Part shown: positions 1-64,000 of the stretch, one piece after another
How the letters are laid out: each line of letters begins with the position of its first letter
Position numbering within the stretch: the first letter of the stretch is position 1
Assembly (NCBI GenBank): GCA_017475035.1
Contig: JAFVGK010000087.1
Span: 1-64,000 of the forward strand
From: Blautia sp.
GTDB taxonomy: Bacteria > Bacillota > Clostridia > Lachnospirales > Lachnospiraceae
DNA length: 64,000 bases
Direction: 5' to 3'
Made by a program: the position numbers and the translations under genes
Notes under the pieces: model-generated
Seen by the model: the letters and a program-made list of their open reading frames with translations, nothing else
What the model was told of the DNA's origin: nothing
The model's database searches: none

Positions 1-98
1 ACGCGAAGGATATATTTGGCATCGCTGGAAGAGTTGATTATTTTAGTACCTTCCTTCAGCAATTCTTCTGGATTGTGTATAAATGTGCGAGTGTTCAT
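1..98 (-). CDS. N-terminus of an unidentified protein, cut by the window edge
   Basis: An open frame starts at the ATG at 98 and runs off the left edge, giving 32 residues that begin MNTRTFIHNPEELLKEG. The start is supported by a GGAGG ribosome site eight bases upstream and a well-formed promoter at 119-147. The fragment resembles, from memory, the first residues of small helix-turn-helix proteins encoded beside transposases, but it is too short to name. No function is assigned. Confidence 0.6.
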   Translation of the reverse strand, partial: MNTRTFIHNPEELLKEGTKIINSSSDAKYILR

Positions 99-118
99 AA
101 TAGCCACCTCCACGATCT

Positions 119-147
119 ATTATAGACCATGGGGCGGAGCAATGCAA
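119..147 (-). promoter_or_regulatory. Promoter for the leftward partial gene
   Basis: On the minus strand TTGCAT and TATAAT are separated by exactly 17 bases (-35 at 142-147, -10 at 119-124). Transcription would start about a dozen bases before the ATG at 98, leaving a short leader with its ribosome site. Confidence 0.6.
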
Positions 148-668
148 TGGGCAATTATATATGTCGTTTACTATATAACCATATCAACCTGATTATTCGG
201 AATCATTTATCCTCAGCTGTATCCTCAGGTGATTGATGGGAAGAAAGACTTTTGCATTTATTTCTTCCGCGATACTAACCTGATTCAGGTAACAAAAGGT
301 CTTGTATCCATCCATATTCGGAGAGAATACAAGCCAGGTCTGAAGAAATGCTCATAAAAAAAACAGTTACGGAAGAAATCCCACTTCGTCCCCTTTATTA
401 TAATTGATATGAATTTCAAATGGTGTGCTGTCAGCACACATAACGTTGTCTTGTCGGAGAAAACCGCAAGGTAAAACAAAAGGTTTTTCTACTATCGTAA
501 TTCTGTCCTCTTAAAATCCTATCAGCAGAGGGGCATGCCCCCTGTGCCATCGGACCCTTGCACTATCGGACCAATCATCCATCTACACGAAAACGAAGCT
601 ATAACAAGTAATTAAGATCCGGTCAGTTGTCAGTCCACAGCAGTTGTCATGTGAATTATCATCTTATA
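148..668. other. Intergenic stretch without a convincing gene
   Basis: About 520 bases with stops in all frames at short spacing. Only small palindromes are seen, for example TGTGCTG/CAGCACA near 423-437 and a self-complementary GGGGCATGCCCC near 530. I see no gene, RNA or mobile element here. Confidence 0.5.
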
Positions 669-740
669 CCTTTACTTTTGGGATTGACGTTTCCTTAAAA
701 CCTTTACTTTAATCCATCGATAATCTATAATAAGTAAAGG
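669..740 (+). promoter_or_regulatory. Promoter with CCTTTACTT operator repeats, upstream of the HTH-Fic gene
   Basis: TTTACT at 703-708 and TATAAT at 726-731 are 17 bases apart, a good vegetative promoter. The nine-base sequence CCTTTACTT occurs at 669-677 and 701-709, and as its exact inverse AAGTAAAGG at 732-740. The 701-740 pair brackets the promoter, overlapping the -35 and lying just after the -10. This is a typical layout for repression. The downstream protein has an N-terminal helix-turn-helix, so autorepression is a reasonable inference. Confidence 0.6.
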
Positions 741-748
741 TCGCAAAG

Positions 749-940
749 GAGATTGATTTTCGCTTCAACATCCCAACTGCCGAAGCGGCAAAATCGTCAT
801 CCGAAGGCATTATGTCAACGTACAAAACTGCGTTTTGGGAGAAGGCATATTTTTCCATGGCTGTGTTTTTTGCAGGTGTGACTGCAAAATAGTCATACGT
901 GGTCAGTGAGTCAACAGACTCTACGTTTTGGAAGAAGGAG
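749..940 (+). repeat. Family A leader element (A1) followed by an A-prime variant
   Basis: The stretch 749-845 carries the family A signature: CTGCCGAAGCGGCAAAATC, then TCATCCGAAGGCATT, then GTCAACGTA and the small hairpin CAAAACTGCGTTTTG. A second diverged unit (about 845-940) has a Gly-rich hairpin region, GTGAGTCAAC and a run ending GGAAGAAGGAG, the ribosome site of the Fic gene. The second unit closely matches 63490-63592. The elements are transcribed in the same direction as the gene they precede. Confidence 0.7.
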
Positions 941-950
941 AAATGAGGGG

Positions 951-1865
951 ATGATTTCTTATGATGGTTTATACAAGCAGCTTAAGAAAAAAGGAATCAC
1001 AAAAACAGATCTGACATTGAATCTAGGGATTTCCTCCCGCACAATAGCGAAAATCGCTAAAGGCGAAAAGCTTTCAAACAGAACATTGGAGAAGATTGCC
1101 GCTTTTCTTGGTTGTGATGTACATTCCCTCTGCAGAGAAATATCCGACAATGCGATTCTTCAGATCCTTCGTGAAGAAAAAGAAAGCCAGATCTCCGGTG
1201 GTTTATATCATGAACTTCAGGTGCGAATGACCTACAACTCGAACCATATTGAAGGCAGCAAGCTTACAGAGGCTCAGACAAGGCTGATCTTTGAGACAAA
1301 TACTGTCGATGTGAGTGATGGTGTTCTGGTTGACGATATTCTGGAAACAGTTCATCACTTCCGGGCGATTGACTATGTGATTGACACGGCAGAAGAAAAA
1401 CTGACCGAGGAGATTATCAAGCACCTTCATTATATCGTTAAACACGATACAAAAGACTCTGCTTTGAGCTGGTTTGCTGCAGGCGACTATAAGCGCAGGG
1501 CAAACATGGTCGGAGGCCGGGAAACAACAAAGCCAAAAGATGTGCCGGCTCGCATGAAGGCGCTTCTGGCTGATTATAATGCTATGAGTGCAGTCACGAT
1601 CAATGATATAATTGCCCTTCATGCGGAATTCGAATACATTCACCCATTCCAGGATGGAAATGGAAGAGTAGGGCGGCTTGTTGCGCTGAAGGAGTGCCTG
1701 AGACACAATATTATTCCGTTTATTATCGAAGACAGTAAGAAGCATTTCTATTATCGCGGCTTATCTGAATGGAGAAATGAAAAGGGATGGCTGACGGATA
1801 CCTGTCTTGATGGCCAGGATACATTTATCCGGCTGCTGGATGTGTTGGATATACCGCACAAGTAA
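951..1865 (+). CDS. HTH-Fic family protein (likely AMP-transferase)
   Basis: A 304-residue protein. Residues 1-60 form an XRE-like helix-turn-helix (ITKTDLTLNLGISSRTIAKI), and the rest is a Fic domain with the complete catalytic motif HPFQDGNGRVGR. Fic proteins usually transfer AMP from ATP to a hydroxyl side chain of a target. The sequence SNHIEG fits the (S/T)xxxE(G/N) inhibitory motif. It lies before the Fic core, as in class II Fic proteins in which the glutamate blocks ATP binding. I chose the ATG at 951 over an in-frame GTG at 906 because the HTH begins right after it and a purine-rich ribosome site precedes it. No antitoxin gene is adjacent. The upstream inverted repeats suggest self-regulation. 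Target unknown. Confidence 0.9.
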   Translation: MISYDGLYKQLKKKGITKTDLTLNLGISSRTIAKIAKGEKLSNRTLEKIAAFLGCDVHSLCREISDNAILQILREEKESQISGGLYHELQVRMTYNSNHIEGSKLTEAQTRLIFETNTVDVSDGVLVDDILETVHHFRAIDYVIDTAEEKLTEEIIKHLHYIVKHDTKDSALSWFAAGDYKRRANMVGGRETTKPKDVPARMKALLADYNAMSAVTINDIIALHAEFEYIHPFQDGNGRVGRLVALKECLRHNIIPFIIEDSKKHFYYRGLSEWRNEKGWLTDTCLDGQDTFIRLLDVLDIPHK

Positions 1866-1960
1866 AGATGTGATCTGCCTTTTGTTAATCATCCGACCTG
1901 TGTGCTTTTTATTGCAGCGAAATATGGCAGAGTGAAGCCCGTCCAACCTCCGCCCTCCGG

Positions 1961-2055
1961 TGGGATCGTTCGCCGACAGGCGAAATACTACATTACGCCG
2001 TCCCTGCCATATGAACGGCAACAGCCCCGAGAAATCATCTCCCGGGGCTGTTGCC
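1961..2055 (+). terminator. Family R fold followed by a strong stem-loop (between convergent genes)
   Basis: The stretch 1961-2010 contains TCGCCGACAGGCGA, a perfect five-pair hairpin with a GACA loop. It is enclosed by GGGA and TCCC and followed by CTGCCATA. The same module recurs at 20239 and 63617. Immediately after it, 2017-2055 forms a long hairpin (GGCAACAGCCCCG with CGGGGCTGTTGCC), then pyrimidine-rich sequence. It lies between the ends of the Fic gene and the pectinesterase gene, so it probably terminates transcription. The role of the conserved upstream fold is unknown. Confidence 0.6.
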
Positions 2056-2193
2056 ATCTTGTTCCTGTCTTCTTTTTACTTTATTCTCACTTGCTTCTCT
2101 TTCGACCAGGTAGAGTAATACTTTACTTTCGCCACAGTTTTGTATGTCCGGATCCGAAGATAATATGTTTTCCGGGAATCGATGCCTTATCAT

Positions 2194-3228
2194 TTAGCTA
2201 TGTAGTTGTAGTACCAGCTCTTTCGCAAAGCCTGCAATTTCATCTTCCTTCAGTTGTCTGGAAAAAGAAGCCCGTTTCAATGAGGCGCCTTCTCCTCTGT
2301 TTTGATACTCCGCAAAAAAGGCGGTTTTTTCAATCCCGGATGTCTGCCAGTCATCCCAGCCTGCTTCTTCAATCTGCGGGCCCATTTCACAGTTCAGGAA
2401 AACGACTTTCGCGTATTCTCTCCAGGGTCTTCCCAGATAAAATCCTCTGACACGCTCATCTCCCGTAATCCGGCAGTTTTGAAATACATAACCGTACTCC
2501 TGCCCTTCCGGCGTGGATGCTGCCGTAATATATCCCAAAGGCCGCGGATTTTTCTCATATTCCTTAAGAAACTCTTCCTCTTCTCCTTTTCGGCATGGCA
2601 AGACACAGCGAATCAGGCAATTCTCAAAGTAAGCTGTAGCGCTTCCAAAGATAAAGTCAACATTGCCTTCGATCTCGCAGTCATGATAATATTGCCTCCC
2701 GTTTATCCTGGGAGCATATTCCAGAGGACCGCGAAACCCTCCCGGAATCTTCTCCTTCTCCGGCAAAGGTCCGGTAAACAGCGTATCCTGCTGTCCAATC
2801 AATCGTACACGGTCAAATTTCAGCCGGTCTCCGTCAGCATAAAGGGCAATGCATTGTCCGGCCTCTTTTCCCGGACCGGCAGAATTCTCGATCGTCAGGT
2901 TGGATAATTTCACGTCTGATGCATGCAAAAAGAAAGTCTGCGTCCTGAAAGTTCCCCTCTTTTCTCCATCCGGCAAAATTTCAACTGCCCTGGCATCTGC
3001 CGTAATTACCGTATCGGAAGGATGGTCTCCCTCTCCTTTCAAGATGACATGGGAGCGCTCCAGACTGACTCTCTCCCTGTAAACCCCTGGTGCCAGGTGA
3101 ATGCAGACCGGCTCTTCACCGTTATCCAAGGAGGAAAGCGCATCAGAAACAGACGAAAACCACACACAGTCCTTCCGGTCTTTTACTACATCCGCGGCAT
3201 CCCTCTTCCCAACACAAATATCCTTCAC
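2194..3228 (-). CDS. Pectin methylesterase (carbohydrate esterase family 8), cytoplasmic
   Basis: A 344-residue right-handed beta-helix enzyme that removes methyl groups from galacturonate residues of pectin. The family signatures are present: GQQDTLF (catalytic Asp), VDFIFGSA (nucleophile Asp) and LGRPW (substrate-binding Arg). It has no signal peptide, so it should act on imported methylated oligogalacturonides. The start is the GTG at 3228, seven bases after GGAAGGAGG. An in-frame TTG further upstream overlaps this ribosome site and is rejected. The gene lies at the distal end of the pectin locus but has its own family A leader and is separated from kduD by a terminator-like hairpin. Confidence 0.93.
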   Translation of the reverse strand: MKDICVGKRDAADVVKDRKDCVWFSSVSDALSSLDNGEEPVCIHLAPGVYRERVSLERSHVILKGEGDHPSDTVITADARAVEILPDGEKRGTFRTQTFFLHASDVKLSNLTIENSAGPGKEAGQCIALYADGDRLKFDRVRLIGQQDTLFTGPLPEKEKIPGGFRGPLEYAPRINGRQYYHDCEIEGNVDFIFGSATAYFENCLIRCVLPCRKGEEEEFLKEYEKNPRPLGYITAASTPEGQEYGYVFQNCRITGDERVRGFYLGRPWREYAKVVFLNCEMGPQIEEAGWDDWQTSGIEKTAFFAEYQNRGEGASLKRASFSRQLKEDEIAGFAKELVLQLHS

Positions 3229-3235
3229 GCATCTG

Positions 3236-3333
3236 CCTCCTTCCAAAACGCAGTTTTGTACATTAACTCAATCTCTTCGGATGACGATTTTGCTGCTTCG
3301 GCAGCTGGACTGCCGAAAACAAAATCAGTCTCC
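3236..3333 (-). repeat. Family A leader element (A2) before the pectin methylesterase
   Basis: Read on the minus strand it begins GAGACTGATTTTG, forms a long hairpin whose arms are CGGCAG and CTGCCG, and continues AAAATCGTCATCCGAAGAG. It then has the small hairpin CAAAACTGCGTTTTG and ends in GGAAGGAGG, the ribosome site of the gene. This is one of the most complete copies. Confidence 0.75.
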
Positions 3334-3551
3334 ATTTCTGAACGTAGAACACCAACCTCATTCTTCGTTTCAGCCTGACTCCTTGACTTCCTCAGTATCC
3401 ATCATGCCCCACACGCTTAACACCACCATAAATGAAAGTGAGGTCACGGATGCATCCCATTATAACCACTCCCCTCTCAGGGCGGCTGACTTCAAAGAAA
3501 ATTGAAACAGTTCTGCCTGGTGTTTTTCTATAAGAATCCACATTTCAACAT

Positions 3552-3602
3552 GAGGGACGGTTTATGGTTTCACATCCTGTGAACGCCAAAAACCGTCCCT
3601 CC
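3552..3602 (-). terminator. Stem-loop after kduD
   Basis: GAGGGACGGTT pairs with AACCGTCCCTC around a loop of roughly 29 bases containing a smaller hairpin. It lies 21 bases beyond the kduD stop. No strong T-run is seen on the minus strand, so it may instead protect the mRNA end. Confidence 0.55.
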
Positions 3603-3622
3603 CTTTAAACTTTATACGTTTT

Positions 3623-4423
3623 TTACGGCTGCTTGCCGATATAAGCAAGAATACCGCCGTCTACGTAAAGGATATGTCCATTCACAAAATCAGATGCCTC
3701 TGATGCAAGGAACACAGCAGCACCCATGAGGTCCTCCGGATCTCCCCAGCGCTCTGCCGGCGTCTTTGCGAGAATAAAGCTGTCAAACGGATGACGGCTT
3801 CCATCCGCCTGCCGTTCACGAAGCGGGGCCGTCTGCGGCGTAGCGATATACCCAGGCCCGATACCGTTGCACTGGATATTGTACTGGCCATATTCAGAAG
3901 CAATGTTCTTGGTGAGCATCTTCAGTCCGCCCTTTGCGGCAGCATAAGCGGAAACCGTCTCTCTGCCCAGCTCGCTCATCATCGAGCAGATATTGATGAT
4001 CTTGCCGCTCTTCTTTTCCATCATATCCGGAAGGACAGCTTTGGACATAATAAACGCCGCGGTAAGGTCGATATCAATAACCTGACGGAAATCTTCACTG
4101 GACATTTCCGTCATAGGGATTCTCTTAATGATGCCCGCATTGTTTACCAGGATGTCCACGCTGCCCAGATCTGCCTTGATATCAGCAACCATTTTAGCAA
4201 CCTCATCCTCACGGGTTACGTCGCAGATATATCCCTTTGCCTCAATGCCCTTTTCCGCATAAGCGGCCAGAGCCTTATCCATATGCTCCTGGCCTCTGCA
4301 GTTAAAAGCGATCTTTGCGCCTGCTCCGGCAAGACCCTCCGCAATCGCGAAACCAATGCCATAGGCTGCTCCGGTAACCAGAGCCACCTTACCCTCCAGG
4401 GAGAACTTCTTTAAAATATCCAT
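3623..4423 (-). CDS. kduD: 2-dehydro-3-deoxy-D-gluconate 5-dehydrogenase, SDR family
   Basis: A 266-residue classical short-chain dehydrogenase. It has the nucleotide-binding TGAAYGIG, the structural NNAG, a catalytic Ser in NICSMMSE and YAAAK. It is expected to reduce 5-keto-4-deoxy derivatives with NAD(P)H to 2-keto-3-deoxygluconate. Homologues in clostridia are often labelled gluconate 5-dehydrogenase. The assignment to KduD rests mainly on kduI directly upstream and on the surrounding pectin genes. The gap to kduI is about 190 bases and carries a degraded family M copy, so the two genes may be co-transcribed but not tightly coupled. Confidence 0.85.
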   Translation of the reverse strand: MDILKKFSLEGKVALVTGAAYGIGFAIAEGLAGAGAKIAFNCRGQEHMDKALAAYAEKGIEAKGYICDVTREDEVAKMVADIKADLGSVDILVNNAGIIKRIPMTEMSSEDFRQVIDIDLTAAFIMSKAVLPDMMEKKSGKIINICSMMSELGRETVSAYAAAKGGLKMLTKNIASEYGQYNIQCNGIGPGYIATPQTAPLRERQADGSRHPFDSFILAKTPAERWGDPEDLMGAAVFLASEASDFVNGHILYVDGGILAYIGKQP

Positions 4424-4484
4424 TAGTCATCACTCCTTGTTAAAACTGTTTTCACGTTCCAATAATTGAAAAACATTTCAAAAC

Positions 4485-4521
4485 TTATAGTATACACACG
4501 AATTTACTGCAGAAAGATGCC
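4485..4521 (+). repeat. Truncated family M (MITE-like) element
   Basis: TTATAGTATACACACGAATT followed by TACTGC matches the first 30 or so bases of the full family M copies at 49723 and 59724 (which read GTATGCGCACGAATTTACTG). The rest of the element is not recognisable. Confidence 0.45.
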
Positions 4522-4612
4522 AGACAAAGCTGTCTATTATTCACTTCATAGACCACATCAAAATAGTCTCACTTAGGAATAAATACCGCATAAAACGGAA
4601 GCAAATATATCA

Positions 4613-5455
4613 TTACCTCAGCTCCGTCGTCGGAATATTGTCCATATCATCAAACGCCTGATTCTCGCCGCCCATAGCCCAGATAAAGGTATAATTGCTT
4701 GTACCCGCGCCGGCATGGATGCTCCAGGACGGACTGATGACCGCTTCCTCATTCTGCATGACGATATGTCTGGTCTCCTGTCCTTCGCCCATCATATGGA
4801 AAACGACATTATCCTTCGGGATCTCAAAGTACATATAGATTTCCATTCTGCGCTCATGCGTATGAGCCGGCATGGTATTCCATACGCTGCCCGGCTCCAG
4901 AACTGTCATACCCATGGAAAGCTGGCAGGTCTTCAGAACATCCGGGTGAATAAACTGATTGATGGTACGCTTATTGGAAGTCTCCATTGCGCCAAGAGGA
5001 CGCTTTGCTGCCTTCTCGATCGGAATGAAAGTCGTCTTGTACGCACAGTGAGCCGGAGCGCTGACCATATAAAACTTGGCCGGGTTCGAAGCATCAAGGC
5101 TCTTAAAGGTAACCTTCTTTGTTCCCTGCGTCACATAGAGGCAATCCTTGTAATTCATGTTGAAGGTTTCCTCATCCGCGCAGACAACGCCGGGGCCGCC
5201 GATATTAAACATGCCAAGCTCCCTGCGCTCAAGCAGATAAGTGGTTCCGAAATTATGCCATACATCAATGCCCTTGTCGATCGAGACTTCTTCATTTACC
5301 GGCATACAGCCAAGGGTAACCATACGGTCCACATGAGAATAAACGGCGACAACCTGGTCCGCCTGATACAGACCGGTAATCAGAAACTCATCACGAAGCT
5401 CCTGTGTGGTATAGCGCTTTACATCTCTCTGGTTTACGGAATATCTGATATCCAT
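4613..5455 (-). CDS. kduI: 5-dehydro-4-deoxy-D-glucuronate isomerase
   Basis: A 280-residue cupin-fold isomerase, the usual length for KduI. It converts 4-deoxy-L-threo-5-hexosulose uronate, the product of unsaturated uronyl hydrolases, to 3-deoxy-D-glycero-2,5-hexodiulosonate. Metal ligands are visible in PAHTHERRMEIYMYF, and the C-terminal sequence IHAGAGTSNYTFIWAMGGEN is characteristic. It sits just upstream of kduD. Together with the GH105 enzyme at 17138-18232 this reconstructs the route from unsaturated galacturonides to 2-keto-3-deoxygluconate. Confidence 0.95.
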   Translation of the reverse strand: MDIRYSVNQRDVKRYTTQELRDEFLITGLYQADQVVAVYSHVDRMVTLGCMPVNEEVSIDKGIDVWHNFGTTYLLERRELGMFNIGGPGVVCADEETFNMNYKDCLYVTQGTKKVTFKSLDASNPAKFYMVSAPAHCAYKTTFIPIEKAAKRPLGAMETSNKRTINQFIHPDVLKTCQLSMGMTVLEPGSVWNTMPAHTHERRMEIYMYFEIPKDNVVFHMMGEGQETRHIVMQNEEAVISPSWSIHAGAGTSNYTFIWAMGGENQAFDDMDNIPTTELR

Positions 5456-5496
5456 TTTAATCGCATCCTTTCTATAATCAAAATTAACAGACCTCT

Positions 5497-5555
5497 GCGC
5501 GGCTCTGCAATTTCATGGCAGAGGATTCATCCGGCCTCTGCCCCGTGAGCCGCGC
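5497..5555 (-). other. Structured leader before kduI
   Basis: On the minus strand GCGCGGCTC (5547-5555) pairs with GAGCCGCGC (5497-5505), enclosing a second stem CAGAGG/CCTCTG (5519-5540). It lies about 40 bases upstream of the kduI start and just after the terminator of the ATPase gene. It could be a processing or stabilising hairpin, or part of a regulatory leader. No known riboswitch was recognised. Confidence 0.4.
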
Positions 5556-5601
5556 GTCAGTTCTGCTGAAATCTTCCTTTGTGCGGCTCTGCGATAACAA
5601 A

Positions 5602-5647
5602 GGACGGTTCTTCCCTTGCCGGGAATCGCAAGAAAAAGAACCGTCCC
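5602..5647 (-). terminator. Terminator-like hairpin after the sugar ABC ATPase gene
   Basis: GGGACGGTTC pairs with GAACCGTCC on the minus strand, followed by TTTGTT. It begins 18 bases after the stop codon of the ATPase gene. Confidence 0.6.
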
Positions 5648-5664
5648 GTTTCACATTTGACAGA

Positions 5665-6744
5665 TCAGTCGATAACCAGCTCTGTCTCCTTGTCGAACAG
5701 ATAGACACTCTCGTACGGAATCGAGAACTGAATCTCTGTATCGATCTCAGGAGTATCATGCGGATCCACTTTGAGGATCGCGTTATCTTCCTGCATCTTG
5801 ATATAAACGTTCGTGTTGTCGCCGAGCATTTCAGTCAGCTCTACCATCGCGTTAAGCGTATAGGCGTTTTCCTTCTCTCCAAGGACAATCGCCTCCGGGC
5901 GGAACCCGAACACAAGCTCCTTGCCTTCCAGAGCGGAGATTTTGTCGCCGCATTTCGCCGCAAGATCCAGAACCGCGCCGCCGACATTCACCTTGCCGTC
6001 CTTCACGACGACATTCACAAAGTTCATCGGCGGTTCGCCGATGAAGCCTGCCACAAATACATTTGCCGGATGGAAATACAGTTCATACGGAGTACCCGCC
6101 TGCTGTACATAGCCATCCTTCATAACCACGATCCGGTCGGCCATGGTCATAGCCTCGGTCTGGTCATGCGTGACATAGATCGTAGTCGCGCCGGTTTCCC
6201 TGTGGATCTGGGTAATCTCGGAACGCATCGTTACACGCTGTTTTGCATCCAGGTTGGACAGAGGCTCGTCCATGAGGAAAATACCTACCTTGCGGATGAT
6301 CGCGCGCCCGATCGCGACACGCTGACGCTGGCCGCCTGACAGAGCACGCGGAAGACGATCCAGATAATCGGTCAGACCAAGGATCCTGGCGGTATTCCTG
6401 ACCTTCTCATCAATATAGTCTTCATCTGCGCCCTGCAGCTCCAGACCGAATGCGATGTTGTCATAAACTGTCATCTGCGGGTACAATGCATAGCTCTGGA
6501 ATACCATCGCGATGCCTCGTTCCCTGGGACCCCATTCATTTGCCCTCTCGCCGTCAATGAGGAACTCACCATTGCTGATATCCTCCAGGCCGGCGATCAT
6601 ACGCAGCGTCGTGGACTTGCCACAGCCTGAAGGCCCGACAAAGACGATGAATTCACCCTTTTCCATCTCAAGGTTAAAATCATGAACGGCATGGAAACCG
6701 TTTGGATAAATCTTATTGATTTTCTTCAGTGTCAGATATGCCAT
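5665..6744 (-). CDS. Sugar ABC transporter ATPase, MsmX/UgpC type (copy 1)
   Basis: A 359-residue ATPase with Walker A GPSGCGKSTT, signature LSGGQRQRVAIGRA, Walker B FLMDEPLSNLD, a switch His in YVTHDQTEA and a C-terminal TOBE region (about 235-359). MsmX-type ATPases energise CUT1 sugar importers. In Bacillus one such protein serves several permeases, including the LplB/LplC-like pectin-oligomer systems. The start is supported by AGGAGG. A second ATPase of the same type lies at 9946-11025, and which of them drives the permease pair is open. Confidence 0.93.
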   Translation of the reverse strand: MAYLTLKKINKIYPNGFHAVHDFNLEMEKGEFIVFVGPSGCGKSTTLRMIAGLEDISNGEFLIDGERANEWGPRERGIAMVFQSYALYPQMTVYDNIAFGLELQGADEDYIDEKVRNTARILGLTDYLDRLPRALSGGQRQRVAIGRAIIRKVGIFLMDEPLSNLDAKQRVTMRSEITQIHRETGATTIYVTHDQTEAMTMADRIVVMKDGYVQQAGTPYELYFHPANVFVAGFIGEPPMNFVNVVVKDGKVNVGGAVLDLAAKCGDKISALEGKELVFGFRPEAIVLGEKENAYTLNAMVELTEMLGDNTNVYIKMQEDNAILKVDPHDTPEIDTEIQFSIPYESVYLFDKETELVID

Positions 6745-7032
6745 ATCTGCGTACCTCCTATGGATTCACGGCAGCGCCTCATATCGGAACCGGCCGGGCT
6801 GAACCCGGGCCGTGAACCCGTTTTTTAGGATCCATTTTATTTACGGATGAATCCTTGGTTAACTCCGATACAACTGCTCATTTACAGCTGCACAACATTT
6901 TCTTTTCGCAGGAAGCGGAATGTTTTCCTTTTCTATTGCTTCCTGCGGGATCAAAGGATGTTCCTTTCGGATTTCCTCTGTTCCTTTTCATCATAAAAAA
7001 CCTGCCGGAATCATTCATTACCGGCCAATTCC

Positions 7033-8592
7033 TTACACAAAGCCTTCCGTAATGACCTCGTCGCAATGATCCGTGATCAGCTTTTCTCCGTCCACGCCTT
7101 CCAGCGAAACATCTTCAATATGCACCTCACGGACATGATCCAGATACAGGCCTAAGCGGCAGCGTTCTTTCGCGAAGTTTTCCATTGCGGGGATTCCCGG
7201 CTTTGCATCCTTTGCGAAGGACACCTTCACCTTGCGGAACTCCACCTTTTCAATCGGCATCTCCGGGAGACCGTCGATATAGCAGGCAGCCACTTCCGCA
7301 TCCGTACATTCGATGTTGCTGAAGCAGAAGCTGCCGAGGCTCGGCGTCCTGTCATCCACAGGAAGCTCTTCCCTGGAATACACATATTCCGTATAGCGGT
7401 CCGGATCACAGCAATTATAGTACATATTGATGACGAAAGGAGTCAGCACGCCCTCCATGCGGATCCGTTCAAACAGAACCGCGTCAATCCGGCTGTTTTT
7501 GCCGCGGCCTCGTCTGGTCTTGATCCGAAGCCCGCGGTCCGTATTGCGGAAATAGCAGTGGGAAACCGTCAGGTGACGCACTCCCGCGCCGATCTCGCTT
7601 CCTAAGGTAATCGCGCCGTGGCCATGCTCCATCAGACAGTTGCGGATCATGTGATGATCCGCGGGCTGATTATATTTCTGCCCCAGTTCGATTTTACCGG
7701 ATTTGATCGCGATGCAGTCATCACCGACGCTGAATTTACAGCCGACGATCTTTACGTGATCGCAGGATTCCGGATCCAGGGCATCCGTATTCGGACTGAC
7801 CTTTGGCGCGGAAACAGAGATGTCATAAAAACCCAGATCCTTGGAAAAGAACGGATGCAGCTGCCAGGACGCGGAATTGCAGGCGTGGATGCCGTGTATC
7901 GTCACGGATTTGCAGTGATTGAGGAAGATCAGCCGCGGCCTTGCAGCCGGGAAGGACTCAAAATTCTTCCAGAAATCACTGTTCTGTGCATTGCCGTCCA
8001 CCGTACCGGGACCTACGATCGTGATATCCCTTGCATACTCTGCCGTGATCAAAGCCTGATACATCGGAACAGCGAGTCCCTCAAAGGTACCGATCAGAAT
8101 ATCCTTTCCTTTATCCTGGTCTTTAACGACCCCCGGAATAATCGGATAGCTTTCCCGATCCACAGAGCCGAGCAGCGTCGCGCCTTCCGTGAACTGGAGA
8201 ATGATATGATTCTTCAGCATCAGTGGGAAGGTCAGATAAGTCCCCGCAGGGAAAATCAGGCGCCCGCCCTTCGGCAGACAGTTGATCGCATTCTGGATCG
8301 CGGTCGTATCATTCGTGACTCCGTCTCCCTTTGCTCCAAACTCGCGCACGTCAACCGCGCAGGATTCAGAAGCAGTGCGGAAGGTTACTTTTCCGCGCAC
8401 CTCTTTTCCCTTTACCTCAACCGAATAGTCTGTCGACGGCGTCAGGTCAAAAAGAGAAAAAACATTGGTATCCCCATCCTTCACATGCTGTCCGTTCAGC
8501 CAGATCTCATATGCGGATGGAGCATAATATGGTTCATCGTTAATAATCTCAAAACATGCGGATATCGTCCCGGTAAATAAAACCTGGAGCAT
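7033..8592 (-). CDS. Polygalacturonase (glycoside hydrolase family 28), cytoplasmic
   Basis: A 519-residue enzyme. Residues 1-75 form a small beta-rich, FnIII-like region (LTPSTDYSVEVKG), followed by the pectate-hydrolase beta-helix that starts at REFGAKGDG. Catalytic motifs are NTDALD, GDDCIAIKSG, GHGAITLGSE and RIKTRRG, covering the three Asp, the His and the Arg-x-Lys of GH28. The family hydrolyses alpha-1,4-galacturonan; FnIII-bearing bacterial members are often exo-acting. There is no signal peptide. The start is the ATG at 8592 behind GGGAGGAGG. A family A leader lies immediately upstream. Confidence 0.93.
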   Translation of the reverse strand: MLQVLFTGTISACFEIINDEPYYAPSAYEIWLNGQHVKDGDTNVFSLFDLTPSTDYSVEVKGKEVRGKVTFRTASESCAVDVREFGAKGDGVTNDTTAIQNAINCLPKGGRLIFPAGTYLTFPLMLKNHIILQFTEGATLLGSVDRESYPIIPGVVKDQDKGKDILIGTFEGLAVPMYQALITAEYARDITIVGPGTVDGNAQNSDFWKNFESFPAARPRLIFLNHCKSVTIHGIHACNSASWQLHPFFSKDLGFYDISVSAPKVSPNTDALDPESCDHVKIVGCKFSVGDDCIAIKSGKIELGQKYNQPADHHMIRNCLMEHGHGAITLGSEIGAGVRHLTVSHCYFRNTDRGLRIKTRRGRGKNSRIDAVLFERIRMEGVLTPFVINMYYNCCDPDRYTEYVYSREELPVDDRTPSLGSFCFSNIECTDAEVAACYIDGLPEMPIEKVEFRKVKVSFAKDAKPGIPAMENFAKERCRLGLYLDHVREVHIEDVSLEGVDGEKLITDHCDEVITEGFV

Positions 8593-8598
8593 ATCTTT

Positions 8599-8755
8599 CC
8601 TCCTCCCAGAACAAAGCTTTGTCCGTTGGCTCAATGTCTTCGGATGACGATTTTGCTGCTCCGGCAGCCGGGCTGCCGAAGACGAAACCAGTCTCCTCTC
8701 AGAATACGGTTTTATGACTGTCAGATTGTTTTCGGAAGATGTTCTTGCTGCCTGA
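8599..8755 (-). repeat. Family A leader element (A3) with a degraded second copy
   Basis: The stretch 8599-8695, read on the minus strand, has GAGACTGGTTTCG, the CGGCAG...CTGCCG hairpin and AAAATCGTCATCCGAAGAC. It then has ATTGAGCCAACGGACAAAGCTTTGT and the ribosome site GGGAGGAGG of the GH28 gene. Its small hairpin is ACAAAGCTTTGT instead of CAAAAC/GTTTTG, so both arms changed together. A weaker copy of the 3' half occupies 8694-8755. Confidence 0.7.
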
Positions 8756-8776
8756 GCAGAAACCCTTTGTCCGGAT

Positions 8777-9373
8777 TCATCTCCTGTGTTTCGCGCTCTC
8801 TTTTGCGTCCCGGATCATAGAAATGACCATCTGTTTCATCGCAAGAAAAAGCATATCAAATCCTGTGTAAAACAACCCGAACAGAATCGGACCGACTCCC
8901 AGCGCCATCGCGTCGCCGCCTGCCGCGGCCGTCAGGCCGATATTAATCAGGCTGTAGAGCACAACAACACAAAACAGGAGAACCATGGCATACATGATGT
9001 TAAAGAAGAAGCTGGAATACTTCTTCTTCGGAAACATCATGAAGCGGTCATTTGCTCCCGGTGTCCTGGCGTAAAAACGGATCACATTGTTTGTCATAAG
9101 ATCCGTCACCATGCCAAGAACGATGCCAAAGACAAACAGCACATCCAGCAGATCCGCCAGATAACCGCTCAACCCCCAGAAGATGAAGAAACACACTGCC
9201 CCGGCAAACCAGACCTTGCAAAAAACCATCTTCACCCCATCCGGGATCCGTCCCAGCAAGGATTTAGACTTGTATTTCCGCAGTTCCTCTTCCGGGACGA
9301 CCGGGGAGTTTTCTTTGTTCGCTCCTACCAGGTCGTCCACGGCTTTTCGATGTAACGTATAATCTTCACGCAT
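8777..9373 (-). CDS. Small membrane protein of the pectin ABC cluster, unrecognised (a)
   Basis: A 198-residue protein with a hydrophilic first 50 residues and about four membrane segments (CKVWFAGAVCFFIFWGLSGY, then VLFVFGIVLGMVTDLM, then a long hydrophobic run, then a glycine-rich helix). I do not recognise the family. It starts only six bases after the stop of the next membrane protein and is the last gene of a five-gene block with an ATPase in its centre. A role as accessory subunit, assembly factor or sensor of the transporter is inference. Confidence 0.8.
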   Translation of the reverse strand: MREDYTLHRKAVDDLVGANKENSPVVPEEELRKYKSKSLLGRIPDGVKMVFCKVWFAGAVCFFIFWGLSGYLADLLDVLFVFGIVLGMVTDLMTNNVIRFYARTPGANDRFMMFPKKKYSSFFFNIMYAMVLLFCVVVLYSLINIGLTAAAGGDAMALGVGPILFGLFYTGFDMLFLAMKQMVISMIRDAKESAKHRR

Positions 9374-9379
9374 TTCCTG

Positions 9380-9949
9380 TTAATTCTCGCCGGAAATATC
9401 AATCTCTCCCATCGCTCCGTTGTCCTCGACAATAATGGAGGTATTGATCCTGCGAAGCAGCTTGCTGTATACAGGAAGCAGAACGATCAGCGCAACGGCA
9501 ATGATGAGGAGAATCATATGTATGTGCAGGACACTCTGCGCCTGCTGGATATACATGGTTGTAGGTCCGATCTCGATCGGATTGTCTGCTCTTGTAAGGG
9601 CGTTCGTGATACGTCCTAAATAGAAATAGTCGCAGAAAATGATGATGCCGAACATGATGAACATGAGTATAAGCATCGGAATATGCGGCTTTTTACGACG
9701 CGGGAACGCATTCAGAAAGCAAACGAAGGAAAGCATGGAAAAGAGCATGGTGGCAAAGCCGCACAGACCCATGCCTACTCCCTGAATCTTCGCCGTCGTA
9801 TCTGAAATATGGGTCAGGTTCAGCGAATAAACCAGGAAGCAGATAATCAATGCAATAAACGGGATTACCGACGGACGGCGTTTCAGAGAAACCGCCAATT
9901 TCCGCAAAAACTCAGATTTCTTTCCCGTACCGTTCGCAGTATTGCTCAT
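9380..9949 (-). CDS. Small membrane protein of the pectin ABC cluster, unrecognised (b)
   Basis: A 189-residue protein with a basic N-terminus and four predicted membrane helices (VIPFIALIICFLVYSL; GMGLCGFATMLFSMLSFVC; MLILMFIMFGIIIFC; IHMILLIIAVALIVLLPVY). The start codon overlaps the end of the ATPase gene by four bases (ATGA), so the two are translationally coupled. No family recognised. Confidence 0.8.
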   Translation of the reverse strand: MSNTANGTGKKSEFLRKLAVSLKRRPSVIPFIALIICFLVYSLNLTHISDTTAKIQGVGMGLCGFATMLFSMLSFVCFLNAFPRRKKPHIPMLILMFIMFGIIIFCDYFYLGRITNALTRADNPIEIGPTTMYIQQAQSVLHIHMILLIIAVALIVLLPVYSKLLRRINTSIIVEDNGAMGEIDISGEN

Positions 9950-11025
9950 GAATTCTCCCTCCTTCCTATCGCATTGCCTGTCTCCTTGTCGAAGAAATGT
10001 TTGCGCTTGAAGGACACCTGTACAAGATCGCCCGGCTTATAATCACACCATCCGCGCAGCTTTGCGGAAAGCTTCACATCGCTTCCGACAATGTTGCCGT
10101 GGACAAGGGTGTTCATACCAAGATTTTCGTTGGAGAAAACCTTCAGAGAAATCTCTCCGCCCTCTGCAATGTTTTCCGGACGAACGCCAAGCGTAATTTC
10201 TTTGCCTGCATAAGCCTTCAGAATTGCCTTTTCTTCTTCCTCTAACGGAACGGAAAAGCCCTTGCCGACAAAGGCCTCTTCCGTAACCTTTCCTTCGAAG
10301 AAGTTCATCGGAGGAAGACCGATAAAGCTCGCCACAAAAAGATTTGCCGGAGAATCATACAGTTCAAGCGGCGTACCAACCTGCTGCACATGTCCCATGG
10401 ACATACACACGATGCGGTCTGCCAGTGTCAGAGCCTCCGTCTGGTCATGCGTGACGTAAAGCATCGTCGCTTTCAGTCTCTTGTGAAGAAGCAGGATCTC
10501 ACGACGTGTGGCGCCGCGGAGCTTTGCGTCCAGGTTGGAGAGCGGCTCGTCAAACAGGAAAACCTTCGGGTTACGGACGATGGAACGTCCCATGGCTACA
10601 CGCTGACGCTGTCCGCCGGAAAGCTGAGACGGTTTTTTGTTCAGCTGGGTGGTAAGCCCGAGAATCTCAGCTGCCGCCAGAACCTTCTTATGAATCACAT
10701 TCGGATCCTCTTTACGCAGAGTGAGCGAAAATGCCATATTCTCATAGATCGTCATATGGCCATACAAAGCATAGTTCTGGAATACCATGGCCATGTCGCG
10801 ATCCTTCGCAGGCGTCTGGGTAATATCTTTCCCGTCCAGGAGAAGATGCCCGGCGGAAATATCCTCCAGTCCCGCAATCATACGCAGGGTCGTCGACTTT
10901 CCGCAGCCGGACGGTCCGACGAGGACAATCAGTTCTCCATCCTTTACGTCCAGATTGAAATCAAAGACTGCCTGCACGTTATTATCATATATCTTGTCAA
11001 CATGCTGAATGTTGAGCTGTGCCAT
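9946..11025 (-). CDS. Sugar ABC transporter ATPase, MsmX/UgpC type (copy 2)
   Basis: A 359-residue ATPase with GPSGCGKSTT, LSGGQRQRVAMGRS, FLFDEPLSNLD, YVTHDQTEA and a TOBE domain after residue 235. It is equal in length to copy 1 but clearly diverged. Unusually, it is flanked by two small membrane proteins on each side, with a four-base overlap downstream and 13 bases upstream. It is therefore more likely dedicated to this cluster than a shared housekeeping ATPase. Confidence 0.92.
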   Translation of the reverse strand: MAQLNIQHVDKIYDNNVQAVFDFNLDVKDGELIVLVGPSGCGKSTTLRMIAGLEDISAGHLLLDGKDITQTPAKDRDMAMVFQNYALYGHMTIYENMAFSLTLRKEDPNVIHKKVLAAAEILGLTTQLNKKPSQLSGGQRQRVAMGRSIVRNPKVFLFDEPLSNLDAKLRGATRREILLLHKRLKATMLYVTHDQTEALTLADRIVCMSMGHVQQVGTPLELYDSPANLFVASFIGLPPMNFFEGKVTEEAFVGKGFSVPLEEEEKAILKAYAGKEITLGVRPENIAEGGEISLKVFSNENLGMNTLVHGNIVGSDVKLSAKLRGWCDYKPGDLVQVSFKRKHFFDKETGNAIGRRENS

Positions 11026-11038
11026 AACCTTATCCCCC

Positions 11039-11530
11039 CTATGCCGCCTGCGTATTCAAAGTAGCAAGATGGGCAGAAAGCGCACGAGAGCGCTGAATGC
11101 CGACTACCGCGCTGACAAAGCAGCAGAGCGCGGAGAGCGCCAGATAAAGCACTACGCGAACAAACTGCGCCGTACCCATTACTTTGACCATCTCGCCGCC
11201 TGCCGCGGACAGCTCCGCTGCATGCGCCCGTACCGGGTAAATAAATATACGGGCAATCTGAATGATACCGAGCAGAATCAACAGATAAGAGTAGCCGACA
11301 TTATAATTCTTCACTCCCTCTGAAGACAAAAAGGCAGCAAGCAAGAAGACCAGGTTATAAAGAATGGACGCGCCCATCAGAATATTGTAGTAGTACGAAC
11401 CCGCATTCGTCTCATAAATGCTGATGAAAAAGCAAACATCAAGAAGAATCGCCAACAAAGCGAAATTTGCTGACAACGTATTTTTGGTAAAACGCATACG
11501 GTCGAGCTGAATCGTTCTTTCATCGTTCAT
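11039..11530 (-). CDS. Small membrane protein of the pectin ABC cluster, unrecognised (c)
   Basis: A 163-residue protein with four predicted membrane helices (NFALLAILLDVCFFISIYE; ILYNLVFLLAAFL; YLLILLGIIQIARIFIYPV; VVLYLALSALCCFVSAVVG) and short loops. The start overlaps the stop of the upstream gene by four bases. No family recognised. Its size and topology resemble the neighbouring membrane proteins, although no sequence identity is obvious. Confidence 0.8.
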   Translation of the reverse strand: MNDERTIQLDRMRFTKNTLSANFALLAILLDVCFFISIYETNAGSYYYNILMGASILYNLVFLLAAFLSSEGVKNYNVGYSYLLILLGIIQIARIFIYPVRAHAAELSAAGGEMVKVMGTAQFVRVVLYLALSALCCFVSAVVGIQRSRALSAHLATLNTQAA

Positions 11531-12114
11531 GCCATCGCCCTCCCTGCTGCAATCAGCTTTCCTTCCTGCCTCATCAGAATGCCCTTCCAGATGATATGGA
11601 TGATCAGCAGCAAGCTTACCAGAAGAGCAAATCCGAAGACGCCATAATGGACGTCAAACCAGAAGGTAGACTCCGTATAGGCAGTTCCCCAAAGATCCGC
11701 ATGGAACTTCAGCGCTTCGAAATCAATCTGCAGAAACTGAGCTTTGAACAGCTCAATATTCTGGTGCGCCCAGTAAGCTACATAGCAGTTCGCTCCCGCG
11801 AAAACAAGAATCGCGAACCAGTTGCCGATGTAATATCTTCTCCTGATATGGGTATTCGTAATATACAGAAGGCATCCAAGGAGAATCAGAATGATGCTGT
11901 ACCGAAGGAAAGTACTGTTAAACGCCTGCATATCATAATAAATAATGGATCCCGGCACGTCCGTCTGGGTGAGATCCGCCGGGTTCATCATCGTAGAATA
12001 CAGGCTGTCATACAAGTCCGTCATGATCCCGAGAGAATACAGAAAAATCACCACACTGGAAACCAATGCCAGAAGGCACGTAAACTTTTGCAAGGCCAGT
12101 TGCTTTTTATACAT
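11527..12114 (-). CDS. Small membrane protein of the pectin ABC cluster, unrecognised (d)
   Basis: A 195-residue protein with four predicted membrane helices (residues about 12-32, 70-86, 96-114 and 158-177). A probably extracytoplasmic loop of some 40 residues lies between the first two helices and one of similar size between the last two. It is the first gene of the block (d, c, ATPase, b, a) and follows the solute-binding protein gene after a stem-loop. Function unknown. Confidence 0.8.
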   Translation of the reverse strand: MYKKQLALQKFTCLLALVSSVVIFLYSLGIMTDLYDSLYSTMMNPADLTQTDVPGSIIYYDMQAFNSTFLRYSIILILLGCLLYITNTHIRRRYYIGNWFAILVFAGANCYVAYWAHQNIELFKAQFLQIDFEALKFHADLWGTAYTESTFWFDVHYGVFGFALLVSLLLIIHIIWKGILMRQEGKLIAAGRAMA

Positions 12115-12212
12115 TATGACCTCCTGCCGTCACTGTTCCCGGCACACGACGCGGGCGGCTGCCCGTCCGCGCCCCTGTGCCCGAAACCAGCAACTTCTAA
12201 CATAATCGTTTC

Positions 12213-12245
12213 AGCCCTCCGCCGCCGTCTGACGGCAGCAGGGCT
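12213..12245 (-). terminator. Stem-loop between the solute-binding protein gene and the membrane block
   Basis: AGCCCTGCTGCCGTC pairs with the GACGGCGGCGGAGGGCT arm. On the minus strand it lacks a T-run, so it more probably stabilises the abundant binding-protein mRNA or gives partial termination. This is common after binding-protein genes. Confidence 0.5.
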
Positions 12246-12343
12246 TTCTCTTTGTTTCACAACCGGAAAGAGTGCGGTTCCGGATTTTTACGGTCAGCCG
12301 GCTCTCTTTCCGGCGATACCTGATTTCGCTGATTATGATCCGA

Positions 12344-14440
12344 TCAGCTCAAGGACTGATAATACTGAAGGAGACGCATCCAGGCCTGGGTCTTAAGCGC
12401 AAGATACTGACGTCCGCCCCACTCTGTCACGATCTTGTTGGCAGTTTCCGCGGCATTCGTCATACCTTCTTCGGTATAGCCGCCGGCAATAATATTTACG
12501 AATACGTTCTCGCCGTCCTTAGCGCTGTTGAATTTGCCGTTGGCTGTCAGATTCGTGAAGGTGTTGAGCATATCGTTCTCGGTCGTGGTGTTCGGGATAA
12601 CGGTCGGGATGGAAGTATACCACGGATTCTCGGTAATCTCGAGCTCCGGATGCTTGATCGTTCCGAGAGCAATCGCGTTGGAGATATGGCCTGCGCCTTC
12701 CTTGCCGATCTCGCTGGTGCACTGATATTCAAATGCCTGGTTCTTTACAAAGCTCAGCGTAGAGCCGAGATACATACGTGCATAGTTTGTATAGTTGCCG
12801 CTGGCCTTATCCCAGAGCTCTTCATAGGTAGCGTCTGCGATCTCAGGCATTTCATTGCCGTTGAACATGAAGGTGACATAGTTGCCGGCATCGTCTGTCT
12901 TAATGAAAGCATCCGGGCCATAGGACATCAGGATCATGCCCTCCGGGCTGTAAGCATAGTCAATGAGCTTCAGGCACGCATTAAGCTTGTCCTGATCAGA
13001 GCCGACACCCGCTTTGGAGATGCCCCATCCGTCTGTCTTAACACTTCTCCAGGACTCGGTAAAGCGCATATAGCTGCCGCCTTCCGTGCCGTCCTGCCAG
13101 CAGGCTACCGGCACCATAACTGCCATGTATTTCTCGCCGTCTTCTGTCTGAAGCTTGGTGTTGTTCAGGATCGTCTGGGTCTGATTGTAGTCATAGCTCA
13201 TGAAGCCAAGATCGTTCTCAAGATAAGTTCCGCTGTTCTCTGTAGAGCTGTTCAGGAATGCCTCAGAGATCAGGCCTTCCTTAGCCATTGCGTTCATCTT
13301 GTCCATGGCAAGATAAGCGTCCTCTTCCTGACGGGCGTCATGAAGCATGCCGTCAGTTCCGAGATACAGGTAATCCTGGCGGGACTCAAGGCCGCGGACG
13401 CCAAAGAGGATGCCTGCGAAACGGAACATATCTACACGGCGCTGGTTGTTGTCATCTTCACGGGAGAAAAGTCCCTGGATGGAATCGGTACCGTTAAGTG
13501 TCTGCGGATTCGCAACGACGCAGCGAAGAAGGGCGACCATCTCATCCGCGTCCCAGGCTGCATTCTGGCCGACAAAGAGGTCAGAACGGGTTGTTCCATA
13601 ATATCCTGCGTAAGCTTCGTCAATGTAGGTACGAAGCATGTTGACAGCGTCCACGCCGCTCATGGCGCCTGCTGCGTTCATCTTGTCGATGATGTTGCCG
13701 GCAGTGTCATAATCCTTGGAAATGGTCTCTACAGCAGAGCCATCAGCAGTCACAACATCAATGTCGATCTTGCCGGAGGTCGGCATATAGGGCTGATAAA
13801 CCGGAGCCGCGGTATCCTTGCAGGCGTCAGCTGCGAACTCGCCTTCGCCGTCCAGAAGCTTCTGAACCCAGTCCACACGCATAAGAGGCATACGCTCAAT
13901 ATCGTTGACACCGTCGAAATACGGGGAGAAGTAGATCGCGCCTGTCGTGGTATTACCGGTAATGGAAAGACGAACGATCGGGTTCGCATCCAGGTAAGCC
14001 TTAAAGTTCGGCATGCTGTCGAGATAAGGAGCAATGTCAACGATGCTTCCCGCTTCACCGAACTCGGTAAGCTTCGTAGCGGTACCGCTGAGCATATCGA
14101 CGTCACCGAGACGCTCTTTCCAATAATCAAACTCGTTGTTTGCGCTGTTGCCCTGATATTTATCCTCGATCGCAATGCCGAGAACCTTCTCAACCTCTAC
14201 CCAGGTTGGCTTCAGATCGCCTGCGCGGTAGGTGTTGCCGTCGGCGAGGGTGATGCCTTCCCCTGCGGTCTCAGCGTCAAAGCTGAGGCCTGTCTTTACG
14301 GAGTTGTAACCGGTAGCCATACGAAGAGTGGTGCCCTCGGCATAGCTGAGCTCCTCAGCTCCTACGCCTGTGCCCAGCAAAGCAACTGCCAGAATGGAAA
14401 CGCCTGCTATCAAATTACGAAATCTCTTGCTGTTTCTCAT
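12344..14440 (-). CDS. Large extracellular solute-binding protein of the pectin ABC importer
   Basis: A 698-residue protein with an N-terminal export signal (basic MRNSKRFR, hydrophobic LIAGVSILAVALLGTGVGA, probable cleavage after GA). LplA-type family-1 binding proteins of about 500-700 residues accompany LplB/LplC permeases and capture oligosaccharides, and the adjacent permease genes support this role. No lipobox cysteine is present near the cleavage site, which is odd for a Gram-positive binding protein. The ATG at 14440, seven bases after AAGGAGG, is chosen over an upstream in-frame ATG inside the MITE-like element. The likely ligand is an oligogalacturonide, by context. Confidence 0.88.
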   Translation of the reverse strand: MRNSKRFRNLIAGVSILAVALLGTGVGAEELSYAEGTTLRMATGYNSVKTGLSFDAETAGEGITLADGNTYRAGDLKPTWVEVEKVLGIAIEDKYQGNSANNEFDYWKERLGDVDMLSGTATKLTEFGEAGSIVDIAPYLDSMPNFKAYLDANPIVRLSITGNTTTGAIYFSPYFDGVNDIERMPLMRVDWVQKLLDGEGEFAADACKDTAAPVYQPYMPTSGKIDIDVVTADGSAVETISKDYDTAGNIIDKMNAAGAMSGVDAVNMLRTYIDEAYAGYYGTTRSDLFVGQNAAWDADEMVALLRCVVANPQTLNGTDSIQGLFSREDDNNQRRVDMFRFAGILFGVRGLESRQDYLYLGTDGMLHDARQEEDAYLAMDKMNAMAKEGLISEAFLNSSTENSGTYLENDLGFMSYDYNQTQTILNNTKLQTEDGEKYMAVMVPVACWQDGTEGGSYMRFTESWRSVKTDGWGISKAGVGSDQDKLNACLKLIDYAYSPEGMILMSYGPDAFIKTDDAGNYVTFMFNGNEMPEIADATYEELWDKASGNYTNYARMYLGSTLSFVKNQAFEYQCTSEIGKEGAGHISNAIALGTIKHPELEITENPWYTSIPTVIPNTTTENDMLNTFTNLTANGKFNSAKDGENVFVNIIAGGYTEEGMTNAAETANKIVTEWGGRQYLALKTQAWMRLLQYYQSLS

Positions 14441-14466
14441 TTCGTTCCTCCTTGAATCAGATAAAT

Positions 14467-14569
14467 ATATGGTAAACAAACAAAATATCTTCATTCTGAC
14501 TCGTTTAAAGCGCCGGATTTACGCCGCGCAAGCGGCATCCCTCTGCGGTAAATCCGTGCGCATATTATA
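14467..14569 (-). repeat. Family M (MITE-like) element, copy M1
   Basis: On the minus strand it reads TATGCGCACGGATTTACC, then a CCGCTTGCGCGGCGTAAAT segment, then GAGTCAGAATG and TTTACCATA. It matches the copies at 49723 and 59724. It sits between the lplC-like gene and the binding-protein gene without disrupting either ribosome site. Confidence 0.6.
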
Positions 14570-14586
14570 AAAACGAATCATTTTTA

Positions 14587-15477
14587 TCATTCCTTCACGC
14601 CGCCGACATTTACGCCCTTGGCAAAATATTTCTGGATGAAGGGGTAAATGATCAGGATCGGCACGATCGAGCATACAATCAGTGCATAGATCACGGAATC
14701 GGAAGCAAAAACCTCATTCCAGCCTGCCATCTGCTCGGGGTCGGTGTACTGCTCCAGTCTCAGTCGGATGAAAACCTGCAGCGGATGCTCATTGGAGTTG
14801 GAAATCATCTGGCGTGCCCAGAAGTATCCATTCCAGCGGGAGATCCCGAAGAACAGGGCAACCGTCGCGATGGTGGATTTGCTCATCGGGATATAAACCT
14901 TGCTCAGTACCTGGAACTCTGACGCGCCGTCAACAATGGCGGCCTCTTCGATCTCGCTCGGAACCCCTTCAAAAGCATTACGAAGCAGGATAATATTCAT
15001 AGCCGCCATACCCATGGCAATAACGACCAGCCATTTGTCATCCATGATGCCCACCGCGTTGAAGACCGTCTTCGTGCTCAGATAATTCAAATACTGCGGG
15101 ACGATACCTGCGGCAAACCACATCGTAAAGACGAGGAAGAAGTTAAAAACCTTACGGAACAGAAGGCGGCGCTTGGAAAGTGCATATGCGCCAAGGATGG
15201 AATAAAACAGAGCCCAGATCGTTCCGTAGAAGGTAATAAACAAAGTGTTGGAATAAGCATTCCAGAACATGTTGTCATTGAACATCCTCTTGAACGCATC
15301 AAACTGGATGTCCTTCGGGAACAGCACGATCTGGTTATAATCCACGGCCGCGCGGCCGCTGATCGATGCGGAAATCGCATAGACAAACGGATACAGACAG
15401 CAGAGCGCGAACATGGTCAGGAGTGTGTAGCTGATCACTTTAAAGATCAACTCGGATATTTCTAGTTTTCTTTTCAT
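14587..15477 (-). CDS. Sugar ABC permease, LplC type
   Basis: A 296-residue inner-membrane permease with six predicted helices, the ATPase-docking EAA loop (EEAAIVDGASEFQVLSKVYI) and the C-terminal VNVGGVKE typical of LplC/YtcP-like subunits. It pairs with the LplB-type gene 15 bases upstream. Confidence 0.92.
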   Translation of the reverse strand: MKRKLEISELIFKVISYTLLTMFALCCLYPFVYAISASISGRAAVDYNQIVLFPKDIQFDAFKRMFNDNMFWNAYSNTLFITFYGTIWALFYSILGAYALSKRRLLFRKVFNFFLVFTMWFAAGIVPQYLNYLSTKTVFNAVGIMDDKWLVVIAMGMAAMNIILLRNAFEGVPSEIEEAAIVDGASEFQVLSKVYIPMSKSTIATVALFFGISRWNGYFWARQMISNSNEHPLQVFIRLRLEQYTDPEQMAGWNEVFASDSVIYALIVCSIVPILIIYPFIQKYFAKGVNVGGVKE

Positions 15478-15491
15478 CCCAGCCTCCTATA

Positions 15492-16544
15492 CTAATATAG
15501 TGAGACATCGGACGCTTTGCGCGCGATGGTATTTGCGCCAATGACCAGAAGCATACCGATGACATTGTTCATCATTTCCGCGGCTGAGGCGATACCCTTC
15601 GAAGCTCCTGCCAGACCATACCGCTGCGCAAAAGTGGATACCACGTCTGCCGTCACGTAGGTATTGGCATTATAAAGAAGAAGGACCTTCTCATATCCGA
15701 TGTTCAAAAGGGAACCGATCCTGGTAATGAGCATGATAACGATGGTCGAAAGAATACTTGGCAATACGACGTAGCGCATCTGCGCCATCTTGTTGGCTCC
15801 GTCGATCTGAGCCGCCTCATAGCTGGTCGGCGAAATCGCTATGATAGCAGCAAAGAATACGATGCTGTCATAGCCCGCGCTCTCCCAGATACCGCTGATG
15901 ATGTAGATCGGGCGGAAGAAGGCGGCATTGTTCAGCAAGCCCGCATTCGCCGTCTCGCGGGAAATCAGCCCGATATTGGAAAGTGCCTGGGAAACGATAC
16001 CCATACCGGTGGTCAGAGACCCCTGTTTTACGAGCATCATTACCAGAGATGTCATAACGACGGTTGACATGAACTTCGGCAGATACGTAAGCACCTGATA
16101 CACGCTCCGGGCGATATTTGACTTGATCTCATTAAAGAACAAAGCCAGAATGATCGGCACCGGGAAACCGAAGCACAGTCCGTAGAAGCTCAGGATGAAG
16201 GTGTTTCTCAACGCCCTCCAGAACTCTACAGAAAGGCCGTCTCCTCCTACCAGCAGACGTTTGAAGTACGAAAAGCCGGAAAACAGCTGCTCGGAAACGC
16301 TCTTCACCTCGTCAGAGACCTTGAAGCAGCCCAGCAATTCATACATCGGAAAGTACCGCCAGAACAGAAAGACCAGCAGCATCGGAATCAGCATGATGTA
16401 AAGCCGCCAATCCTTAAGGATCGTACGGCCAACGTGGAGCCAGTAATGCTTTTCCACGTCATCGCGAACCGCCTGCTCTGGATTTTCCCTGTACTGACCG
16501 GTAGCTTCGTCATAGAGTAGAAAATCAGCCGCTTTTGCTTTCAT
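15492..16544 (-). CDS. Sugar ABC permease, LplB type
   Basis: A 350-residue permease. It has an extra N-terminal cytoplasmic segment of about 45 residues (DEATGQYRENPEQAVRDDVE) before the first helix, then the usual core with the EAA loop EAAQIDGANKMAQMRYVVLP. Its start overlaps the upstream membrane-protein gene by four bases. The long N-terminal tail is unusual and might contact a partner. Confidence 0.92.
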   Translation of the reverse strand: MKAKAADFLLYDEATGQYRENPEQAVRDDVEKHYWLHVGRTILKDWRLYIMLIPMLLVFLFWRYFPMYELLGCFKVSDEVKSVSEQLFSGFSYFKRLLVGGDGLSVEFWRALRNTFILSFYGLCFGFPVPIILALFFNEIKSNIARSVYQVLTYLPKFMSTVVMTSLVMMLVKQGSLTTGMGIVSQALSNIGLISRETANAGLLNNAAFFRPIYIISGIWESAGYDSIVFFAAIIAISPTSYEAAQIDGANKMAQMRYVVLPSILSTIVIMLITRIGSLLNIGYEKVLLLYNANTYVTADVVSTFAQRYGLAGASKGIASAAEMMNNVIGMLLVIGANTIARKASDVSLY

Positions 16545-17128
16545 TTCGCATCCTCCTTTTCCCCCTCCCTATGTATGCGGAGTAGATAGTGTTTTTGATC
16601 CTCAAACAGTCCGTCGATGCGCCGGGCGATCCACAGGATCACCGCCGCAAAGAGTCCTGAAAGGGCATCCGTAGTAAAAAAACCGAGGCAATCCTTGGGA
16701 GCGGCCCCCAAAACCAATGCCACGATCGCTCTCCCCGCCTGCATGAAGAGCAAAGTACAAATCGCGAAAAACACGGTCAGCAATGCATCCTCACAGATCC
16801 GCTGCTTTCCCAGTGCCTTCATCAGGGCCAGAGAAATCAGGCTGAACAGATTTCCTGCCATATAAATCAGGATCTGCTCTTTCGTCGCCCCGGAAACCAG
16901 GCTGGTCACCAGTCCGCCCACAGCCGCGGGAATCGCGGCGTAAGCATTCCAGCGCATCAGCACAATTGCGACAATCGCGGAAACCACCGAAACCGTATAA
17001 GGCTGGGACGGAAACCATTTCGTTGCCGCTGTATGAATCACGGTCTCAGAGACCGTCATCATCAATAAAAAGAAGAAAATATCGATTCCCCGATACTCTC
17101 CGATCGTCATCTGACGTTTCATAGGCAA
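16541..17128 (-). CDS. Small membrane protein with ECF S-component-like look
   Basis: A 195-residue protein with five or six predicted helices, an N-terminal MTIGEYRGIDIF, and small-residue-rich helices (AAIPAAVGGLVTSLVSG) that recall substrate-binding S subunits of ECF transporters. I could not assign a family. It is coupled to the lplB-like gene by a four-base overlap and follows the GH105 gene by nine bases, so it belongs to the pectin operon. A transport or sensing role is inference. Confidence 0.7.
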   Translation of the reverse strand: MPMKRQMTIGEYRGIDIFFFLLMMTVSETVIHTAATKWFPSQPYTVSVVSAIVAIVLMRWNAYAAIPAAVGGLVTSLVSGATKEQILIYMAGNLFSLISLALMKALGKQRICEDALLTVFFAICTLLFMQAGRAIVALVLGAAPKDCLGFFTTDALSGLFAAVILWIARRIDGLFEDQKHYLLRIHREGEKEDAK

Positions 17129-17137
17129 GCCCCCTGC

Positions 17138-18232
17138 TTATGCGCGCAGATACTCTGCATAAGCCATAAAAAGTGGTCCAACCCCTTTTGCGTCATCCGC
17201 TGAAATCGGCTCTGACAGATAATACGCCACAGACCCGTCACGCTTGTCGCCGGGTCCTAAGCCGCCCACGTGGCAGATATCCTGAAGGCGGACAATCCCA
17301 TCCTCGCTCGGGCGAAGCTTCTGGTCAACGACTCTCTCAAACAGTTCCCTGCCGACCGGCTGGTATTTTTCCTTCGGAAGCACGCCCTGTCTCACGCCGC
17401 TCAGAATCGCGGCTGCCGCCATCACGCTTCCGGAGCTCTCGGTGTAATTGCCCTCAACGTCAGGCCTGTCAATCACCAGATGAACCAGGCCATCCTTCTC
17501 ATCCAGATACGGAAGAAGACCGTCAATCGTATCCTTCAGCAATCCTGCCAGCTCCTGATAGGGCTCATCGATCTGCTTATTCATAACCTCCATGGTATCC
17601 ACCAGGGCAATCAGCCACCAGCCATACGCGCGGCTCCAGAAATTCGCCGAGCAGCCTGTCTCCTTATTTGCCCACGGCTGAATCCTGGCCTCGTCATAAC
17701 CATGGAAATACAGATGCTTCTCCTCGCTGTAAAGATACTTCCGGACATTTCTGAACTGGAGCATGACATCGCTGTAATTCTCCATCCCGTTGCATCTGGT
17801 CTCATATTCCATATAGAGCGGGGACGCCATATACAGGCCGTCCAGCCAGATCTGGTTCGGATAGATGTCTTTATGCCAGAAGCTGCCGCACTTGCATCTC
17901 GGATGAGCATGCAGCCGCTCCATATGAAACTCCAGTGCCTTCAGATACCGGTCATCCTTCGTCTCATCGAGGCCAAAGAAAAGAAGCTTGCCGCAGTTTA
18001 AGTCATCCAGGGTCATGTGTGTCGTCTTATAGCTCGGAATACTCCCGTCCTCCATGACACGCTCTTCAAGATAATCCAGGATGTATTTACGGAAAAAAGG
18101 ATCCCCTGTCGCTTCATACATCCTTTTACAGCCCATCAGCAGGGAGCCATCTTCATAATTCCAGTATGTCTGATAGGCTGTGTATCTTCCCAGGTAATCT
18201 TTGATATACTGATCCACTTTGCTTTTATCCAT
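17138..18232 (-). CDS. Unsaturated uronyl hydrolase, glycoside hydrolase family 105 (YteR-like)
   Basis: A 364-residue alpha/alpha-barrel enzyme that removes the 4,5-unsaturated galacturonate from the non-reducing end of lyase products. Family motifs include IWLDGLYMASPLYMEY, with the catalytic Asp, and RAYGWWLIALVDTMEV. There is no signal peptide. It is the first gene of the leftward pectin operon and feeds KduI. The ATG at 18232, eight bases after AAAGGAGG, is preferred over an in-frame upstream start that overlaps the ribosome site. A YteR-type (rhamnogalacturonyl) specificity cannot be separated from galacturonyl by eye. Confidence 0.93.
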   Translation of the reverse strand: MDKSKVDQYIKDYLGRYTAYQTYWNYEDGSLLMGCKRMYEATGDPFFRKYILDYLEERVMEDGSIPSYKTTHMTLDDLNCGKLLFFGLDETKDDRYLKALEFHMERLHAHPRCKCGSFWHKDIYPNQIWLDGLYMASPLYMEYETRCNGMENYSDVMLQFRNVRKYLYSEEKHLYFHGYDEARIQPWANKETGCSANFWSRAYGWWLIALVDTMEVMNKQIDEPYQELAGLLKDTIDGLLPYLDEKDGLVHLVIDRPDVEGNYTESSGSVMAAAAILSGVRQGVLPKEKYQPVGRELFERVVDQKLRPSEDGIVRLQDICHVGGLGPGDKRDGSVAYYLSEPISADDAKGVGPLFMAYAEYLRA

Positions 18233-18279
18233 GATGACCACCTCCTTTTTCAAATTTTTTTTATTTTACCACAAAAGCG

Positions 18280-18298
18280 AAACAGAATTCTACTGTTT
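18280..18298. promoter_or_regulatory. Inverted repeat AAACAG/CTGTTT upstream of the pectin operon
   Basis: AAACAG (18280-18285) and CTGTTT (18293-18298) form a 19-base palindrome about 50 bases before the GH105 start, just upstream of a TAAAAT that could be its -10. It is a candidate operator for the divergent AraC-type regulator or a general catabolite regulator. It does not look like a standard cre site. Confidence 0.35.
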
Positions 18299-18443
18299 TT
18301 CTGTGATTTTGCCAACCATTTTACAGTTTCCTTACGATTTCTGTTTCTAAAGTGCCTGTTCTTTTATGTCCATCTTTTACAACCCTTTCTTTCAGCCCCC
18401 TCTTTCCCTGTTTCATCAAATACTTTTCGTTTCCGGAAGAATG

Positions 18444-18452
18444 TGCTAAAAT
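18444..18452 (+). promoter_or_regulatory. Extended -10 of the AraC-type regulator gene
   Basis: TGCTAAAAT is an extended -10 (TGn plus TAAAAT), 55 bases before the regulator start. No clear -35 is seen at 17 bases, consistent with an activator-dependent or extended -10 promoter. Confidence 0.4.
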
Positions 18453-18506
18453 AGCAGACAGTTATTTCTTCAAAGCTATTACATCTTTACCAAAGGGAGT
18501 GTTTCC

Positions 18507-19352
18507 ATGCCAGATCTACAGGATCTATCCAAAGACAAGCGTTTGCGCAACCATTTCAACATCGACAAAAAAAGGCGCACCAACCAGCACCGGCAGTCTT
18601 CGCCTCATTTTCATTCCTACTATGAGCTTTACTATATGGAAGAAGGACAATGCAAGTTCTTCCTGACAGACACGGTCTATTCCCTTCAAAAAGGACACAT
18701 GCTGCTTATTCCGCCGGGGGAATTTCACACGGTTGTCTATGACACCAAAGGGATGCACGACCGTTTCAACCTCTATTTCGACAAAGAGAAGATTGATCCC
18801 TGCGTCCGATCCTACCTCTCTATTTTCGATGAAGATCTTTCCGTACGTCATTTCCGCGTAGCCAAAGAAAAAGAAGAAGAGGTCTCACGTTTCTTATACC
18901 GTCTTCTTGAGCTGTACCGCATGGAAAATGATTTCGGCGACCTGACGATCCATTATTTTCTTCCCGCCTTTTTGCTTTCTCTTTCCAAAAACACCGTCAG
19001 CATCGATGCTGCCGAAGACCGTGATCCCAAGGAAGCTGCCCTGGAAAATGCCGTGCAGTATGTCGCTACACATTATGCCGAGACGATTACCCTGGAGGAT
19101 GCTGCCGGCATAGCAGGCTTTACCCCCACTTATTTTTCCAGAAAATTTAAAGAGCTTGTCGGAATCTGCTTTCGGGATTATTTGACCCATATCCGTCTCA
19201 AAGAAAGTACAAAGCTGCTCCGTCAGACGACAATCCCCGTCCAGGAGGTTGCCAATCGCTGCGGTTTTCACTCCAGCAACTATTTTGGGGACACCTTCCG
19301 GCAGGCCTATGGCATGTCCCCCAGAGATTACCGAAAAAAGGAGGAAATCTGA
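18507..19352 (+). CDS. AraC-family transcription regulator with cupin sensor domain
   Basis: A 281-residue regulator. Residues about 20-110 form an AraC-type cupin (HFHSYYELYYMEEGQC, LLIPPGEFHTV), and the C-terminal 100 residues hold two helix-turn-helix units (TLEDAAGIAGFTPTYFSRKF and VQEVANRCGFHSSNYFGDTF). It is divergent from the GH105-led operon, so control of pectin genes is the natural inference. Its stop overlaps the start of the isomerase gene by one base (TGATG). Confidence 0.92.
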   Translation: MPDLQDLSKDKRLRNHFNIDKKRRTNQHRQSSPHFHSYYELYYMEEGQCKFFLTDTVYSLQKGHMLLIPPGEFHTVVYDTKGMHDRFNLYFDKEKIDPCVRSYLSIFDEDLSVRHFRVAKEKEEEVSRFLYRLLELYRMENDFGDLTIHYFLPAFLLSLSKNTVSIDAAEDRDPKEAALENAVQYVATHYAETITLEDAAGIAGFTPTYFSRKFKELVGICFRDYLTHIRLKESTKLLRQTTIPVQEVANRCGFHSSNYFGDTFRQAYGMSPRDYRKKEEI

Positions 19353-20212
19353 TGATTCAATTTGGTATGCGCTGTCACGACATCTGTCCTAAATTACCGC
19401 TGACCGAGGTTCTGGATGCCGTACAGAAAAACAGAATCCGGTTTATTCAGCTTGCTTTATCGAAATCCGTTTCCGACTATGACTTCTCTTACGGCAGATA
19501 CAGTGCCGGGCTCGGCCGTCTTCTGAAGGAAGAGCTGGAACAAAGAGACATCCATGTCGCCGTCCTGGGCTGTTACATCAATCCCGCAAATCCGGACCCT
19601 GATCTCCGGAAGGCCGCGGTAAACCGTTTCATTGAGCATCTGAAGTACGCCAAACGGATCGGCGCTGACATGACAGGCACGGAAACCGGCCGTTTTTCGA
19701 CAGACATGACCGTCGTAGACGCGACCCGGTCAGAGGAATGTTATGAAATTGTCCTGGACAGCTTTCGTCAGATCGTAAAAGCCGCCGAACAGCTGGGCGT
19801 TACCGTCGGCGTAGAGGGCGTTTTTGATCACACTCTTTATTCCCCAAAGATGATGCGGCGTTTCCTGGACGATATCGATTCTGAGGCAGTTGAAGTCATT
19901 CTCGACGCCGTAAACCTGATTCCGCCGGAAGCAGAGTTTTCCAGAGAGGAACAGGCAAAAATCATTGATGAAGCCTTTTCCCTCTATGGTGACCGCATCA
20001 GTGTCCTTCATCTCAAGGATTTTGTCTTTGACGGAAGGAAGCAGCTCTACCGCCATCCCGGAGAAGGGCATTTTGACTATTCCGCACTGATGAGGCATGT
20101 CGCAAAAGAAAAGCCGGCCATCATCGGGCTTCTGGAAAACTCATCGCCTGACCGCTATCCTTCGGACTGCGCATTTCTCGAAAAACAGGCCGGGATCCCT
20201 GGAATACAATAA
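19352..20212 (+). CDS. Sugar phosphate isomerase/epimerase (xylose isomerase-like TIM barrel)
   Basis: A 286-residue TIM barrel of the AP endonuclease family 2 type. Likely metal ligands are the acidic residues in VGVEG, ILDAVNL, LHLKD and GLLENSS. It is co-transcribed with the AraC regulator. Family members interconvert keto and aldo sugars or epimerise them; the substrate here is probably a hexuronate-derived sugar but cannot be named. Confidence 0.85.
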   Translation: MIQFGMRCHDICPKLPLTEVLDAVQKNRIRFIQLALSKSVSDYDFSYGRYSAGLGRLLKEELEQRDIHVAVLGCYINPANPDPDLRKAAVNRFIEHLKYAKRIGADMTGTETGRFSTDMTVVDATRSEECYEIVLDSFRQIVKAAEQLGVTVGVEGVFDHTLYSPKMMRRFLDDIDSEAVEVILDAVNLIPPEAEFSREEQAKIIDEAFSLYGDRISVLHLKDFVFDGRKQLYRHPGEGHFDYSALMRHVAKEKPAIIGLLENSSPDRYPSDCAFLEKQAGIPGIQ

Positions 20213-20215
20213 GAA

Positions 20216-20341
20216 ACAACGTACAGAACTTCGTTTTGAGAGGAGATACTCGCCGACAGGTGAAATATTGCATGATGCCGCCTCTGCCATAGTAAAAAGC
20301 GGGCTGCGCCAATGTCAGTCTGACATCGGCGCAGCCCGCTT
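20216..20341 (+). terminator. Family A tail, family R fold and strong terminator after the isomerase gene
   Basis: Just after the isomerase stop come CAACGTACAGAACTTCGTTTTG and GAGGAG (the 3' end of family A). Then comes the R fold: TCGCCGACAGGTGA with AGAGG/CCTCT flanks and CTGCCATA. At 20298-20341 a long hairpin (AGCGGGCTGCGCC with GGCGCAGCCCGCT) is followed by TTCTTTT. It separates convergent genes. No start codon follows the family A tail here, unlike most copies. Confidence 0.7.
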
Positions 20342-20372
20342 TCTTTTCGCCCAGGATCTCCCTCTGTTCTTT

Positions 20373-20762
20373 CTACTCTGCCGCAATCAAAAGCTCATAT
20401 TCTTTCCTCTGTTCCAGCAGTTTCATGTAGTCAAGATAAAACGCTGCCGTATCTTTCCCCTGGATATCCTTCAGTACACGGCTGAGGGTCCTGTAAAAAG
20501 GAATGAGATTCAAGGTCCCTGAAGCGCCTTTTAGAGTATGGGCTGCCTCATAGGCGTTTTCACTGTCTTTCTTCTTTACCGCCTCATCCAGTCTCTCAAA
20601 CGCGGGATCAGCAGGGAATCTCTTCAGACACTTCATATACAGGGCTTCATCGTACAAAAAACGATCCATCCCTCCGGAAATATCCGCTCCCCAGTCAGAC
20701 AGCCTCATCAAAATTCTGTTTTTCATCCACTCACGATCAATGGGTTGATCGTAATCACACAT
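20373..20762 (-). CDS. Histidine phosphotransfer (HPt) protein
   Basis: A 129-residue all-helical protein with the phospho-accepting motif AAHTLKGASGTLNL in the middle of an HPt domain. HPt proteins shuttle phosphoryl groups between receiver domains. It lies downstream of the large hybrid kinase, which ends in a receiver, and near a second receiver protein. A local phosphorelay is therefore likely. The ribosome site is weak (AGGAAG, 12 bases before ATG). Confidence 0.88.
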   Translation of the reverse strand: MCDYDQPIDREWMKNRILMRLSDWGADISGGMDRFLYDEALYMKCLKRFPADPAFERLDEAVKKKDSENAYEAAHTLKGASGTLNLIPFYRTLSRVLKDIQGKDTAAFYLDYMKLLEQRKEYELLIAAE

Positions 20763-20769
20763 TTTCTGT

Positions 20770-20940
20770 CACTCGCTTCCTAAACGGTGGTGCACAAACT
20801 CCATCTTCAGGCTTTCAGCCCGGATATCCCAAGTGCACGGCTTATAGCGGAAAAGACCCCATCGTCCTGCGCTCTCGGCTCAGACGTCCGGCCTTCCCCG
20901 TTGATAACTATCGTTTCACTGACGGCAGAAAACTCCCGCC
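20770..20940. other. Intergenic sequence between the HPt and hybrid kinase genes
   Basis: About 170 bases with no gene. It contains several short GC-rich palindromes but no clear promoter, so the HPt gene may be read from the kinase promoter. Confidence 0.4.
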
Positions 20941-23900
20941 TCACTCAAACCACTTTGCCAGAGTCGCAAACAGATGCGTCGTTTCTACAGGTTTACAGAG
21001 GAAGGTATTCATCCCGGCAGCGGTACATTCCTCCTGTGTGCTCTCCTGCACATCGGCGGTAAGACCGATAATGCAGATGGAATCGGAGTCCTCAACCCCC
21101 ATCTGCCGGATCTCTCTGGCCGCCTCCAGCCCATTCTTTACCGGCATCCTGATATCCATCAGGATCGCCTGATAATAAAACGGTCCTTTTGCGGCGAACA
21201 TTTCCACCGCCTCGCCGCCATCCCTTGCCAGTTCGGCATGAATTCCTTTTTTAGCCAGAAGCTTGATGATCACTTCCGCGTTAATATAATTGTCTTCCGC
21301 AATCAGCACGTTCTTTCCGTGGAGGACACTGTCTTCATAGGTCGTCACGTGTGTTTTGAGAAGCTTGATCTGTTCATCGGTAGCTCTGTTATAGGTAAGT
21401 ACAACCGTAAAGGTCGTGCCCTCCCCCACCTTGCTCTTAAAGCTGATGGTTCCGCCCAACAGATTTATCAGATTCTTACAGATGTAAAGGCCAAGCCCTG
21501 TGCCTTCCCTTACCTCCTGACTATTGTCCTCCTGCTCAAAGGGAAGGAACATTCTCGTAAGAAAGCCTTCGCCGATCCCACGGCCGGTATCCGCGACAAC
21601 ATATGTATGCTCCACCTCAGAGCCATTATACCTGACATAGACATCCAGGCTGATCTTTCCTTTTGCCGGCGTAAACTTCACGGCGTTGCTCAAAAGATTC
21701 ATGAGAATCCGTTCCACATGTTCCGTGTCCATCATCACAAAAACATTTTCCGAATCATGAATCTCGCAATGGAACTCCTGATCCGACTCCCTGCAGCGCT
21801 CCGTAATAATCGTTGAAATATCTTCGAAAAGGCTGTTTTCCCTGACGGCAGAACAGATGGATACGACCTTGCCCGCATTGATCCGGCTTGTCTCAAGAAT
21901 CTCCTCAATTAAAGTCATCAGATACCGGCAGGATGTCTGCACCTTTTCCAGATTATCCCTGACGCCTTCCGGAAGGTTCTTCTCTCCAAGGCTCAACTGT
22001 GTCAGACCATATATCGCCGTCATCGGGGTACGCATATCATGACTCATATGGGAGAGGAAGGTCTCCTTCTCCTGTCCGGATTTCACAGCCCTGCGCAGGG
22101 CTTCCGCCATTTCCTCGATCTGCTGCTGGTCGTCTACCTGCTTTGTCGTGTCCACGAAGGTGATGACCAGACCTTCTACCGGGCTCCTCTCCCTCTTCTC
22201 CTCTTCAGAATCGTAAATCTTCTGCTGATGCTGATAAGGCGCAATCCGGATCAGATACGTCCGCCCGCTCACGGAAGCACAATGATGCTCTGTCGGCGTC
22301 ATGGTTTTGAGGACTTCACGGCACAGACTGTTCAGGTCAATCGTGCCGAAATTATAGGATATATACCGCAGAGAGCGGCCTACATCCTGCTCCGCAACAT
22401 TAAACTCTGTTGCCACAAACTCCGTAAACTTGCGGATATTCAGATCCCGGTCCACCATCAGCACCCCGACCAGGGTCGTGGATAAAAAGTTTGCCAGGTC
22501 GTCATTCAGGCCGGCCAGTTCATCCAGCTTAGACTGAAATTCCGAATTGACCGTATACAGCTCTTCGTTTACGGACTGCAGCTCTTCGTTGGAGCTCTGC
22601 AGTTCCTCATTTGCCGTGAGAAGCTCTTCGTTTGCCGCCTGCAGCTCCGCATTCACGGATTCCAGCTCCGTTACCGTGTGATGAAGGTTCTCCTGGGAAA
22701 CCTTCAGCTCCTTCTCCAGGGTGGAAATCCGCTTCGCTGCCGCGGTATCAATCCGGTATTCATGCATTTTTCCAACCAGGGCTCTTTTTCCTCTCAGGAA
22801 AGAGACGGCGGTAAAGTCGGTGACAGATCCGTGTTTATCATAGATCGGCTGTGCGACGATCGTGATATATTCCGGTTTTTCGTCCAGCTGGACCGGTACA
22901 TTATCATAAGCAACCCGCTCCATCTTCTGCCTTGCTTCCCGCATTATGGTCGACAGGGAAATCTTCAGATCATTCCGGATCAGGGAAAAGACATCCAGCG
23001 TGGCCGCGCCGGGAGAAAACGCAAGAAACTTGTCGCACTCGCCGTACGTCCGCCAGAGCTCATTTTTATCATTGACAACCACCGTAGCAGGCATCATGGT
23101 TTCCAGCACGCCAAGCTCCAGTTCATTGGAGCTGTACTGAATATCCGTCGTATCCTTCTGGTTGGAATAATGGAAGGGCTCCAGATTGCTTTCCACCGGC
23201 TGCAGCGAATAATTCATCCTGGAATTTGCAGGAACCCTGCCGGATGCATAGTGGTAAAAAATCTTTTCATTTGCGCATAATACCCGGAAAACGTCATCGT
23301 AATCAATCACCGACTCGGATCTGCCCAGGAAGAGGAAGCCCTTGTCCTTCAGAGCCATATGGAAAATACCAAACAGATTTCTCTGCAGAACCGCCTGGAA
23401 ATAGATCAGCAGGTTTCTGCAGGAAATCAGATCCAGCTTTCCGAAAGGCGGATCCTGAAAGACATTGTGCTGGGCAAAGATGATCATCTTGCGGACATCC
23501 TGATGGATAATATATTTGTTTCCCTTTCTGGCGAAAAATCTGGACAGGCGGGTAACCGACACATCATCGATAATATTATCTCCGTAAATGCCTCTTCCCG
23601 CGACAGTGATCGCCTCCTGATCCAGATCTGTCGCGAAAATCTTGATATCCCTCGGCGCATTCAGCTCCTCCATCGCTTCTTTAAACAGGATAGCGATGGA
23701 ATATGCTTCCTCACCTGTAGAGCAGCCGGCAACCCAGACTCTGATCTGCTGCGTCCTGGGGATCTCCTTTACCATCGGTTTGATCACGCGGTCCTTCAGT
23801 ACGTCAAAATAATCCGTGTCCCGGAAAAAGCTCGTTACTCCGATCAGGACCTCTTTTGCCAGATACTTGGCCTCTTCCGGATCATTGGTCAGGTAGTTGA

Positions 23901-24672
23901 CGTACTCCCTCAGGTTCCTGTTATGAGTAATAACCAGCCTTCTCTCGATCCTTCTCAGGATCGTGGTCTGTTTATAGTATGCGTAATTAATATTGGTCAC
24001 ATTCTTTAAAACGCTGAAGATCTGAGAAAGCAGATCCTCATCCGTCAGCATCAGACGATTGCCGGAACGAAGAAGCGACGCCGAAATGTGCACCATTTCT
24101 TTGGCGATCCCTTCCGGATTCTGAACGATATCGGCAAATCCGGTACTGATGGCGTTTCTCGGCATCCCGTCGAACTTTGCGCTTTCCGGTGACTGAACGA
24201 TGATCACCCCGTTCTGCTCTTTGATCGCACGGATCCCGTTCGTACCGTCAGAACCGGTACCGGAAAGAATCACGGCTACAGAGCGGTTTTCATAAGCGCT
24301 GGCCAGCGACCTGAAAAAAATATCGATGGGATGGTTGATCTTTGCGTGATCGTACTGACGCAGACGAAGAACATCCGACACAATCTCCAGATTATATTTC
24401 GGCGGAATCATATAGATATGATTTCTCTGCACCCGCATGCCGTCTTTTGCCTCAGTGACAGGCATCATGGTATATTTTCCCAATATATCCGCCAGCATGC
24501 TTTTGTGATCAGGCGCAAGATGCTGTATGATCACAAATGCCATATCCGTATTTCCAGGAAGAAAAGTCAGAAATTGCTGCAAAGCTTCCAGGCCACCGGC
24601 AGACGCGCCGATTCCCACGACGCAGCCCGGCGCCCTTGACGATTCATGTTGTTGCTTAGGCTGGTAGTCCAT
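20941..24672 (-). CDS. CheB-CheR-PAS-histidine kinase-receiver hybrid sensor
   Basis: A 1243-residue protein. In order: a CheB-type methylesterase ([12 protein letters not shown] with Ser, IIQHLAPDH with His, [12 protein letters not shown] with Asp); a CheR-type methyltransferase ([22 protein letters not shown]); and a long coiled coil of repeated NEEL units (about 640-710). Then come a PAS region, HisKA ([16 protein letters not shown]), HATPase ([19 protein letters not shown]) and a receiver with DIRMPVKNG. All key residues look intact. Such CheB/CheR hybrids act outside classical chemotaxis and sense unknown cues. The ATG at 24672 fits GGGAGG nine bases upstream and a promoter at 24710-24738. 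A longer frame would start before that promoter. Confidence 0.93.
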
Positions 24673-24709
24673 AATCTTCGAATCCTCCCTTTCTTTTTCA
24701 TGCTCTTTC

Positions 24710-24738
24710 ATTATAACCATTTTATCTGAGTAAATCAA
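24710..24738 (-). promoter_or_regulatory. Promoter of the hybrid kinase gene
   Basis: On the minus strand TTGATT and TATAAT are separated by 17 bases. The predicted transcript starts near 24703 and supports the ATG at 24672. Confidence 0.6.
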
Positions 24739-24774
24739 TGTCCATGGAAAATCTTTATGTTGTTCACAAACCAT

Positions 24775-25057
24775 TCATTGATTTTTCCGGAGAAATAAGT
24801 TACACTTGTTCTGTCCAGCTTTATGTCAGACATACGATTATTTCACCCTGCAGCTCAGCCTGAGGACGGGGATGTTCACAGATTCCTCCGGCATTTGAAC
24901 CTGCCGCTGCCGTCTCATCATGGCAGCGATGACTGTCTGTCTTTTGGAAAGCATATAAAGAGCCTGAGCGATTCAGCCCTTAGTACTGTGTGATTGGCAA
25001 ATGGGATCTTTCTCATGCTTCCTTTTGGAGACTCTTGTAAGAAAGGCAAAAGGGATA
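24775..25057. other. Divergent intergenic region
   Basis: Between the hybrid kinase and the divergent kinase-like gene. I see no clear plus-strand promoter, operator repeat or RNA; the plus-strand start may lie a little further left. Confidence 0.4.
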
Positions 25058-26749
25058 ATGATTCAGGACAAGATGACCTCCTCACCGCATTTTTCGATTC
25101 GTGCAATCTATGACGACTCCGGTCTTCTGGAAAAAGTACGTTCACTGTTGCTGACGGGGATCGCGATGGACGACTATGAGTCCGTCATTCTCGTCGAGAG
25201 CGCCACCGGCCTTGCTTTTGTCCTGCATGGACACGATTCGGATTTTATTTCACATGTCGGTACAGAGATTTTTACTTTTGATCCGGAGATCACCAGCTAC
25301 ATGGACAGCCATTGTACAGACATTGACCCTACTTCCGTTATTCATCACGTATCGCTTTCTTATGCCAAAGAGAAGTTAGCCTGCGCAAATTCCTACACTG
25401 TTTATTATCAGCTTCACACCAGCCGGGATCATATCCTGCACAAAAAGCTGACCTGGCATAGGATCAACAGCGAAGGCATGGAAGGTTTTTTCTGCGTATC
25501 CATCTTCGATCTCACGGAAGCCTTCCTGGAGGAAGATATCCGCAGCCAGAACCTGCAGCGTGCCTTAAAGGAGGCTCAGGCGAACCTCGACGCCAACAAT
25601 ACCTTCCTGTCCCTGATCAGTCGTGACATCCGCACGCCTCTGCATTCCATTATCGGGCTGACGAGGATTGCAAATGCCGAGCTGAAGGATATCTCTGCCG
25701 TAGAAAGCTATCTTCATAAAATCTCCATGTCCGGCACCTATATGGAAGAAACCATTAACGATATCAGAGATTTCATCCGGATTTCCTGGCATCCCATTAA
25801 GCTTCGTCAGCAGAAGATCGATCTGTCTGCATTGATCGGAAACTTAAGCAAGATCTTTGCCCGCCAGGCAAAGGACCGGGAACTGCATTTTAACTGCCGA
25901 ACCGAGGGGATTTCCCAGAACCAGGTGCTGGCAGACGCGTCAGCTCTGCGCCTGATCACTGTCAAGCTTACGGAGAACATTCTGAATTACACCCTGCGGG
26001 GCGGCAATGTAGAATTAAAAATCAGCTGCACGAAAAACAATGAATCCGAAAATCTCGCCGACCTCTGCTTAAGCGCAGTAAGCCGGGGCATCGATCTCGA
26101 TCCGGAAAGGCTTGATATTCTCCTGATGCCGTATGAATACATCATGGAAGAGATTCATTCCAATATCAACAGCATTGATATGGATCTCGTTATCCTGAAG
26201 GCATATCTTCATTCGATGCAGGGAACCCTGCATATTGATACGCAGAAGGATATCAGTACCGGATTGACCATTCAATTTCAGGTTCCCATCCAGACCGACG
26301 GCTTCGACCAGGAAACCCCGGATACCGACGCCGCAAAAGACGCTGCCAGGTTCTCCCATCACGCGCCTTCCTTCGAGGGAAAAACCGCGATTCTGGTTGA
26401 TGATGATGAGATCAATCTTGAGGTCGGCGTAAAGATGCTTGAAAATGCCGGTCTCGTTGTTTTCACCGCACACAACGGCTCTGAAGCCTTAAATCTTTTT
26501 GTCTCGGAAAACGGCAATGTTGATATTATCCTGATGGATATCCGCATGCCTGTAATGAACGGACTCGAAGCCACACGCCGGATTCGCCAGCTCAGCCTGC
26601 CCAACGCAAAAACAGTCCCGATCATCGCCCTCACCGTCAACGCCTTTGACCATGATGTGGACCTGAGCCACGATGCCGGCATGAACCGGCACCTGATCAA
26701 GCCCATTGCACCCAAAGAGCTTTACCGGGTTCTGTCCGAATATTTATGA
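25058..26749 (+). CDS. Kinase-like protein lacking the phospho-accepting His, with C-terminal receiver
   Basis: A protein of about 563 residues. After a PAS-like region (1-150) and a short coiled coil comes a HisKA-like helix reading SLISRDIRTPLHSIIGL. The universally expected His before D-I-R-T-P is Arg. The ATPase-like region lacks the usual N-box and the GTGLG lid. The receiver (about 445-560) is complete: VDDDEIN, DIRMPVMNG, ALTVNAF and the KPI lysine. It is therefore probably a phosphate-accepting output or scaffold, partnered with the hybrid kinase and the HPt protein. Starts at 25001, 25058 or 25073 are possible; I prefer 25058, with low certainty. Confidence 0.85.
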   Translation: MIQDKMTSSPHFSIRAIYDDSGLLEKVRSLLLTGIAMDDYESVILVESATGLAFVLHGHDSDFISHVGTEIFTFDPEITSYMDSHCTDIDPTSVIHHVSLSYAKEKLACANSYTVYYQLHTSRDHILHKKLTWHRINSEGMEGFFCVSIFDLTEAFLEEDIRSQNLQRALKEAQANLDANNTFLSLISRDIRTPLHSIIGLTRIANAELKDISAVESYLHKISMSGTYMEETINDIRDFIRISWHPIKLRQQKIDLSALIGNLSKIFARQAKDRELHFNCRTEGISQNQVLADASALRLITVKLTENILNYTLRGGNVELKISCTKNNESENLADLCLSAVSRGIDLDPERLDILLMPYEYIMEEIHSNINSIDMDLVILKAYLHSMQGTLHIDTQKDISTGLTIQFQVPIQTDGFDQETPDTDAAKDAARFSHHAPSFEGKTAILVDDDEINLEVGVKMLENAGLVVFTAHNGSEALNLFVSENGNVDIILMDIRMPVMNGLEATRRIRQLSLPNAKTVPIIALTVNAFDHDVDLSHDAGMNRHLIKPIAPKELYRVLSEYL

Positions 26750-26752
26750 GCG

Positions 26753-26822
26753 CATCGACTGAGCCTGAATAATGAGCGAGCTCCTTTTGCATGGCCTTTT
26801 GTTGCCTGAATCAAATTTATAA
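26753..26822 (+). repeat. Fragment of family C repeat
   Basis: Contains GCATCGACTGAGCCTGAAT, GAGCGAGCTCCTTTTGCATG and GCCTTTTGTTGCCTGAATCA, matching pieces of the long copies at 32018-32244 and 48541-48775. Confidence 0.5.
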
Positions 26823-26843
26823 TCAAAAAATAAAATTGTAAAG

Positions 26844-26886
26844 AAAAAGGAAGGCAGAGCAAAATGTTCTGCCTTCCTTTTTCTTT
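26844..26886 (+). terminator. Bidirectional rho-independent terminator
   Basis: AAAAAGGAAGGCAGA pairs with TCTGCCTTCCTTTTT and is followed by CTTTTTT. A-rich sequence on the other side allows use by the leftward gene as well. It lies between convergent genes. Confidence 0.8.
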
Positions 26887-26937
26887 TTTATTTTCCATTC
26901 AGGAAATAAAGAAACAATGTTTTGCGGAAGAGTCCTC

Positions 26938-27168
26938 TTAAGATCGGATCAGCGCAAGTATTTCTTCCAGACTTTTTCCGCTCTCATCTGCTGCCTTAAT
27001 AATCTTTTTATGCATCTCCTCGCGCTGTTCACTTTTCAGTGCTTTTATTTCATCCTTTTTTTCCTTTAATGCTGCCTGCAGACGGTCGATTTCCGCGCTG
27101 ACGGTTTCGATCCTCTCGTCAATGCTGTTAACCGGCTGTTTGTTTTTGGAGCCCTTCGGTCTTGCCAT
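26938..27168 (-). CDS. Small basic coiled-coil protein (MARPKGSKNK family)
   Basis: A 76-residue protein that begins MARPKGSKNKQ, an AT-hook-like basic tail. The rest is a charged coiled coil (DERIETVSAEIDRLQAALKE) and a short C-terminal helix. It may bind DNA; the function is unknown. The ATG at 27168 follows GGGAGG. The leader carries a short family B fragment (ATGCACAGATCCTGA). Confidence 0.75.
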   Translation of the reverse strand: MARPKGSKNKQPVNSIDERIETVSAEIDRLQAALKEKKDEIKALKSEQREEMHKKIIKAADESGKSLEEILALIRS

Positions 27169-27257
27169 AATTGATCCTCCCAGAAAATCAGGATCTGTGC
27201 ATATACTCACGAACGCAATGAATTGCCGTTTCAGACTGGAAGATGAATTCGTTATGC

Positions 27258-27670
27258 GTGGTTTTTTCGGCAGATAATGACGTTGTCGAGTATAAATTAC
27301 AGATTATTTCATACGAAACAAATTCAAATTTCCTGTAAAATAACTTTCGATGTATGTTCTTCTCATTATACATGAAGTGCAAAAAAAGGCAAGTACCTTT
27401 TCTTTCATTTTTCTTAAACACGGAATAAATATTCTATAAAAACAATTATCCGCCATATCTATAAATCGTACCGGCAGACAGTCAGACAAGCTATTTCTGA
27501 TAAAATGCAATGAAGGATAACAAACGAAGAAAAGGACAGGCAAAACGCTCCATTTATATTTTACCCGGCAGCATATATGTCTGCCGGTCTGCTCAACAGA
27601 TAACGAGTGAATGCGTTCACATTCTGTCTGTGGTTTTTTCGGCAAATAATGACGTTATCGGGTATAATTG
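27258..27670. repeat. Forty-base direct repeats flanking a gene-free segment
   Basis: GTGGTTTTTTCGGCA followed by GATAATGACGTTGTCGAGTATAA (27258-27298) recurs nearly unchanged at 27630-27670. The 330 bases between them carry A/T-rich sequence, a hairpin CCGGCAG/CTGCCGG (about 27567-27588) and no convincing gene. They could be relics of a duplication or of a deleted element. Confidence 0.5.
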
Positions 27671-27805
27671 CCTTCCCGAGAAAAGGTCAATTAAAACTGC
27701 GTATAAACATATTTAGGCGCATTTGATAAATTACCAAGCATAAAGTATAAGTATAAAACGAGAAACAGAAAATAGTATCCAAGTACCGAAAAAATAAAAG
27801 AAGCT

Positions 27806-28969
27806 TTAGGATGCTTCGCCTTGAACGAATCGATAAATTGCTTCACTGACCTTTACCCAGCCTTTCTTTCCTAAATGGACACGATCCTCAAAAAAATACG
27901 GCGTATATTCCTCAGAAGAAAAATCAGCCAGAGAGGCGCCTGTATCGGCCGCAATCCCGCGTATTTTTTCATAGTATGCCTGTCTTGCGGATGCAGGAAA
28001 CTCTGTAAAATCATAATAATATCCATTTACGGGAACGATAACCAGCAGCGGTTCTATTCCGGTTTCCCTGCATACCTGCAGAAATATGCCAAGGTCGGTA
28101 AACTCCGGACCATATTGATATCCCCCTGTCGCATCTGCATTCATTCCTCTTTTTATTTCGAGGTAAGGCAGCAATCGTTCATAGCTTTCCTGCTGCATAT
28201 AAAAAACATTATTGTTTTCCTTTTCGCCAAGCTCATCAGCGAGACTCAGATAAGCTTCCCAATCCGGTTCACTCTCCACGGGCTTTTTATTCTTTTGGGG
28301 AATCATAAATTGCCGCAGCCAGATCGAAAAATAATCCCTCTCGGCGAGAAATCCCGTCCAGATCTTCTGTGACAGACTTTCAGACCTGTTCGGCAAGCCT
28401 TTCCAAAGAACAGCCTCGTCCCGGTCTACGCAGCGCAGCGTCCTTTCATCATCCTGTAAAAGAAGGTGCGTTCTTTCGGACAGGTAGGCTTTTGTCGTTT
28501 CGGAAAGTCTTTCATTAGAAAGCATATGCAGATACATCAGCTCGCTGAACCGGGAAACATAGGCTTGCGGCAGCACACCTGTTTTCCGGAACCATTGGGG
28601 AGAGAGAATCAAAACCGCCTTACGCACCGGCATCTTTTTCTCTATCGCAGCCAAAGTAATGGCGTGGCTTAAGGACTGATAATAGCCAGCTCCGATCAGC
28701 ATCGGTTTAAAAACAGTGTCCTGAAACAAAGAGGAAGGATGAAACAACGTCCCATCCCCGTGCTGCATCTCTGAAGAACCGAAAACCACCGTCATCTGAT
28801 CCGTCAGATTGTTCACCAGCCCTTCATAGGAAGAAGCCTTGGCTTCACTCGTCCACAAAGCATAGGCATCAGGAGAAGTCCCCACAAAATATCTTGGCAA
28901 AAAATGTCCCGCCGCGGCAGTTGCAGCGATCAACAAAAAAGCCAGGAAAAATGCCTTGATTTTATCCAC
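27806..28969 (-). CDS. dltD: D-alanyl transfer protein DltD
   Basis: A 387-residue protein with one N-terminal membrane anchor and an extracytoplasmic SGNH-like domain. FGSSEMQHG carries the likely nucleophile Ser, and EDRVHLGKKGW the Asp and His. It finishes D-alanylation of teichoic acids. The start is a GTG behind AAGGAG and overlaps the end of dltC by eight bases. Usual length for the family. Confidence 0.9.
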   Translation of the reverse strand: MDKIKAFFLAFLLIAATAAAGHFLPRYFVGTSPDAYALWTSEAKASSYEGLVNNLTDQMTVVFGSSEMQHGDGTLFHPSSLFQDTVFKPMLIGAGYYQSLSHAITLAAIEKKMPVRKAVLILSPQWFRKTGVLPQAYVSRFSELMYLHMLSNERLSETTKAYLSERTHLLLQDDERTLRCVDRDEAVLWKGLPNRSESLSQKIWTGFLAERDYFSIWLRQFMIPQKNKKPVESEPDWEAYLSLADELGEKENNNVFYMQQESYERLLPYLEIKRGMNADATGGYQYGPEFTDLGIFLQVCRETGIEPLLVIVPVNGYYYDFTEFPASARQAYYEKIRGIAADTGASLADFSSEEYTPYFFEDRVHLGKKGWVKVSEAIYRFVQGEAS

Positions 28970-29201
28970 GCGTACTCCTTCCCAGAGCCATCGCTACGAT
29001 CTTTTCCGGTGTATCAATATCCTCCCGCACAACCTCAGACGGAGAAATCACGATACCGGTCTCCTCCTCCAGCTCCACCAGAAACTCCGCAAAGCCTAAA
29101 GAATCCAAAAGCCCTGACTGAAACAGCTCTGTCCCGGTATTCTCTTTCACCTCATCACTCTCACATATCTCCGCAAGCAAATCCAATATTTTATCTCTCA
29201 T
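28962..29201 (-). CDS. dltC: D-alanyl carrier protein DltC
   Basis: A 79-residue acyl-carrier-type protein. The phosphopantetheine Ser is in GLLDSLGFAEFL. It carries D-alanine from DltA to DltB. The ATG at 29201, nine bases after GAGGAG, is chosen; a longer frame is not needed. The leader contains a family A-like hairpin (ACAAAACTGTTTTATG). Confidence 0.9.
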   Translation of the reverse strand: MRDKILDLLAEICESDEVKENTGTELFQSGLLDSLGFAEFLVELEEETGIVISPSEVVREDIDTPEKIVAMALGRSTRG

Positions 29202-29213
29202 ACGAATCTTTTC

Positions 29214-29312
29214 TCCTCTCATAAAACAGTTTTGTATTTTACTTAGGATCTGTACATAAATATCCTTTACATCTGCAGCTTCGGTTGTCAGACCGTCGGA
29301 GACAAAAGTGTC
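29214..29312 (-). repeat. Family B repeat joined to a family A hairpin in the dltB-dltC gap
   Basis: On the minus strand: CTGCAGATGTAAAGGATATT, then TATGTACAGATCCTAAG (family B core), then TACAAAACTGTTTTATGAGAGGAG (family A tail with the dltC ribosome site). The spacer between dltB and dltC is unusually long for this operon because of this insertion. Confidence 0.55.
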
Positions 29313-29316
29313 TCCC

Positions 29317-30477
29317 TCATCTGAATAATACGGCTGCTGCCTTCCCTGAAAAAATGAAAAAGCCCAGCATGACCAGCTGCATCGTCACAACATAAGAAAC
29401 GATTCCATACCATGGTTTATTTTTATTCTTTTTATAAAAAGCGGATTTTTTTACATACAGCTCATTACCGGACAATAAAAGCCCATGATACAATCCATAT
29501 GCAAAGTAGGAGCCATTGAAGCCATGCCACAATCCCATGATCCCCATATTGATCAGAAATGCCACACAGGCTCTTGAAAGGCGGTCCGGCAGCATTTTTT
29601 TCTTTGTCATCTGCATCACAAGCCTTGTGAAAATAAAATCCCGAAACCAATGGGAAAGACTGATATGCCACCGTTCCCAAAAATCCCGGATGTCCTTTGC
29701 CAGAAACGGAGCCCGGAAATTCTCCGGGAGCTCTACCCCGAGAACATATGCCGTTCCGATTGCCATCAGGGAATATCCGGCAAAGTCAAAGAACAGATAA
29801 ATGCCGTAAACATATGCATATGCGGCCCATTGCAGAACCGCGGCATCAGGAGTGTCCAGATATATCAGCCATTTATAGGCAGCCGCAGCCAAAACGAATT
29901 TGTATACCGAGCCCAAAAGAAGTTTTTCCAGCCCCTTTCCTGCCAGCTCCAGATAATCCTGCCGGGGAAGAACACGGTGATAATCTTCCGTATATCTCCG
30001 GCTGCGGTCAATGGGTCCGGAACTCAATGACGGAAAAAAGACCAGGAAGGAAATCGTCGGCCAGAACGAAATCTCCCCAATGACGCCGTCATACAGTTCA
30101 ATCACCATCTGAACAACCCGGAACGTCAGATAGGAAATGCCCACAAACCCAAACAATCCCCCTCCCGACAACAGGCTGAATTTATAAGCCAGCAAAGGAG
30201 CCAGGGCAAGAATCAGCGCCAACCGGTAATGCAGCACCTTTCTTCCGTTTTTTTTCCTGAAAAACGCATATAGGTAAAGCAAACCCACGGACCACAGCAG
30301 ATAAAACAGGAAATACGCCAATCCAACCGGGTTTCTGACATAAATGAGCAAAATCATGCCGACGGAAAGCCCAAAGGCATATCTGTGCAGCGGTTTTTGC
30401 AGATAACCTAAAACGAGAGCAGGAACCAGTGCCGCCGCAAGAATCGCAAAAAAGCTCCAGCCCTCATACAGACTCAT
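29317..30477 (-). CDS. dltB: Membrane O-acyltransferase DltB
   Basis: A 386-residue MBOAT protein with about ten membrane helices and the catalytic His in GLWHGFNGSY; WERWHISLSHWFRDF is typical of DltB. It moves D-alanine across the membrane. Start and stop overlap dltA by four bases. Confidence 0.95.
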   Translation of the reverse strand: MSLYEGWSFFAILAAALVPALVLGYLQKPLHRYAFGLSVGMILLIYVRNPVGLAYFLFYLLWSVGLLYLYAFFRKKNGRKVLHYRLALILALAPLLAYKFSLLSGGGLFGFVGISYLTFRVVQMVIELYDGVIGEISFWPTISFLVFFPSLSSGPIDRSRRYTEDYHRVLPRQDYLELAGKGLEKLLLGSVYKFVLAAAAYKWLIYLDTPDAAVLQWAAYAYVYGIYLFFDFAGYSLMAIGTAYVLGVELPENFRAPFLAKDIRDFWERWHISLSHWFRDFIFTRLVMQMTKKKMLPDRLSRACVAFLINMGIMGLWHGFNGSYFAYGLYHGLLLSGNELYVKKSAFYKKNKNKPWYGIVSYVVTMQLVMLGFFIFSGKAAAVLFR

Positions 30478-31994
30478 TGATCCCCTCCCGCAAGACGTCG
30501 GCGGTCCACTTTACCGTTAGCCGTCCTTGGAAGTTCATCCGGAAAGAAGAAAAACTTCGGTATCATATATTCAGGGAGCAACGCGGCGAGCCCATGACGG
30601 ATCTCCTTCCTCGCTTCGTCCTCTCCTCTTTCTTTCATACAATTTCCAAGCACCACATAAGCGGCCAGGCTTGTAATCTTCCCGCCTCTCCTGCGCGGAA
30701 CAACTGCCGCAGACGAAACAAAGGGCAGCTTTATGATATTTCTCTCTATATCACCCAGCTCAATCCGGTACCCATGGAGCTTGATCTGATCATCCATCCT
30801 TCCGCAAAAATACAGAAGCCCATCCATCATATAGCCCTTATCACCGGTCTGATATCCTCTGGGTTCTCCATCCAGAAAAGCGCTGCGTATCGGCTGCGTC
30901 TGCCCGTAATATCCCGGGCTGACCGTATCGCCAAAAATGATAATCTCCCCTTCTTTTCCGTCCGGCAGAACCGATCCCGTTTCATCCCGAATCTCAATCC
31001 TGGTGCCGGGCTTTGGAGCTCCTACAGGAAGAGGCGCGTCCGCCGCCGCAAGCTCAGCGGTTACCTGAACAGAAGTGACTGCAACGGTCGACTCCGTCGG
31101 CCCATAGGTATTATATACCACAGCCTTCGGAAAATTCTTCAAAAGCTTTCTGGCGGTTTTATTGCCAAGTGTCTCTCCGCAAAACCAGAAGGTGTCCAGC
31201 TTCGGCATCAGCTCTTCACGAAAAGCAGGATCTGCCAGACACATTTCCGCGAAGGAAGGCGTCGAAACCCAGACGTTCACATTTGAAGAAGACAAAGACT
31301 CCATCAGCTTTCTGTAATCCGCCTGCACAGTTCTGTCAAGGCAAAAGAGCGTACCGCCGCAGGCAAGGCTGGTATACAGATCCATAACGGAAAGATCAAA
31401 AGAAAATGGTGCCTGATTTAAGAACACACGAGGCTCTTCGGAGCCTTCCGCGCCGGCAAACCCCGTCGACCAGTCAAGGAAATGCTCCAGGTTGGAACGC
31501 GTAATCTGTACGCCCTTCGGCACACCGGTACTGCCCGAAGTAAAAATCATGTAATAGTTGTCTTCTTTTCTGACCCACTGTCCTTCTTCATCAGCCGTAC
31601 TTCGGGGAGGAAGCGCATTTAAGAAATCGTCGGTTATCGTAATCACCCGCATTTTTTCTTCCACGGGACAATCCTCCGTTTCCAGCAGCCATGTCCGGGG
31701 AAGCGCTGACAGGATCGCTTCAATCCGGTTAGCCGGAAGTGAAGAATCAATCGGACAATAAGCATGTCCGGACCGTGCACAAGCCAAAAAACAGATCAGC
31801 ATTCCGGGACTCTTATGCCCGTAAACGGCAATCGGAGGTTTGGATAAATCATCTTCATGCTCCAGGATCCATCCCGCCAAAGCGCCGGAAAGCTCCCACA
31901 GCTTCCCGTAAGTCATCAATTGATCTCCACAGCGGAAAGCATTCCTGTCGGGAAAACGTTCCGCTGTATTCTTTATTACTTTTAGTATCTCCAT
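30474..31994 (-). CDS. dltA: D-alanine--D-alanyl carrier protein ligase DltA
   Basis: A 506-residue adenylate-forming enzyme. ATP-binding motif FTSGSTGVPKGVQ, then YNTYGPTESTVAV, YQTGDKG and the C-terminal catalytic Lys in ANGKVDRR. It activates D-alanine and loads DltC. It is the first gene of dltABCD. The region upstream is the long family C repeat, so the operon promoter probably lies in or next to that repeat. Confidence 0.95.
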   Translation of the reverse strand: MEILKVIKNTAERFPDRNAFRCGDQLMTYGKLWELSGALAGWILEHEDDLSKPPIAVYGHKSPGMLICFLACARSGHAYCPIDSSLPANRIEAILSALPRTWLLETEDCPVEEKMRVITITDDFLNALPPRSTADEEGQWVRKEDNYYMIFTSGSTGVPKGVQITRSNLEHFLDWSTGFAGAEGSEEPRVFLNQAPFSFDLSVMDLYTSLACGGTLFCLDRTVQADYRKLMESLSSSNVNVWVSTPSFAEMCLADPAFREELMPKLDTFWFCGETLGNKTARKLLKNFPKAVVYNTYGPTESTVAVTSVQVTAELAAADAPLPVGAPKPGTRIEIRDETGSVLPDGKEGEIIIFGDTVSPGYYGQTQPIRSAFLDGEPRGYQTGDKGYMMDGLLYFCGRMDDQIKLHGYRIELGDIERNIIKLPFVSSAAVVPRRRGGKITSLAAYVVLGNCMKERGEDEARKEIRHGLAALLPEYMIPKFFFFPDELPRTANGKVDRRRLAGGDQ

Positions 31995-32017
31995 TATAAT
32001 TCCTGTCTTTCCAAATA

Positions 32018-32244
32018 TTATGATGATTCAGGCGACAAAAGGTCATGCAAAAATGAGCTCGCTCATTTTTGCATGAGATTGGGTCGCCCACAGACACGAG
32101 GAAGTAGCCATTTTGCACTATTTATACTTGACTTTGCAAATCTTTCTGTGCAAAATGAGTGGATTCCGAGTGGCTGTAGGATCGCGAGAGCAGCTCCGCT
32201 GCGAAGCGATCCGTAGAATCAGGCTTTTGTCGATGCAATCATTA
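32018..32244 (-). repeat. Family C long repeat (C1) upstream of dltA
   Basis: About 225 bases. On the minus strand it has GCATCGACAAAAGCCTGATT, GCGGAGCTGCTCTCG, CAGCCACTCGGAATCC, AGTGCAAAATGGCT and GGGCGACCCAATCTCATGC. A long hairpin GAGCGAGCTC within AAAATGAGC...GCTCATTTT follows, then GCCTGAATCATCAT. The copy at 48541-48775 shares most of this. It fills nearly the whole gap between the sortase-like gene and dltA. Confidence 0.65.
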
Positions 32245-32295
32245 TGATTACATCCGCAAAACCCTGATTCAACGAATCACTTCACAGCAAGTGAA

Positions 32296-33102
32296 TTAAT
32301 CCGCAAACCAGAAGGTTAAAAAAGGCTGCCAGAAGGTTACCGTGACGTGCAGCCAGTCTTCATTACAGGTATACATAAAAAAACCGCCCTCATTCATGTA
32401 GAAGCAGTTTTTTCCCTGGTCTGTATAAATGTAATTTCCATCGTTGGCACCAAGGCAGATTCCCACACAGCGAAAAGTATCAATCCGGTCCGCATGTTTC
32501 CAAAAAGCGACCGTACCTTCCCTGCAATATTTGATTCCCTCAAACCCCTGAGACCAATGATCCGCGATATAAGGTTCTCCGTCTTCATGCGGCGTATAAA
32601 CCGCCGTATCATATGCGTCGCACAATGCCTGAGCATATTTCTGATCATATTCAAAAGCATACCAGACACTTACATTAATACCGACATCCGGGATAAACAG
32701 CCGTCCGGAGTCTCCCAGCGCCTGAGTGTTCCCGGACACTTCTCCCAGAATAACAGGATCAATGACCAGATCCAGCCAGTAACCATAATAATCTTTGTTT
32801 TCATTCCGGATAAAAGGACGACCGTCATCCGTTACCGGAATCGGTGTCGGAGTAGGCGTCGGAAGCGGAGTAACCGTCGGCGCAGGGGTAGGCGTAGGTG
32901 TAAGACGCTTTTTTTTACGGGATTTTTTCTTTTTCTGACCTGCCGTCTTCTTTGTTCCTGATGCACTATTCTTCTCTTCAGGAGTCGGAGTCGGCGAGAT
33001 ATTTGCCACATCCATTCTCACTTCTACCACAGCCATGACAGGTATACAAAAAAAGAAGGCGCACAAGATGAACAAAGCTAATGTCATCAGATTTTTACGC
33101 AA
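32296..33102 (-). CDS. Secreted protein with Thr-Pro linker and sortase-like domain
   Basis: A 268-residue protein. It has a signal peptide (about 1-24, ending PVMA), a short basic segment (KKKKSRKKK) and a Thr-Pro-rich linker (residues about 68-90). A C-terminal domain of about 170 residues follows. This domain has IADHWSQGFEGI and FMYTCNEDWLHV, which resemble the His and Cys regions of the sortase fold. The usual Arg after the Cys strand is not evident. Enzyme activity is therefore uncertain. The start is a TTG preceded by GGGGGTG. It has no class C/LPXTG locus around it. Confidence 0.7.
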   Translation of the reverse strand: MRKNLMTLALFILCAFFFCIPVMAVVEVRMDVANISPTPTPEEKNSASGTKKTAGQKKKKSRKKKRLTPTPTPAPTVTPLPTPTPTPIPVTDDGRPFIRNENKDYYGYWLDLVIDPVILGEVSGNTQALGDSGRLFIPDVGINVSVWYAFEYDQKYAQALCDAYDTAVYTPHEDGEPYIADHWSQGFEGIKYCREGTVAFWKHADRIDTFRCVGICLGANDGNYIYTDQGKNCFYMNEGGFFMYTCNEDWLHVTVTFWQPFLTFWFAD

Positions 33103-33196
33103 TCTCTCACCCCCATGGTATTATTCTCAATTTGACGGCTTTATTATACACTTGAGGCAAAGACCTGTAAACAATGAAAAAAAGGAAAAAAAGGTG

Positions 33197-33225
33197 TTGA
33201 CAAACCCCCTCCCCTCTGTTAGAAT
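33197..33225 (+). promoter_or_regulatory. Promoter of tRNA-Thr
   Basis: TTGACA (33197-33202) and TAGAAT (33220-33225) are separated by 17 bases, a near-consensus strong promoter 42 bases before the tRNA. Confidence 0.8.
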
Positions 33226-33266
33226 AGTCAACTGTGAGCGAGAGAGGAATTCTCCTCGGTTCATAA

Positions 33267-33339
33267 GCTGCTGTGGCTCAGTCGGTAGAGCGTCGCCTTG
33301 GTAAGGCGGAGGTCACGGGTCCGATTCCCGTCAGCAGCT
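33267..33339 (+). tRNA. tRNA-Thr (anticodon GGT)
   Basis: Cloverleaf: acceptor GCTGCTG/CAGCAGC, D-arm GCTC/GAGC, anticodon arm TCGCC-TTGGTAA-GGCGG with anticodon GGT, T-arm ACGGG-TCCGATT-CCCGT, discriminator T. CCA is not encoded. A T-run starts directly at the 3' end, so the acceptor and T arms may serve with it as the terminator. Confidence 0.95.
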
Positions 33340-33413
33340 TTTTTTGTTGCCTTTTTATATCAAAACCCATCGCCATCATCCAAAAGAAAATAATCACACT
33401 CACAACATACAAC

Positions 33414-33456
33414 AACAGGCAGGAGACAGGGAATATCGCCCCGTCTCCTGCCTGTT
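33414..33456. terminator. Stem-loop between tRNA-Thr and rsfS
   Basis: AACAGGCAGGAGAC pairs exactly with GTCTCCTGCCTGTT around a loop containing GGG/CCC. It is 25 bases beyond the rsfS stop on the minus strand. The T content on that side is modest (TTGTTGTATG), so termination efficiency is uncertain. Confidence 0.6.
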
Positions 33457-33480
33457 GCCATATACATATAAGCCCGCCGC

Positions 33481-33837
33481 TTACTCCAGAAACTCCTTGG
33501 CATCCAGAACCTTTCCATCCCTCCAGATCATCTCCAGATCATAGAAAAGCCGGTTCTCCTCATCAAAAACATGCACGATCACATCTTCATAATCCATCAA
33601 CACCCAGCTGGAATTACCGGTACCTTCAATCTGCTTCGGTTCATAGCCGGCCCTGCCCAGGGTTTCCTTCACACTGTCTACCATGGCTTCAAGCTGATTA
33701 GCGTTAGCCGCGCTGGCTATCACAAAATAATCCGCGATCACAGATACCTCATGGATATCGATTACCTTAATATCCTTACCCTTTTTGTCATCCAACGCCT
33801 GGCAGGCAAGCTTTGCCATCTGTGCTTCTCTGGTCAT
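33481..33837 (-). CDS. rsfS: Ribosomal silencing factor RsfS
   Basis: A 118-residue protein with the family core IHEVSVIADYFVIASAANAN and WVLMDYEDVIVHVFDEENR. It binds ribosomal protein L14 and blocks subunit joining in starved cells. It follows yqeK and nadD as in most Firmicutes. GGAGG lies six bases before the ATG. Confidence 0.95.
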   Translation of the reverse strand: MTREAQMAKLACQALDDKKGKDIKVIDIHEVSVIADYFVIASAANANQLEAMVDSVKETLGRAGYEPKQIEGTGNSSWVLMDYEDVIVHVFDEENRLFYDLEMIWRDGKVLDAKEFLE

Positions 33838-33852
33838 TTTTTTCCTCCTATT

Positions 33853-34443
33853 TCACCTCTTCGCCGCATAATGCAGGGAACGATAATAATTATAAGCTTT
33901 CAGAGACGTCAGGTCAACCTTTGACGGATCATCGCCCAAATATTCCATTGTCGATTTCAGGATTTCATACATACATTCATCCAGGTCCTGAAACGCAATC
34001 TTCCGTATTCTGTCGAGATCAGGGGCTTTATCCCGCATGGGCTCTATATAATCAGCGATATAGACAATCTTTTCCAATACTGTCATCTTTTCCTTGCCGG
34101 TGGTATGACTCGCGATCGCTGACAGAATCTTCTCATCCGTGATACCGTATTTTTCTTTTGCAATATATGAGCCAAGCTTCGCATGCAGAAGAAAGGGGTG
34201 ATCTTTTTCAAAATCCGTTACCTGAATTCCCTCTCTCGCACAGATTTTCAGTTTTTTTGGATTGGGAATACACTTTGCGCAGTCATGAAGAAGTCCCGCG
34301 CACTGCGCATCCTGAAGATCATACCCGTGAACCATGGCAAGACAGGCACAGGTATACATTACTCCCATCGTATGCTCATATCTGTCTTCATCCAGATACT
34401 TTGCCAGCTTCTTTTTCATTTTCGGAAAATCATACTCAGCCAA
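33853..34443 (-). CDS. yqeK: HD-domain nucleotide hydrolase YqeK
   Basis: A 196-residue HD-superfamily protein with metal-site residues in HTMGVMY, GLLHDCAK and HTTG. YqeK proteins cleave symmetrical diadenosine tetraphosphate. The start is a TTG at 34443, nine bases after AAAGGAG. Gene order nadD-yqeK-rsfS is conserved in the phylum. Confidence 0.93.
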   Translation of the reverse strand: MAEYDFPKMKKKLAKYLDEDRYEHTMGVMYTCACLAMVHGYDLQDAQCAGLLHDCAKCIPNPKKLKICAREGIQVTDFEKDHPFLLHAKLGSYIAKEKYGITDEKILSAIASHTTGKEKMTVLEKIVYIADYIEPMRDKAPDLDRIRKIAFQDLDECMYEILKSTMEYLGDDPSKVDLTSLKAYNYYRSLHYAAKR

Positions 34444-34486
34444 AGGCGCTCACTCCTTTCCTGTCACAGATCTTATCCTGGTTTTT

Positions 34487-35110
34487 TCACGGCAGATCCT
34501 GATACAGCCTGTTCTCACGGATATACCGCACCACTGCGTCCGGGGTATAATATCTCAGGCTGTTTCCCCGGGCAGTCCACTCCCGCAGCATATGGCTGGA
34601 TACATCGATATTCATCGTATCCAGCAGAACCATCCTGCCGCCGTATTTTTCAGTCAGACGATCCATTTCCCGCGTCAGCTGCGGACTCGGCAGATGATCT
34701 CTCGTCGCCACAACGACAATCGCGGCCCCCAGAATCCGTCCCGGTTTCATCCAGCTGTCAAATGAGAGAAGAGAATCCGCCCCGATGATAAAATAAAATT
34801 CTGTGTCCGGATATCTCTCCCGCAGTTTTTCCAACGTGCGGTAAGTATAGGTGAAACCATCTTCATTCATTTCCATCAGTGAGAGACGAAAATGCGGATT
34901 ATCGCAGATAGCAAGTCTTACCATCTCGACTCTTTGTTCGTCCGCTGCCCCTCCTCCGCGCAATTGTTTATGAGGCGGGTTTCCCGCAGGCATATACCAT
35001 ACCTCGTCCAGGGAAAGCTGTTCATAGCTCTTTTCCCCAAGGATCAGATGACCCAGATGGATCGGATCAAACGTCCCTCCCATAATCCCGATTTTCTTTT
35101 TTTGCTCCAT
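34487..35110 (-). CDS. nadD: Nicotinate-nucleotide adenylyltransferase
   Basis: A 207-residue nucleotidyltransferase with GGTFDPIHLGHL (the HxGH site) and IIGADSLLSFDSW. The C-terminal DVSSHMLRE replaces the usual STxxR signature. It adenylates nicotinate mononucleotide in NAD synthesis. It is the first of the nadD-yqeK-rsfS group and follows yhbY. Confidence 0.95.
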   Translation of the reverse strand: MEQKKKIGIMGGTFDPIHLGHLILGEKSYEQLSLDEVWYMPAGNPPHKQLRGGGAADEQRVEMVRLAICDNPHFRLSLMEMNEDGFTYTYRTLEKLRERYPDTEFYFIIGADSLLSFDSWMKPGRILGAAIVVVATRDHLPSPQLTREMDRLTEKYGGRMVLLDTMNIDVSSHMLREWTARGNSLRYYTPDAVVRYIRENRLYQDLP

Positions 35111-35130
35111 ATGGCATGACCTCTGAATCC

Positions 35131-35442
35131 TTAATTCTTTTTCGGACGCGGCAATACTATTTTTTTCTTGTCATCCTTTCCTTCACGGTACAGGACGATT
35201 TTCTTTCCGATCACATGAACGACTGTCGAATGTGTCCGTTCGGCAATCATATCCGCAATACTTCCGGGATCTTCTTCGCAGTTCTTAAGCACGCCCAGCT
35301 TGATCAGCTCATTTGCTGTCAGCGCTTCTTCGGCGTTCCGGGTAACCTCAGGGGTCAGCCCATCCTTGCCGATCATCACGCATGGCTTCAGCTTCATGCC
35401 AAGGCTGATTAAATATGCTCTCTGTTTGCTAGTCAACGTCAT
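35131..35442 (-). CDS. yhbY: RNA-binding CRM-domain protein YhbY
   Basis: A 103-residue protein with the CRM fold signature (LTSKQRAYLISLGMKLKP, VMIGKDGLTPEV). The E. coli homologue binds the pre-50S ribosome. It lies between obg and nadD, as is common in clostridia. Confidence 0.93.
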   Translation of the reverse strand: MTLTSKQRAYLISLGMKLKPCVMIGKDGLTPEVTRNAEEALTANELIKLGVLKNCEEDPGSIADMIAERTHSTVVHVIGKKIVLYREGKDDKKKIVLPRPKKN

Positions 35443-35545
35443 AATCTGTCACCCATTCATCTATCTTTATCCGTTTACACGAAAACGGTTTTATGCTTTT
35501 TACACCATTCAAACGATCTGCAGAACCAGTCTCCCGGCGATGCAA

Positions 35546-37120
<1,575 letters not shown>

Positions 37121-37156
37121 AAGGGCTTCAAACCACGAAGATGATTTGCAGCCCTT
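37121..37156 (-). terminator. Terminator of the rplU-prp-rpmA operon
   Basis: AAGGGCTGCAAA pairs with TTTGAAGCCCTT on the minus strand, followed by TCTCTCTTTTA. It lies 27 bases after rpmA. Confidence 0.8.
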
Positions 37157-37182
37157 GCGTTAAACAAAATATCTCAGAAGCA

Positions 37183-37479
37183 TTATGCCTCTGCAGCAGT
37201 CTCAACCGGAACGACAGAAACCTGCTTCTTGTCACGTCCCTTGCGAGTATAGCGGACAATCCCGTCTGTCAATGCAAACAAAGTATAATCCTTGCCGCAG
37301 CCAACGTTTGTGCCCGGATGAATCCTGGTTCCGCGCTGTCTGTAAATGATATTTCCTGCCTTGGCAAACTGTCCGTCTGCTCTCTTGGCGCCAAGTCTCT
37401 TAGACTCGGAGTCACGTCCGTTCTTTGTAGAGCCAACGCCCTTTTTATGAGCGAAAAGCTGAAGGTTCATTCTTAACAT
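37183..37479 (-). CDS. rpmA: 50S ribosomal protein L27 with cleavable N-terminus
   Basis: A 98-residue protein. The N-terminus [16 protein letters not shown] is the Firmicutes form, in which Prp protease cuts after LQLF to expose the functional AHKKG end at the peptidyl-transferase centre. The prp gene is five bases upstream. The ATG at 37479 is eight bases after GGGAGG. Confidence 0.97.
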
Positions 37480-37483
37480 GTCA

Positions 37484-37804
37484 TCATACCTCCCTGACTT
37501 TTACCTTAATATATTTGCTTCCATACTCCTGCTCGATCGAGGACAGCCCAAGCATCAGAGAATCCAGCAAAAGGCACGCCTCCCTCGATAAAGGATCGGG
37601 AAAGGACAGGCGTACATATCCGTCCCGGCACTCGGTCTCGAAGGAGTCATCCGTAAATGCCTCAAGACTGTTCGCCGTCGTAATCACGAGAGCGGAAACC
37701 GCCGCGCATACGATGTCAAAACCACCGGGCCCGCTCCCCGCATGTCCGCTGGAGCAAAAGGAACAATAACCGCCGTCCTTTTTTTCAGCCACGACCGTGA
37801 TCAT
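37484..37804 (-). CDS. prp: Ribosomal-processing cysteine protease Prp
   Basis: A 106-residue cysteine protease with the catalytic His in SSGHAGSG and Cys in [10 protein letters not shown]. It removes the L27 N-terminal extension. It is placed between rplU and rpmA, as is usual in Firmicutes. Confidence 0.95.
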
Positions 37805-37827
37805 ATCATCACCTGGCCGGTATCCGG

Positions 37828-38133
37828 TCAGCCGTTGATCTTCTCGATATTAACCTTGGTATACAGCTGTCTGTGACCGTTTTTCTTGTGGTAGCCAGTC
37901 TTTCTCTTGTACTTGTAGACAATAACCTTCCTGCCTTTGCCGTTCTCTACGACAGTAGCGGTAACGGATGCTCCGGAAACAGCGTCGCCGACTTTCAGCT
38001 CATCGCCCTTGACTGCGAGTACTTCATCAAACGTGACGGTCTCACCGGCCTCTGCGCCGAGCTTCTCGACATAAATAACATCTCCCTCAGCTACTCTATA
38101 CTGTTTCCCACCTGTTGCAATAATGGCGTACAT
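37828..38133 (-). CDS. rplU: 50S ribosomal protein L21
   Basis: A 101-residue protein beginning [18 protein letters not shown] and ending with the basic [15 protein letters not shown] signature. It is the first gene of the rplU-prp-rpmA operon and is preceded by an AGGAGG site. Confidence 0.97.
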
Positions 38134-38212
38134 CTATGGTACCTCCTAAAACATTACTCGCCGGATGCGGTGGCCTGCTGACCAGGTTCTTTTACCTCTC
38201 CGAGCGGCATAC
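38134..38212 (-). promoter_or_regulatory. L21 leader RNA (probable autoregulatory)
   Basis: The stretch between the promoter and rplU reads CGGAGAGGTAAAAGAACCTGG and then a pairing CAGCAGGCCACCGC segment, close to the known L21 leader of Firmicutes as I recall it. Such leaders bind L21 and repress translation. A covariance search was not possible here. Confidence 0.5.
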
Positions 38213-38218
38213 TGATAT

Positions 38219-38247
38219 ATATTAACAGGTTCCTCTGATTCCGTCAA
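38219..38247 (-). promoter_or_regulatory. Promoter of the rplU-prp-rpmA operon
   Basis: TTGACG (38242-38247) and TAATAT (38219-38224) are 17 bases apart on the minus strand. Confidence 0.75.
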
Positions 38248-38277
38248 GCTTTTTTTCGATTTTTCAGATTGCGTTCC

Positions 38278-38362
38278 ATTCTGCCGCACTCAGGATCTGT
38301 GCATAGATTACCTTTACATCCGGCGTGTCTGAATCCGCCCGGGCTGCGTTATTGTCAGCCGC
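38278..38362 (-). repeat. Family B repeat (B2) after sigH
   Basis: On the minus strand: CTGACAATAACGCAGCCCGG, GCGGATTCAGACACGCC, GGATGTAAAGGTAATCTATG, CACAGATCCTGAG. About 70 of 80 bases match the copy at 58790-58850 by eye. Confidence 0.65.
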
Positions 38363-38367
38363 CGCAG

Positions 38368-38964
38368 TCATTCTTCCATCGATTCTTTGATTTTTTTGCG
38401 GATCCTCTGCAGGGCATTATCAATCGCTTTGGGTGGCTTGTTCAGGATTGCTCCGATTCTGACATAGCTTTCTCCCTTCAGGTAAAGCTCCAGAACACGG
38501 ATCTCCATTTTGCTCAGACGCTGATTGATCGATTCGCGCAGCTGCCTTTCATTTTCCTGTGAAATCACGATCGATTCCGGATTATCCATGATAAATTCCG
38601 GTACCTTCATCAGATCTTCCGGGGCATCCGTTTCATCGCTGAGTGAAACATAGGAATTCAGGGGCATGTTTTTCTGCCGGTTGGAAGAATGGATTGCCGT
38701 GTAAATCTGCCTCTCGACACACATACGGGCAAAAGTCAGAAAGGAAGCCTCCCTGTCAGGCTGATAATCACGCACTGCCTTAAAAAGTCCGATCATTCCC
38801 TCCTGAATCAGATCATCCGTATCTCCTCCGATCAAAAACACAGCTCTTGCCTTTTGCCTGACCATCCCCTTATATTTTTCCATCAGGTAATCAGATACAC
38901 CTTGATCTCCGTTTCTGAGCGAGCGAATCAGGTCTTCATCGCTCATTTTATCATATTCAGACAC
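38368..38964 (-). CDS. sigH: RNA polymerase sigma factor, SigH type
   Basis: A 198-residue sigma-70-family protein. Region 2 has DDLIQEGMIGLFKAVRDYQP and FARMCVERQIYTAI; region 4 has VRIGAILNKPPKAIDNALQR. SigH controls the transition state and early sporulation, which suggests a spore-forming lineage. The gene overlaps the end of rlmB by eight bases, the common clostridial order. Confidence 0.92.
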   Translation of the reverse strand: MSEYDKMSDEDLIRSLRNGDQGVSDYLMEKYKGMVRQKARAVFLIGGDTDDLIQEGMIGLFKAVRDYQPDREASFLTFARMCVERQIYTAIHSSNRQKNMPLNSYVSLSDETDAPEDLMKVPEFIMDNPESIVISQENERQLRESINQRLSKMEIRVLELYLKGESYVRIGAILNKPPKAIDNALQRIRKKIKESMEE

Positions 38965-39715
38965 GGTTCACTCCCCCTAACGCGCGAAGCCTCTGCCGCA
39001 CAATTTCATATGCCAGGACACCTGCCGCTACAGAAGCATTGAGGGATTCAATTTCCCCGCGCACCGGTATGCCGGCGCACAGATCACAGCTTTCCCGTAC
39101 CAGACGGCTGACCCCGCTTCCCTCATTTCCGATCACCAGACCGATCGGGCCGGTCAGGGAAAGCTCATACATACTGGTTCCGCCCATATCCGCACAGACA
39201 AACCACAGACCCTGCTCCTTCAGCTCCTCAATCGTGCGGGACAGATTCGTCACCTTTGCCACTGGAGTATAGTTCACGGCGCCGGCGGACGTCTTGGCAA
39301 CCACGCCGGTAAGCCCTGCGCTCCGCTGTTTCGGAATAATCACTCCATGAGCTCCCGCAACATTGGCCGTCCGCAAAATCGCTCCGAAGTTATGGGGATC
39401 CTCGATTCCGTCCAAAAGAATCAGGAAAGGATCCTCTCCCTTTTCTCTCGCCCTTGAGAGGATATCCTCCACCTCCGCATAATTATAAGCGGCAGCCTGG
39501 GCGATGACTCCCTGATGGCTCTTCGTCTCGCTCATCTGGTCCAGGCGTTCCTTCGGCACGAATTTCACGATGGTATCCTGCTTTTTTGCTTCCCTGAGGA
39601 TTGTCTGTACAGGACCGTCCTGGCATCCTTTCTGGACATACAGCTTATCTACCGTTTTTCCGGAACGAAATGCTTCCAGAATCGCATTTCTCCCTTCCAT
39701 CTGCTCTGCGCTCAT
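38957..39715 (-). CDS. rlmB: 23S rRNA (guanosine-2'-O-)-methyltransferase RlmB
   Basis: A 252-residue SPOUT methyltransferase with the N-terminal substrate-binding domain and the knot motifs NFGAILRTANVAGAHGV, LVIGNEGSGVSRLVRE and IESLNASVAAGVLAYE. It methylates G2251 of 23S rRNA. It is translationally coupled to mrnC. Confidence 0.93.
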   Translation of the reverse strand: MSAEQMEGRNAILEAFRSGKTVDKLYVQKGCQDGPVQTILREAKKQDTIVKFVPKERLDQMSETKSHQGVIAQAAAYNYAEVEDILSRAREKGEDPFLILLDGIEDPHNFGAILRTANVAGAHGVIIPKQRSAGLTGVVAKTSAGAVNYTPVAKVTNLSRTIEELKEQGLWFVCADMGGTSMYELSLTGPIGLVIGNEGSGVSRLVRESCDLCAGIPVRGEIESLNASVAAGVLAYEIVRQRLRALGGVNRV

Positions 39716-40140
39716 TTTCCTTCTATTCCTTCCGCCACAAGTGTCATAATCCTGTCCGACTGTCCCTTCAGATACAGATATCCGATCAAAGCCTCCCAGC
39801 CTGTCGCGCTCCGGTAATCCGCAAGAGTCGCATGCTTCGCCCCGTTATTGACACCGGCGTTTTTCCCCCTCCGGTAAATATCCTGCTCCTCCTCGGTAAG
39901 CAATGGTCCGATGCGGTCCACAAGCCTTGCCTGTGCCCCGGCGCTTACATAACTGATCGCCATATGATGCAGCCGGTTAACCGGGCAGTTTCCCTTTGCG
40001 ACGAGATAAGCCCGTATAATCTGTTCGTATACCGCGTCCCCAAGAAAGGCAAGGGTCAGAGGCGAGTAGGTCCTCAGATCCTGATCCTTCAGTCCAAAGC
40101 ATTCCCGGATCTGGTCAATCCCGGTCAAGCCCTCTGCCAT
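39712..40140 (-). CDS. mrnC: Mini-ribonuclease III
   Basis: A 142-residue RNase III catalytic domain without a double-strand RNA-binding domain (LAFLGDAVYEQIIRAYLV). It matures 23S rRNA in Firmicutes. It overlaps cysS by 16 bases. Confidence 0.93.
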   Translation of the reverse strand: MAEGLTGIDQIRECFGLKDQDLRTYSPLTLAFLGDAVYEQIIRAYLVAKGNCPVNRLHHMAISYVSAGAQARLVDRIGPLLTEEEQDIYRRGKNAGVNNGAKHATLADYRSATGWEALIGYLYLKGQSDRIMTLVAEGIEGK

Positions 40141-41534
40141 TTCACGCCCTCACGTGTATCCTTCAGAACGATGCCCATGCCAAGCAGCTGGTCTCTGATT
40201 TCATCAGCCCTTGCAAAATTCTTTGCCTTACGTGCCGCCTGGCGTTCTTCTATCAAAGCCTCCACGGTGTCATCCAGACTCTCTTCTTTTTTGTCGGTCA
40301 CAAGCCCCAGCACATCGCAAAGCTTTTCAAGGCGGGACAGCAGTTCCTTCGCGAATGCCGCGCCGGTTCCTTCGCCTGCGTTGGTATTGGCAAACTTCAC
40401 AAGCTCAAACACAGCCGCTACCGCATCTGCCGTATTAAAGTCATCATCCATGGCTTCTTCAAATTTCCTGACAAACTCATCCGCCTGGGAAAGAAGTTCT
40501 TCCTGTTCCGGCGTCAAAGGTCCGTCCTCTCCCGCGGCGATGCGGTCACGAAGCCGGGACGCGGCTTCCACGATGCGCTCAAGGGCATTCCGGGATGCTT
40601 CCATCAGATCCGCGCTGAAATTCAGCGGGCTCCGGTAATGCGCGCTCAGCATGAAGAAGCGAAGCACCTGCAGATCGTATTTCTCTGAAATTTCCCTTAC
40701 GGTGCGGAAGTTTCCGAGAGACTTTGACATCTTATGATTATCGATATTCAAAAACGCATTATGCATCCAATATTTCGCAAAGGTTTTCCCGTTGCAGCAC
40801 TCGCTCTGGGCAATCTCATTCTCATGATGCGGGAAGATCAGGTCTTCACCGCCTGCATGGATATCGATCTGCTCTCCGAGGTATTTTCTGGACATCACAG
40901 AGCATTCGATGTGCCAGCCCGGACGTCCCTGGCACCAGGGAGACTCCCAGTACGGCTCTCCTTCCTTTTTCGGCTTCCAGAGAACGAAATCCAGCGGATC
41001 TTCCTTCTGATCCTCGCCGGAAACCTTGATTTCACGAAAACCGGACTGAAGATCATCCAGATTCTTGTGGGAAAGCTTGCCGTATTCCTTATCCATCTTC
41101 ACACGGAAATATACCGTCCCGTCCGCGGCAACATAAGCGAATCCCTTATCAATCAGCTGCGTAATCATTTCGATCATGCCGTCGATCTCCTGAGTCGCCT
41201 GCGGATGTACGGTGGCCGGCATCACATTCATCCCCGCCATATCCTTTTTGCATTCTTCAATATAGCGTTGGGATATTTCCTCACTTGTCACGCCCTCCAG
41301 CTGGGCCTGTCTGATAATCTTGTCATCCACATCCGTAAAGTTTGATACATAATTCACCTTGTAGCCCTTATACATCAGGTACCGGCGCACCGTATCAAAA
41401 ATAATCATCGGTCTGGCATTGCCGATGTGGATCAGGTTATAAACGGTCGGTCCGCAGACATAGATGCTTACCTCCCCTTCCCTGAGGGGAATAAACTCTT
41501 CCTTCTGCTTCGACATCGTATTGAAAATTTTCAT
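40125..41534 (-). CDS. cysS: Cysteinyl-tRNA synthetase
   Basis: A 469-residue class I synthetase with YVCGPTVYNLIHIGNARP (HIGH-type), zinc ligands in EPYWESPWCQGRPGWHIECS and HHENEIAQSE, and KMSKS. The ATG at 41534 (MKIFNTMSKQK) after AGGAGAG is chosen over an upstream frame. It heads the cysS-mrnC-rlmB-sigH run. Confidence 0.95.
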   Translation of the reverse strand: MKIFNTMSKQKEEFIPLREGEVSIYVCGPTVYNLIHIGNARPMIIFDTVRRYLMYKGYKVNYVSNFTDVDDKIIRQAQLEGVTSEEISQRYIEECKKDMAGMNVMPATVHPQATQEIDGMIEMITQLIDKGFAYVAADGTVYFRVKMDKEYGKLSHKNLDDLQSGFREIKVSGEDQKEDPLDFVLWKPKKEGEPYWESPWCQGRPGWHIECSVMSRKYLGEQIDIHAGGEDLIFPHHENEIAQSECCNGKTFAKYWMHNAFLNIDNHKMSKSLGNFRTVREISEKYDLQVLRFFMLSAHYRSPLNFSADLMEASRNALERIVEAASRLRDRIAAGEDGPLTPEQEELLSQADEFVRKFEEAMDDDFNTADAVAAVFELVKFANTNAGEGTGAAFAKELLSRLEKLCDVLGLVTDKKEESLDDTVEALIEERQAARKAKNFARADEIRDQLLGMGIVLKDTREGVKWQRA

Positions 41535-41577
41535 GGTTTCTCTCCTATAAAAAGACAGTACATCATCTGTCGTCACG

Positions 41578-41697
41578 ATATTTATGATGATTCAGGTGTC
41601 CCAATCTCATACAAAAAGGGACTCTTTTCTTTTTGCATGAGATTGGGGCGCCAGCAGCTCCGCCGCAAAGCGATCCGCCGAATCCGGCTTACAGCAG
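41578..41697 (+). repeat. Family C fragment between cysS and ispF
   Basis: Contains ATGATGATTCAGGTG, CCCAATCTCAT, a hairpin AAAAGGGACTCTTTTCTTTT, GCATGAGATTGGGGCGCC and GCGATCCGCCGAATCCGGCTT. These match the outer parts of the 32018 copy, with the centre missing. It ends directly at the ispF stop codon. Confidence 0.5.
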
Positions 41698-42156
41698 CAG
41701 GCAGACCGCCTGTGCGGCAATTCCTTCGCCGCTTCCGGTAAAGCCCAGCCCTTCTTCGGTAGTCGCCTTCACGCTGACGCAGTCTGTCCCGATTTCCAGG
41801 GCAGCCGCAATATTTTCCCTCATCTGGGGCAGATAGGAAGCCAGCTTAGGTTTCTGGGCGATGATCGTCGTATCCACATTTCCTACCTGATATCCCTTTT
41901 CCCGAAGCAGCAATACCGTCTGCCGCAGAAGACTGATACTGGAGATCCCCTCATAGGCAGGGTCGCTGTCGGGAAAATGGCTTCCGATATCGCCCAGGGC
42001 TGCTGCGCCCAGCATGGCGTCCATTAAAGCGTGCAGCAGCACGTCCGCGTCCGAATGTCCCAAAAGCCCTTTTTCATATGGTATCTTCACGCCGCCAAGG
42101 ATCAGATCCCGGTCTTTTGTCAGGCGGTGTACGTCATAGCCCGTTCCTATTCTCAT
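41689..42156 (-). CDS. ispF: 2-C-methyl-D-erythritol 2,4-cyclodiphosphate synthase
   Basis: A 155-residue trimeric enzyme of the non-mevalonate isoprenoid route. It has the zinc ligands D and H in [26 protein letters not shown] and the C-terminal [19 protein letters not shown]. The ATG at 42156 overlaps the helicase stop (ATGA). Confidence 0.96.
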
Positions 42157-44585
42157 TTTTCTTCGCTCCATTTTCCCCAGAAATCTTCTATTTTCCGCTT
42201 CACGTTCCCGCTGGTACAAAATACCCTGTCACTCCACTCCGCGGGGAAAAGCCCGGCATACTCAGGATAGCCGAATCTCTCATCCAGCAGCAGGATCACT
42301 CCTGCATCCTCTTTCGTGCGGATCACCCTCCCTGCCGCCTGGAGAACCTTATTCATGCCGGGAGAACGGTAGGCACCTCCAAAACCATCCTCGCCCACAT
42401 CCTCATACCAGCTCCGCAGGACCTCCCGGGACGCACCGATCAAAGGCAGCCCGGTTCCGACGATCACCGCTCCGATCAGCCTTTCCCCGATCAGATCGAT
42501 CCCTTCGGAAAAGATGCCCCCCATCACGGCAAAGCCCACTAAAGTCCCATGGCTCTGCCCGAACCGGCCAAGGTATTCTTCCCTCTTCTCCTCCGTCATA
42601 TGCCGCTCCTGTACCAGAAGCTCTTCCGTTTCCTCCCGGAACGTTTCCTGATAGATCTGAAGGACCTCCTCCAGCAGCTGATAAGAAGGAAAGAAAGCCA
42701 GATAATTGCCTTTTCTGGATTTTGCCAGAGTGGAAATATAAGCGGCAATCCGCTGATACAGCTGCGGGCCGCGCATCGCATAGCGGGTGCTGACATCCCT
42801 TCCTACAAGGACCAGCCTTTTCTCAGAAGAAAACGGAGAGGGTACATAGAGACCATAGGCGTCCGTACGGGTACTTAAAAGACGCCGATAATAGGGGAGC
42901 GGGAAAAAGGTTGCGGAAAAAAACACCGCGCTCCGGCCCTTTTCGAGTCTCGCGGACAATCGGCGGGAAGGATCGACACAATAGATGTGAAAGAAAAAAC
43001 GCCCGTCCGAAGTAAGGCTTACATATACCCGATCCTGTTCCGGTGATATTTCTTCCAGGGCATTCTGCAATGCGCGTACCTGGAAATAAAAATCAAGCAG
43101 CGCTTCCGCCAGATCTCGTTTCTCAGCATCTTCAAACAGCATGGAAAGCTCACCGAAAACAGTCGGAAGCAGGACGGGAAGCATTCCCATGGTTTCAAGA
43201 ATCAGATACCTGCCTTCCGGCGTATCCGTTCCCTTCTCCTTCAGCTCCTTTTTTTGGGCAAGAAGAAAGCGGTCCAGTGAATGAAGGGCTCTCGCAAGGG
43301 ACGGAACCTGATCCTTTACTGTTCTGTAAGCCAGCCGGACGTCCTCCTTACACAGACAGGCGCTGTACATTTCCCTCGCCCGTTCCGGAAGGTTATGAGC
43401 CTCATCGATCAGGAAAATATATTCCCCGTTCCCGCTTCCCTCTCCGAAGAAGCGTTTCAGGCTCACGTCCGGATCAAATACATAATTGTAATCGCAGATC
43501 AGGGCGTCGACCCATATGGCAAGGTCAAGACTCAGCTCATAGGGACAGACACGATGTTTTTCCGCCGTTTCCAGAATCAGCTCTCTTCCATATCTGTTCC
43601 CGGTCGTCCAGAGTTCAAACACGGTTTCGTTGATTCTGTCAAAGTGGCCGTCGGCATAAGGGCAGGCCTCGGGATAACAGTTCTGTTCCTCTGACGGACA
43701 AAGCTTTTCCTTCGCAGTCAGTGTCAGCACCTTCATCGAGAGCCCCTGATCTGCCAGGATCGCAAAGGCTTCCTCCGCCACCGTGCGGGTGATCGTCTTG
43801 GCGGTAAGGTAGAACAGCATATCCCCTTTTCCCTCGCCGATCGAACGAACGGCAGGGAAGATCGTAGACATGGTCTTACCCACGCCGGTAGGCGCCTGAA
43901 TAAAAATCTGTTTCCGATCCTGTATCGCATGATAGGCGCTGCCCACCATCCGGCGCTGTCCTTCCCTGTATGGAAAGGGAAAATCCAGGTTCCCGGCTGA
44001 GGCATCTCTTTGTTTCCGCCATTTCAGCCGGAACGACAGCCACCGGTGATACTCCTTAGTCAGATCTGTGTACCAGGCAGCCAGACTGTCCTTTGTCATC
44101 GTCTCGGCAAATCGCCGCACCTTCTCTGTTTCCAGATGGACATAGGTCAGCTGTACGCCGATCTGATCCAGGCTTTCCTTTTCCGAAAGAAAAAAAGCAT
44201 AGCAAAGAGCCTGTGCCCGGTGTACGCCGACAGGCTCTTCCATTTTCTCAAGATCGGCGTACACGCCTTTGATCTCATCAATCCATCTTTCGCCGTCTCT
44301 GGTAAAAACGCCGTCTGCCCTTCCCTCCACCGTCAGGGACAGATCGTCGAAATCCGTGGTATGGCGGAAGCTGACCTCTGCCGCATAGCCGCTTCCCATA
44401 GCCGCCTGCAGTTTTCGATGAAGCTGCGCGCCTTTCTGCATCGCATCCAGGTCGAAGGATCTGCCCCTCGCGTCAATGCTTCCGCTCCGCCTGATAAACT
44501 CTGCCAGGCTGCGGACCGAGATCCTGTAATTCGGCTCTTTAACAGCCTTTTTCTCTGCTTTCTTTCCCTTTTTTTGCTCTCCCAC
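42153..44585 (-). CDS. Fe-S helicase of the DinG/XPD group with N-terminal nuclease-like domain
   Basis: An 810-residue protein. Residues about 20-180 resemble a PD-(D/E)xK nuclease (VEGRADGVF then WIDEIKGVY). Residues about 195-810 form an XPD-like superfamily 2 helicase: Walker [12 protein letters not shown], four cysteines for a 4Fe-4S cluster ([17 protein letters not shown] plus one after), and [15 protein letters not shown]-terminal helicase domain follows ([30 protein letters not shown]). It probably acts in DNA repair. Whether the nuclease-like part is active is unknown. It is coupled to ispF by a four-base overlap. Confidence 0.88.
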
Positions 44586-44605
44586 AGTCCTTTGGTCTCA
44601 CTGTA

Positions 44606-45925
44606 TCACAGCTTTGTCAGAACAAAAATGTTATAGATTGCCCGAACAGCCGTCTCAAAATCACGGTTTTCCACGCCGATGATTATGTTCAATTCACTGG
44701 AGCCCTGATCGATCATGCGTACATTGACATTCGCGTGGGCAAGAGCGGAAAAGATCCTGCCGGCGGTACCCCTGGTAGACTTCATGCCTCTGCCTACCAC
44801 GGCGATCAGGGCAAGATCGGATTCCATCTCCACCACGTCCGGGTGTACCAGACGATGAAGGCCGGCTATAACCTGCTGTTCCTTTTCCTCAAATTCAGAC
44901 TGATGAACATAGACCGTAAAGGTATCGATTCCGGAAGGCGTATGCTCAAAGCTGATCCCCTGATCCTCAAATACCTGAAGAACACGGCGGCCGAAACCGA
45001 TCTCGGAGTTCATCATGGATTTTTCAATATTGATGGAACAGAAGCCTTTCTTTCCCGCGATGCCGGTAATCACAAAAGGAGACTTTTTGCAGGTACTTTC
45101 CACAATGAAGGTGCCCCGGTCCTGAGGACGGTTGGTGTTTCGGATATTAATCGGGATTCCCTCCTGACGGACAGGGAAAATGGCGTCTTCATGAAGCACC
45201 GTGGCTCCCATATAGGAAAGCTCACGCAGTTCACGGTAAGTCACCGTATCGATGACTTCCGGATTCTCCACAATCCTGGGATCCGTCACCATCACGCCGG
45301 AAACGTCCGTCCAGTTCTCATAGACGTCAGCGCGGATCGCCCTCGCGACAATCGAACCGGTAATGTCGGATCCGCCTCTGGAAAAGGTTTTGATCGCTCC
45401 GTTTTCCATACTTCCGTAAAAGCCGGGGATGACCGCCCGGTCACAGTCTTTGAGTCTTTCTCTCAGAAGACTGTCTGTCTGTGCCTGATCAAATGTGCCG
45501 TCCTGCGTAAAGCGGATGACATCCGCGGCGTCAATGAATGGGATGTCCATATATACAGCCATGATTTTTCCGTTCAGATACTCTCCCCGGGAAGCAGCAT
45601 AATCTACGCCAATCCCGGCGGCAAAATTCTTGCGGATCTCTTCAAATTCCTCCTTCAGGGAAATGGAAAGGCCAAGGCCGTCGACAATCAGCTGGTACCT
45701 GTCCCGGATCGCAATCAGCTTCTCCTCAAAGAGGCCGCTGCCCTTAGCGCTGCGATAGCAGTCATACAGCATGTCCGTTACCTTGGTGTCCCCGTCAAAA
45801 CGCTTTCCCGGAGCTGAAGGAATAATATATCTCCTGTCGGGATCACTTTTGATAATCCCGGCAACCTTTTGAAACTGCGCAGCATCCGCCAATGAGCTGC
45901 CGCCGAACTTGACTACTTTCTTCAT
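44606..45925 (-). CDS. Aspartate kinase
   Basis: A 439-residue enzyme: kinase domain with VVKFGGSSLADA and FSRGGSDITGSIVARA, then two ACT domains (about 305-439). It phosphorylates aspartate for lysine, threonine and methionine synthesis and is usually feedback-inhibited through the ACT domains. The start follows AAGGAGAC. The intergenic gap upstream contains a family C fragment. Confidence 0.93.
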   Translation of the reverse strand: MKKVVKFGGSSLADAAQFQKVAGIIKSDPDRRYIIPSAPGKRFDGDTKVTDMLYDCYRSAKGSGLFEEKLIAIRDRYQLIVDGLGLSISLKEEFEEIRKNFAAGIGVDYAASRGEYLNGKIMAVYMDIPFIDAADVIRFTQDGTFDQAQTDSLLRERLKDCDRAVIPGFYGSMENGAIKTFSRGGSDITGSIVARAIRADVYENWTDVSGVMVTDPRIVENPEVIDTVTYRELRELSYMGATVLHEDAIFPVRQEGIPINIRNTNRPQDRGTFIVESTCKKSPFVITGIAGKKGFCSINIEKSMMNSEIGFGRRVLQVFEDQGISFEHTPSGIDTFTVYVHQSEFEEKEQQVIAGLHRLVHPDVVEMESDLALIAVVGRGMKSTRGTAGRIFSALAHANVNVRMIDQGSSELNIIIGVENRDFETAVRAIYNIFVLTKL

Positions 45926-45949
45926 TCAATTATGTCTCCTTGTTGGTGA

Positions 45950-46015
45950 TTATATATTGCATTGCCAAAAGCCTGATTCCCTTTTTACATGACCTTCTGC
46001 CGCCTGAAGCATTGT
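45950..46015 (+). repeat. Family C fragment upstream of the aspartate kinase gene
   Basis: GCATTGCCAAAAGCCTGATTC, then TTTTTACATGACCTTCTGCCGCCTGAAGCAT, matching the two outer ends of the family C copies with the centre deleted. Confidence 0.45.
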
Positions 46016-46019
46016 ATGA

Positions 46020-46685
46020 TTATGAGATTTCCAGTACGGTAAGCTTTCCTTCGCTGACCCGAAACCGCACATTCTTTCCTGCAAAGCTCATCCCGTATAT
46101 TCTGTCAGGATCCTCCTGATATCCGGGCCTCGGATCCTGGGCCAGAACATCAAAGAGCGCTTTTTGCGAAGAAGGAGGGAGTTTTTCCAGTTCCTTCACA
46201 GGAATCTCCACTTCCAGCAGCCGGTCATCCAGACGAGCGGTAAAGCCCGCTTTCGCATCCGGATAAGCATCCGCATAAGGGAGATACGGCTTGATGTCGT
46301 ACACAGGAGTCCCGTTCATCAGATCCGCGCCTCCCACGATCAGGTAAGGCGCTTCCTTTCCCTCCGTCACGATCTCCTCAAGCGTCACGCAGGTAAGTCC
46401 CAGAGGATTCGGCCGAAAAGGCGAGCGGGTGGCAAAGACGCCAATGCGCTCATTGCCACCCAGCTTTGGCGGCCGGACAGTAGGCGACCATGTCTCCCTT
46501 TGTGCAAGGGAAAATTCCCACAACAGCCAGATATGGCTGTAGCCTTCCAATCCACGAAAGGCTTCTTTTACACGGTACTCCGGGAGAAAGATGAGCCTCG
46601 ACTTTACCGAAGACACTCTTCCTCCCTGCCTGGGCACGCCGAATTTCTCTGTATAATCATTCTGAATGTGGGCGATCACCTTCAT
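46020..46685 (-). CDS. trmO: tRNA (adenosine(37)-N6)-methyltransferase TrmO family
   Basis: A 221-residue protein of the TsaA/YaeB family, with GVFATRSPFRPNPLGLTCV and YDIKPYLPYADAYP. TrmO methylates threonylcarbamoyl-adenosine at position 37 of tRNA-Thr. Its ribosome site is poor and the start lies ten bases after the DUF1232 gene stop. Confidence 0.9.
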   Translation of the reverse strand: MKVIAHIQNDYTEKFGVPRQGGRVSSVKSRLIFLPEYRVKEAFRGLEGYSHIWLLWEFSLAQRETWSPTVRPPKLGGNERIGVFATRSPFRPNPLGLTCVTLEEIVTEGKEAPYLIVGGADLMNGTPVYDIKPYLPYADAYPDAKAGFTARLDDRLLEVEIPVKELEKLPPSSQKALFDVLAQDPRPGYQEDPDRIYGMSFAGKNVRFRVSEGKLTVLEIS

Positions 46686-46694
46686 GGCCGGCCA

Positions 46695-47108
46695 TCAGCA
46701 TTGATTTTCCTGCTTTGTTCTGCGAAACTCTGCGTAAGCCTTCAGCTCCGGCTCACATAGCTTCACAGCCAGAGCCAGCACGCCGATATCATCCAGATGT
46801 CCTACGATCGGGACGTCATCCGAAATCAGGTCCTTGCCCTTAATAAAATACACAAAAGCACTGATGATGGTAGCGATCACCTTCGGGGAGATCTCTGTAT
46901 ATTCTTTTGAGATATACCCTTTTACCATAGAGATCATCAGCGGAATATCGGCAAGTGTATCACCGACATTCGGGATCCCGCGCAGTTTATCCTCAATCTG
47001 TTTCAACAGTTCATCTACCTGCGGCGTATTCGCCAGCATCTGCTGTGCGGAAGCAATACCGCTCTCAAGCACGTTCTTAGCCTGATCCAAACTGATAGCC
47101 TTATCCAT
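46695..47108 (-). CDS. DUF1232 (YkvA-like) protein
   Basis: A 137-residue protein. The C-terminal half has DDVPIVGHLDDIGVLALAVK, the DUF1232 signature, preceded by one hydrophobic helix (VIATIISAFVYFIKG). A good promoter at 47165-47193 and AAGGAGG precede it. Function unknown. Confidence 0.85.
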   Translation of the reverse strand: MDKAISLDQAKNVLESGIASAQQMLANTPQVDELLKQIEDKLRGIPNVGDTLADIPLMISMVKGYISKEYTEISPKVIATIISAFVYFIKGKDLISDDVPIVGHLDDIGVLALAVKLCEPELKAYAEFRRTKQENQC

Positions 47109-47164
47109 TGTAACTCCTCCTTAATTTCATCTCCCGCTGATTATGCGGCTTTTTTTGTCACCAT

Positions 47165-47193
47165 ATTTTACTTTATCATGGTAGTAAATGCAA
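47165..47193 (-). promoter_or_regulatory. Promoter of the DUF1232-trmO pair
   Basis: TTGCAT (47188-47193) and TAAAAT (47165-47170) are 17 bases apart on the minus strand. Confidence 0.6.
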
Positions 47194-47257
47194 GGAAAAA
47201 TGATTGCTTCCTTAATAAACCTGAATAAATCCCGCTGCTCAGGTAAACCTTCAGAGT

Positions 47258-48511
47258 TCAGACAGTATGATCCGAATCTCTGAGCTGTTGCGGCTGCAGA
47301 CAAAATTCTTTTACGATTTCACATAAGACATCGGTGCACTGATCCATCTGCTGAACGCTTGCGTGTTCATACGGGCCGTGAAAAGCAAAGCCGCCGGTCG
47401 GCAGATTGGGGCAGGGAAGGCCTCTGAAGGACAACTGCGCGCCGTCCGTGCCTCCGCGGATCGGAACGGCTTTTGGCTCTATCCCGCATTTCTGCATGGC
47501 GTCCATGGCTTTCTGAACGACCTCATAGTGCTGGTCTATGATTTCCCTCATGTTTCGATATTGTTCTTTCATGCTGACCGCAACCGTTCCTTCCCCATAC
47601 CTGGCATTCAGGAGCTTTTCGATATGAAGCAGACACAGCTTCCTTGCCTCAAACGTTGCGGCGTCATGATCCCGGATAATATATTTCAGGGATGCTTTTT
47701 CCACGTCTCCTTTCATCTCCATCAGATGGAAAAACCCTTCATACTCCTCGGTATCCCTGGGCGTATCTCCCGCAGGCAGCATGCTGTTAAACTCCATCGC
47801 AACGAGAGACGCGTTGATCATCGTGTCCTTGGCCGAGCCCGGATGAACGTTAAAACCCCGGAACCGGACGCTGGCGGAAGCGGCGTTAAAGTTTTCATAT
47901 TCGATTTCGCCTGCCTCCCCGCCGTCAGCAGTATAGGCCATGACCGCACCCAGGCGTTTCAGATCCAGCAAAGCCGCCCCGTGACCGATTTCTTCATCCG
48001 GTGTAAAACATATGGCGACAGGACCGTGAGGAATATCCTCCGTCAGCAAGCGTTCCGCCATCGTAACGACCTCCGCAACTCCCGCCTTGTCATCTGCTCC
48101 CAGGACAGTCGTTCCGTCCGTCACAATCAGATCGTCCCCGACAAGCCGGGTCAGATGCGGGAAATTCTCAGGGCTCAAGGTACGCCCGCTCTCCCCTAAA
48201 ACAATATCCCCTCCGTCATACTTTTCGATCAGCCTTGGCTGAACATTTTCTCCCGAAAAATCAGGAATCGTATCCAGGTGGGCAATAAAACCGATGCAGG
48301 GAACCGTTTCATATCCTTCGGCAGCAGGAATCCTCCCATATACGTAACAGTTTTCATCCACATACACTTCCTGTACTCCCAGCTCCTTCAATTCCTTTTC
48401 CAGATACCTGGCCAGATCAAACTGTCTCTGTGTAGAAGGAACCGTTTCGCTGGAATCATCGCTTGCCGTGTGTATTTTTACGTATGTCATTAATCTTTCA
48501 TATGCCCGCAT
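47258..48511 (-). CDS. pepT: Peptidase T
   Basis: A 417-residue M20-family tripeptidase. Zinc ligands occur in GFIAHLDTIPDFSG, VLGADDKAG, TPDEEIGHGA, YTADGG and GGFAFHGPYE. It releases the N-terminal residue of tripeptides in the cytoplasm. GAGGTGG is placed eight bases before the ATG. Confidence 0.95.
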   Translation of the reverse strand: MRAYERLMTYVKIHTASDDSSETVPSTQRQFDLARYLEKELKELGVQEVYVDENCYVYGRIPAAEGYETVPCIGFIAHLDTIPDFSGENVQPRLIEKYDGGDIVLGESGRTLSPENFPHLTRLVGDDLIVTDGTTVLGADDKAGVAEVVTMAERLLTEDIPHGPVAICFTPDEEIGHGAALLDLKRLGAVMAYTADGGEAGEIEYENFNAASASVRFRGFNVHPGSAKDTMINASLVAMEFNSMLPAGDTPRDTEEYEGFFHLMEMKGDVEKASLKYIIRDHDAATFEARKLCLLHIEKLLNARYGEGTVAVSMKEQYRNMREIIDQHYEVVQKAMDAMQKCGIEPKAVPIRGGTDGAQLSFRGLPCPNLPTGGFAFHGPYEHASVQQMDQCTDVLCEIVKEFCLQPQQLRDSDHTV

Positions 48512-48540
48512 GTATCATTCCACCTCTTTTCTCTATTCTT

Positions 48541-48775
48541 TGATTGCATCGACAAAAGCCTGATTCTACGGAACGCTTTGAAGCGGAGCTGCTCTCGCCT
48601 CCTGTCTTCCGGGTCTCGCCTTCCGACCCGGCCGCTGCTAAACGCACATCACCTGCATGGCAGCAGCCTAAAGCCACTCGAAATCCGCTCGTTTTGCAGA
48701 AGGATCTGCAATATATAGTTTAAACAGTGCAAAATGGCTCCTTCCTCACAACCGTTCGCAGCCAGAGGCTTTTTT
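48541..48775 (+). repeat. Family C long repeat (C2)
   Basis: About 235 bases with GATTGCATCGACAAAAGCCTG, GAACGCTTTGAAGCGGAGCT, a GGGTCTCGCCTTCCGACCC hairpin, AAGCCACTCGAAATCCGCTC, and CAGTGCAAAATGGCTCCTTCC. Apart from the central hairpin it matches the opposite-strand copy at 32018-32244. It fills the gap between pepT and the lactonase-like gene. Confidence 0.65.
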
Positions 48776-48781
48776 TCATTA

Positions 48782-49639
48782 TCAGGCATGAATATCCGCG
48801 TAATCCATCGGAACTCCGCAGGTTTCTGCCTTACAATGATACAATCTGCCATCCCCTTCTCCGGTAAGCTGATCTCCGGATGTGGTGATGAACAGTTCAT
48901 CCAGCTTTTCTCCATAGAAACAGCAGGACGTAACATGTTTCGCCGGCACATGAATCACAGCCTCCAGCTCTCCCGTCTCTGAGTTTCTGCATTCTACACG
49001 GTTTCCTCCCCAGATGGCTGTCCAGAGTCTGTCACGGCTGTCTATGCACATGCCGTCGGAAACGCCGTCTTCCACCGCAAAAAGCATTCTTCTGTCTGAA
49101 ATATCCCCGGTTTCGGAGTCGTAATCATACACAAAAATGCCATGGCACAGAGAATCGGAAAAGAAAAACTTTGTTCTGTCACGATTCCATGCCATTCCGT
49201 TGGAAATCTTCGTATCCTTCTGCACACAGGTCACAGTTCCGCCGGCAAACCGAAAGAGATTTCCTCCGTCCTCATGTTCTTCAACGCATTTGGAAGAGCC
49301 AAAGAAAATCCGTCCGAAGGGATCCGCTTTCGCATCGTTGGAACGCTGCCACGGCTCATACAGGGAAGTAAGGTCGCAGACCATTTCCTTTTTGCCTTCC
49401 TCAAACTTCCAGAGACAGCTTTTCCCGGCAACCAGAAAACCGGATGAATCCTTCAGGGGAATCGCCGCCCCGATCGGTTCCTCAAAATCATAACAGTTCT
49501 GCTTTCCATCCATCAGCTCATACAGTCTTCCGGATGAAATATCCACCCACGAAAGCCTGCGATACCGTGGATCATAAAAGGGTGATTCACCCAGCCCGTA
49601 CCGCTCTTGGGCAAAAGGGAGCGCTTCGTATTCTCTCAT
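48782..49639 (-). CDS. SMP-30/gluconolactonase-like beta-propeller protein
   Basis: A 285-residue six-bladed propeller with GLGESPFYDPRYRRLSWVDI, NDAKADPFGRIFFG, ISNGMAWNRDR and SDGMCIDSRDRLW. These positions hold the Glu, Asn and Asp metal ligands of the family. It may hydrolyse sugar lactones; the true substrate is unknown. The ATG at 49639, seven bases after GAGGT, is chosen. Confidence 0.88.
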   Translation of the reverse strand: MREYEALPFAQERYGLGESPFYDPRYRRLSWVDISSGRLYELMDGKQNCYDFEEPIGAAIPLKDSSGFLVAGKSCLWKFEEGKKEMVCDLTSLYEPWQRSNDAKADPFGRIFFGSSKCVEEHEDGGNLFRFAGGTVTCVQKDTKISNGMAWNRDRTKFFFSDSLCHGIFVYDYDSETGDISDRRMLFAVEDGVSDGMCIDSRDRLWTAIWGGNRVECRNSETGELEAVIHVPAKHVTSCCFYGEKLDELFITTSGDQLTGEGDGRLYHCKAETCGVPMDYADIHA

Positions 49640-49722
49640 GGCATTTACCTCAATCTCAGGACTCATTCCCAGAATAATGGAATCCTTTTACGTTCTTCTG
49701 ATCCGACTGTTTTCTTAAAAAA

Positions 49723-49825
49723 TATGGTATGCGCACGAATTTACTGTGAAATCATGCCGCTTGCAGCGGCGTAAATTCGACGCAGTAAACGAATCAAAAC
49801 GCAGGCTTTCTATTCGTTTACCATA
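49723..49825 (+). repeat. Family M (MITE-like) element, copy M2
   Basis: 103 bases bounded by TATGGTA and its inverse TACCATA. It contains GCGCACGAATTTACTG, a CCGCTTGCAGCGGCGTAAAT segment and a hairpin GTAAACGAAT...ATTCGTTTAC at the right end. No coding capacity. Confidence 0.7.
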
Positions 49826-49971
49826 CGTACACAATGGTTCATTTTCAAAGATTATACTCCGTTGCCTCTCAGGTTTCAAGATTTCATCATTTCTTCCGGT
49901 TCTTTTAAGTAAATTTTAGGTCATGCCCGTATACTCTCTGAAGCAGATCAGAATACCTGATGAACACAGAC

Positions 49972-50063
49972 GGATTTTGCTGCTTTGGCAGCCTAACTGC
50001 CGAAGCGGCAAAATCATCATCCGAAGACATTGCGTCAACGTACAAAACTTCGTTTCAGGAGGA
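49972..50063 (+). repeat. Family A leader element (A4)
   Basis: GATTTTGCTGCTTTGGCAG pairs with CTGCCGAAGCGGCAAAATC with only two mismatches. Then come TCATCCGAAGACATTGCGTC, AACGTACAAAACTTCGTTTC and AGGAGG, which is the ribosome site of the next gene. The cleanest copy of the large hairpin. Confidence 0.75.
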
Positions 50064-50069
50064 TGTGTG

Positions 50070-50603
50070 ATGATTAGAAAAAAAGTAATCTATTGCCTGG
50101 CATGCGGGACATGCTGCGTCTTTCTTGCTTATGGGCTTCTGGTGCAGGCGCTCCGCGGAAGCGAGTCGGCTCAGGCAGCCGGTATCGACTGGGTGCTGGA
50201 AGCGCCTGCTTCCGCAGATGCTTCCATGGAACAGCAGGCTGCAGATGGGCAGACCGGTAAACTGCTCCCCGAAAGCAATTCGGATGAAACGGTTCCGGAA
50301 AGCATAGCGGATCAGACGATTCCGAAAGGCAGCGTGGATCAGGCGGTTCAAGAAAACACAGCGGATCAGACGATTCCGGAAAGCAACGTGGATCAGACGC
50401 TTCCGGAAAACACAGCAGATCAGATGATTCCGGAAGACAATGCGGATGAGACAATCTCTGAAAATGGCCTCAATGACCGGACACCAGACAGCGAAGCAGG
50501 AGCGCCGGATTCTTTCTATGCAGACGATGCGGGATACAGCCGACACGGAAAACAGCACGGCAGAAATGAAGGAAACGGCGGAAAGCATGGAAGGGGGTTT
50601 TAA
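50070..50603 (+). CDS. Membrane-anchored protein with nine-residue repeats, unrecognised
   Basis: A 177-residue protein. It has an N-terminal membrane segment (residues 6-28, with three cysteines) and eight tandem nine-residue repeats of the type (I/V/L)PE(S/N)xADQT at residues 66-137. The tail is Gly/His/Arg-rich (HGKQHGRNEGNGGKHGRG). The acidic repeats are probably extracytoplasmic and disordered. The ribosome site is the end of family A copy A4. It opens the redox module; the next gene starts one base after its stop. No known family. Confidence 0.75.
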   Translation: MIRKKVIYCLACGTCCVFLAYGLLVQALRGSESAQAAGIDWVLEAPASADASMEQQAADGQTGKLLPESNSDETVPESIADQTIPKGSVDQAVQENTADQTIPESNVDQTLPENTADQMIPEDNADETISENGLNDRTPDSEAGAPDSFYADDAGYSRHGKQHGRNEGNGGKHGRGF

Positions 50604-50604
50604 C

Positions 50605-51885
50605 ATGAAAAAACTGGAAGAGGAAATCCGTTCCGTCCTGGAAAAAGCCCTTGGGGAAAACTGCAGATTCCCTGAAGCCGAATGGTTTCTCTATGAGCTT
50701 GCATGGTTTTTCAGTGAAGAACATTTAAAAACCGCCAGACCACGCCTGATTGTTCTCGGAGAAGATTTTCCCCAGGAGCTCGCTCTCGCGTTCTGTCCGG
50801 ATTGCTGGTTTATCCTGGGAGGGAGCACACAGACAACGCACTGGTCAGACTCTCTGCTGCCAAGGGACACAGACCCTGTCAGCCGCTCTGCCTGTGGATG
50901 GCTTTTGAATCAGGAATTTCACTTAGCCGAAAAAGCGCTGGTTGTCATGATGCTCTCCTCCGACAACCGCAAAAAGCTTGCCGGCTTATTCAGGCGCAAG
51001 GGAATCAAAGTTGCGGCAGCGGATATGCCCCCTCAGTTTCAGTCAGCGGCGTCTCAAAAAGCCTGGACAGAGGAAATTCTGCGCATCGCCGGCCAGATAC
51101 AGGACCATACCGGGATGAAGCTCACCACACAGCGCTTAAAAGCGGCCATCAAAGAAAAAGCTGTCATACGTGAGGCTGTTTCAGATTTCAAAACAGCTGT
51201 CTGGGAAAACCCCTCGTGTATGTCTCCTGCCCTGCGCGATATCATATTGGAAAGTGTATGGTATACAGAGGATAAAAAGGCCTGGGTTTCCCACCTGCGG
51301 GAACTGACACGGCAAATCAGATCTTCATCATCCCTCCCTATGGAAGAAGCCCGTTGTCCCTGGATCCTGCTGGCAGGTTCCCCTGTTATTTTTCCCAACG
51401 AAAAGCTGCCCCTTCTTCTTGAAGCTTCGGGTTTATTCCTGGCGGACAGGGCGGACGCCGTCATGCTGCAGTTCTATACCTCCGGCAGTGCCATGGCGGA
51501 CAGGGTCGAGGACCTTGTCAGTGAAACAGCGGCGAAACGCCTGCCCTGGGAGGTTTCGGGAGCCTGGACGAATAACAACGGGCTGTTAAAAGCAATAGAA
51601 AACAGGCTGGAGCGGCTTCCCATCGACGGAATTGTGTACCATGTTTTAAAAGGACAGATCGAATATGATTTTGAACTGCCGAAAATCGAACGGCTGGCAT
51701 CATTGTATCACATTCCTCTCATCCGCCTGGAAACCGACTATCAGCAGCAGGATGTGGAACAGCTTCGGATCCGTCTGGAAGCGTTTTCGGAAATGCTCCG
51801 ACAGGCAAAACAGGGAAGCACGCCGAGGAAGGAACCGGAAATACTCCCAAAGCCGGTTCCGGAAAGGAAAAGGTTTGAACAATGA
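50605..51885 (+). CDS. 2-hydroxyacyl-CoA dehydratase subunit-like protein, Cys-poor (HgdB/BcrC superfamily)
   Basis: A 426-residue protein. Its C-terminal half (LLAGSPVIFPNEKLPLLLEA, GIVYHVLKGQIEYDFELPK, IRLETDYQQQDVEQLRIRLE) matches the protein at 53785 closely. The N-terminal half keeps FCPDCWFILGGS and a later Cys. The segment that normally reads N/T-C-D-x-K-K has SSDNRKK, so several cluster-binding cysteines are missing. It is probably a partner subunit that does not hold a full iron-sulfur cluster. The start is the ATG at 50605 after AAGGGGG, and its end overlaps the next gene by four bases. Confidence 0.8.
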   Translation: MKKLEEEIRSVLEKALGENCRFPEAEWFLYELAWFFSEEHLKTARPRLIVLGEDFPQELALAFCPDCWFILGGSTQTTHWSDSLLPRDTDPVSRSACGWLLNQEFHLAEKALVVMMLSSDNRKKLAGLFRRKGIKVAAADMPPQFQSAASQKAWTEEILRIAGQIQDHTGMKLTTQRLKAAIKEKAVIREAVSDFKTAVWENPSCMSPALRDIILESVWYTEDKKAWVSHLRELTRQIRSSSSLPMEEARCPWILLAGSPVIFPNEKLPLLLEASGLFLADRADAVMLQFYTSGSAMADRVEDLVSETAAKRLPWEVSGAWTNNNGLLKAIENRLERLPIDGIVYHVLKGQIEYDFELPKIERLASLYHIPLIRLETDYQQQDVEQLRIRLEAFSEMLRQAKQGSTPRKEPEILPKPVPERKRFEQ

Positions 51886-53597
51886 AAAAAATACCCGGAA
51901 CATTATGGATCACCGCGCTGGTTTTGTTCGTCCTGGCGTTTTTTGCGGCGGATATTCCTTTTTATGTATTCCAGGCTCCATTGGAACGGGCTTCCCTTCA
52001 TTCGTCCTATGACGGACTGCCTCTGACTTTCTCTTATGAAGGAGATAACCTGACTCTGCATGGTGCCTCTTCAGATGTGACGGTCTACGGCCTGACCTCA
52101 GAAGGAATCGCCCGGATTCCAGACGGGGAATCCTCCTCTTTCCCCGAAAGCAGCCTTGGCACTCTGGCTGCCGTCCGCGCCGGATACAGTCAGGATACGG
52201 ATGGGGACGGAATAGAAGAAATCATCACGGAGGCGGCAAAAACAGACATGGAATTTACACAGGAGCATGTATCCGGAGGAAACGCCTTTCTGGATGAAAG
52301 AATTCCATTTGAAGTCTCGATGACGGATCGCAGCACGTTTCATTTCACCCTTCACTGCCTTCCCCTTGCAGACACCTCGATCACGGCAATCCTGCCGGAT
52401 CAGAGGGAAATCAGCCTGACGACAGATAAAAACGGCAGTTCCGGTCTGCTGAAATTAAATGAATTCCGTCAGGGCGTAACCTTCGTGTACCGGCCGGATA
52501 CGAGCCACACCTTCCGCTTTTTCTATCTCTGGGAGGACAACACCGTTTTCTCCCTGCGGTGGATGCAGGCCATGATGCCGTTTACCATGATCCTCTGCAT
52601 CACGCTCCTTGCCATCCTTCTGGATGTTTTTCTTCGGAAACGTCTTTATGTCAGAAACAGCTATCCCGAAGCACAGGTGAAGGTATCTCATTTCGGCGAA
52701 TCAAAGCCTCATCTGCATTTTGGCTTTGAAATGATCCGATGGATCGTGATGCTTGCAAGCTTTATCCTGCTGATCTGGGGAGGAAGGATCCTGGGCAGCA
52801 CGTTTTCCTCCTTTCGCCTGCCCATCCTGGCATGTCCCTATAACATGGACCAGGGTGCCGGCGCGGGCTGTTATCTTTTCAGCCATGTCGAGGAACTGTT
52901 CGCCTCGGATGTGAAAGAAATCCTGTGGTTTGCAGGAAGCTTTGCCGTGTGCGCTTTCTTATTCGGCCGTCTGCTGTGCGGCTTCGTGTGTCCGCTCGGT
53001 TTCGTCCAGGATGTCATGCATGAGCTTCGGCAGCAATTCCACACGGAAGGAGTCGCCTTAAACGAAAAGCTCTATGCCTCCCTTCGTTTCATCAAATGGA
53101 TCATGCTGCTGCTTTTCCTGGGCATCGGACTGATCGGCGGAAATTTCTGCGATTTCTGTCCTGCCATCACGCTATCCCCGGCGCTTGCCGGTTTCAAAAC
53201 CAGCGTTTATTTCAGCGGATTCATGATGACAGCGGTACTCGTCAGCGGATTTTTTAAGCGAAGGTGCTTCTGCAATATCTGTCCCATGGGTTATCTCCTT
53301 GGTCTTCCTCATAAAATCTCTCTGGTCAGGCTGAAAAAAGACGCCATTGCCTGCACGGAATGCGGAGCCTGTTACGAGGTCTGCCCTATGGGGATCAAAT
53401 CAATTTTTACAATCCGGGAAGGGAAAAACGAACAGGCAATCGATGTCACCACTGCCGACTGCATACTCTGCGGAGCCTGCATCCGCTGCTGTCCGGAAGA
53501 TCACGCCTTATACATGACGGTATGCGGCAAGGAAATCTATACCGCGTCACGTATGCGGTTTCTCGAGAATAACACGGCTGCTTCGTCCAAAGCCTGA
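51882..53597 (+). CDS. Membrane polyferredoxin, NapH/NosR-like
   Basis: A 571-residue protein. TM1 (residues 8-25) is followed by a large extracytoplasmic domain (about 30-225) that includes a calcium-loop-like SQDTDGDGIEE. Then come about five further helices with CGFVCPLGF, FCDFCPA and CFCNICPMGY. Finally two 4Fe-4S motifs, CTECGACYEVCP and CILCGACIRCCP, near the C-terminus. Proteins of this kind pass electrons between the membrane and Fe-S partners. It lies between two dehydratase-type genes and upstream of their activase. It could supply low-potential electrons to them; this is inference. Confidence 0.85.
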   Translation: MKKIPGTLWITALVLFVLAFFAADIPFYVFQAPLERASLHSSYDGLPLTFSYEGDNLTLHGASSDVTVYGLTSEGIARIPDGESSSFPESSLGTLAAVRAGYSQDTDGDGIEEIITEAAKTDMEFTQEHVSGGNAFLDERIPFEVSMTDRSTFHFTLHCLPLADTSITAILPDQREISLTTDKNGSSGLLKLNEFRQGVTFVYRPDTSHTFRFFYLWEDNTVFSLRWMQAMMPFTMILCITLLAILLDVFLRKRLYVRNSYPEAQVKVSHFGESKPHLHFGFEMIRWIVMLASFILLIWGGRILGSTFSSFRLPILACPYNMDQGAGAGCYLFSHVEELFASDVKEILWFAGSFAVCAFLFGRLLCGFVCPLGFVQDVMHELRQQFHTEGVALNEKLYASLRFIKWIMLLLFLGIGLIGGNFCDFCPAITLSPALAGFKTSVYFSGFMMTAVLVSGFFKRRCFCNICPMGYLLGLPHKISLVRLKKDAIACTECGACYEVCPMGIKSIFTIREGKNEQAIDVTTADCILCGACIRCCPEDHALYMTVCGKEIYTASRMRFLENNTAASSKA

Positions 53598-53638
53598 TCT
53601 GGGGGATCGGAGCGCTTCAAAACGTAACCGCTCCCGCG

Positions 53639-53714
53639 GTTGACATCATGCGGTCTGACATAATGTGGTCAGACATAATGTTGTCAGACTTACAGTATGC
53701 GCACGAATGAACTG
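53639..53714 (+). repeat. Fifteen-base tandem repeat next to a family M fragment
   Basis: The unit TGACATAATGTGGTC is repeated about three and a half times with small changes (53639-53690). Then GTATGCGCACGAAT, the left end of family M, is directly fused at 53714 to family C sequence (CATCAGGCTTTTGTCGATGCAATCAT). Three element types meet here within 110 bases. Confidence 0.55.
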
Positions 53715-53784
53715 CATCAGGCTTTTGTCGATGCAATCATGAAATAAATATCAAGTAAGTAAGGAAGGAATGAAGGAACGAAAT

Positions 53785-55059
53785 ATGACGGAATATGACC
53801 AGAACAGAATCCTGTCCCGGCAGCAGGAACGCTTTGACAGAAAAGGAATTTCCCTGACCGCAAAAATGCTGCGGCAGATCAGGGAGCTGACCCATATGCC
53901 CGCTTCACTGGAACCTTTTTTGAATACCCTGGAACAGATCTTCGCTCTTCGCCGGGACGTACAGCGTCCCCGGGGCGTTCCCACGATAGGAACCTATTGT
54001 GTCATGGTTCCGCCGGAAATTATTTACGCCCAGGGAGCCATGCCGGTAAAGCTGTGCAGCGGCAGCTATACTGCCTTCGGCATCGGTGACGACAAGGCGC
54101 CCAGAGATGCCTGCCCACTGGTTAAGGCAGTTATGGGGTTTGAAGAAATAGATATTATGCCGGTATATCAGAACTGTGCCTTAATGGCCATCCCGGTCAC
54201 CTGTGACTGTAAAAAGAAATTAGCCGGCTGGCTGCTGGAACGACGCCCCACCTCGATCCTTCACGTTCCATCAAACAGGGAATCTGACGCCGATATGGAA
54301 CAGTTCACGGAAGAGCTTTACAGCTTCAGCCGCCAGCTGTCCCGAATCACCGGTATAGAGCTTACCTATTCGAATCTGGTCAAAGCCTGCCGTATGACCT
54401 CCGACGCACAGGTCCAGCTTTCCCGATTCATTTCGCTCCGCAGAAAGCATCCCCTGATCATCAAAGGCACTTTTTCCATGGCTGTCATGAACGCCATAAG
54501 CTATACCTGGCTGCCGGACTGGACCAGACAGCTCTCGGATTTAAATGATGAACTGGAAGTTCTCATTCAGAAAAAAGAAATGGCGGTAAAGGAAAACCAG
54601 CCCAGGATTCTGCTGACCGGTTCTCCTGTAGTATTTCCGAATTTCAAGCTTCCCTTGTTGATCGAAAGCATGGGCGGTCTGTTAGGCGCGGATGAAACCT
54701 GTATGGGTGAACGCGGCTTCTATGATCCTCCTGCGGTGGTTGATCAGACGATCGATGGAATGATGAGAGCCTTCTCCAACCGTTCCACCCGGCCCTGTAC
54801 CTGCCCGACCTTTACGGACAATGACCGCCGCATCTACAGGATCCGGCAGCTGATCCGGGACTATCGGATCCAGGGCGTCGTTTACCATGTGCTGAGGGGC
54901 TGCCTTGTATATGATTATGAGTATGCCGCTCTGGAAGAGGAAATGGGAAAGCTGGGCATTCCGATCATCCGGGTGGAGACAGATTATAACGAAGAAGATG
55001 TAGAACAATTACGGATCCGGATTGAAGCTTTTATAGAGCTGATCAAGTATAAAATATGA
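53785..55059 (+). CDS. 2-hydroxyacyl-CoA dehydratase / double-cubane cluster protein-like
   Basis: A 424-residue protein of the HgdB/BcrC superfamily with cysteines at the usual sites: GTYCVMVPPE, PVKLCSGSY, RDACPLVK, YQNCALM and VTCDCKKK. The number and spacing fit a cluster-bearing subunit. Known members use an ATP-dependent activase to drive difficult reductions, either dehydration of 2-hydroxyacyl-CoA or, for double-cubane proteins, small-molecule reduction. The activase is the next gene (55216). The substrate cannot be named. The start is the ATG at 53785 with AAGGA seven bases upstream; the ATG at 53770 is too close to its purine tract. Confidence 0.85.
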   Translation: MTEYDQNRILSRQQERFDRKGISLTAKMLRQIRELTHMPASLEPFLNTLEQIFALRRDVQRPRGVPTIGTYCVMVPPEIIYAQGAMPVKLCSGSYTAFGIGDDKAPRDACPLVKAVMGFEEIDIMPVYQNCALMAIPVTCDCKKKLAGWLLERRPTSILHVPSNRESDADMEQFTEELYSFSRQLSRITGIELTYSNLVKACRMTSDAQVQLSRFISLRRKHPLIIKGTFSMAVMNAISYTWLPDWTRQLSDLNDELEVLIQKKEMAVKENQPRILLTGSPVVFPNFKLPLLIESMGGLLGADETCMGERGFYDPPAVVDQTIDGMMRAFSNRSTRPCTCPTFTDNDRRIYRIRQLIRDYRIQGVVYHVLRGCLVYDYEYAALEEEMGKLGIPIIRVETDYNEEDVEQLRIRIEAFIELIKYKI

Positions 55060-55097
55060 AACGGGCTTTTGTCGATGCAGACATGATACAGAAAAAG

Positions 55098-55206
55098 AGA
55101 TTGATTTTATTGCTGCGGAAGCTCAACTGCCGAAGCGGCAAAATCTTCATATGAAGACATCATATGAAGATTTTGAGGCAACGCACAAAACTTCGTTCCC
55201 AGGAGG
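55098..55206 (+). repeat. Family A leader element (A5) before the activase gene
   Basis: GATTTTATTGCTGCGGAAG, CTGCCGAAGCGGCAAAATC, an inserted 20-base duplication (CATATGAAGA repeated), then GGCAACGCACAAAACTTCGTTCCCAGGAGG. The final AGGAGG is the ribosome site of the gene. It sits inside the redox module between two genes that must cooperate. Confidence 0.7.
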
Positions 55207-55215
55207 ATAATCATT

Positions 55216-56004
55216 ATGAGCATATATGCAGGATTAGACGGCGGCTCTACATATCTGAAGGCTGCCTTGATCGACCATACAGGACATGTTGTGGATACCG
55301 GCGTCAGGGCTACGGGAATCAATAACAACGAGACGGCCAGGGTACTTCTGGAACAGCTCTGCCAAAGAAACGGCGTGAGCCATATCGATTATATCATGGC
55401 GACCGGTTACAGCAGGAAAATACTGGAAGCGGCGGATGACGATGTGAGTGAAATCACAGCCCACGCATACGGTGTGCGCATCACAGCGCCCGGTGACTTT
55501 CATCCCGGACTGATCGTGGATATCGGAGGCCAGGACAGCAAAGTCATTTACCTGGACAGCCAGTATCATGTCAGAAATTTCACCATGAATGATAAATGCG
55601 CCGCTGGAACCGGAAAGTTTATGGAGGTCATCGCTCAGATCCTGGAGACAACCATCGACCAGGTCGGTCCCATCTCTCTCACAAGCAAGGCGCCCTGTGA
55701 CATAAACAGTACCTGTGTCGTTTTTGCCCAATCCGAGGTGATTTCCCTTGTCGCCAGAAAATATGACCGGCGGGATATCCTGGCCGGCATGCATGCGTCC
55801 ATGGCCAGGAGAATTGTAAAAATGATCCGGAAAAGCGAGATGAACGGAGATATTCTGATGACCGGAGGCGGCGCGCTGAACATCGGCCTTCGCCAGGCTT
55901 TTGAAGACGAGTTGATGCGGGATGTTTTTGTCGCCTCTCACCCTCAGTTCAACGGGGCGATCGGTGCGGCATTCATCGCAAGCGAAAGGAGACGGGCCGC
56001 ATGA
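55216..56004 (+). CDS. ATP-dependent activase of 2-hydroxyacyl-CoA dehydratase-type enzymes (HgdC/BcrA family)
   Basis: A 262-residue ASKHA-fold ATPase. It has the phosphate motifs LDGGSTYLKAALID and VDIGGQDSKVI. The cysteine in NDKCAAGTGKFM and that in STCVVFAQSE bind the cluster shared between two subunits. It uses ATP to push one electron into the partner at 53785. Its stop overlaps the next start by four bases. Confidence 0.93.
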   Translation: MSIYAGLDGGSTYLKAALIDHTGHVVDTGVRATGINNNETARVLLEQLCQRNGVSHIDYIMATGYSRKILEAADDDVSEITAHAYGVRITAPGDFHPGLIVDIGGQDSKVIYLDSQYHVRNFTMNDKCAAGTGKFMEVIAQILETTIDQVGPISLTSKAPCDINSTCVVFAQSEVISLVARKYDRRDILAGMHASMARRIVKMIRKSEMNGDILMTGGGALNIGLRQAFEDELMRDVFVASHPQFNGAIGAAFIASERRRAA

Positions 56005-56648
56005 TGTTATCTCAGGCATTATTATCTGCCGCAGCAGCAGGAGTCGGCTGCGGTTCCGGCTGCGGTTCCGCGGCTTCCGCTTTTCTGGCAACCTATATTT
56101 TATCCGAAGGCAGGAGACTCCGGGATTCTTTCCTGCAGGTCGCCGTGTTTTATTTCGGCAAGATGCTGGCCATACTGTCTGTATGTATCAGCGGAGCAGC
56201 CATCGGCAAGGTTCTTGTCAATGACAGCGGCATTTTTTCCGGCATTCCATTGGGAAAGCTGGTAAGCGCCGTCATCCTCCTGGCCGGCCTCTGGCTGCTC
56301 CTGGACTGGGTCAAAGAGCGCAGAGGATGTTCCGGCTGTCATCACTGTCCATCCACGTCCAGGATTATGCCCACATTTTCCGTAGGACTGGCCTATGGCT
56401 TCTCTCCCTGCGCGCCTCTGATGATGGTGCTGGGATATTCCGTTCTTCTTTCGGTTCCGGAAGCACTGATCCTTGGAATCGTATTTTCCCTGGCTTCCTC
56501 CCTGATTCCCGCGCTTCTCACTCTGACGATCGCAGGCGTCCTGTCCGCCAATATCTCTGCTCAGCTGGGAAAATATCTTCCCTGGTTCCGGCTGGCAGTC
56601 TATATTTTTTATCTCATTGCCGGAATTACAGGAGTGCTATTTCTCTGA
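56001..56648 (+). CDS. SafE/CcdA-like membrane protein with CxxC motifs
   Basis: A 215-residue protein with six predicted helices. Cysteines lie in GVGCGSGCGSAAS (first helix), in the loop CSGCHHCPS and in GFSPCAPLM. The fold resembles the DsbD/CcdA and SafE families, which move thiol electrons or transport small molecules. It is translationally coupled to the activase. A role in electron supply or metal handling for the module is inference. Confidence 0.8.
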   Translation: MMLSQALLSAAAAGVGCGSGCGSAASAFLATYILSEGRRLRDSFLQVAVFYFGKMLAILSVCISGAAIGKVLVNDSGIFSGIPLGKLVSAVILLAGLWLLLDWVKERRGCSGCHHCPSTSRIMPTFSVGLAYGFSPCAPLMMVLGYSVLLSVPEALILGIVFSLASSLIPALLTLTIAGVLSANISAQLGKYLPWFRLAVYIFYLIAGITGVLFL

Positions 56649-56714
56649 TCTTCTGGTATACTGTTATGGGAGATTTCAATACGAAACAGCCTGTGAAAAA
56701 GGAATTTGTGAATT

Positions 56715-57395
56715 ATGAAAATATTGTTTGCCGAAGACGATCGTGATTTAAGCAATGCAGTCAAAACGCTGCTGGAACGGAACGGATATCAGGTAGATGC
56801 GATCTGCGACGGGGAAGAAGCCCTCTCTTATGCCTTAGCCGACGCCTATGACGGCATCATTCTTGACTGGATGATGCCGGAAAAAGACGGCGTGACGGTA
56901 TTAAAGCTGCTTCGTAAAAAGGGTCTTTCGATCCCCTGTCTGCTTCTCACTGCCCGGGATGCCGTAGAAGACAGGGTAACAGGTCTGGATGCAGGGGCGG
57001 ATGATTATCTGCCAAAACCCTTCAATGCCAATGAGCTTCTCGCCAGGATTCGGGCGATGCTGCGCCGACGGGAATCATACGTCCCGGATATTGCCTCGTT
57101 TGAAGACCTTTCTTTAGACAAAGGGAAAAATGAACTCCGCTGCAAAGACAAACTGGTCCGCCTCACAGGAAAAAGCTACCTGCTCATGGAACTGTTCATC
57201 GAAAACCCGCGGATCATTTTTTCCGTGCAGCAGCTGATGGATAAGGTCTGGGGCTGGGACGCCGATGCGGAAAGCAGCGTTGTATGGGTAAATATCTCCA
57301 CGCTGAGAAAAAAACTGACGGAACTGGATTCCGACACCGAAATCCGGATGCACCGAGGGACAGGATACTCCCTGGAAAAAAGAGATAGAATATGA
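56715..57395 (+). CDS. OmpR-family response regulator
   Basis: A 226-residue regulator. The receiver (1-120) has DDRD, ILDWMMPEKDG with the phosphorylated Asp, and LPKPF. The C-terminal winged helix (about 130-225) has the signature VVWVNISTLRKKL and HRGTGYSLE. Probable control of the preceding redox genes is inferred from gene order. It overlaps its kinase gene by four bases. Confidence 0.95.
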   Translation: MKILFAEDDRDLSNAVKTLLERNGYQVDAICDGEEALSYALADAYDGIILDWMMPEKDGVTVLKLLRKKGLSIPCLLLTARDAVEDRVTGLDAGADDYLPKPFNANELLARIRAMLRRRESYVPDIASFEDLSLDKGKNELRCKDKLVRLTGKSYLLMELFIENPRIIFSVQQLMDKVWGWDADAESSVVWVNISTLRKKLTELDSDTEIRMHRGTGYSLEKRDRI

Positions 57396-58744
57396 TCAAA
57401 AAACTTCAAAGGCGATTTATCTGCATCACCCTCATCGCCCTGACCGCCGCCATGGTTCTGGTCGTAAGCATCGTGAATATTATTAACTGGATCAGTGTGC
57501 GGCAGGAACTATACCGGACTCTGGATTTCATCGTGGAAAACAGCACATCCGAAAACTTCGCTGACGGCTCCGGAGCTTTTCCGCAGAACGATGATCGGCA
57601 GGGACGCGGCGGTGTTCAGAAAATTTATGATATCCGGGACGATACATATTTATCCGAAAATTTCCCGGAAATAAGTGAAAGCCAGGGATTCCGCTTTTCG
57701 GGAAAGAATAAGCACATGCGGAATCTTGTCAGTGAATCGAACTGGTTTTCCGCATTCTATGACAGCAGCGGTACCTGCCGGATGATCCGGCACAGCCAGA
57801 TGACGGACTTTAATGAACAGACAGCAAGGGAGCTTGCAGAAAAAGCGCTCTCCGGCAAAAAAAATGTTTCTTTTTTACAGGATTATCTGTATAAGATCGT
57901 TATTCAGGACAGCGGAGAAACGGATGTGTTCTTTCTGAATTGTGAAACAAAAATTGCATCCGTGAGAACCCTCGCCCTTCTCTCGGCGTTATCCTGTCTG
58001 GGAGGAATCATCCTGGCCTGGATCTTTGTATCGCTCAGCAGCCGCAAAGCGGTAGAACCTACGATCCGGAATATGGAACAGCAGAAGCAGTTCATCACAA
58101 ACGCCAGCCACGAATTAAAAACGCCTCTGACGGTAATCTCCACCAATATGGAGCTGCTGCAGATGGATCTGCCTGATAACCCCTGGATCCGTTCTACACA
58201 GAAGCAGACCGCGCAGATGCGGCATCTCGTAGATGAACTGGTTTATCTGTCCCGCATGGAGGAAGAATCCGCCCCCTTAGTGATGGAACGTCTGAATCTG
58301 TCAGAAATTCTTACAGAAACTGCCGAACCCTTTATCGCCATGGCGGAATACCAGGGTAAAGAAATGAAGCTGGATATTGACAATCCGCTGTCTGTAACAG
58401 GGGACCGGGCGTCGATACAAAGACTGATTTCAACGCTTTGCGATAACGCTGTCAAATATGCCGCGGGCAGTGAACCCATCTTACTCGCCGCAAAGGCTGA
58501 GGGGCGCCATACCGTCATAACCATTTCGAATGAAATAACCGAGCCCTTAACAAAAATGCAATGTGATCAATTGTTTCACCGCTTCTACAGAACCGATACA
58601 TCACGCAGCAAGGAAAAACAGAAAGGCTTCGGGATTGGCCTCGCGATTGCGGCCGCCATTGTGGAAAAGCATGGGGGAAGCATCAACGCATCCATGCAGG
58701 ATGGCAGCAGGATTGTGTTTACCTGTTTGCTCCCAATAAAATAG
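57392..58744 (+). CDS. Membrane histidine kinase
   Basis: A 450-residue sensor. Two membrane helices (about 12-32 and 190-212) enclose an extracytoplasmic domain of about 160 residues. Then HisKA with NASHELKTPLTVISTN and HATPase with NAVKYAAGS and GFGIGLAIAAAIVEKHGG. It pairs with the response regulator just upstream. The signal is unknown. The gene ends about 50 bases before a family B repeat. Confidence 0.93.
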   Translation: MIKKLQRRFICITLIALTAAMVLVVSIVNIINWISVRQELYRTLDFIVENSTSENFADGSGAFPQNDDRQGRGGVQKIYDIRDDTYLSENFPEISESQGFRFSGKNKHMRNLVSESNWFSAFYDSSGTCRMIRHSQMTDFNEQTARELAEKALSGKKNVSFLQDYLYKIVIQDSGETDVFFLNCETKIASVRTLALLSALSCLGGIILAWIFVSLSSRKAVEPTIRNMEQQKQFITNASHELKTPLTVISTNMELLQMDLPDNPWIRSTQKQTAQMRHLVDELVYLSRMEEESAPLVMERLNLSEILTETAEPFIAMAEYQGKEMKLDIDNPLSVTGDRASIQRLISTLCDNAVKYAAGSEPILLAAKAEGRHTVITISNEITEPLTKMQCDQLFHRFYRTDTSRSKEKQKGFGIGLAIAAAIVEKHGGSINASMQDGSRIVFTCLLPIK

Positions 58745-58789
58745 TCCCTGGCGCGTCTCTTGGTGTTTCTCTTACTGCTGCGACTTACA

Positions 58790-58850
58790 ACAATGCAGCC
58801 CGGGCGGATTCAGACGCGCCAGATGTAAAGGTTATTTATGCACAGATCTT
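58790..58850 (+). repeat. Family B repeat (B1)
   Basis: CAATGCAGCCCGGGCGGATT, CAGACGCGCCAGATGTAAAG, GTTATTTATGCACAGATCTT. The most complete copy with the one at 38278 (opposite strand). Confidence 0.65.
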
Positions 58851-58908
58851 AAAGACGGGAACGCAAAAAAGGCAGTTCCATAACCGCCTCTTTTGTATTC
58901 CCGTCTTT
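58851..58908. terminator. Terminator-like hairpin between convergent genes
   Basis: AAAGACGGGA pairs with TCCCGTCTTT, enclosing a weaker inner stem. It directly follows the family B copy and precedes the DUF554 stop. Confidence 0.6.
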
Positions 58909-58957
58909 CACTTATTTCTTGCCTTAGTCCCGCCGGCTGAAAACAACACGGTGATTC

Positions 58958-59671
58958 TTAAAACCGGATCGGAAGAAATGCGCATGCCACAGCCAGAAAA
59001 ACCGCGGGCAGCATATTTGCTACTCTGATCTTTTTTCCCCATATCAGATTTATTCCCACGCAGAAAATCAGCACATTTCCAACCAGAGACAGATAGCCCA
59101 TCGCCATATCCGTCATCAGCGGTTTCACAGCCACAGCAAGAAGTGTCAATGTTCCTTCCCATAAAAACACCGGAATCGCTGAAAAAATACAGCCTTTGCC
59201 AAGAGAACAGGTCATGACCATCACGATGATCAGATCCAGGATCGCTTTCGCTCCCAGAATCGTCCAATCTCCCGTAATCCCGTCCTGGATGGCTCCGATG
59301 ATCGCCATTGCCCCGATACACACTGTCAAAGACGCCGTCAGAAAACCGTTGACAAAACCTGCTTCTTTTGTGTTGCCGGTCTTTACCTTTAACCACTCCC
59401 CAAACCGTTCAAATCCGGCTTCTATGTTAAGGATTTCCCCGATCAGTCCGCCCAGAGCCAGACAGGCCACCACAAGCATGGAACCTCCGTCCGGAAACAA
59501 CTCATTATGAAGCATGTAATTCATCGCGCCGGAAATCCCGATAAACAACGTTCCCACACCGCAGGCCATTGTCAGGGTTTCCTGATGTCTCTCCTTCAGG
59601 AGCCTTCCAAAAAAGTGTCCGCACAGTCCTCCGGCCACGATTGCTCCTGTATTGATCACTGTTCCAATCAT
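58958..59671 (-). CDS. DUF554 membrane protein
   Basis: A 237-residue protein with six to seven membrane helices and the start MIGTVINTGAIVAGGLCG typical of the family. Function unknown (possible transporter). The nearest ribosome-like sequence (AGAGAGG) is about 14 bases away, longer than normal. Its leader is a family A copy split by a family M insertion. Confidence 0.9.
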   Translation of the reverse strand: MIGTVINTGAIVAGGLCGHFFGRLLKERHQETLTMACGVGTLFIGISGAMNYMLHNELFPDGGSMLVVACLALGGLIGEILNIEAGFERFGEWLKVKTGNTKEAGFVNGFLTASLTVCIGAMAIIGAIQDGITGDWTILGAKAILDLIIVMVMTCSLGKGCIFSAIPVFLWEGTLTLLAVAVKPLMTDMAMGYLSLVGNVLIFCVGINLIWGKKIRVANMLPAVFLAVACAFLPIRF

Positions 59672-59692
59672 ATTTCAGCAGATTACCTCTCT

Positions 59693-59890
59693 CTCCTCCC
59701 AAAATAAAATTCTGCAGACTGACTTATAGTATGCGCACGAATTTACTGCGGAATCATACCGCTTGCAGCAGAGTAAATCCGGCGCAGTAAACGAATCAGA
59801 ATGCAGGCATTCTATTCGTTTACTATAATATCTTCGGAAGACAACTTATGCTGCTTCGGCAGTTGGACTGCCAAAGACAGAATCAGTCTC
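59693..59890 (-). repeat. Family A element (A6) split by a family M insertion (M3, 59724-59828)
   Basis: On the minus strand the A element starts at 59890 (GAGACTGATTCTGTC, then TTGGCAGTCCAACTGCCGAA and CCGAAGATATTA). At 59828 it is interrupted by the full M element, which is bounded by TTATAGTA and the inverse TACTATAA. The A tail then resumes with AGTCAGTCTGCAGAATTTTA and TTTTGGGAGGAG. This is direct evidence that M inserted into A. Confidence 0.7.
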
Positions 59891-59891
59891 A

Positions 59892-60143
59892 TATGCTTTT
59901 TCAGCATTTTGGCATGCTGACAATTATAGCAAAGACAAGACAAAATGTTAAGCTCTTGAAAACAAGTTTTTTCTTTGCTAAAATACAATTGTAAAATATT
60001 TCATCTGCAGCAGATACGGATTCCGGAAATTCAAACGTGAAATCGTTGGACGAACAGAATGATTATTTCGTTGTTTAGCAGATGAACAGGTTTCTATAAT
60101 ATGTTTGATGTTTAAAGGAAAGGATGTTTAAAGGGAAAGGGTA
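59892..60143 (+). other. Leader of the Ig-like secreted protein gene
   Basis: About 250 bases with A/T-rich sequence. Possible promoter elements occur (TTGCTAAAATACAATTGTAAAAT region at 59974-59997), but no spacing is convincing. No other feature seen. Confidence 0.35.
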
Positions 60144-60998
60144 ATGAATGCTATGAAAAAGGGATGGAATAAACGGATCATCTTGTGTATCCTGGCTTTT
60201 ATCTTGTGTGTGCAGCCTGTACTCGCCATTACTTTGGATGACACAAAGCCTGTGGAGGCTCAGCTTTCCAAAGAAATGCTCAAGGCTCTCCGACAGAAAA
60301 GGGTCGAGCTTGTTGCAGGACGGACAGTCGCCGCCAGTATCATCAAGGATGTACAGACTCTGCAGTTCAATATCAAGGGAACGTCCTACAAATGGAACAG
60401 CTCCAACAAGAAAGTTGCTGTCGTGTCAAAGAAGGGAGTTGTCCGTCCCTTACAGAAAGGCACCACGAAGATTACCGCAAAAAAAGGCGGCAAAACCTAC
60501 GCCTGCAAGCTTACGATTGAAGAACCGCAGCTGAACAAGACAAGAATCAGAATTCCCGTCGGCACAGTCACCAGCATACGTCTGACAGGGACAAACAAGG
60601 TCGTTCGCTACAGCTCGTCAAATCCCGATGTGGTGTATGTTTATTCTAACGGTTATATCCGAGCCAGGAAAAACGGCATCGCATATGTTTACGCTACCGT
60701 CGGAACGATGAAAACCTACACCTGCAAAGTCACCGTCGCGCCGGATCCGACGCCGATCCCGACGGTAACTCCGACACCGGTACCGGGAACTATTATTATC
60801 GTGGAGCCGGAGGTTATTCCCACTCAGGACAAATATACTTATGTATTAAATTCGAAGACCAAGAAGGTTCATATGCCAGACTGCAGGTATATAAGAACAG
60901 GAAGTCATTGGAAATATGTCAACTGGACTTTAGATTACATTATTTATCACGAAAACTACTCTTACTGCGGGCATTGTCATCCAGAAAAATACAGGTGA
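60144..60998 (+). CDS. Secreted Ig-like (Big_2) protein with Thr-Pro linker and CxxC tail
   Basis: A 284-residue protein with signal peptide (MKKGWNKRIILCILAFILC, ends VLA). Two Ig-like units follow (about 50-140 and 140-205; the first contains WNSSNKKVAVVSKKGVV). A TPTP-type linker and a 50-residue tail with PDCRYIRTG and YCGHCHPEKYR complete it. The tail resembles a small zinc- or disulfide-bound module. Probably cell-surface. The start at 60144 has AAAGGG eight bases upstream; another ATG at 60153 is possible. Confidence 0.8.
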   Translation: MNAMKKGWNKRIILCILAFILCVQPVLAITLDDTKPVEAQLSKEMLKALRQKRVELVAGRTVAASIIKDVQTLQFNIKGTSYKWNSSNKKVAVVSKKGVVRPLQKGTTKITAKKGGKTYACKLTIEEPQLNKTRIRIPVGTVTSIRLTGTNKVVRYSSSNPDVVYVYSNGYIRARKNGIAYVYATVGTMKTYTCKVTVAPDPTPIPTVTPTPVPGTIIIVEPEVIPTQDKYTYVLNSKTKKVHMPDCRYIRTGSHWKYVNWTLDYIIYHENYSYCGHCHPEKYR

Positions 60999-61004
60999 AG
61001 CATG

Positions 61005-61135
61005 ACTGACCACATGCAATCTTTCTGTGTCCCAAATGGTTTCCTCATAGCTGCAGGCTGACAGATGCCGGAAGCAGATGGTTTGCAGCAGCCCGGGGTT
61101 ACAATTTTCCGGACGGCGCTCCTGCCATTATAAAC
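61005..61135. other. Gap holding a weak family R-like module
   Basis: CGGACGGCGCTCCTGCCATTA at 61110-61130 resembles the CTGCCATA end of the R modules and directly precedes the terminator. Confidence 0.35.
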
Positions 61136-61178
61136 AAAGAGGCTGACGCATCACATGCGTCAGCCTCTTTGTTTTTTA
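61136..61178 (+). terminator. Strong bidirectional terminator
   Basis: AAAGAGGCTGACGCAT pairs perfectly with ATGCGTCAGCCTCTTT (loop CAC), followed by GTTTTTTATT. It serves the Ig-like gene and possibly the leftward reductase gene. Confidence 0.85.
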
Positions 61179-61224
61179 TTTGGAAAAAGGAACTATGCTC
61201 TGCCTTTGAGCATGCTTACAAAAA

Positions 61225-63255
61225 TCAGCCGACTGCCTTTGACAAAGCATCATTTACGGCTTCTTTATAGCCATCCATGGTGACGGTAGCGCCGGTGATG
61301 ACATCGATATCCAGACCCTGTTTCTCGATCGTCTGGGCGACATATTCCGGAAGAGCTACACCGCCGATACCCTCGGTCTCGGATTGGTTGACAATCTCAA
61401 CATTCTCGATCTTGCCGTCCTTGATGGTGACCTTGACATCGATCTTGCCTCCGATGCCGTTGCCGGAGCCTTCATATTCGCCATCGATAAATGTGCCGGA
61501 GACATTCTCAGCGGCAGCATCCTCACCGCTTGCGGGGCGGGTGGTGCCTGCGGCATAAATCTCGCCTACGAAAGTGGTGACAGGCGTCTCTTCACTCTGG
61601 AACTCACCCTTTGCGCGTTTTGCGGCGTTGGTGCCGGAAATACGGCCATAGACCATGGTCTCGCCAAGGTTGCCGGAGCCGTTGTACATATCGCAGAAAA
61701 TGGATCCCATCTCACCGGCTTCAAACAGGCCTTCGATCGGCATGCCATCCGTGTTGATAACCTGACCGAATTTATTCTTACGCGGACCGCCCTGCGTGTT
61801 GAAGTAGGTCGGGCCGATCTTGGTCGCATAGAACGGGCCGGTCCTTACCGGTACCATCGTATCGAAAGGACGTCCGTAATCGGCATCCTCGCCGGCATCA
61901 TAGCGCTTGTTATATGCTTCCACAGCAGCAACGAAACGCTCGGTGCTGAAGTCCGGAGCATCCGTGCCGCCCTCGGACTGGCGAATTGCCTCAGCCAGAT
62001 CCTCCAGAGTCTCGCCCATCAGGACTTCACCGGTAGCCAGCTCATCGACATATCCGTCGGAGAAAGCGCTGACCAGCTTATTTCCCGCTGCAAGCTGCTC
62101 GGAATCCTGTACAATGTAAGCCGGCAGAGGCATCGGAGTGGAGATCCAGCGGCCGCCGATATAGATACGGCCATGACGTGTAGCGCCGGACTCATCCATG
62201 AAACGATCGCCGCCGAGACCTACATAGATGCCGCTCTTCGCATTCGGGCCGCCAAACAGGCTGACGGTGTCAAGATGAGGACGCTTATGTGTCCAGGTGA
62301 AACCAGCGGAGTTGGACATATGCCAAAGATCAGCGCCAGCGCCTAAAGCCATCTTAATGCCGTCGCCATCGTTATACAGGCCGCCCTGCTGATGGACATA
62401 AGGCATCTGCAGATAGCTGCAGATCATTTCCTGATTATGTTCGAAGCCACCGCAGGCAAGGACAACGCCGCCGTTGGCTTTTACTCTGTGCTCGGTGCCT
62501 TCTTTATTGATGATAACACCGATGACACAGCCATCTGCGTCTGTGATCAGCTTCTTGCCAGGTGAAGCAAACCATACGTCGATGTCGCGTGCTTTCACAG
62601 CCTCCTGGCACAGATTATAATAACCGCGGTCGAAGCGGGTACCGGTAGCTGTCAGGCACAGGCAGTGCTTACTGGAAGGAATCTCCGGGAACTCTGCCCA
62701 GTTGTAATACCAGTAGTCCGTCTTTCCGATCTTATATGGGTCTGTCAGATTGCCGTCACTGCCGTCAGCCAGCTTCCAGTCTGTGTTGTTTGCTTCAAAG
62801 CCTGCTGAAGGATGCTCTGTCGGGGAAATGATCTCCGGATCGCCGCCCATAGGACCGGTCATCCAGTTATAGTTCTCCGCGCAGCCTTCGCAATATGCGC
62901 GGACGGCTTCCGGATCCCAGTTCTGGAACTTGCCCATCAGTGTGGTCAGATAATCATACAATCCGTCCGCGTCATCGGTCGCCATAACGAACTGACCGGA
63001 AACTGCCGTATTGCCGCCCTCAGCGCCCTCGGGAGCCTTCTCGGCAAGCAGAACCTTTACGCCCTGCTCATATGCAGCCACAGCAGCATTGGCGCCGGCG
63101 CCGCCATAGCCAAGGACTACAACGTCATATTCGTCATCCCATGCCGGTTCGGCTTCTTCTGCCCGGACAGCGACACGCGGCAGGTTCGCCAGCGCAACAG
63201 CACCGACTCCGGCAGCTGTGCCTTTCAGAAAGTCTTTTCTGGAAATATTTTTCAT
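61225..63255 (-). CDS. Secreted FAD-dependent reductase with C-terminal FMN-binding domain
   Basis: A 676-residue flavoprotein of the fumarate/urocanate reductase group. The N-terminus NISRKDFLKGTAAG has a twin-arginine-like motif (SRKDFLK) and a hydrophobic stretch to VAVRA. The FAD domain starts DVVVLGYGGAGANAAVAA. The C-terminal FMN domain (about 590-676) has TGATVT, where a Thr is usually flavinylated by ApbE. It probably reduces an external electron acceptor. No ApbE gene is in the window. The ATG at 63255 is chosen, as the region before it reads as leader. Confidence 0.88.
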   Translation of the reverse strand: MKNISRKDFLKGTAAGVGAVALANLPRVAVRAEEAEPAWDDEYDVVVLGYGGAGANAAVAAYEQGVKVLLAEKAPEGAEGGNTAVSGQFVMATDDADGLYDYLTTLMGKFQNWDPEAVRAYCEGCAENYNWMTGPMGGDPEIISPTEHPSAGFEANNTDWKLADGSDGNLTDPYKIGKTDYWYYNWAEFPEIPSSKHCLCLTATGTRFDRGYYNLCQEAVKARDIDVWFASPGKKLITDADGCVIGVIINKEGTEHRVKANGGVVLACGGFEHNQEMICSYLQMPYVHQQGGLYNDGDGIKMALGAGADLWHMSNSAGFTWTHKRPHLDTVSLFGGPNAKSGIYVGLGGDRFMDESGATRHGRIYIGGRWISTPMPLPAYIVQDSEQLAAGNKLVSAFSDGYVDELATGEVLMGETLEDLAEAIRQSEGGTDAPDFSTERFVAAVEAYNKRYDAGEDADYGRPFDTMVPVRTGPFYATKIGPTYFNTQGGPRKNKFGQVINTDGMPIEGLFEAGEMGSIFCDMYNGSGNLGETMVYGRISGTNAAKRAKGEFQSEETPVTTFVGEIYAAGTTRPASGEDAAAENVSGTFIDGEYEGSGNGIGGKIDVKVTIKDGKIENVEIVNQSETEGIGGVALPEYVAQTIEKQGLDIDVITGATVTMDGYKEAVNDALSKAVG

Positions 63256-63315
63256 TTCAACCACCAATCCTTTCATATTATTTTTGTACATAATCGTCCA
63301 TAGAATCATAATTCT

Positions 63316-63344
63316 ATCATAGCACTTGCTATTCAGAATGTCAA
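63316..63344 (-). promoter_or_regulatory. Promoter of the flavin reductase gene
   Basis: TTGACA (63339-63344) and TATGAT (63316-63321) are 17 bases apart on the minus strand, nearly consensus. The predicted start of RNA is about 50 bases upstream of the ATG. Confidence 0.8.
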
Positions 63345-63489
63345 ATATTATTCATGATCCCATTAATTTTTAGTATATTTCAACAATTATTTACATATGC
63401 AATTTGTTTATGCATTTGTAAATAGATCTTTAATTCTTTGACAGTGACTACTTTACAAACGGCGCCACGGCCAATAAGGCAAAAGGAGA

Positions 63490-63592
63490 CATATTTTGCC
63501 CACGGCTGCGTTTTTTTGCAGGCGTGGCTGCAGAATAGTCATCCGTGATCATTGAGTCAACCCGCAAAACTTCGTTTGGGGAAGAGGTGAAG
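63490..63592 (+). repeat. Family A-prime element without a following gene
   Basis: CCCACGGCTGCGTTTTTTTG, GCAGGCGTGGCTGCAGAATA, GTCATCCGTGATCATTGAGT, CAACCCGCAAAACTTCGTTTG. It closely matches 845-912. No start codon with a plausible gene follows; the sequence continues into an R module and terminator at 63617-63711. Confidence 0.6.
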
Positions 63593-63616
63593 CCTCCGCT
63601 CTACCCTCCCCGAACA

Positions 63617-63711
63617 GACCGTCGCCGACAGGTGACATCTTCCTTTGGACGGCTCTGGTATAAAAAAACTCCCCGGCGATTCCGGGGGTATACCCGAACC
63701 CGTCAGGGAGT
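63617..63711 (+). terminator. Family R fold and stem-loop
   Basis: CCGTCGCCGACAGGTGAC forms GTCGCC/GGTGAC around GACA, enclosed by CCGT/ACGG, then CTCTGGTA. At 63669-63711 ACTCCC pairs with GGGAGT around a second hairpin CCCCGG/CCGGGG. Third clear copy of the module. Confidence 0.55.
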
Positions 63712-63844
63712 CTCAAGTCTATTCTGTCTGATCCCGGTCTTAAAGGCACGGTTTCCTCCGTATCCAAACATCCGGGAAAAACAAGCTTTTTTCAGACTCG
63801 AAAAAGTCTCATGATCAGTACATCATGGTTTCTTCCGGGAATAA

Positions 63845-63920
63845 ATCAGAGGATTATATCAGCAAAAGCCTGATTCCCGGAATCCGCTCATTTTTGCATG
63901 ATCTTCTGCCGCCCGGATCA
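63845..63920 (-). repeat. Family C fragment ending at the next gene's stop codon
   Basis: ATATCAGCAAAAGCCTGATTC, TCATTTTTGCATGATCTTCTG and CCGCCCGGATCAT match both ends of family C. It directly follows the stop codon of the partial gene at the window edge. Confidence 0.5.
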
Positions 63921-64000
63921 TCAGATTCCGCCGCCGGAAGCGAGCTGCTGATAGGTAGCGAGATTATTCTCACCGAAGGCATTACCAAACTCAGCCTGCG
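63921..64000 (-). CDS. C-terminus of an unidentified protein, cut by the window edge
   Basis: An open frame enters from the right edge and ends with a TGA at 63921, giving 25 residues (QAEFGNAFGENNLATYQQLA and so on). The composition resembles the tail of an exported substrate-binding protein, but this is too little to identify it. Confidence 0.45.
   Translation of the reverse strand, partial: QAEFGNAFGENNLATYQQLASGGGI

Follow-up and report, generated by a model that had tools for sequence, protein, structure and literature searches.

A dispersed hairpin unit ending in a Shine-Dalgarno sequence is probably a small mobile element inserted mostly at ribosome-binding sites

Hairpin units and their downstream genes in the window

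The 64,000-nt stretch of DNA analyzed here (the window) raises the question of why genes without an evident common function are preceded by the same hairpin unit, which ends in what appears to be the Shine-Dalgarno sequence (SD) of the next gene. The initial annotation considered the unit to be either a mobile 5'UTR cassette or a cis-acting RNA switch. The window contains seven full-length units, of which one is split by another repeat, together with an additional unit in tandem, a degenerate copy, and a fragment. They are listed below with their downstream genes; R1 and R2 are covariance models of the A type and the A' type, respectively.

748 to 844, plus strand: unit A1, subfamily A, first of a tandem pair (90.3 bits; R1, 102.6 bits)
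843 to 936, plus strand: A' unit behind A1, before the Fic/HTH gene (A' profile, 54.7 bits)
951 to 1865, plus strand: HTH and Fic/DOC protein gene after A1/A', ATG at 951 (PF02661, PF13443)
3237 to 3333, minus strand: unit A2; GGAGG, then a GTG start at 3228 (R1, 117.8 bits)
2194 to 3228, minus strand: pectinesterase gene behind A2 (PF01095)
8600 to 8696, minus strand: unit A3; GGAGG, then ATG at 8592 (R1, 110.2 bits)
7033 to 8592, minus strand: GH28 (pectin) enzyme gene behind A3 (PF00295)
49966 to 50063, plus strand: unit A4; GGAGG, then ATG at 50070 (R1, 108 bits)
50070 to 50603, plus strand: 177-aa ORF behind A4 (no Pfam match at E 1e-5)
55097 to 55205, plus strand: unit A5, with an internal duplication; GGAGG, then ATG at 55216 (63.0 bits)
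55216 to 56004, plus strand: BadF/BadG-type ATPase (dehydratase activase-like) gene behind A5 (PF01869)
59693 to 59890, minus strand: unit A6, split at 59725-59827 by another dispersed repeat, family D8 (left part, 53.5 bits; right part, 15.3 bits)
58958 to 59671, minus strand: DUF554 gene behind A6, its start 21 nt from GGGAGGAG (PF04474)
63485 to 63586, plus strand: complete A' unit, not followed by a clear gene (A' profile, 96.9 bits; R2, 109.9 bits)
29213 to 29312, minus strand: degenerate full-length copy before a carrier-protein gene (23.6 bits)
28962 to 29201, minus strand: phosphopantetheine carrier-protein gene behind the degenerate copy (PF00550)
20216 to 20245, plus strand: 3' end of a unit alone (17.0 bits)

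All six copies described in the initial annotation were present within a few bases of the positions given there, as was the A' unit behind A1. Three further sequences near 20216, 29214, and 63490 had been called fragments, which holds for the first only; the others are the degenerate full-length copy and a complete A' unit. GGAGG had been taken as the SD of the next gene at normal spacing in five of the six copies. This is the case in four (3237, 8600, 49966, and 55097), the exceptions being A6, with its 21-nt distance to ATG, and A1, which is followed by the A' unit. The pectin enzymes, Fic protein, DUF554 protein, and BadF/BadG-type ATPase had Pfam matches, and the ORF behind A4 had none. 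In the wider set, the units precede unrelated genes (Fic, pectinesterase, GH28, clpX, rpsL, and cmk by Pfam, others by reading), and no coherent regulon was found among these genes.

Architecture and secondary structure of the unit

The unit is approximately 97-101 nt long, with a large hairpin near its left end and GGGAGGAG as its right terminus. The consensus of 36 aligned copies is GGAGACTGATTTTG(hairpin)CAAAATCGTCATCCGAAGACATTGAGTCAACGTACAAAACTTCGTTTTGGGAGGAG, and there are two subfamilies, A and its sister A'. A conserved block, TCATCCG..CATT..GTCA, lies between the large hairpin and a possible small hairpin near the right end, which is a candidate structure only. At the left end, GGAG is followed 3-4 nt on by the foot of the large hairpin, and a tetranucleotide thus lies 5' of a hairpin as in repetitive extragenic palindromes (REPs). 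In the consensus, GGAG occurs at both ends in direct orientation; neither terminal inverted repeats nor a target-site duplication, as in MITEs of the DDE type, was seen at the unit ends. The 132 copies compared within the genome of the window had a mean identity of 75% and a maximum of 95.8%, and therefore do not demonstrate recent jumps in this genome.

In a cross-species set of 30 sequences, 4 of the 18 pairs of the large hairpin changed on both sides. The number of both-side cells was 10 versus 3.7 in shuffles (1 of 500 as high), and the number of pairs was not above that of shuffles (149 of 500). In the own genome, 3 of 19 pairs changed on both sides, with 8 cells versus 4.8 in shuffles (64 of 500 as high). 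The large hairpin appears to covary in the cross-species set and does so only marginally in the own genome. Alignment A4 included 60 own units and left out 8 of the 50 sister-genome units. None of the six pairs of the small hairpin changed on both sides in either set; three did among 100 distinct sequences (score 0.150 versus 0.132), and slid controls reached as many both-side cells, so that support for this hairpin is weak. Selection on its structure had been suggested from the copy at 8599, said to have changed on both arms. The sequence there is CAAAGC-TTT-GTTCTG, in which one change yields a G-U pair and the other breaks a different pair; the two changes are not partners, and the argument therefore fails.

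Copy number and gene context

A covariance-model search of the genome and its relatives, proposed in the initial annotation, located at least 150 places in the own genome with R1, each at E 6e-12 or better. All 150 candidates scored, of 2,874 at first look, matched; the 36 sequences used to build R1 match by construction, and A5 and A6 of the window are absent from the 150. Since R1 was built on the RNAalifold structure of alignment A1 (five pairs), which missed most of the large hairpin, it serves as a sequence model. The A' model added 53 further places among the matches listed, which gives a total of about two hundred or more places. In 40 relatives, R1, a model fitted to type A that could overlook other types, detected a single unit in one relative. 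R2, applied to six sequence sets, detected 132 units in G043, 36 in G042, 26 in G041, and one in G018. Amplification is very unequal between genomes, and the element-rich genomes all appear to be drafts.

For the analysis of gene context, 199 hits were reduced to 157 units by dropping 30 that overlapped a better one and, of the 169 left, 12 that did not span the full length. A regular expression assigned 19 of the 157 to a separate group of units followed by another unit, but overlooked the tandem A1 at the least. A same-strand ORF start was present within 58 nt behind 118 of the other 138 units, with an SD spacing of 3-13 in 102 of the 138, compared with 23 of 157 in the antisense control. 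In a control with equal flanks, the values were 112 of 135 for sense and 20 of 135 for antisense. Random orientation, which the initial annotation had named as a refuting observation, was thus not seen. Its statement that the orientation matches the downstream gene in all full copies describes a strong bias and not a law, because 20 of the 138 units had no gene start behind them, although at least one of these (A1) really precedes another unit. Within a 45-nt window, sense starts were found behind 20 of 24 units in G041 (antisense, 3) and 22 of 26 in G042 (antisense, 6).

Flanking sequences and adjacent units

Borders were counted for 148 (left) and 143 (right) of the 157 units. The left tetramer was GGAG in 91 of 148, the base at -1 was A in 96 of 148, and the base at +1 after the right end was G in 88 of 143. 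Of 41 element-free SD sites, all selected for GGAG within a fixed window and for the absence of an upstream element motif, -1 was A in 23 and +1 was G in 20. The own-genome flanks match the two halves of native SDs. From a list of 62 units, the flanks of 50 were read. Where both ends carried GGAG (40 units), the base preceding the right GGAG was always A, whatever the left base; the two bases were equal in 31, and 31 were expected. The base before the right GGAG is therefore independent of the left flank, and there is no target duplication. Adjacent units shared 4 nt in 8 of the 11 own-genome pairs, the remaining three having 7 nt shared, 3 nt shared, and a 3-nt gap; two adjacent pairs in G043, read by eye, also share 4 nt. 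Insertion 3' of a short word, without duplication and in fixed orientation, corresponds to the IS200/IS605 type.

Empty sites between related genomes

In a comparison of RUG13128 with RUG006, for which one search scored 40 of 105 and 40 of 219 candidates from the first look, 7 of the 24 unshared copies had an orthologous site without the element. At five clean empty sites, the border lies exactly 3' of (G)GAG in the native SD. The seven sites are as follows, with ^ marking the border.

L232/L246: CAGACAGGAG^GAGTTATTATG
L265/L327: CGAAAGGAG^GTTCACAGGTATG
L272/L299: CCTGAGAGGAG^GGCGTATG
L273/L328: AAATGAGGGAG^GAGGAGAATG, position uncertain by 3 nt owing to a GAG repeat
L223/L241 (clpX): ACGAAAAGAG^GAGATAATATG, filled site with one extra T on the left
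L266/L297 (hisF): at the SD, 3' side diverged
L231/L242: GGCG^GTGC, not a sense SD; antisense beside an opposite gene

Presence and absence at orthologous sites with exact borders, as for a mobile non-autonomous element, was thus observed; exact excision would give the same picture as insertion. The other 17 unshared copies were remnant or rearranged (5), apparently filled in both genomes (3), or without a full counterpart (9). The native sites of cmk and ybaB in relatives have an SD-like run before most starts, where no exact junction is definable because the intergenic DNA is too diverged.

Origin of the units

Taken together, these results suggest, with a probability of roughly 0.8, that the unit is a small non-autonomous mobile element of approximately 97-101 nt, which inserts 3' of GGAG, mostly in SDs, and restores the SD with its right end. 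Insertion would take place in fixed orientation directly 3' of GGAG, usually in the SD of a gene. The host GGAG would stay on the left, and on the right the element would bring GGGAGGAG, after which the original spacer and start codon come; with this right end, the gene would have its SD back at the old distance and gain a hairpin 5'UTR. The use of a ribosome-binding site as a landing site that is then given back would be a simple route to very many insertions before working, even essential, genes. The bias toward SDs may reflect recognition of GGAG together with selection against other sites, a direct link to transcription or translation being conceivable as well. It is an even question whether selection alone created this bias, insertion occurring at any GGAG with the survivors being those that kept a working SD, without recognition of SDs as such. 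This possibility is compatible with the mobile-element reading, from which it departs solely in what causes the bias; units outside sense SDs, such as L231/L242 and the 20 of 138 without a gene start, agree with it.

The mobile half of the initial proposal is borne out by the empty sites, by GGAG being common to most joins, and by the unequal copy numbers; the switch half fares poorly. If the unit were a cis-acting regulatory RNA in wide use, either a riboswitch or a protein-binding leader, with copies arising by descent and recruitment into a regulon, this would explain why the units stand mostly before genes in sense orientation, why the large hairpin appears to covary across species, and why a block between the hairpins is conserved. 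This alternative is nevertheless improbable, since the downstream genes are unrelated, the type-A model R1 found only one unit among 40 relatives, related genomes differ copy by copy, and Rfam 15 gave no match over the window units, at gathering or up to E 5, or at six further loci at gathering. A translated leader peptide is far less probable still. One frame reads SSEDIESTYKTSFWEE, sometimes ending on the next start codon; it is open in 50 of 132 copies, and its stop overlaps the start in A4 and A2. However, there is no period of three (mean entropy 0.509, 0.502, and 0.515; 97 columns, 36 copies), and the frame is shifted in 60 of the 132 copies and interrupted by a stop in 50. The missing codon periodicity and broken frames refute a leader peptide as the shared function, and single copies could still be translated.

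As to how the mobile element moves, hairpin-recognizing, duplication-free recombination like that of REP or IS200/IS605 elements may be tentatively proposed. That a Y1 (HUH) transposase moves it as an element of the IS200/IS605 or REP type is somewhat more doubtful. The hairpin close to the left tetranucleotide, the fixed orientation, and the lack of target duplication agree with the accessible text of PMC8266576 on REPs and on IS200/IS605 cleavage-site choice, and G041 and G042 have Y1 matches (PF01797; 3 and 9). On the other hand, PF01797 had no match in G043, with its 132 units, or in G018 (R2 count, 1), and G004 had 14 matches but no R1 hit; the element-rich genomes appear to be drafts, and a Y1 gene may therefore be missing from an assembly. 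In G000, the single match is a contig-end fragment, followed by hairpins that, read by eye, are unlike the element. No longer element with the same two ends was present in the own-genome loci fetched. Y1 transposases do not track copy number, the RAYT/Y1 gene that a REPtron requires was not found in G043 and is represented in G000 by the fragment alone, and a Y1 mover is accordingly not supported.

It is also conceivable, if rather unlikely, that the units represent a dedicated class of mobile element that recognizes ribosome-binding sites, cleaves beside the SD core, and has an SD of its own at the right end. The mover would be an enzyme so far not associated with elements of this type, its substrate perhaps being single-stranded DNA or the mRNA leader, and the hairpin 5'UTRs left behind at about two hundred genes would alter translation or mRNA life throughout the genome. 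Cutting at the SD core with an SD at the right end would in this reading explain tolerance before essential genes (ribosomal protein S12, ClpX, and cytidylate kinase). The element provides a search target for a transposition enzyme, and its filled and empty sites are natural paired alleles for the effect of a 5'UTR hairpin on expression.

Comparison with known repeats

In general, elements of the IS200/IS605 family are inserted in fixed orientation without target duplication. Derived small elements resemble the present unit in their subterminal hairpins and the short word at the insertion border; here, however, no transposase is linked, and the target word is the SD core, recreated by the right end. 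According to the accessible text of PMC8266576, the short cleavage word of this family is chosen by tetranucleotides 5' to palindromes. REPs, in the accessible text of PMC8266576 and PMC3733652, are short hairpins preceded by a conserved tetranucleotide (mostly GTAG), with many, mostly intergenic, copies. The tetranucleotide and the high copy number are shared with the REP/REPtron (TnpA-REP/RAYT) system, whereas here the unit is 97-101 nt long, has GGAG instead of GTAG, lies at SDs that it restores, and is not tracked by Y1 genes. "GGAG" is absent from the accessible text of PMC3733652 and PMC2817692, as is "Shine" from that of the latter. The accessible part of PMC3049150 describes the pneumococcal BOX, RUP, and SPRITE repeats as short interspersed sequences that are base-paired and non-autonomous and can be transcribed. 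MITEs and these repeats are similar to the unit in being short, non-autonomous, and base-paired, and MITEs differ in the terminal inverted repeats and target duplication; the terms "ribosom", "Shine", and "start codon" do not occur in the accessible text of a MITE review (PMC10969869). TAACTGA direct repeats of marine Beggiatoaceae form about 169 sets, mostly forward, just upstream of start codons of genes without a common function (PMC4679880, accessible part). These are heptamers of little SD character, overlapping the position where the ribosome site is expected, in contrast to a hairpin unit ending in a strong SD. A literature text search, with thin coverage of subscription journals, returned no description of an SD-targeted element in titles and abstract openings.

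Units in contig collections

The sequence pattern had no match in viral_contigs, the A' pattern none in phages and plasmids, and the A pattern none in plasmids. The first sequence pattern had none in genome_contigs, from which the own genome was possibly left out. The second pattern gave 27 matches there, in 26 stretches of four MAGs; 24 of the 27 had a sense start within 45 nt, and antisense starts were not rare in this set (8 of 27). One of the four MAGs (L205, G044) looks identical to G018.

Dispersed units in the window and in related genomes

The six copies with a common layout described in the initial annotation were all found in the window. An alignment of 36 copies (alignment A1) gave the consensus GGAGACTGATTTTG-hairpin-CAAAATCGTCATCCGAAGACATTGAGTCAACGTACAAAACTTCGTTTTGGGAGGAG. 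These further details of the window, including units of the sister subfamily A′, were recorded:

843-936, A′ unit behind unit A1
20216-20245, 3′ end of a unit alone
29213-29312, degenerate copy of the unit
59693-59890, unit copy interrupted by a different repeat
63485-63586, complete A′ unit

No Rfam match overlapped the window units. Directly upstream of unit A3, positions 8693-8760 on the minus strand matched the 3′ part of the unit weakly (13.7 bits, model positions 29-97) and are perhaps a worn remnant of a tandem unit. The ORF behind unit A4 contains 27-nt tandem repeats (window 50244-50459; family D1, six registers).

Covariance models were built from alignment A1 (R1) and from 30 A′ units (R2). 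In the genome of the window, R1 gave at least 150 matches with E values no higher than 6e-12 (150 of 150 scored candidates; 2,874 at first look), and R2 gave at least 53 additional places, whose overlap with any R1 place was at most 30 nt. The total is thus at least about 200 units in the 5.08 Mb among the matches listed. In a search of 40 relatives, 24 from the same genus and 16 from the order, R1 detected one unit, in G018; R1 is a type-A model, its filters were stricter, and units of other types may have escaped it. A degenerate pattern gave 27 matches across four MAGs, and R2 detected 132 units in SRR873601_bin.66 (G043), 36 in RUG006 (G042), and 26 in RUG13128 (G041). G044 and G018, which seem to be the same genome, each had a single R2 unit. 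The unit sets of these genomes differ in sequence, and amplification between genomes is very unequal.

Position of the units relative to genes

Of 157 full-length units in the window's genome, 19 had another unit directly behind them by a motif test. A same-strand ORF started within 58 nt behind 118 of the remaining 138, and the Shine-Dalgarno (SD) spacing was 3-13 nt in 102 of those 118; the antisense control gave 23 of 157 (Fisher p ~1e-36). With equal 390-nt flanks, the values were 112/135 in sense versus 20/135 in antisense. Using a 45-nt window, gene starts were found behind 20 of 24 units in G041 (antisense, 3), 22 of 26 in G042 (antisense, 6), and 24 of 27 genome_contigs matches (antisense, 8). 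Because a same-strand upstream ORF ended between −60 and +20 of the unit in 58 of the 157 cases, many units are likely inside operons. Pfam assigned genes behind units to Fic, pectinesterase, GH28, BadF/BadG, DUF554, carrier protein, ClpX, ribosomal protein S12, and cytidylate kinase; others, named by reading translations, are presumably tpiA, argH, pyrH, and hisF, among others.

Empty sites and unit borders

G041 and G042 have 13 units in common at the same loci. The flanks of 24 unshared units, and of three that turned out to be shared, were searched in the opposite genome, and an element-free orthologous site was found for seven of the 24. In five of these (L223/L241 at clpX, L232/L246, L265/L327, L272/L299, and L273/L328), the empty site has a native SD and the border lies exactly 3′ of (G)GAG, with one extra base at the left in L223 and a 3-nt ambiguity of placement in L273. 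At the clean filled sites, the GGAG of the element and the old spacer precede the same start. The L266/L297 (hisH-hisF) site is likewise at a native SD, and its 3′ side has diverged; the L231/L242 site lies at GGCG beside an opposite-strand gene start, outside a sense SD. Among the other 17 units, five showed remnants, other copies, or rearrangement (L220, L276, L279, L282, and L287). L286 and L294 (both by an R2 match) and L293 (by gap length only) are apparently filled in both genomes, and nine unshared units (L214, L219, L264, L270, L275, L277, L278, L281, and L283) are without a full counterpart. In such a two-genome comparison, exact excision would look the same as insertion.

Information outside the unit was low on both sides, except for the native-SD signature. 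The left border is A-rich before GGAG (A at −1 in 96/148 units) and G directly follows the unit end in 88/143; 41 element-free SD sites carry a matching signature (−1 A in 23, +1 G in 20). In units with GGAG at both ends, A precedes the right GGAG in 40 of 40, whatever the left base. The right end is therefore the element's own, and there is no sign of a target duplication. Adjacent pairs in the window's genome have exactly 4 nt in common in 8 of 11 cases (the others, 7 nt in common, 3 nt in common, and a 3-nt gap), as do two adjacent pairs in G043 read by eye, as if the GGAG of one unit had served as the target for the next.

Proposed mode of movement

The mover may be an enzyme that recognises a short word together with a hairpin and leaves no duplication, which is in line with the description of IS200/IS605 and REP systems in PMC8266576. 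Y1 transposase matches, however, do not track the element: G043 and G018 had none, the window's genome one fragment, G041 three, G042 nine, and G004, with no R1 unit, 14. Recognition of GGAG, with the SD bias arising from the word itself and selection, would be the most economical view. The initial annotation had proposed a mobile 5′UTR cassette or a common cis-acting RNA switch; mobility is supported and sharpened here, and the switch is unsupported. The element is placed among the short interspersed mobile repeats; its landing site and the way it restores that site are, as far as the searches show, new.

Hairpins and subfamilies

In the cross-species set, 4 of 18 pairs of the large hairpin changed on both sides, with 10 both-side cells versus 3.7 in shuffles (1/500 as high); the number of changed pairs was no higher than in shuffles. 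Within the window's genome the result was marginal (3/19 pairs; 8 cells versus 4.8, 64/500 as high). No pair of the small hairpin changed on both sides in either set, and 100 distinct sequences gave it weak support, slid controls being equal on the both-side count. In single rows such as L269 and L288, the small hairpin (there CAAAGC-ATT-GCTTTG) does pair with both arms changed. A leader peptide was rejected, as the frame lacks conservation.

One unit carries about five tandem copies of the small 3′ hairpin (GCAAAACTTCTTTTGA) at its right end (L123:1147-1228). A third subfamily in G041/G042, with left ends like GGAGCCGGATACCGCCCGCGAATGCGAAGC (L273, L281, L287, L290, L292, L293, and L294), has variable right ends, e.g. 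ATAAC-TGAC-GTTAT in L281.

Other dispersed repeats

A second palindromic repeat of ~103 nt occurs at window 59725-59827 and 49723-49825, with partial copies at 4483-4521 and 53688-53726; the ends of the 59725 copy are TATAGTAAACGAAT / ATTCGTGCGCATACTATA. This copy sits within unit A6, and its removal leaving one TA restores the expected length, which suggests a putative TA-duplicating MITE. The left flank of L265 (query 2652-2794), with dozens of matches across the two RUG genomes, carries another, unrelated dispersed repeat. A Clostridiales-1 RNA (Rfam RF01699, 98.3 bits) lies at window 32024-32221. Its tail, GATCCGTAGAATCAGGCTTTTGTCGATGCAATCAT, recurs by itself at 35511-35549, 53702-53740, and 55046-55084, and is found upstream of several units, e.g. 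L027, L109, and L140.
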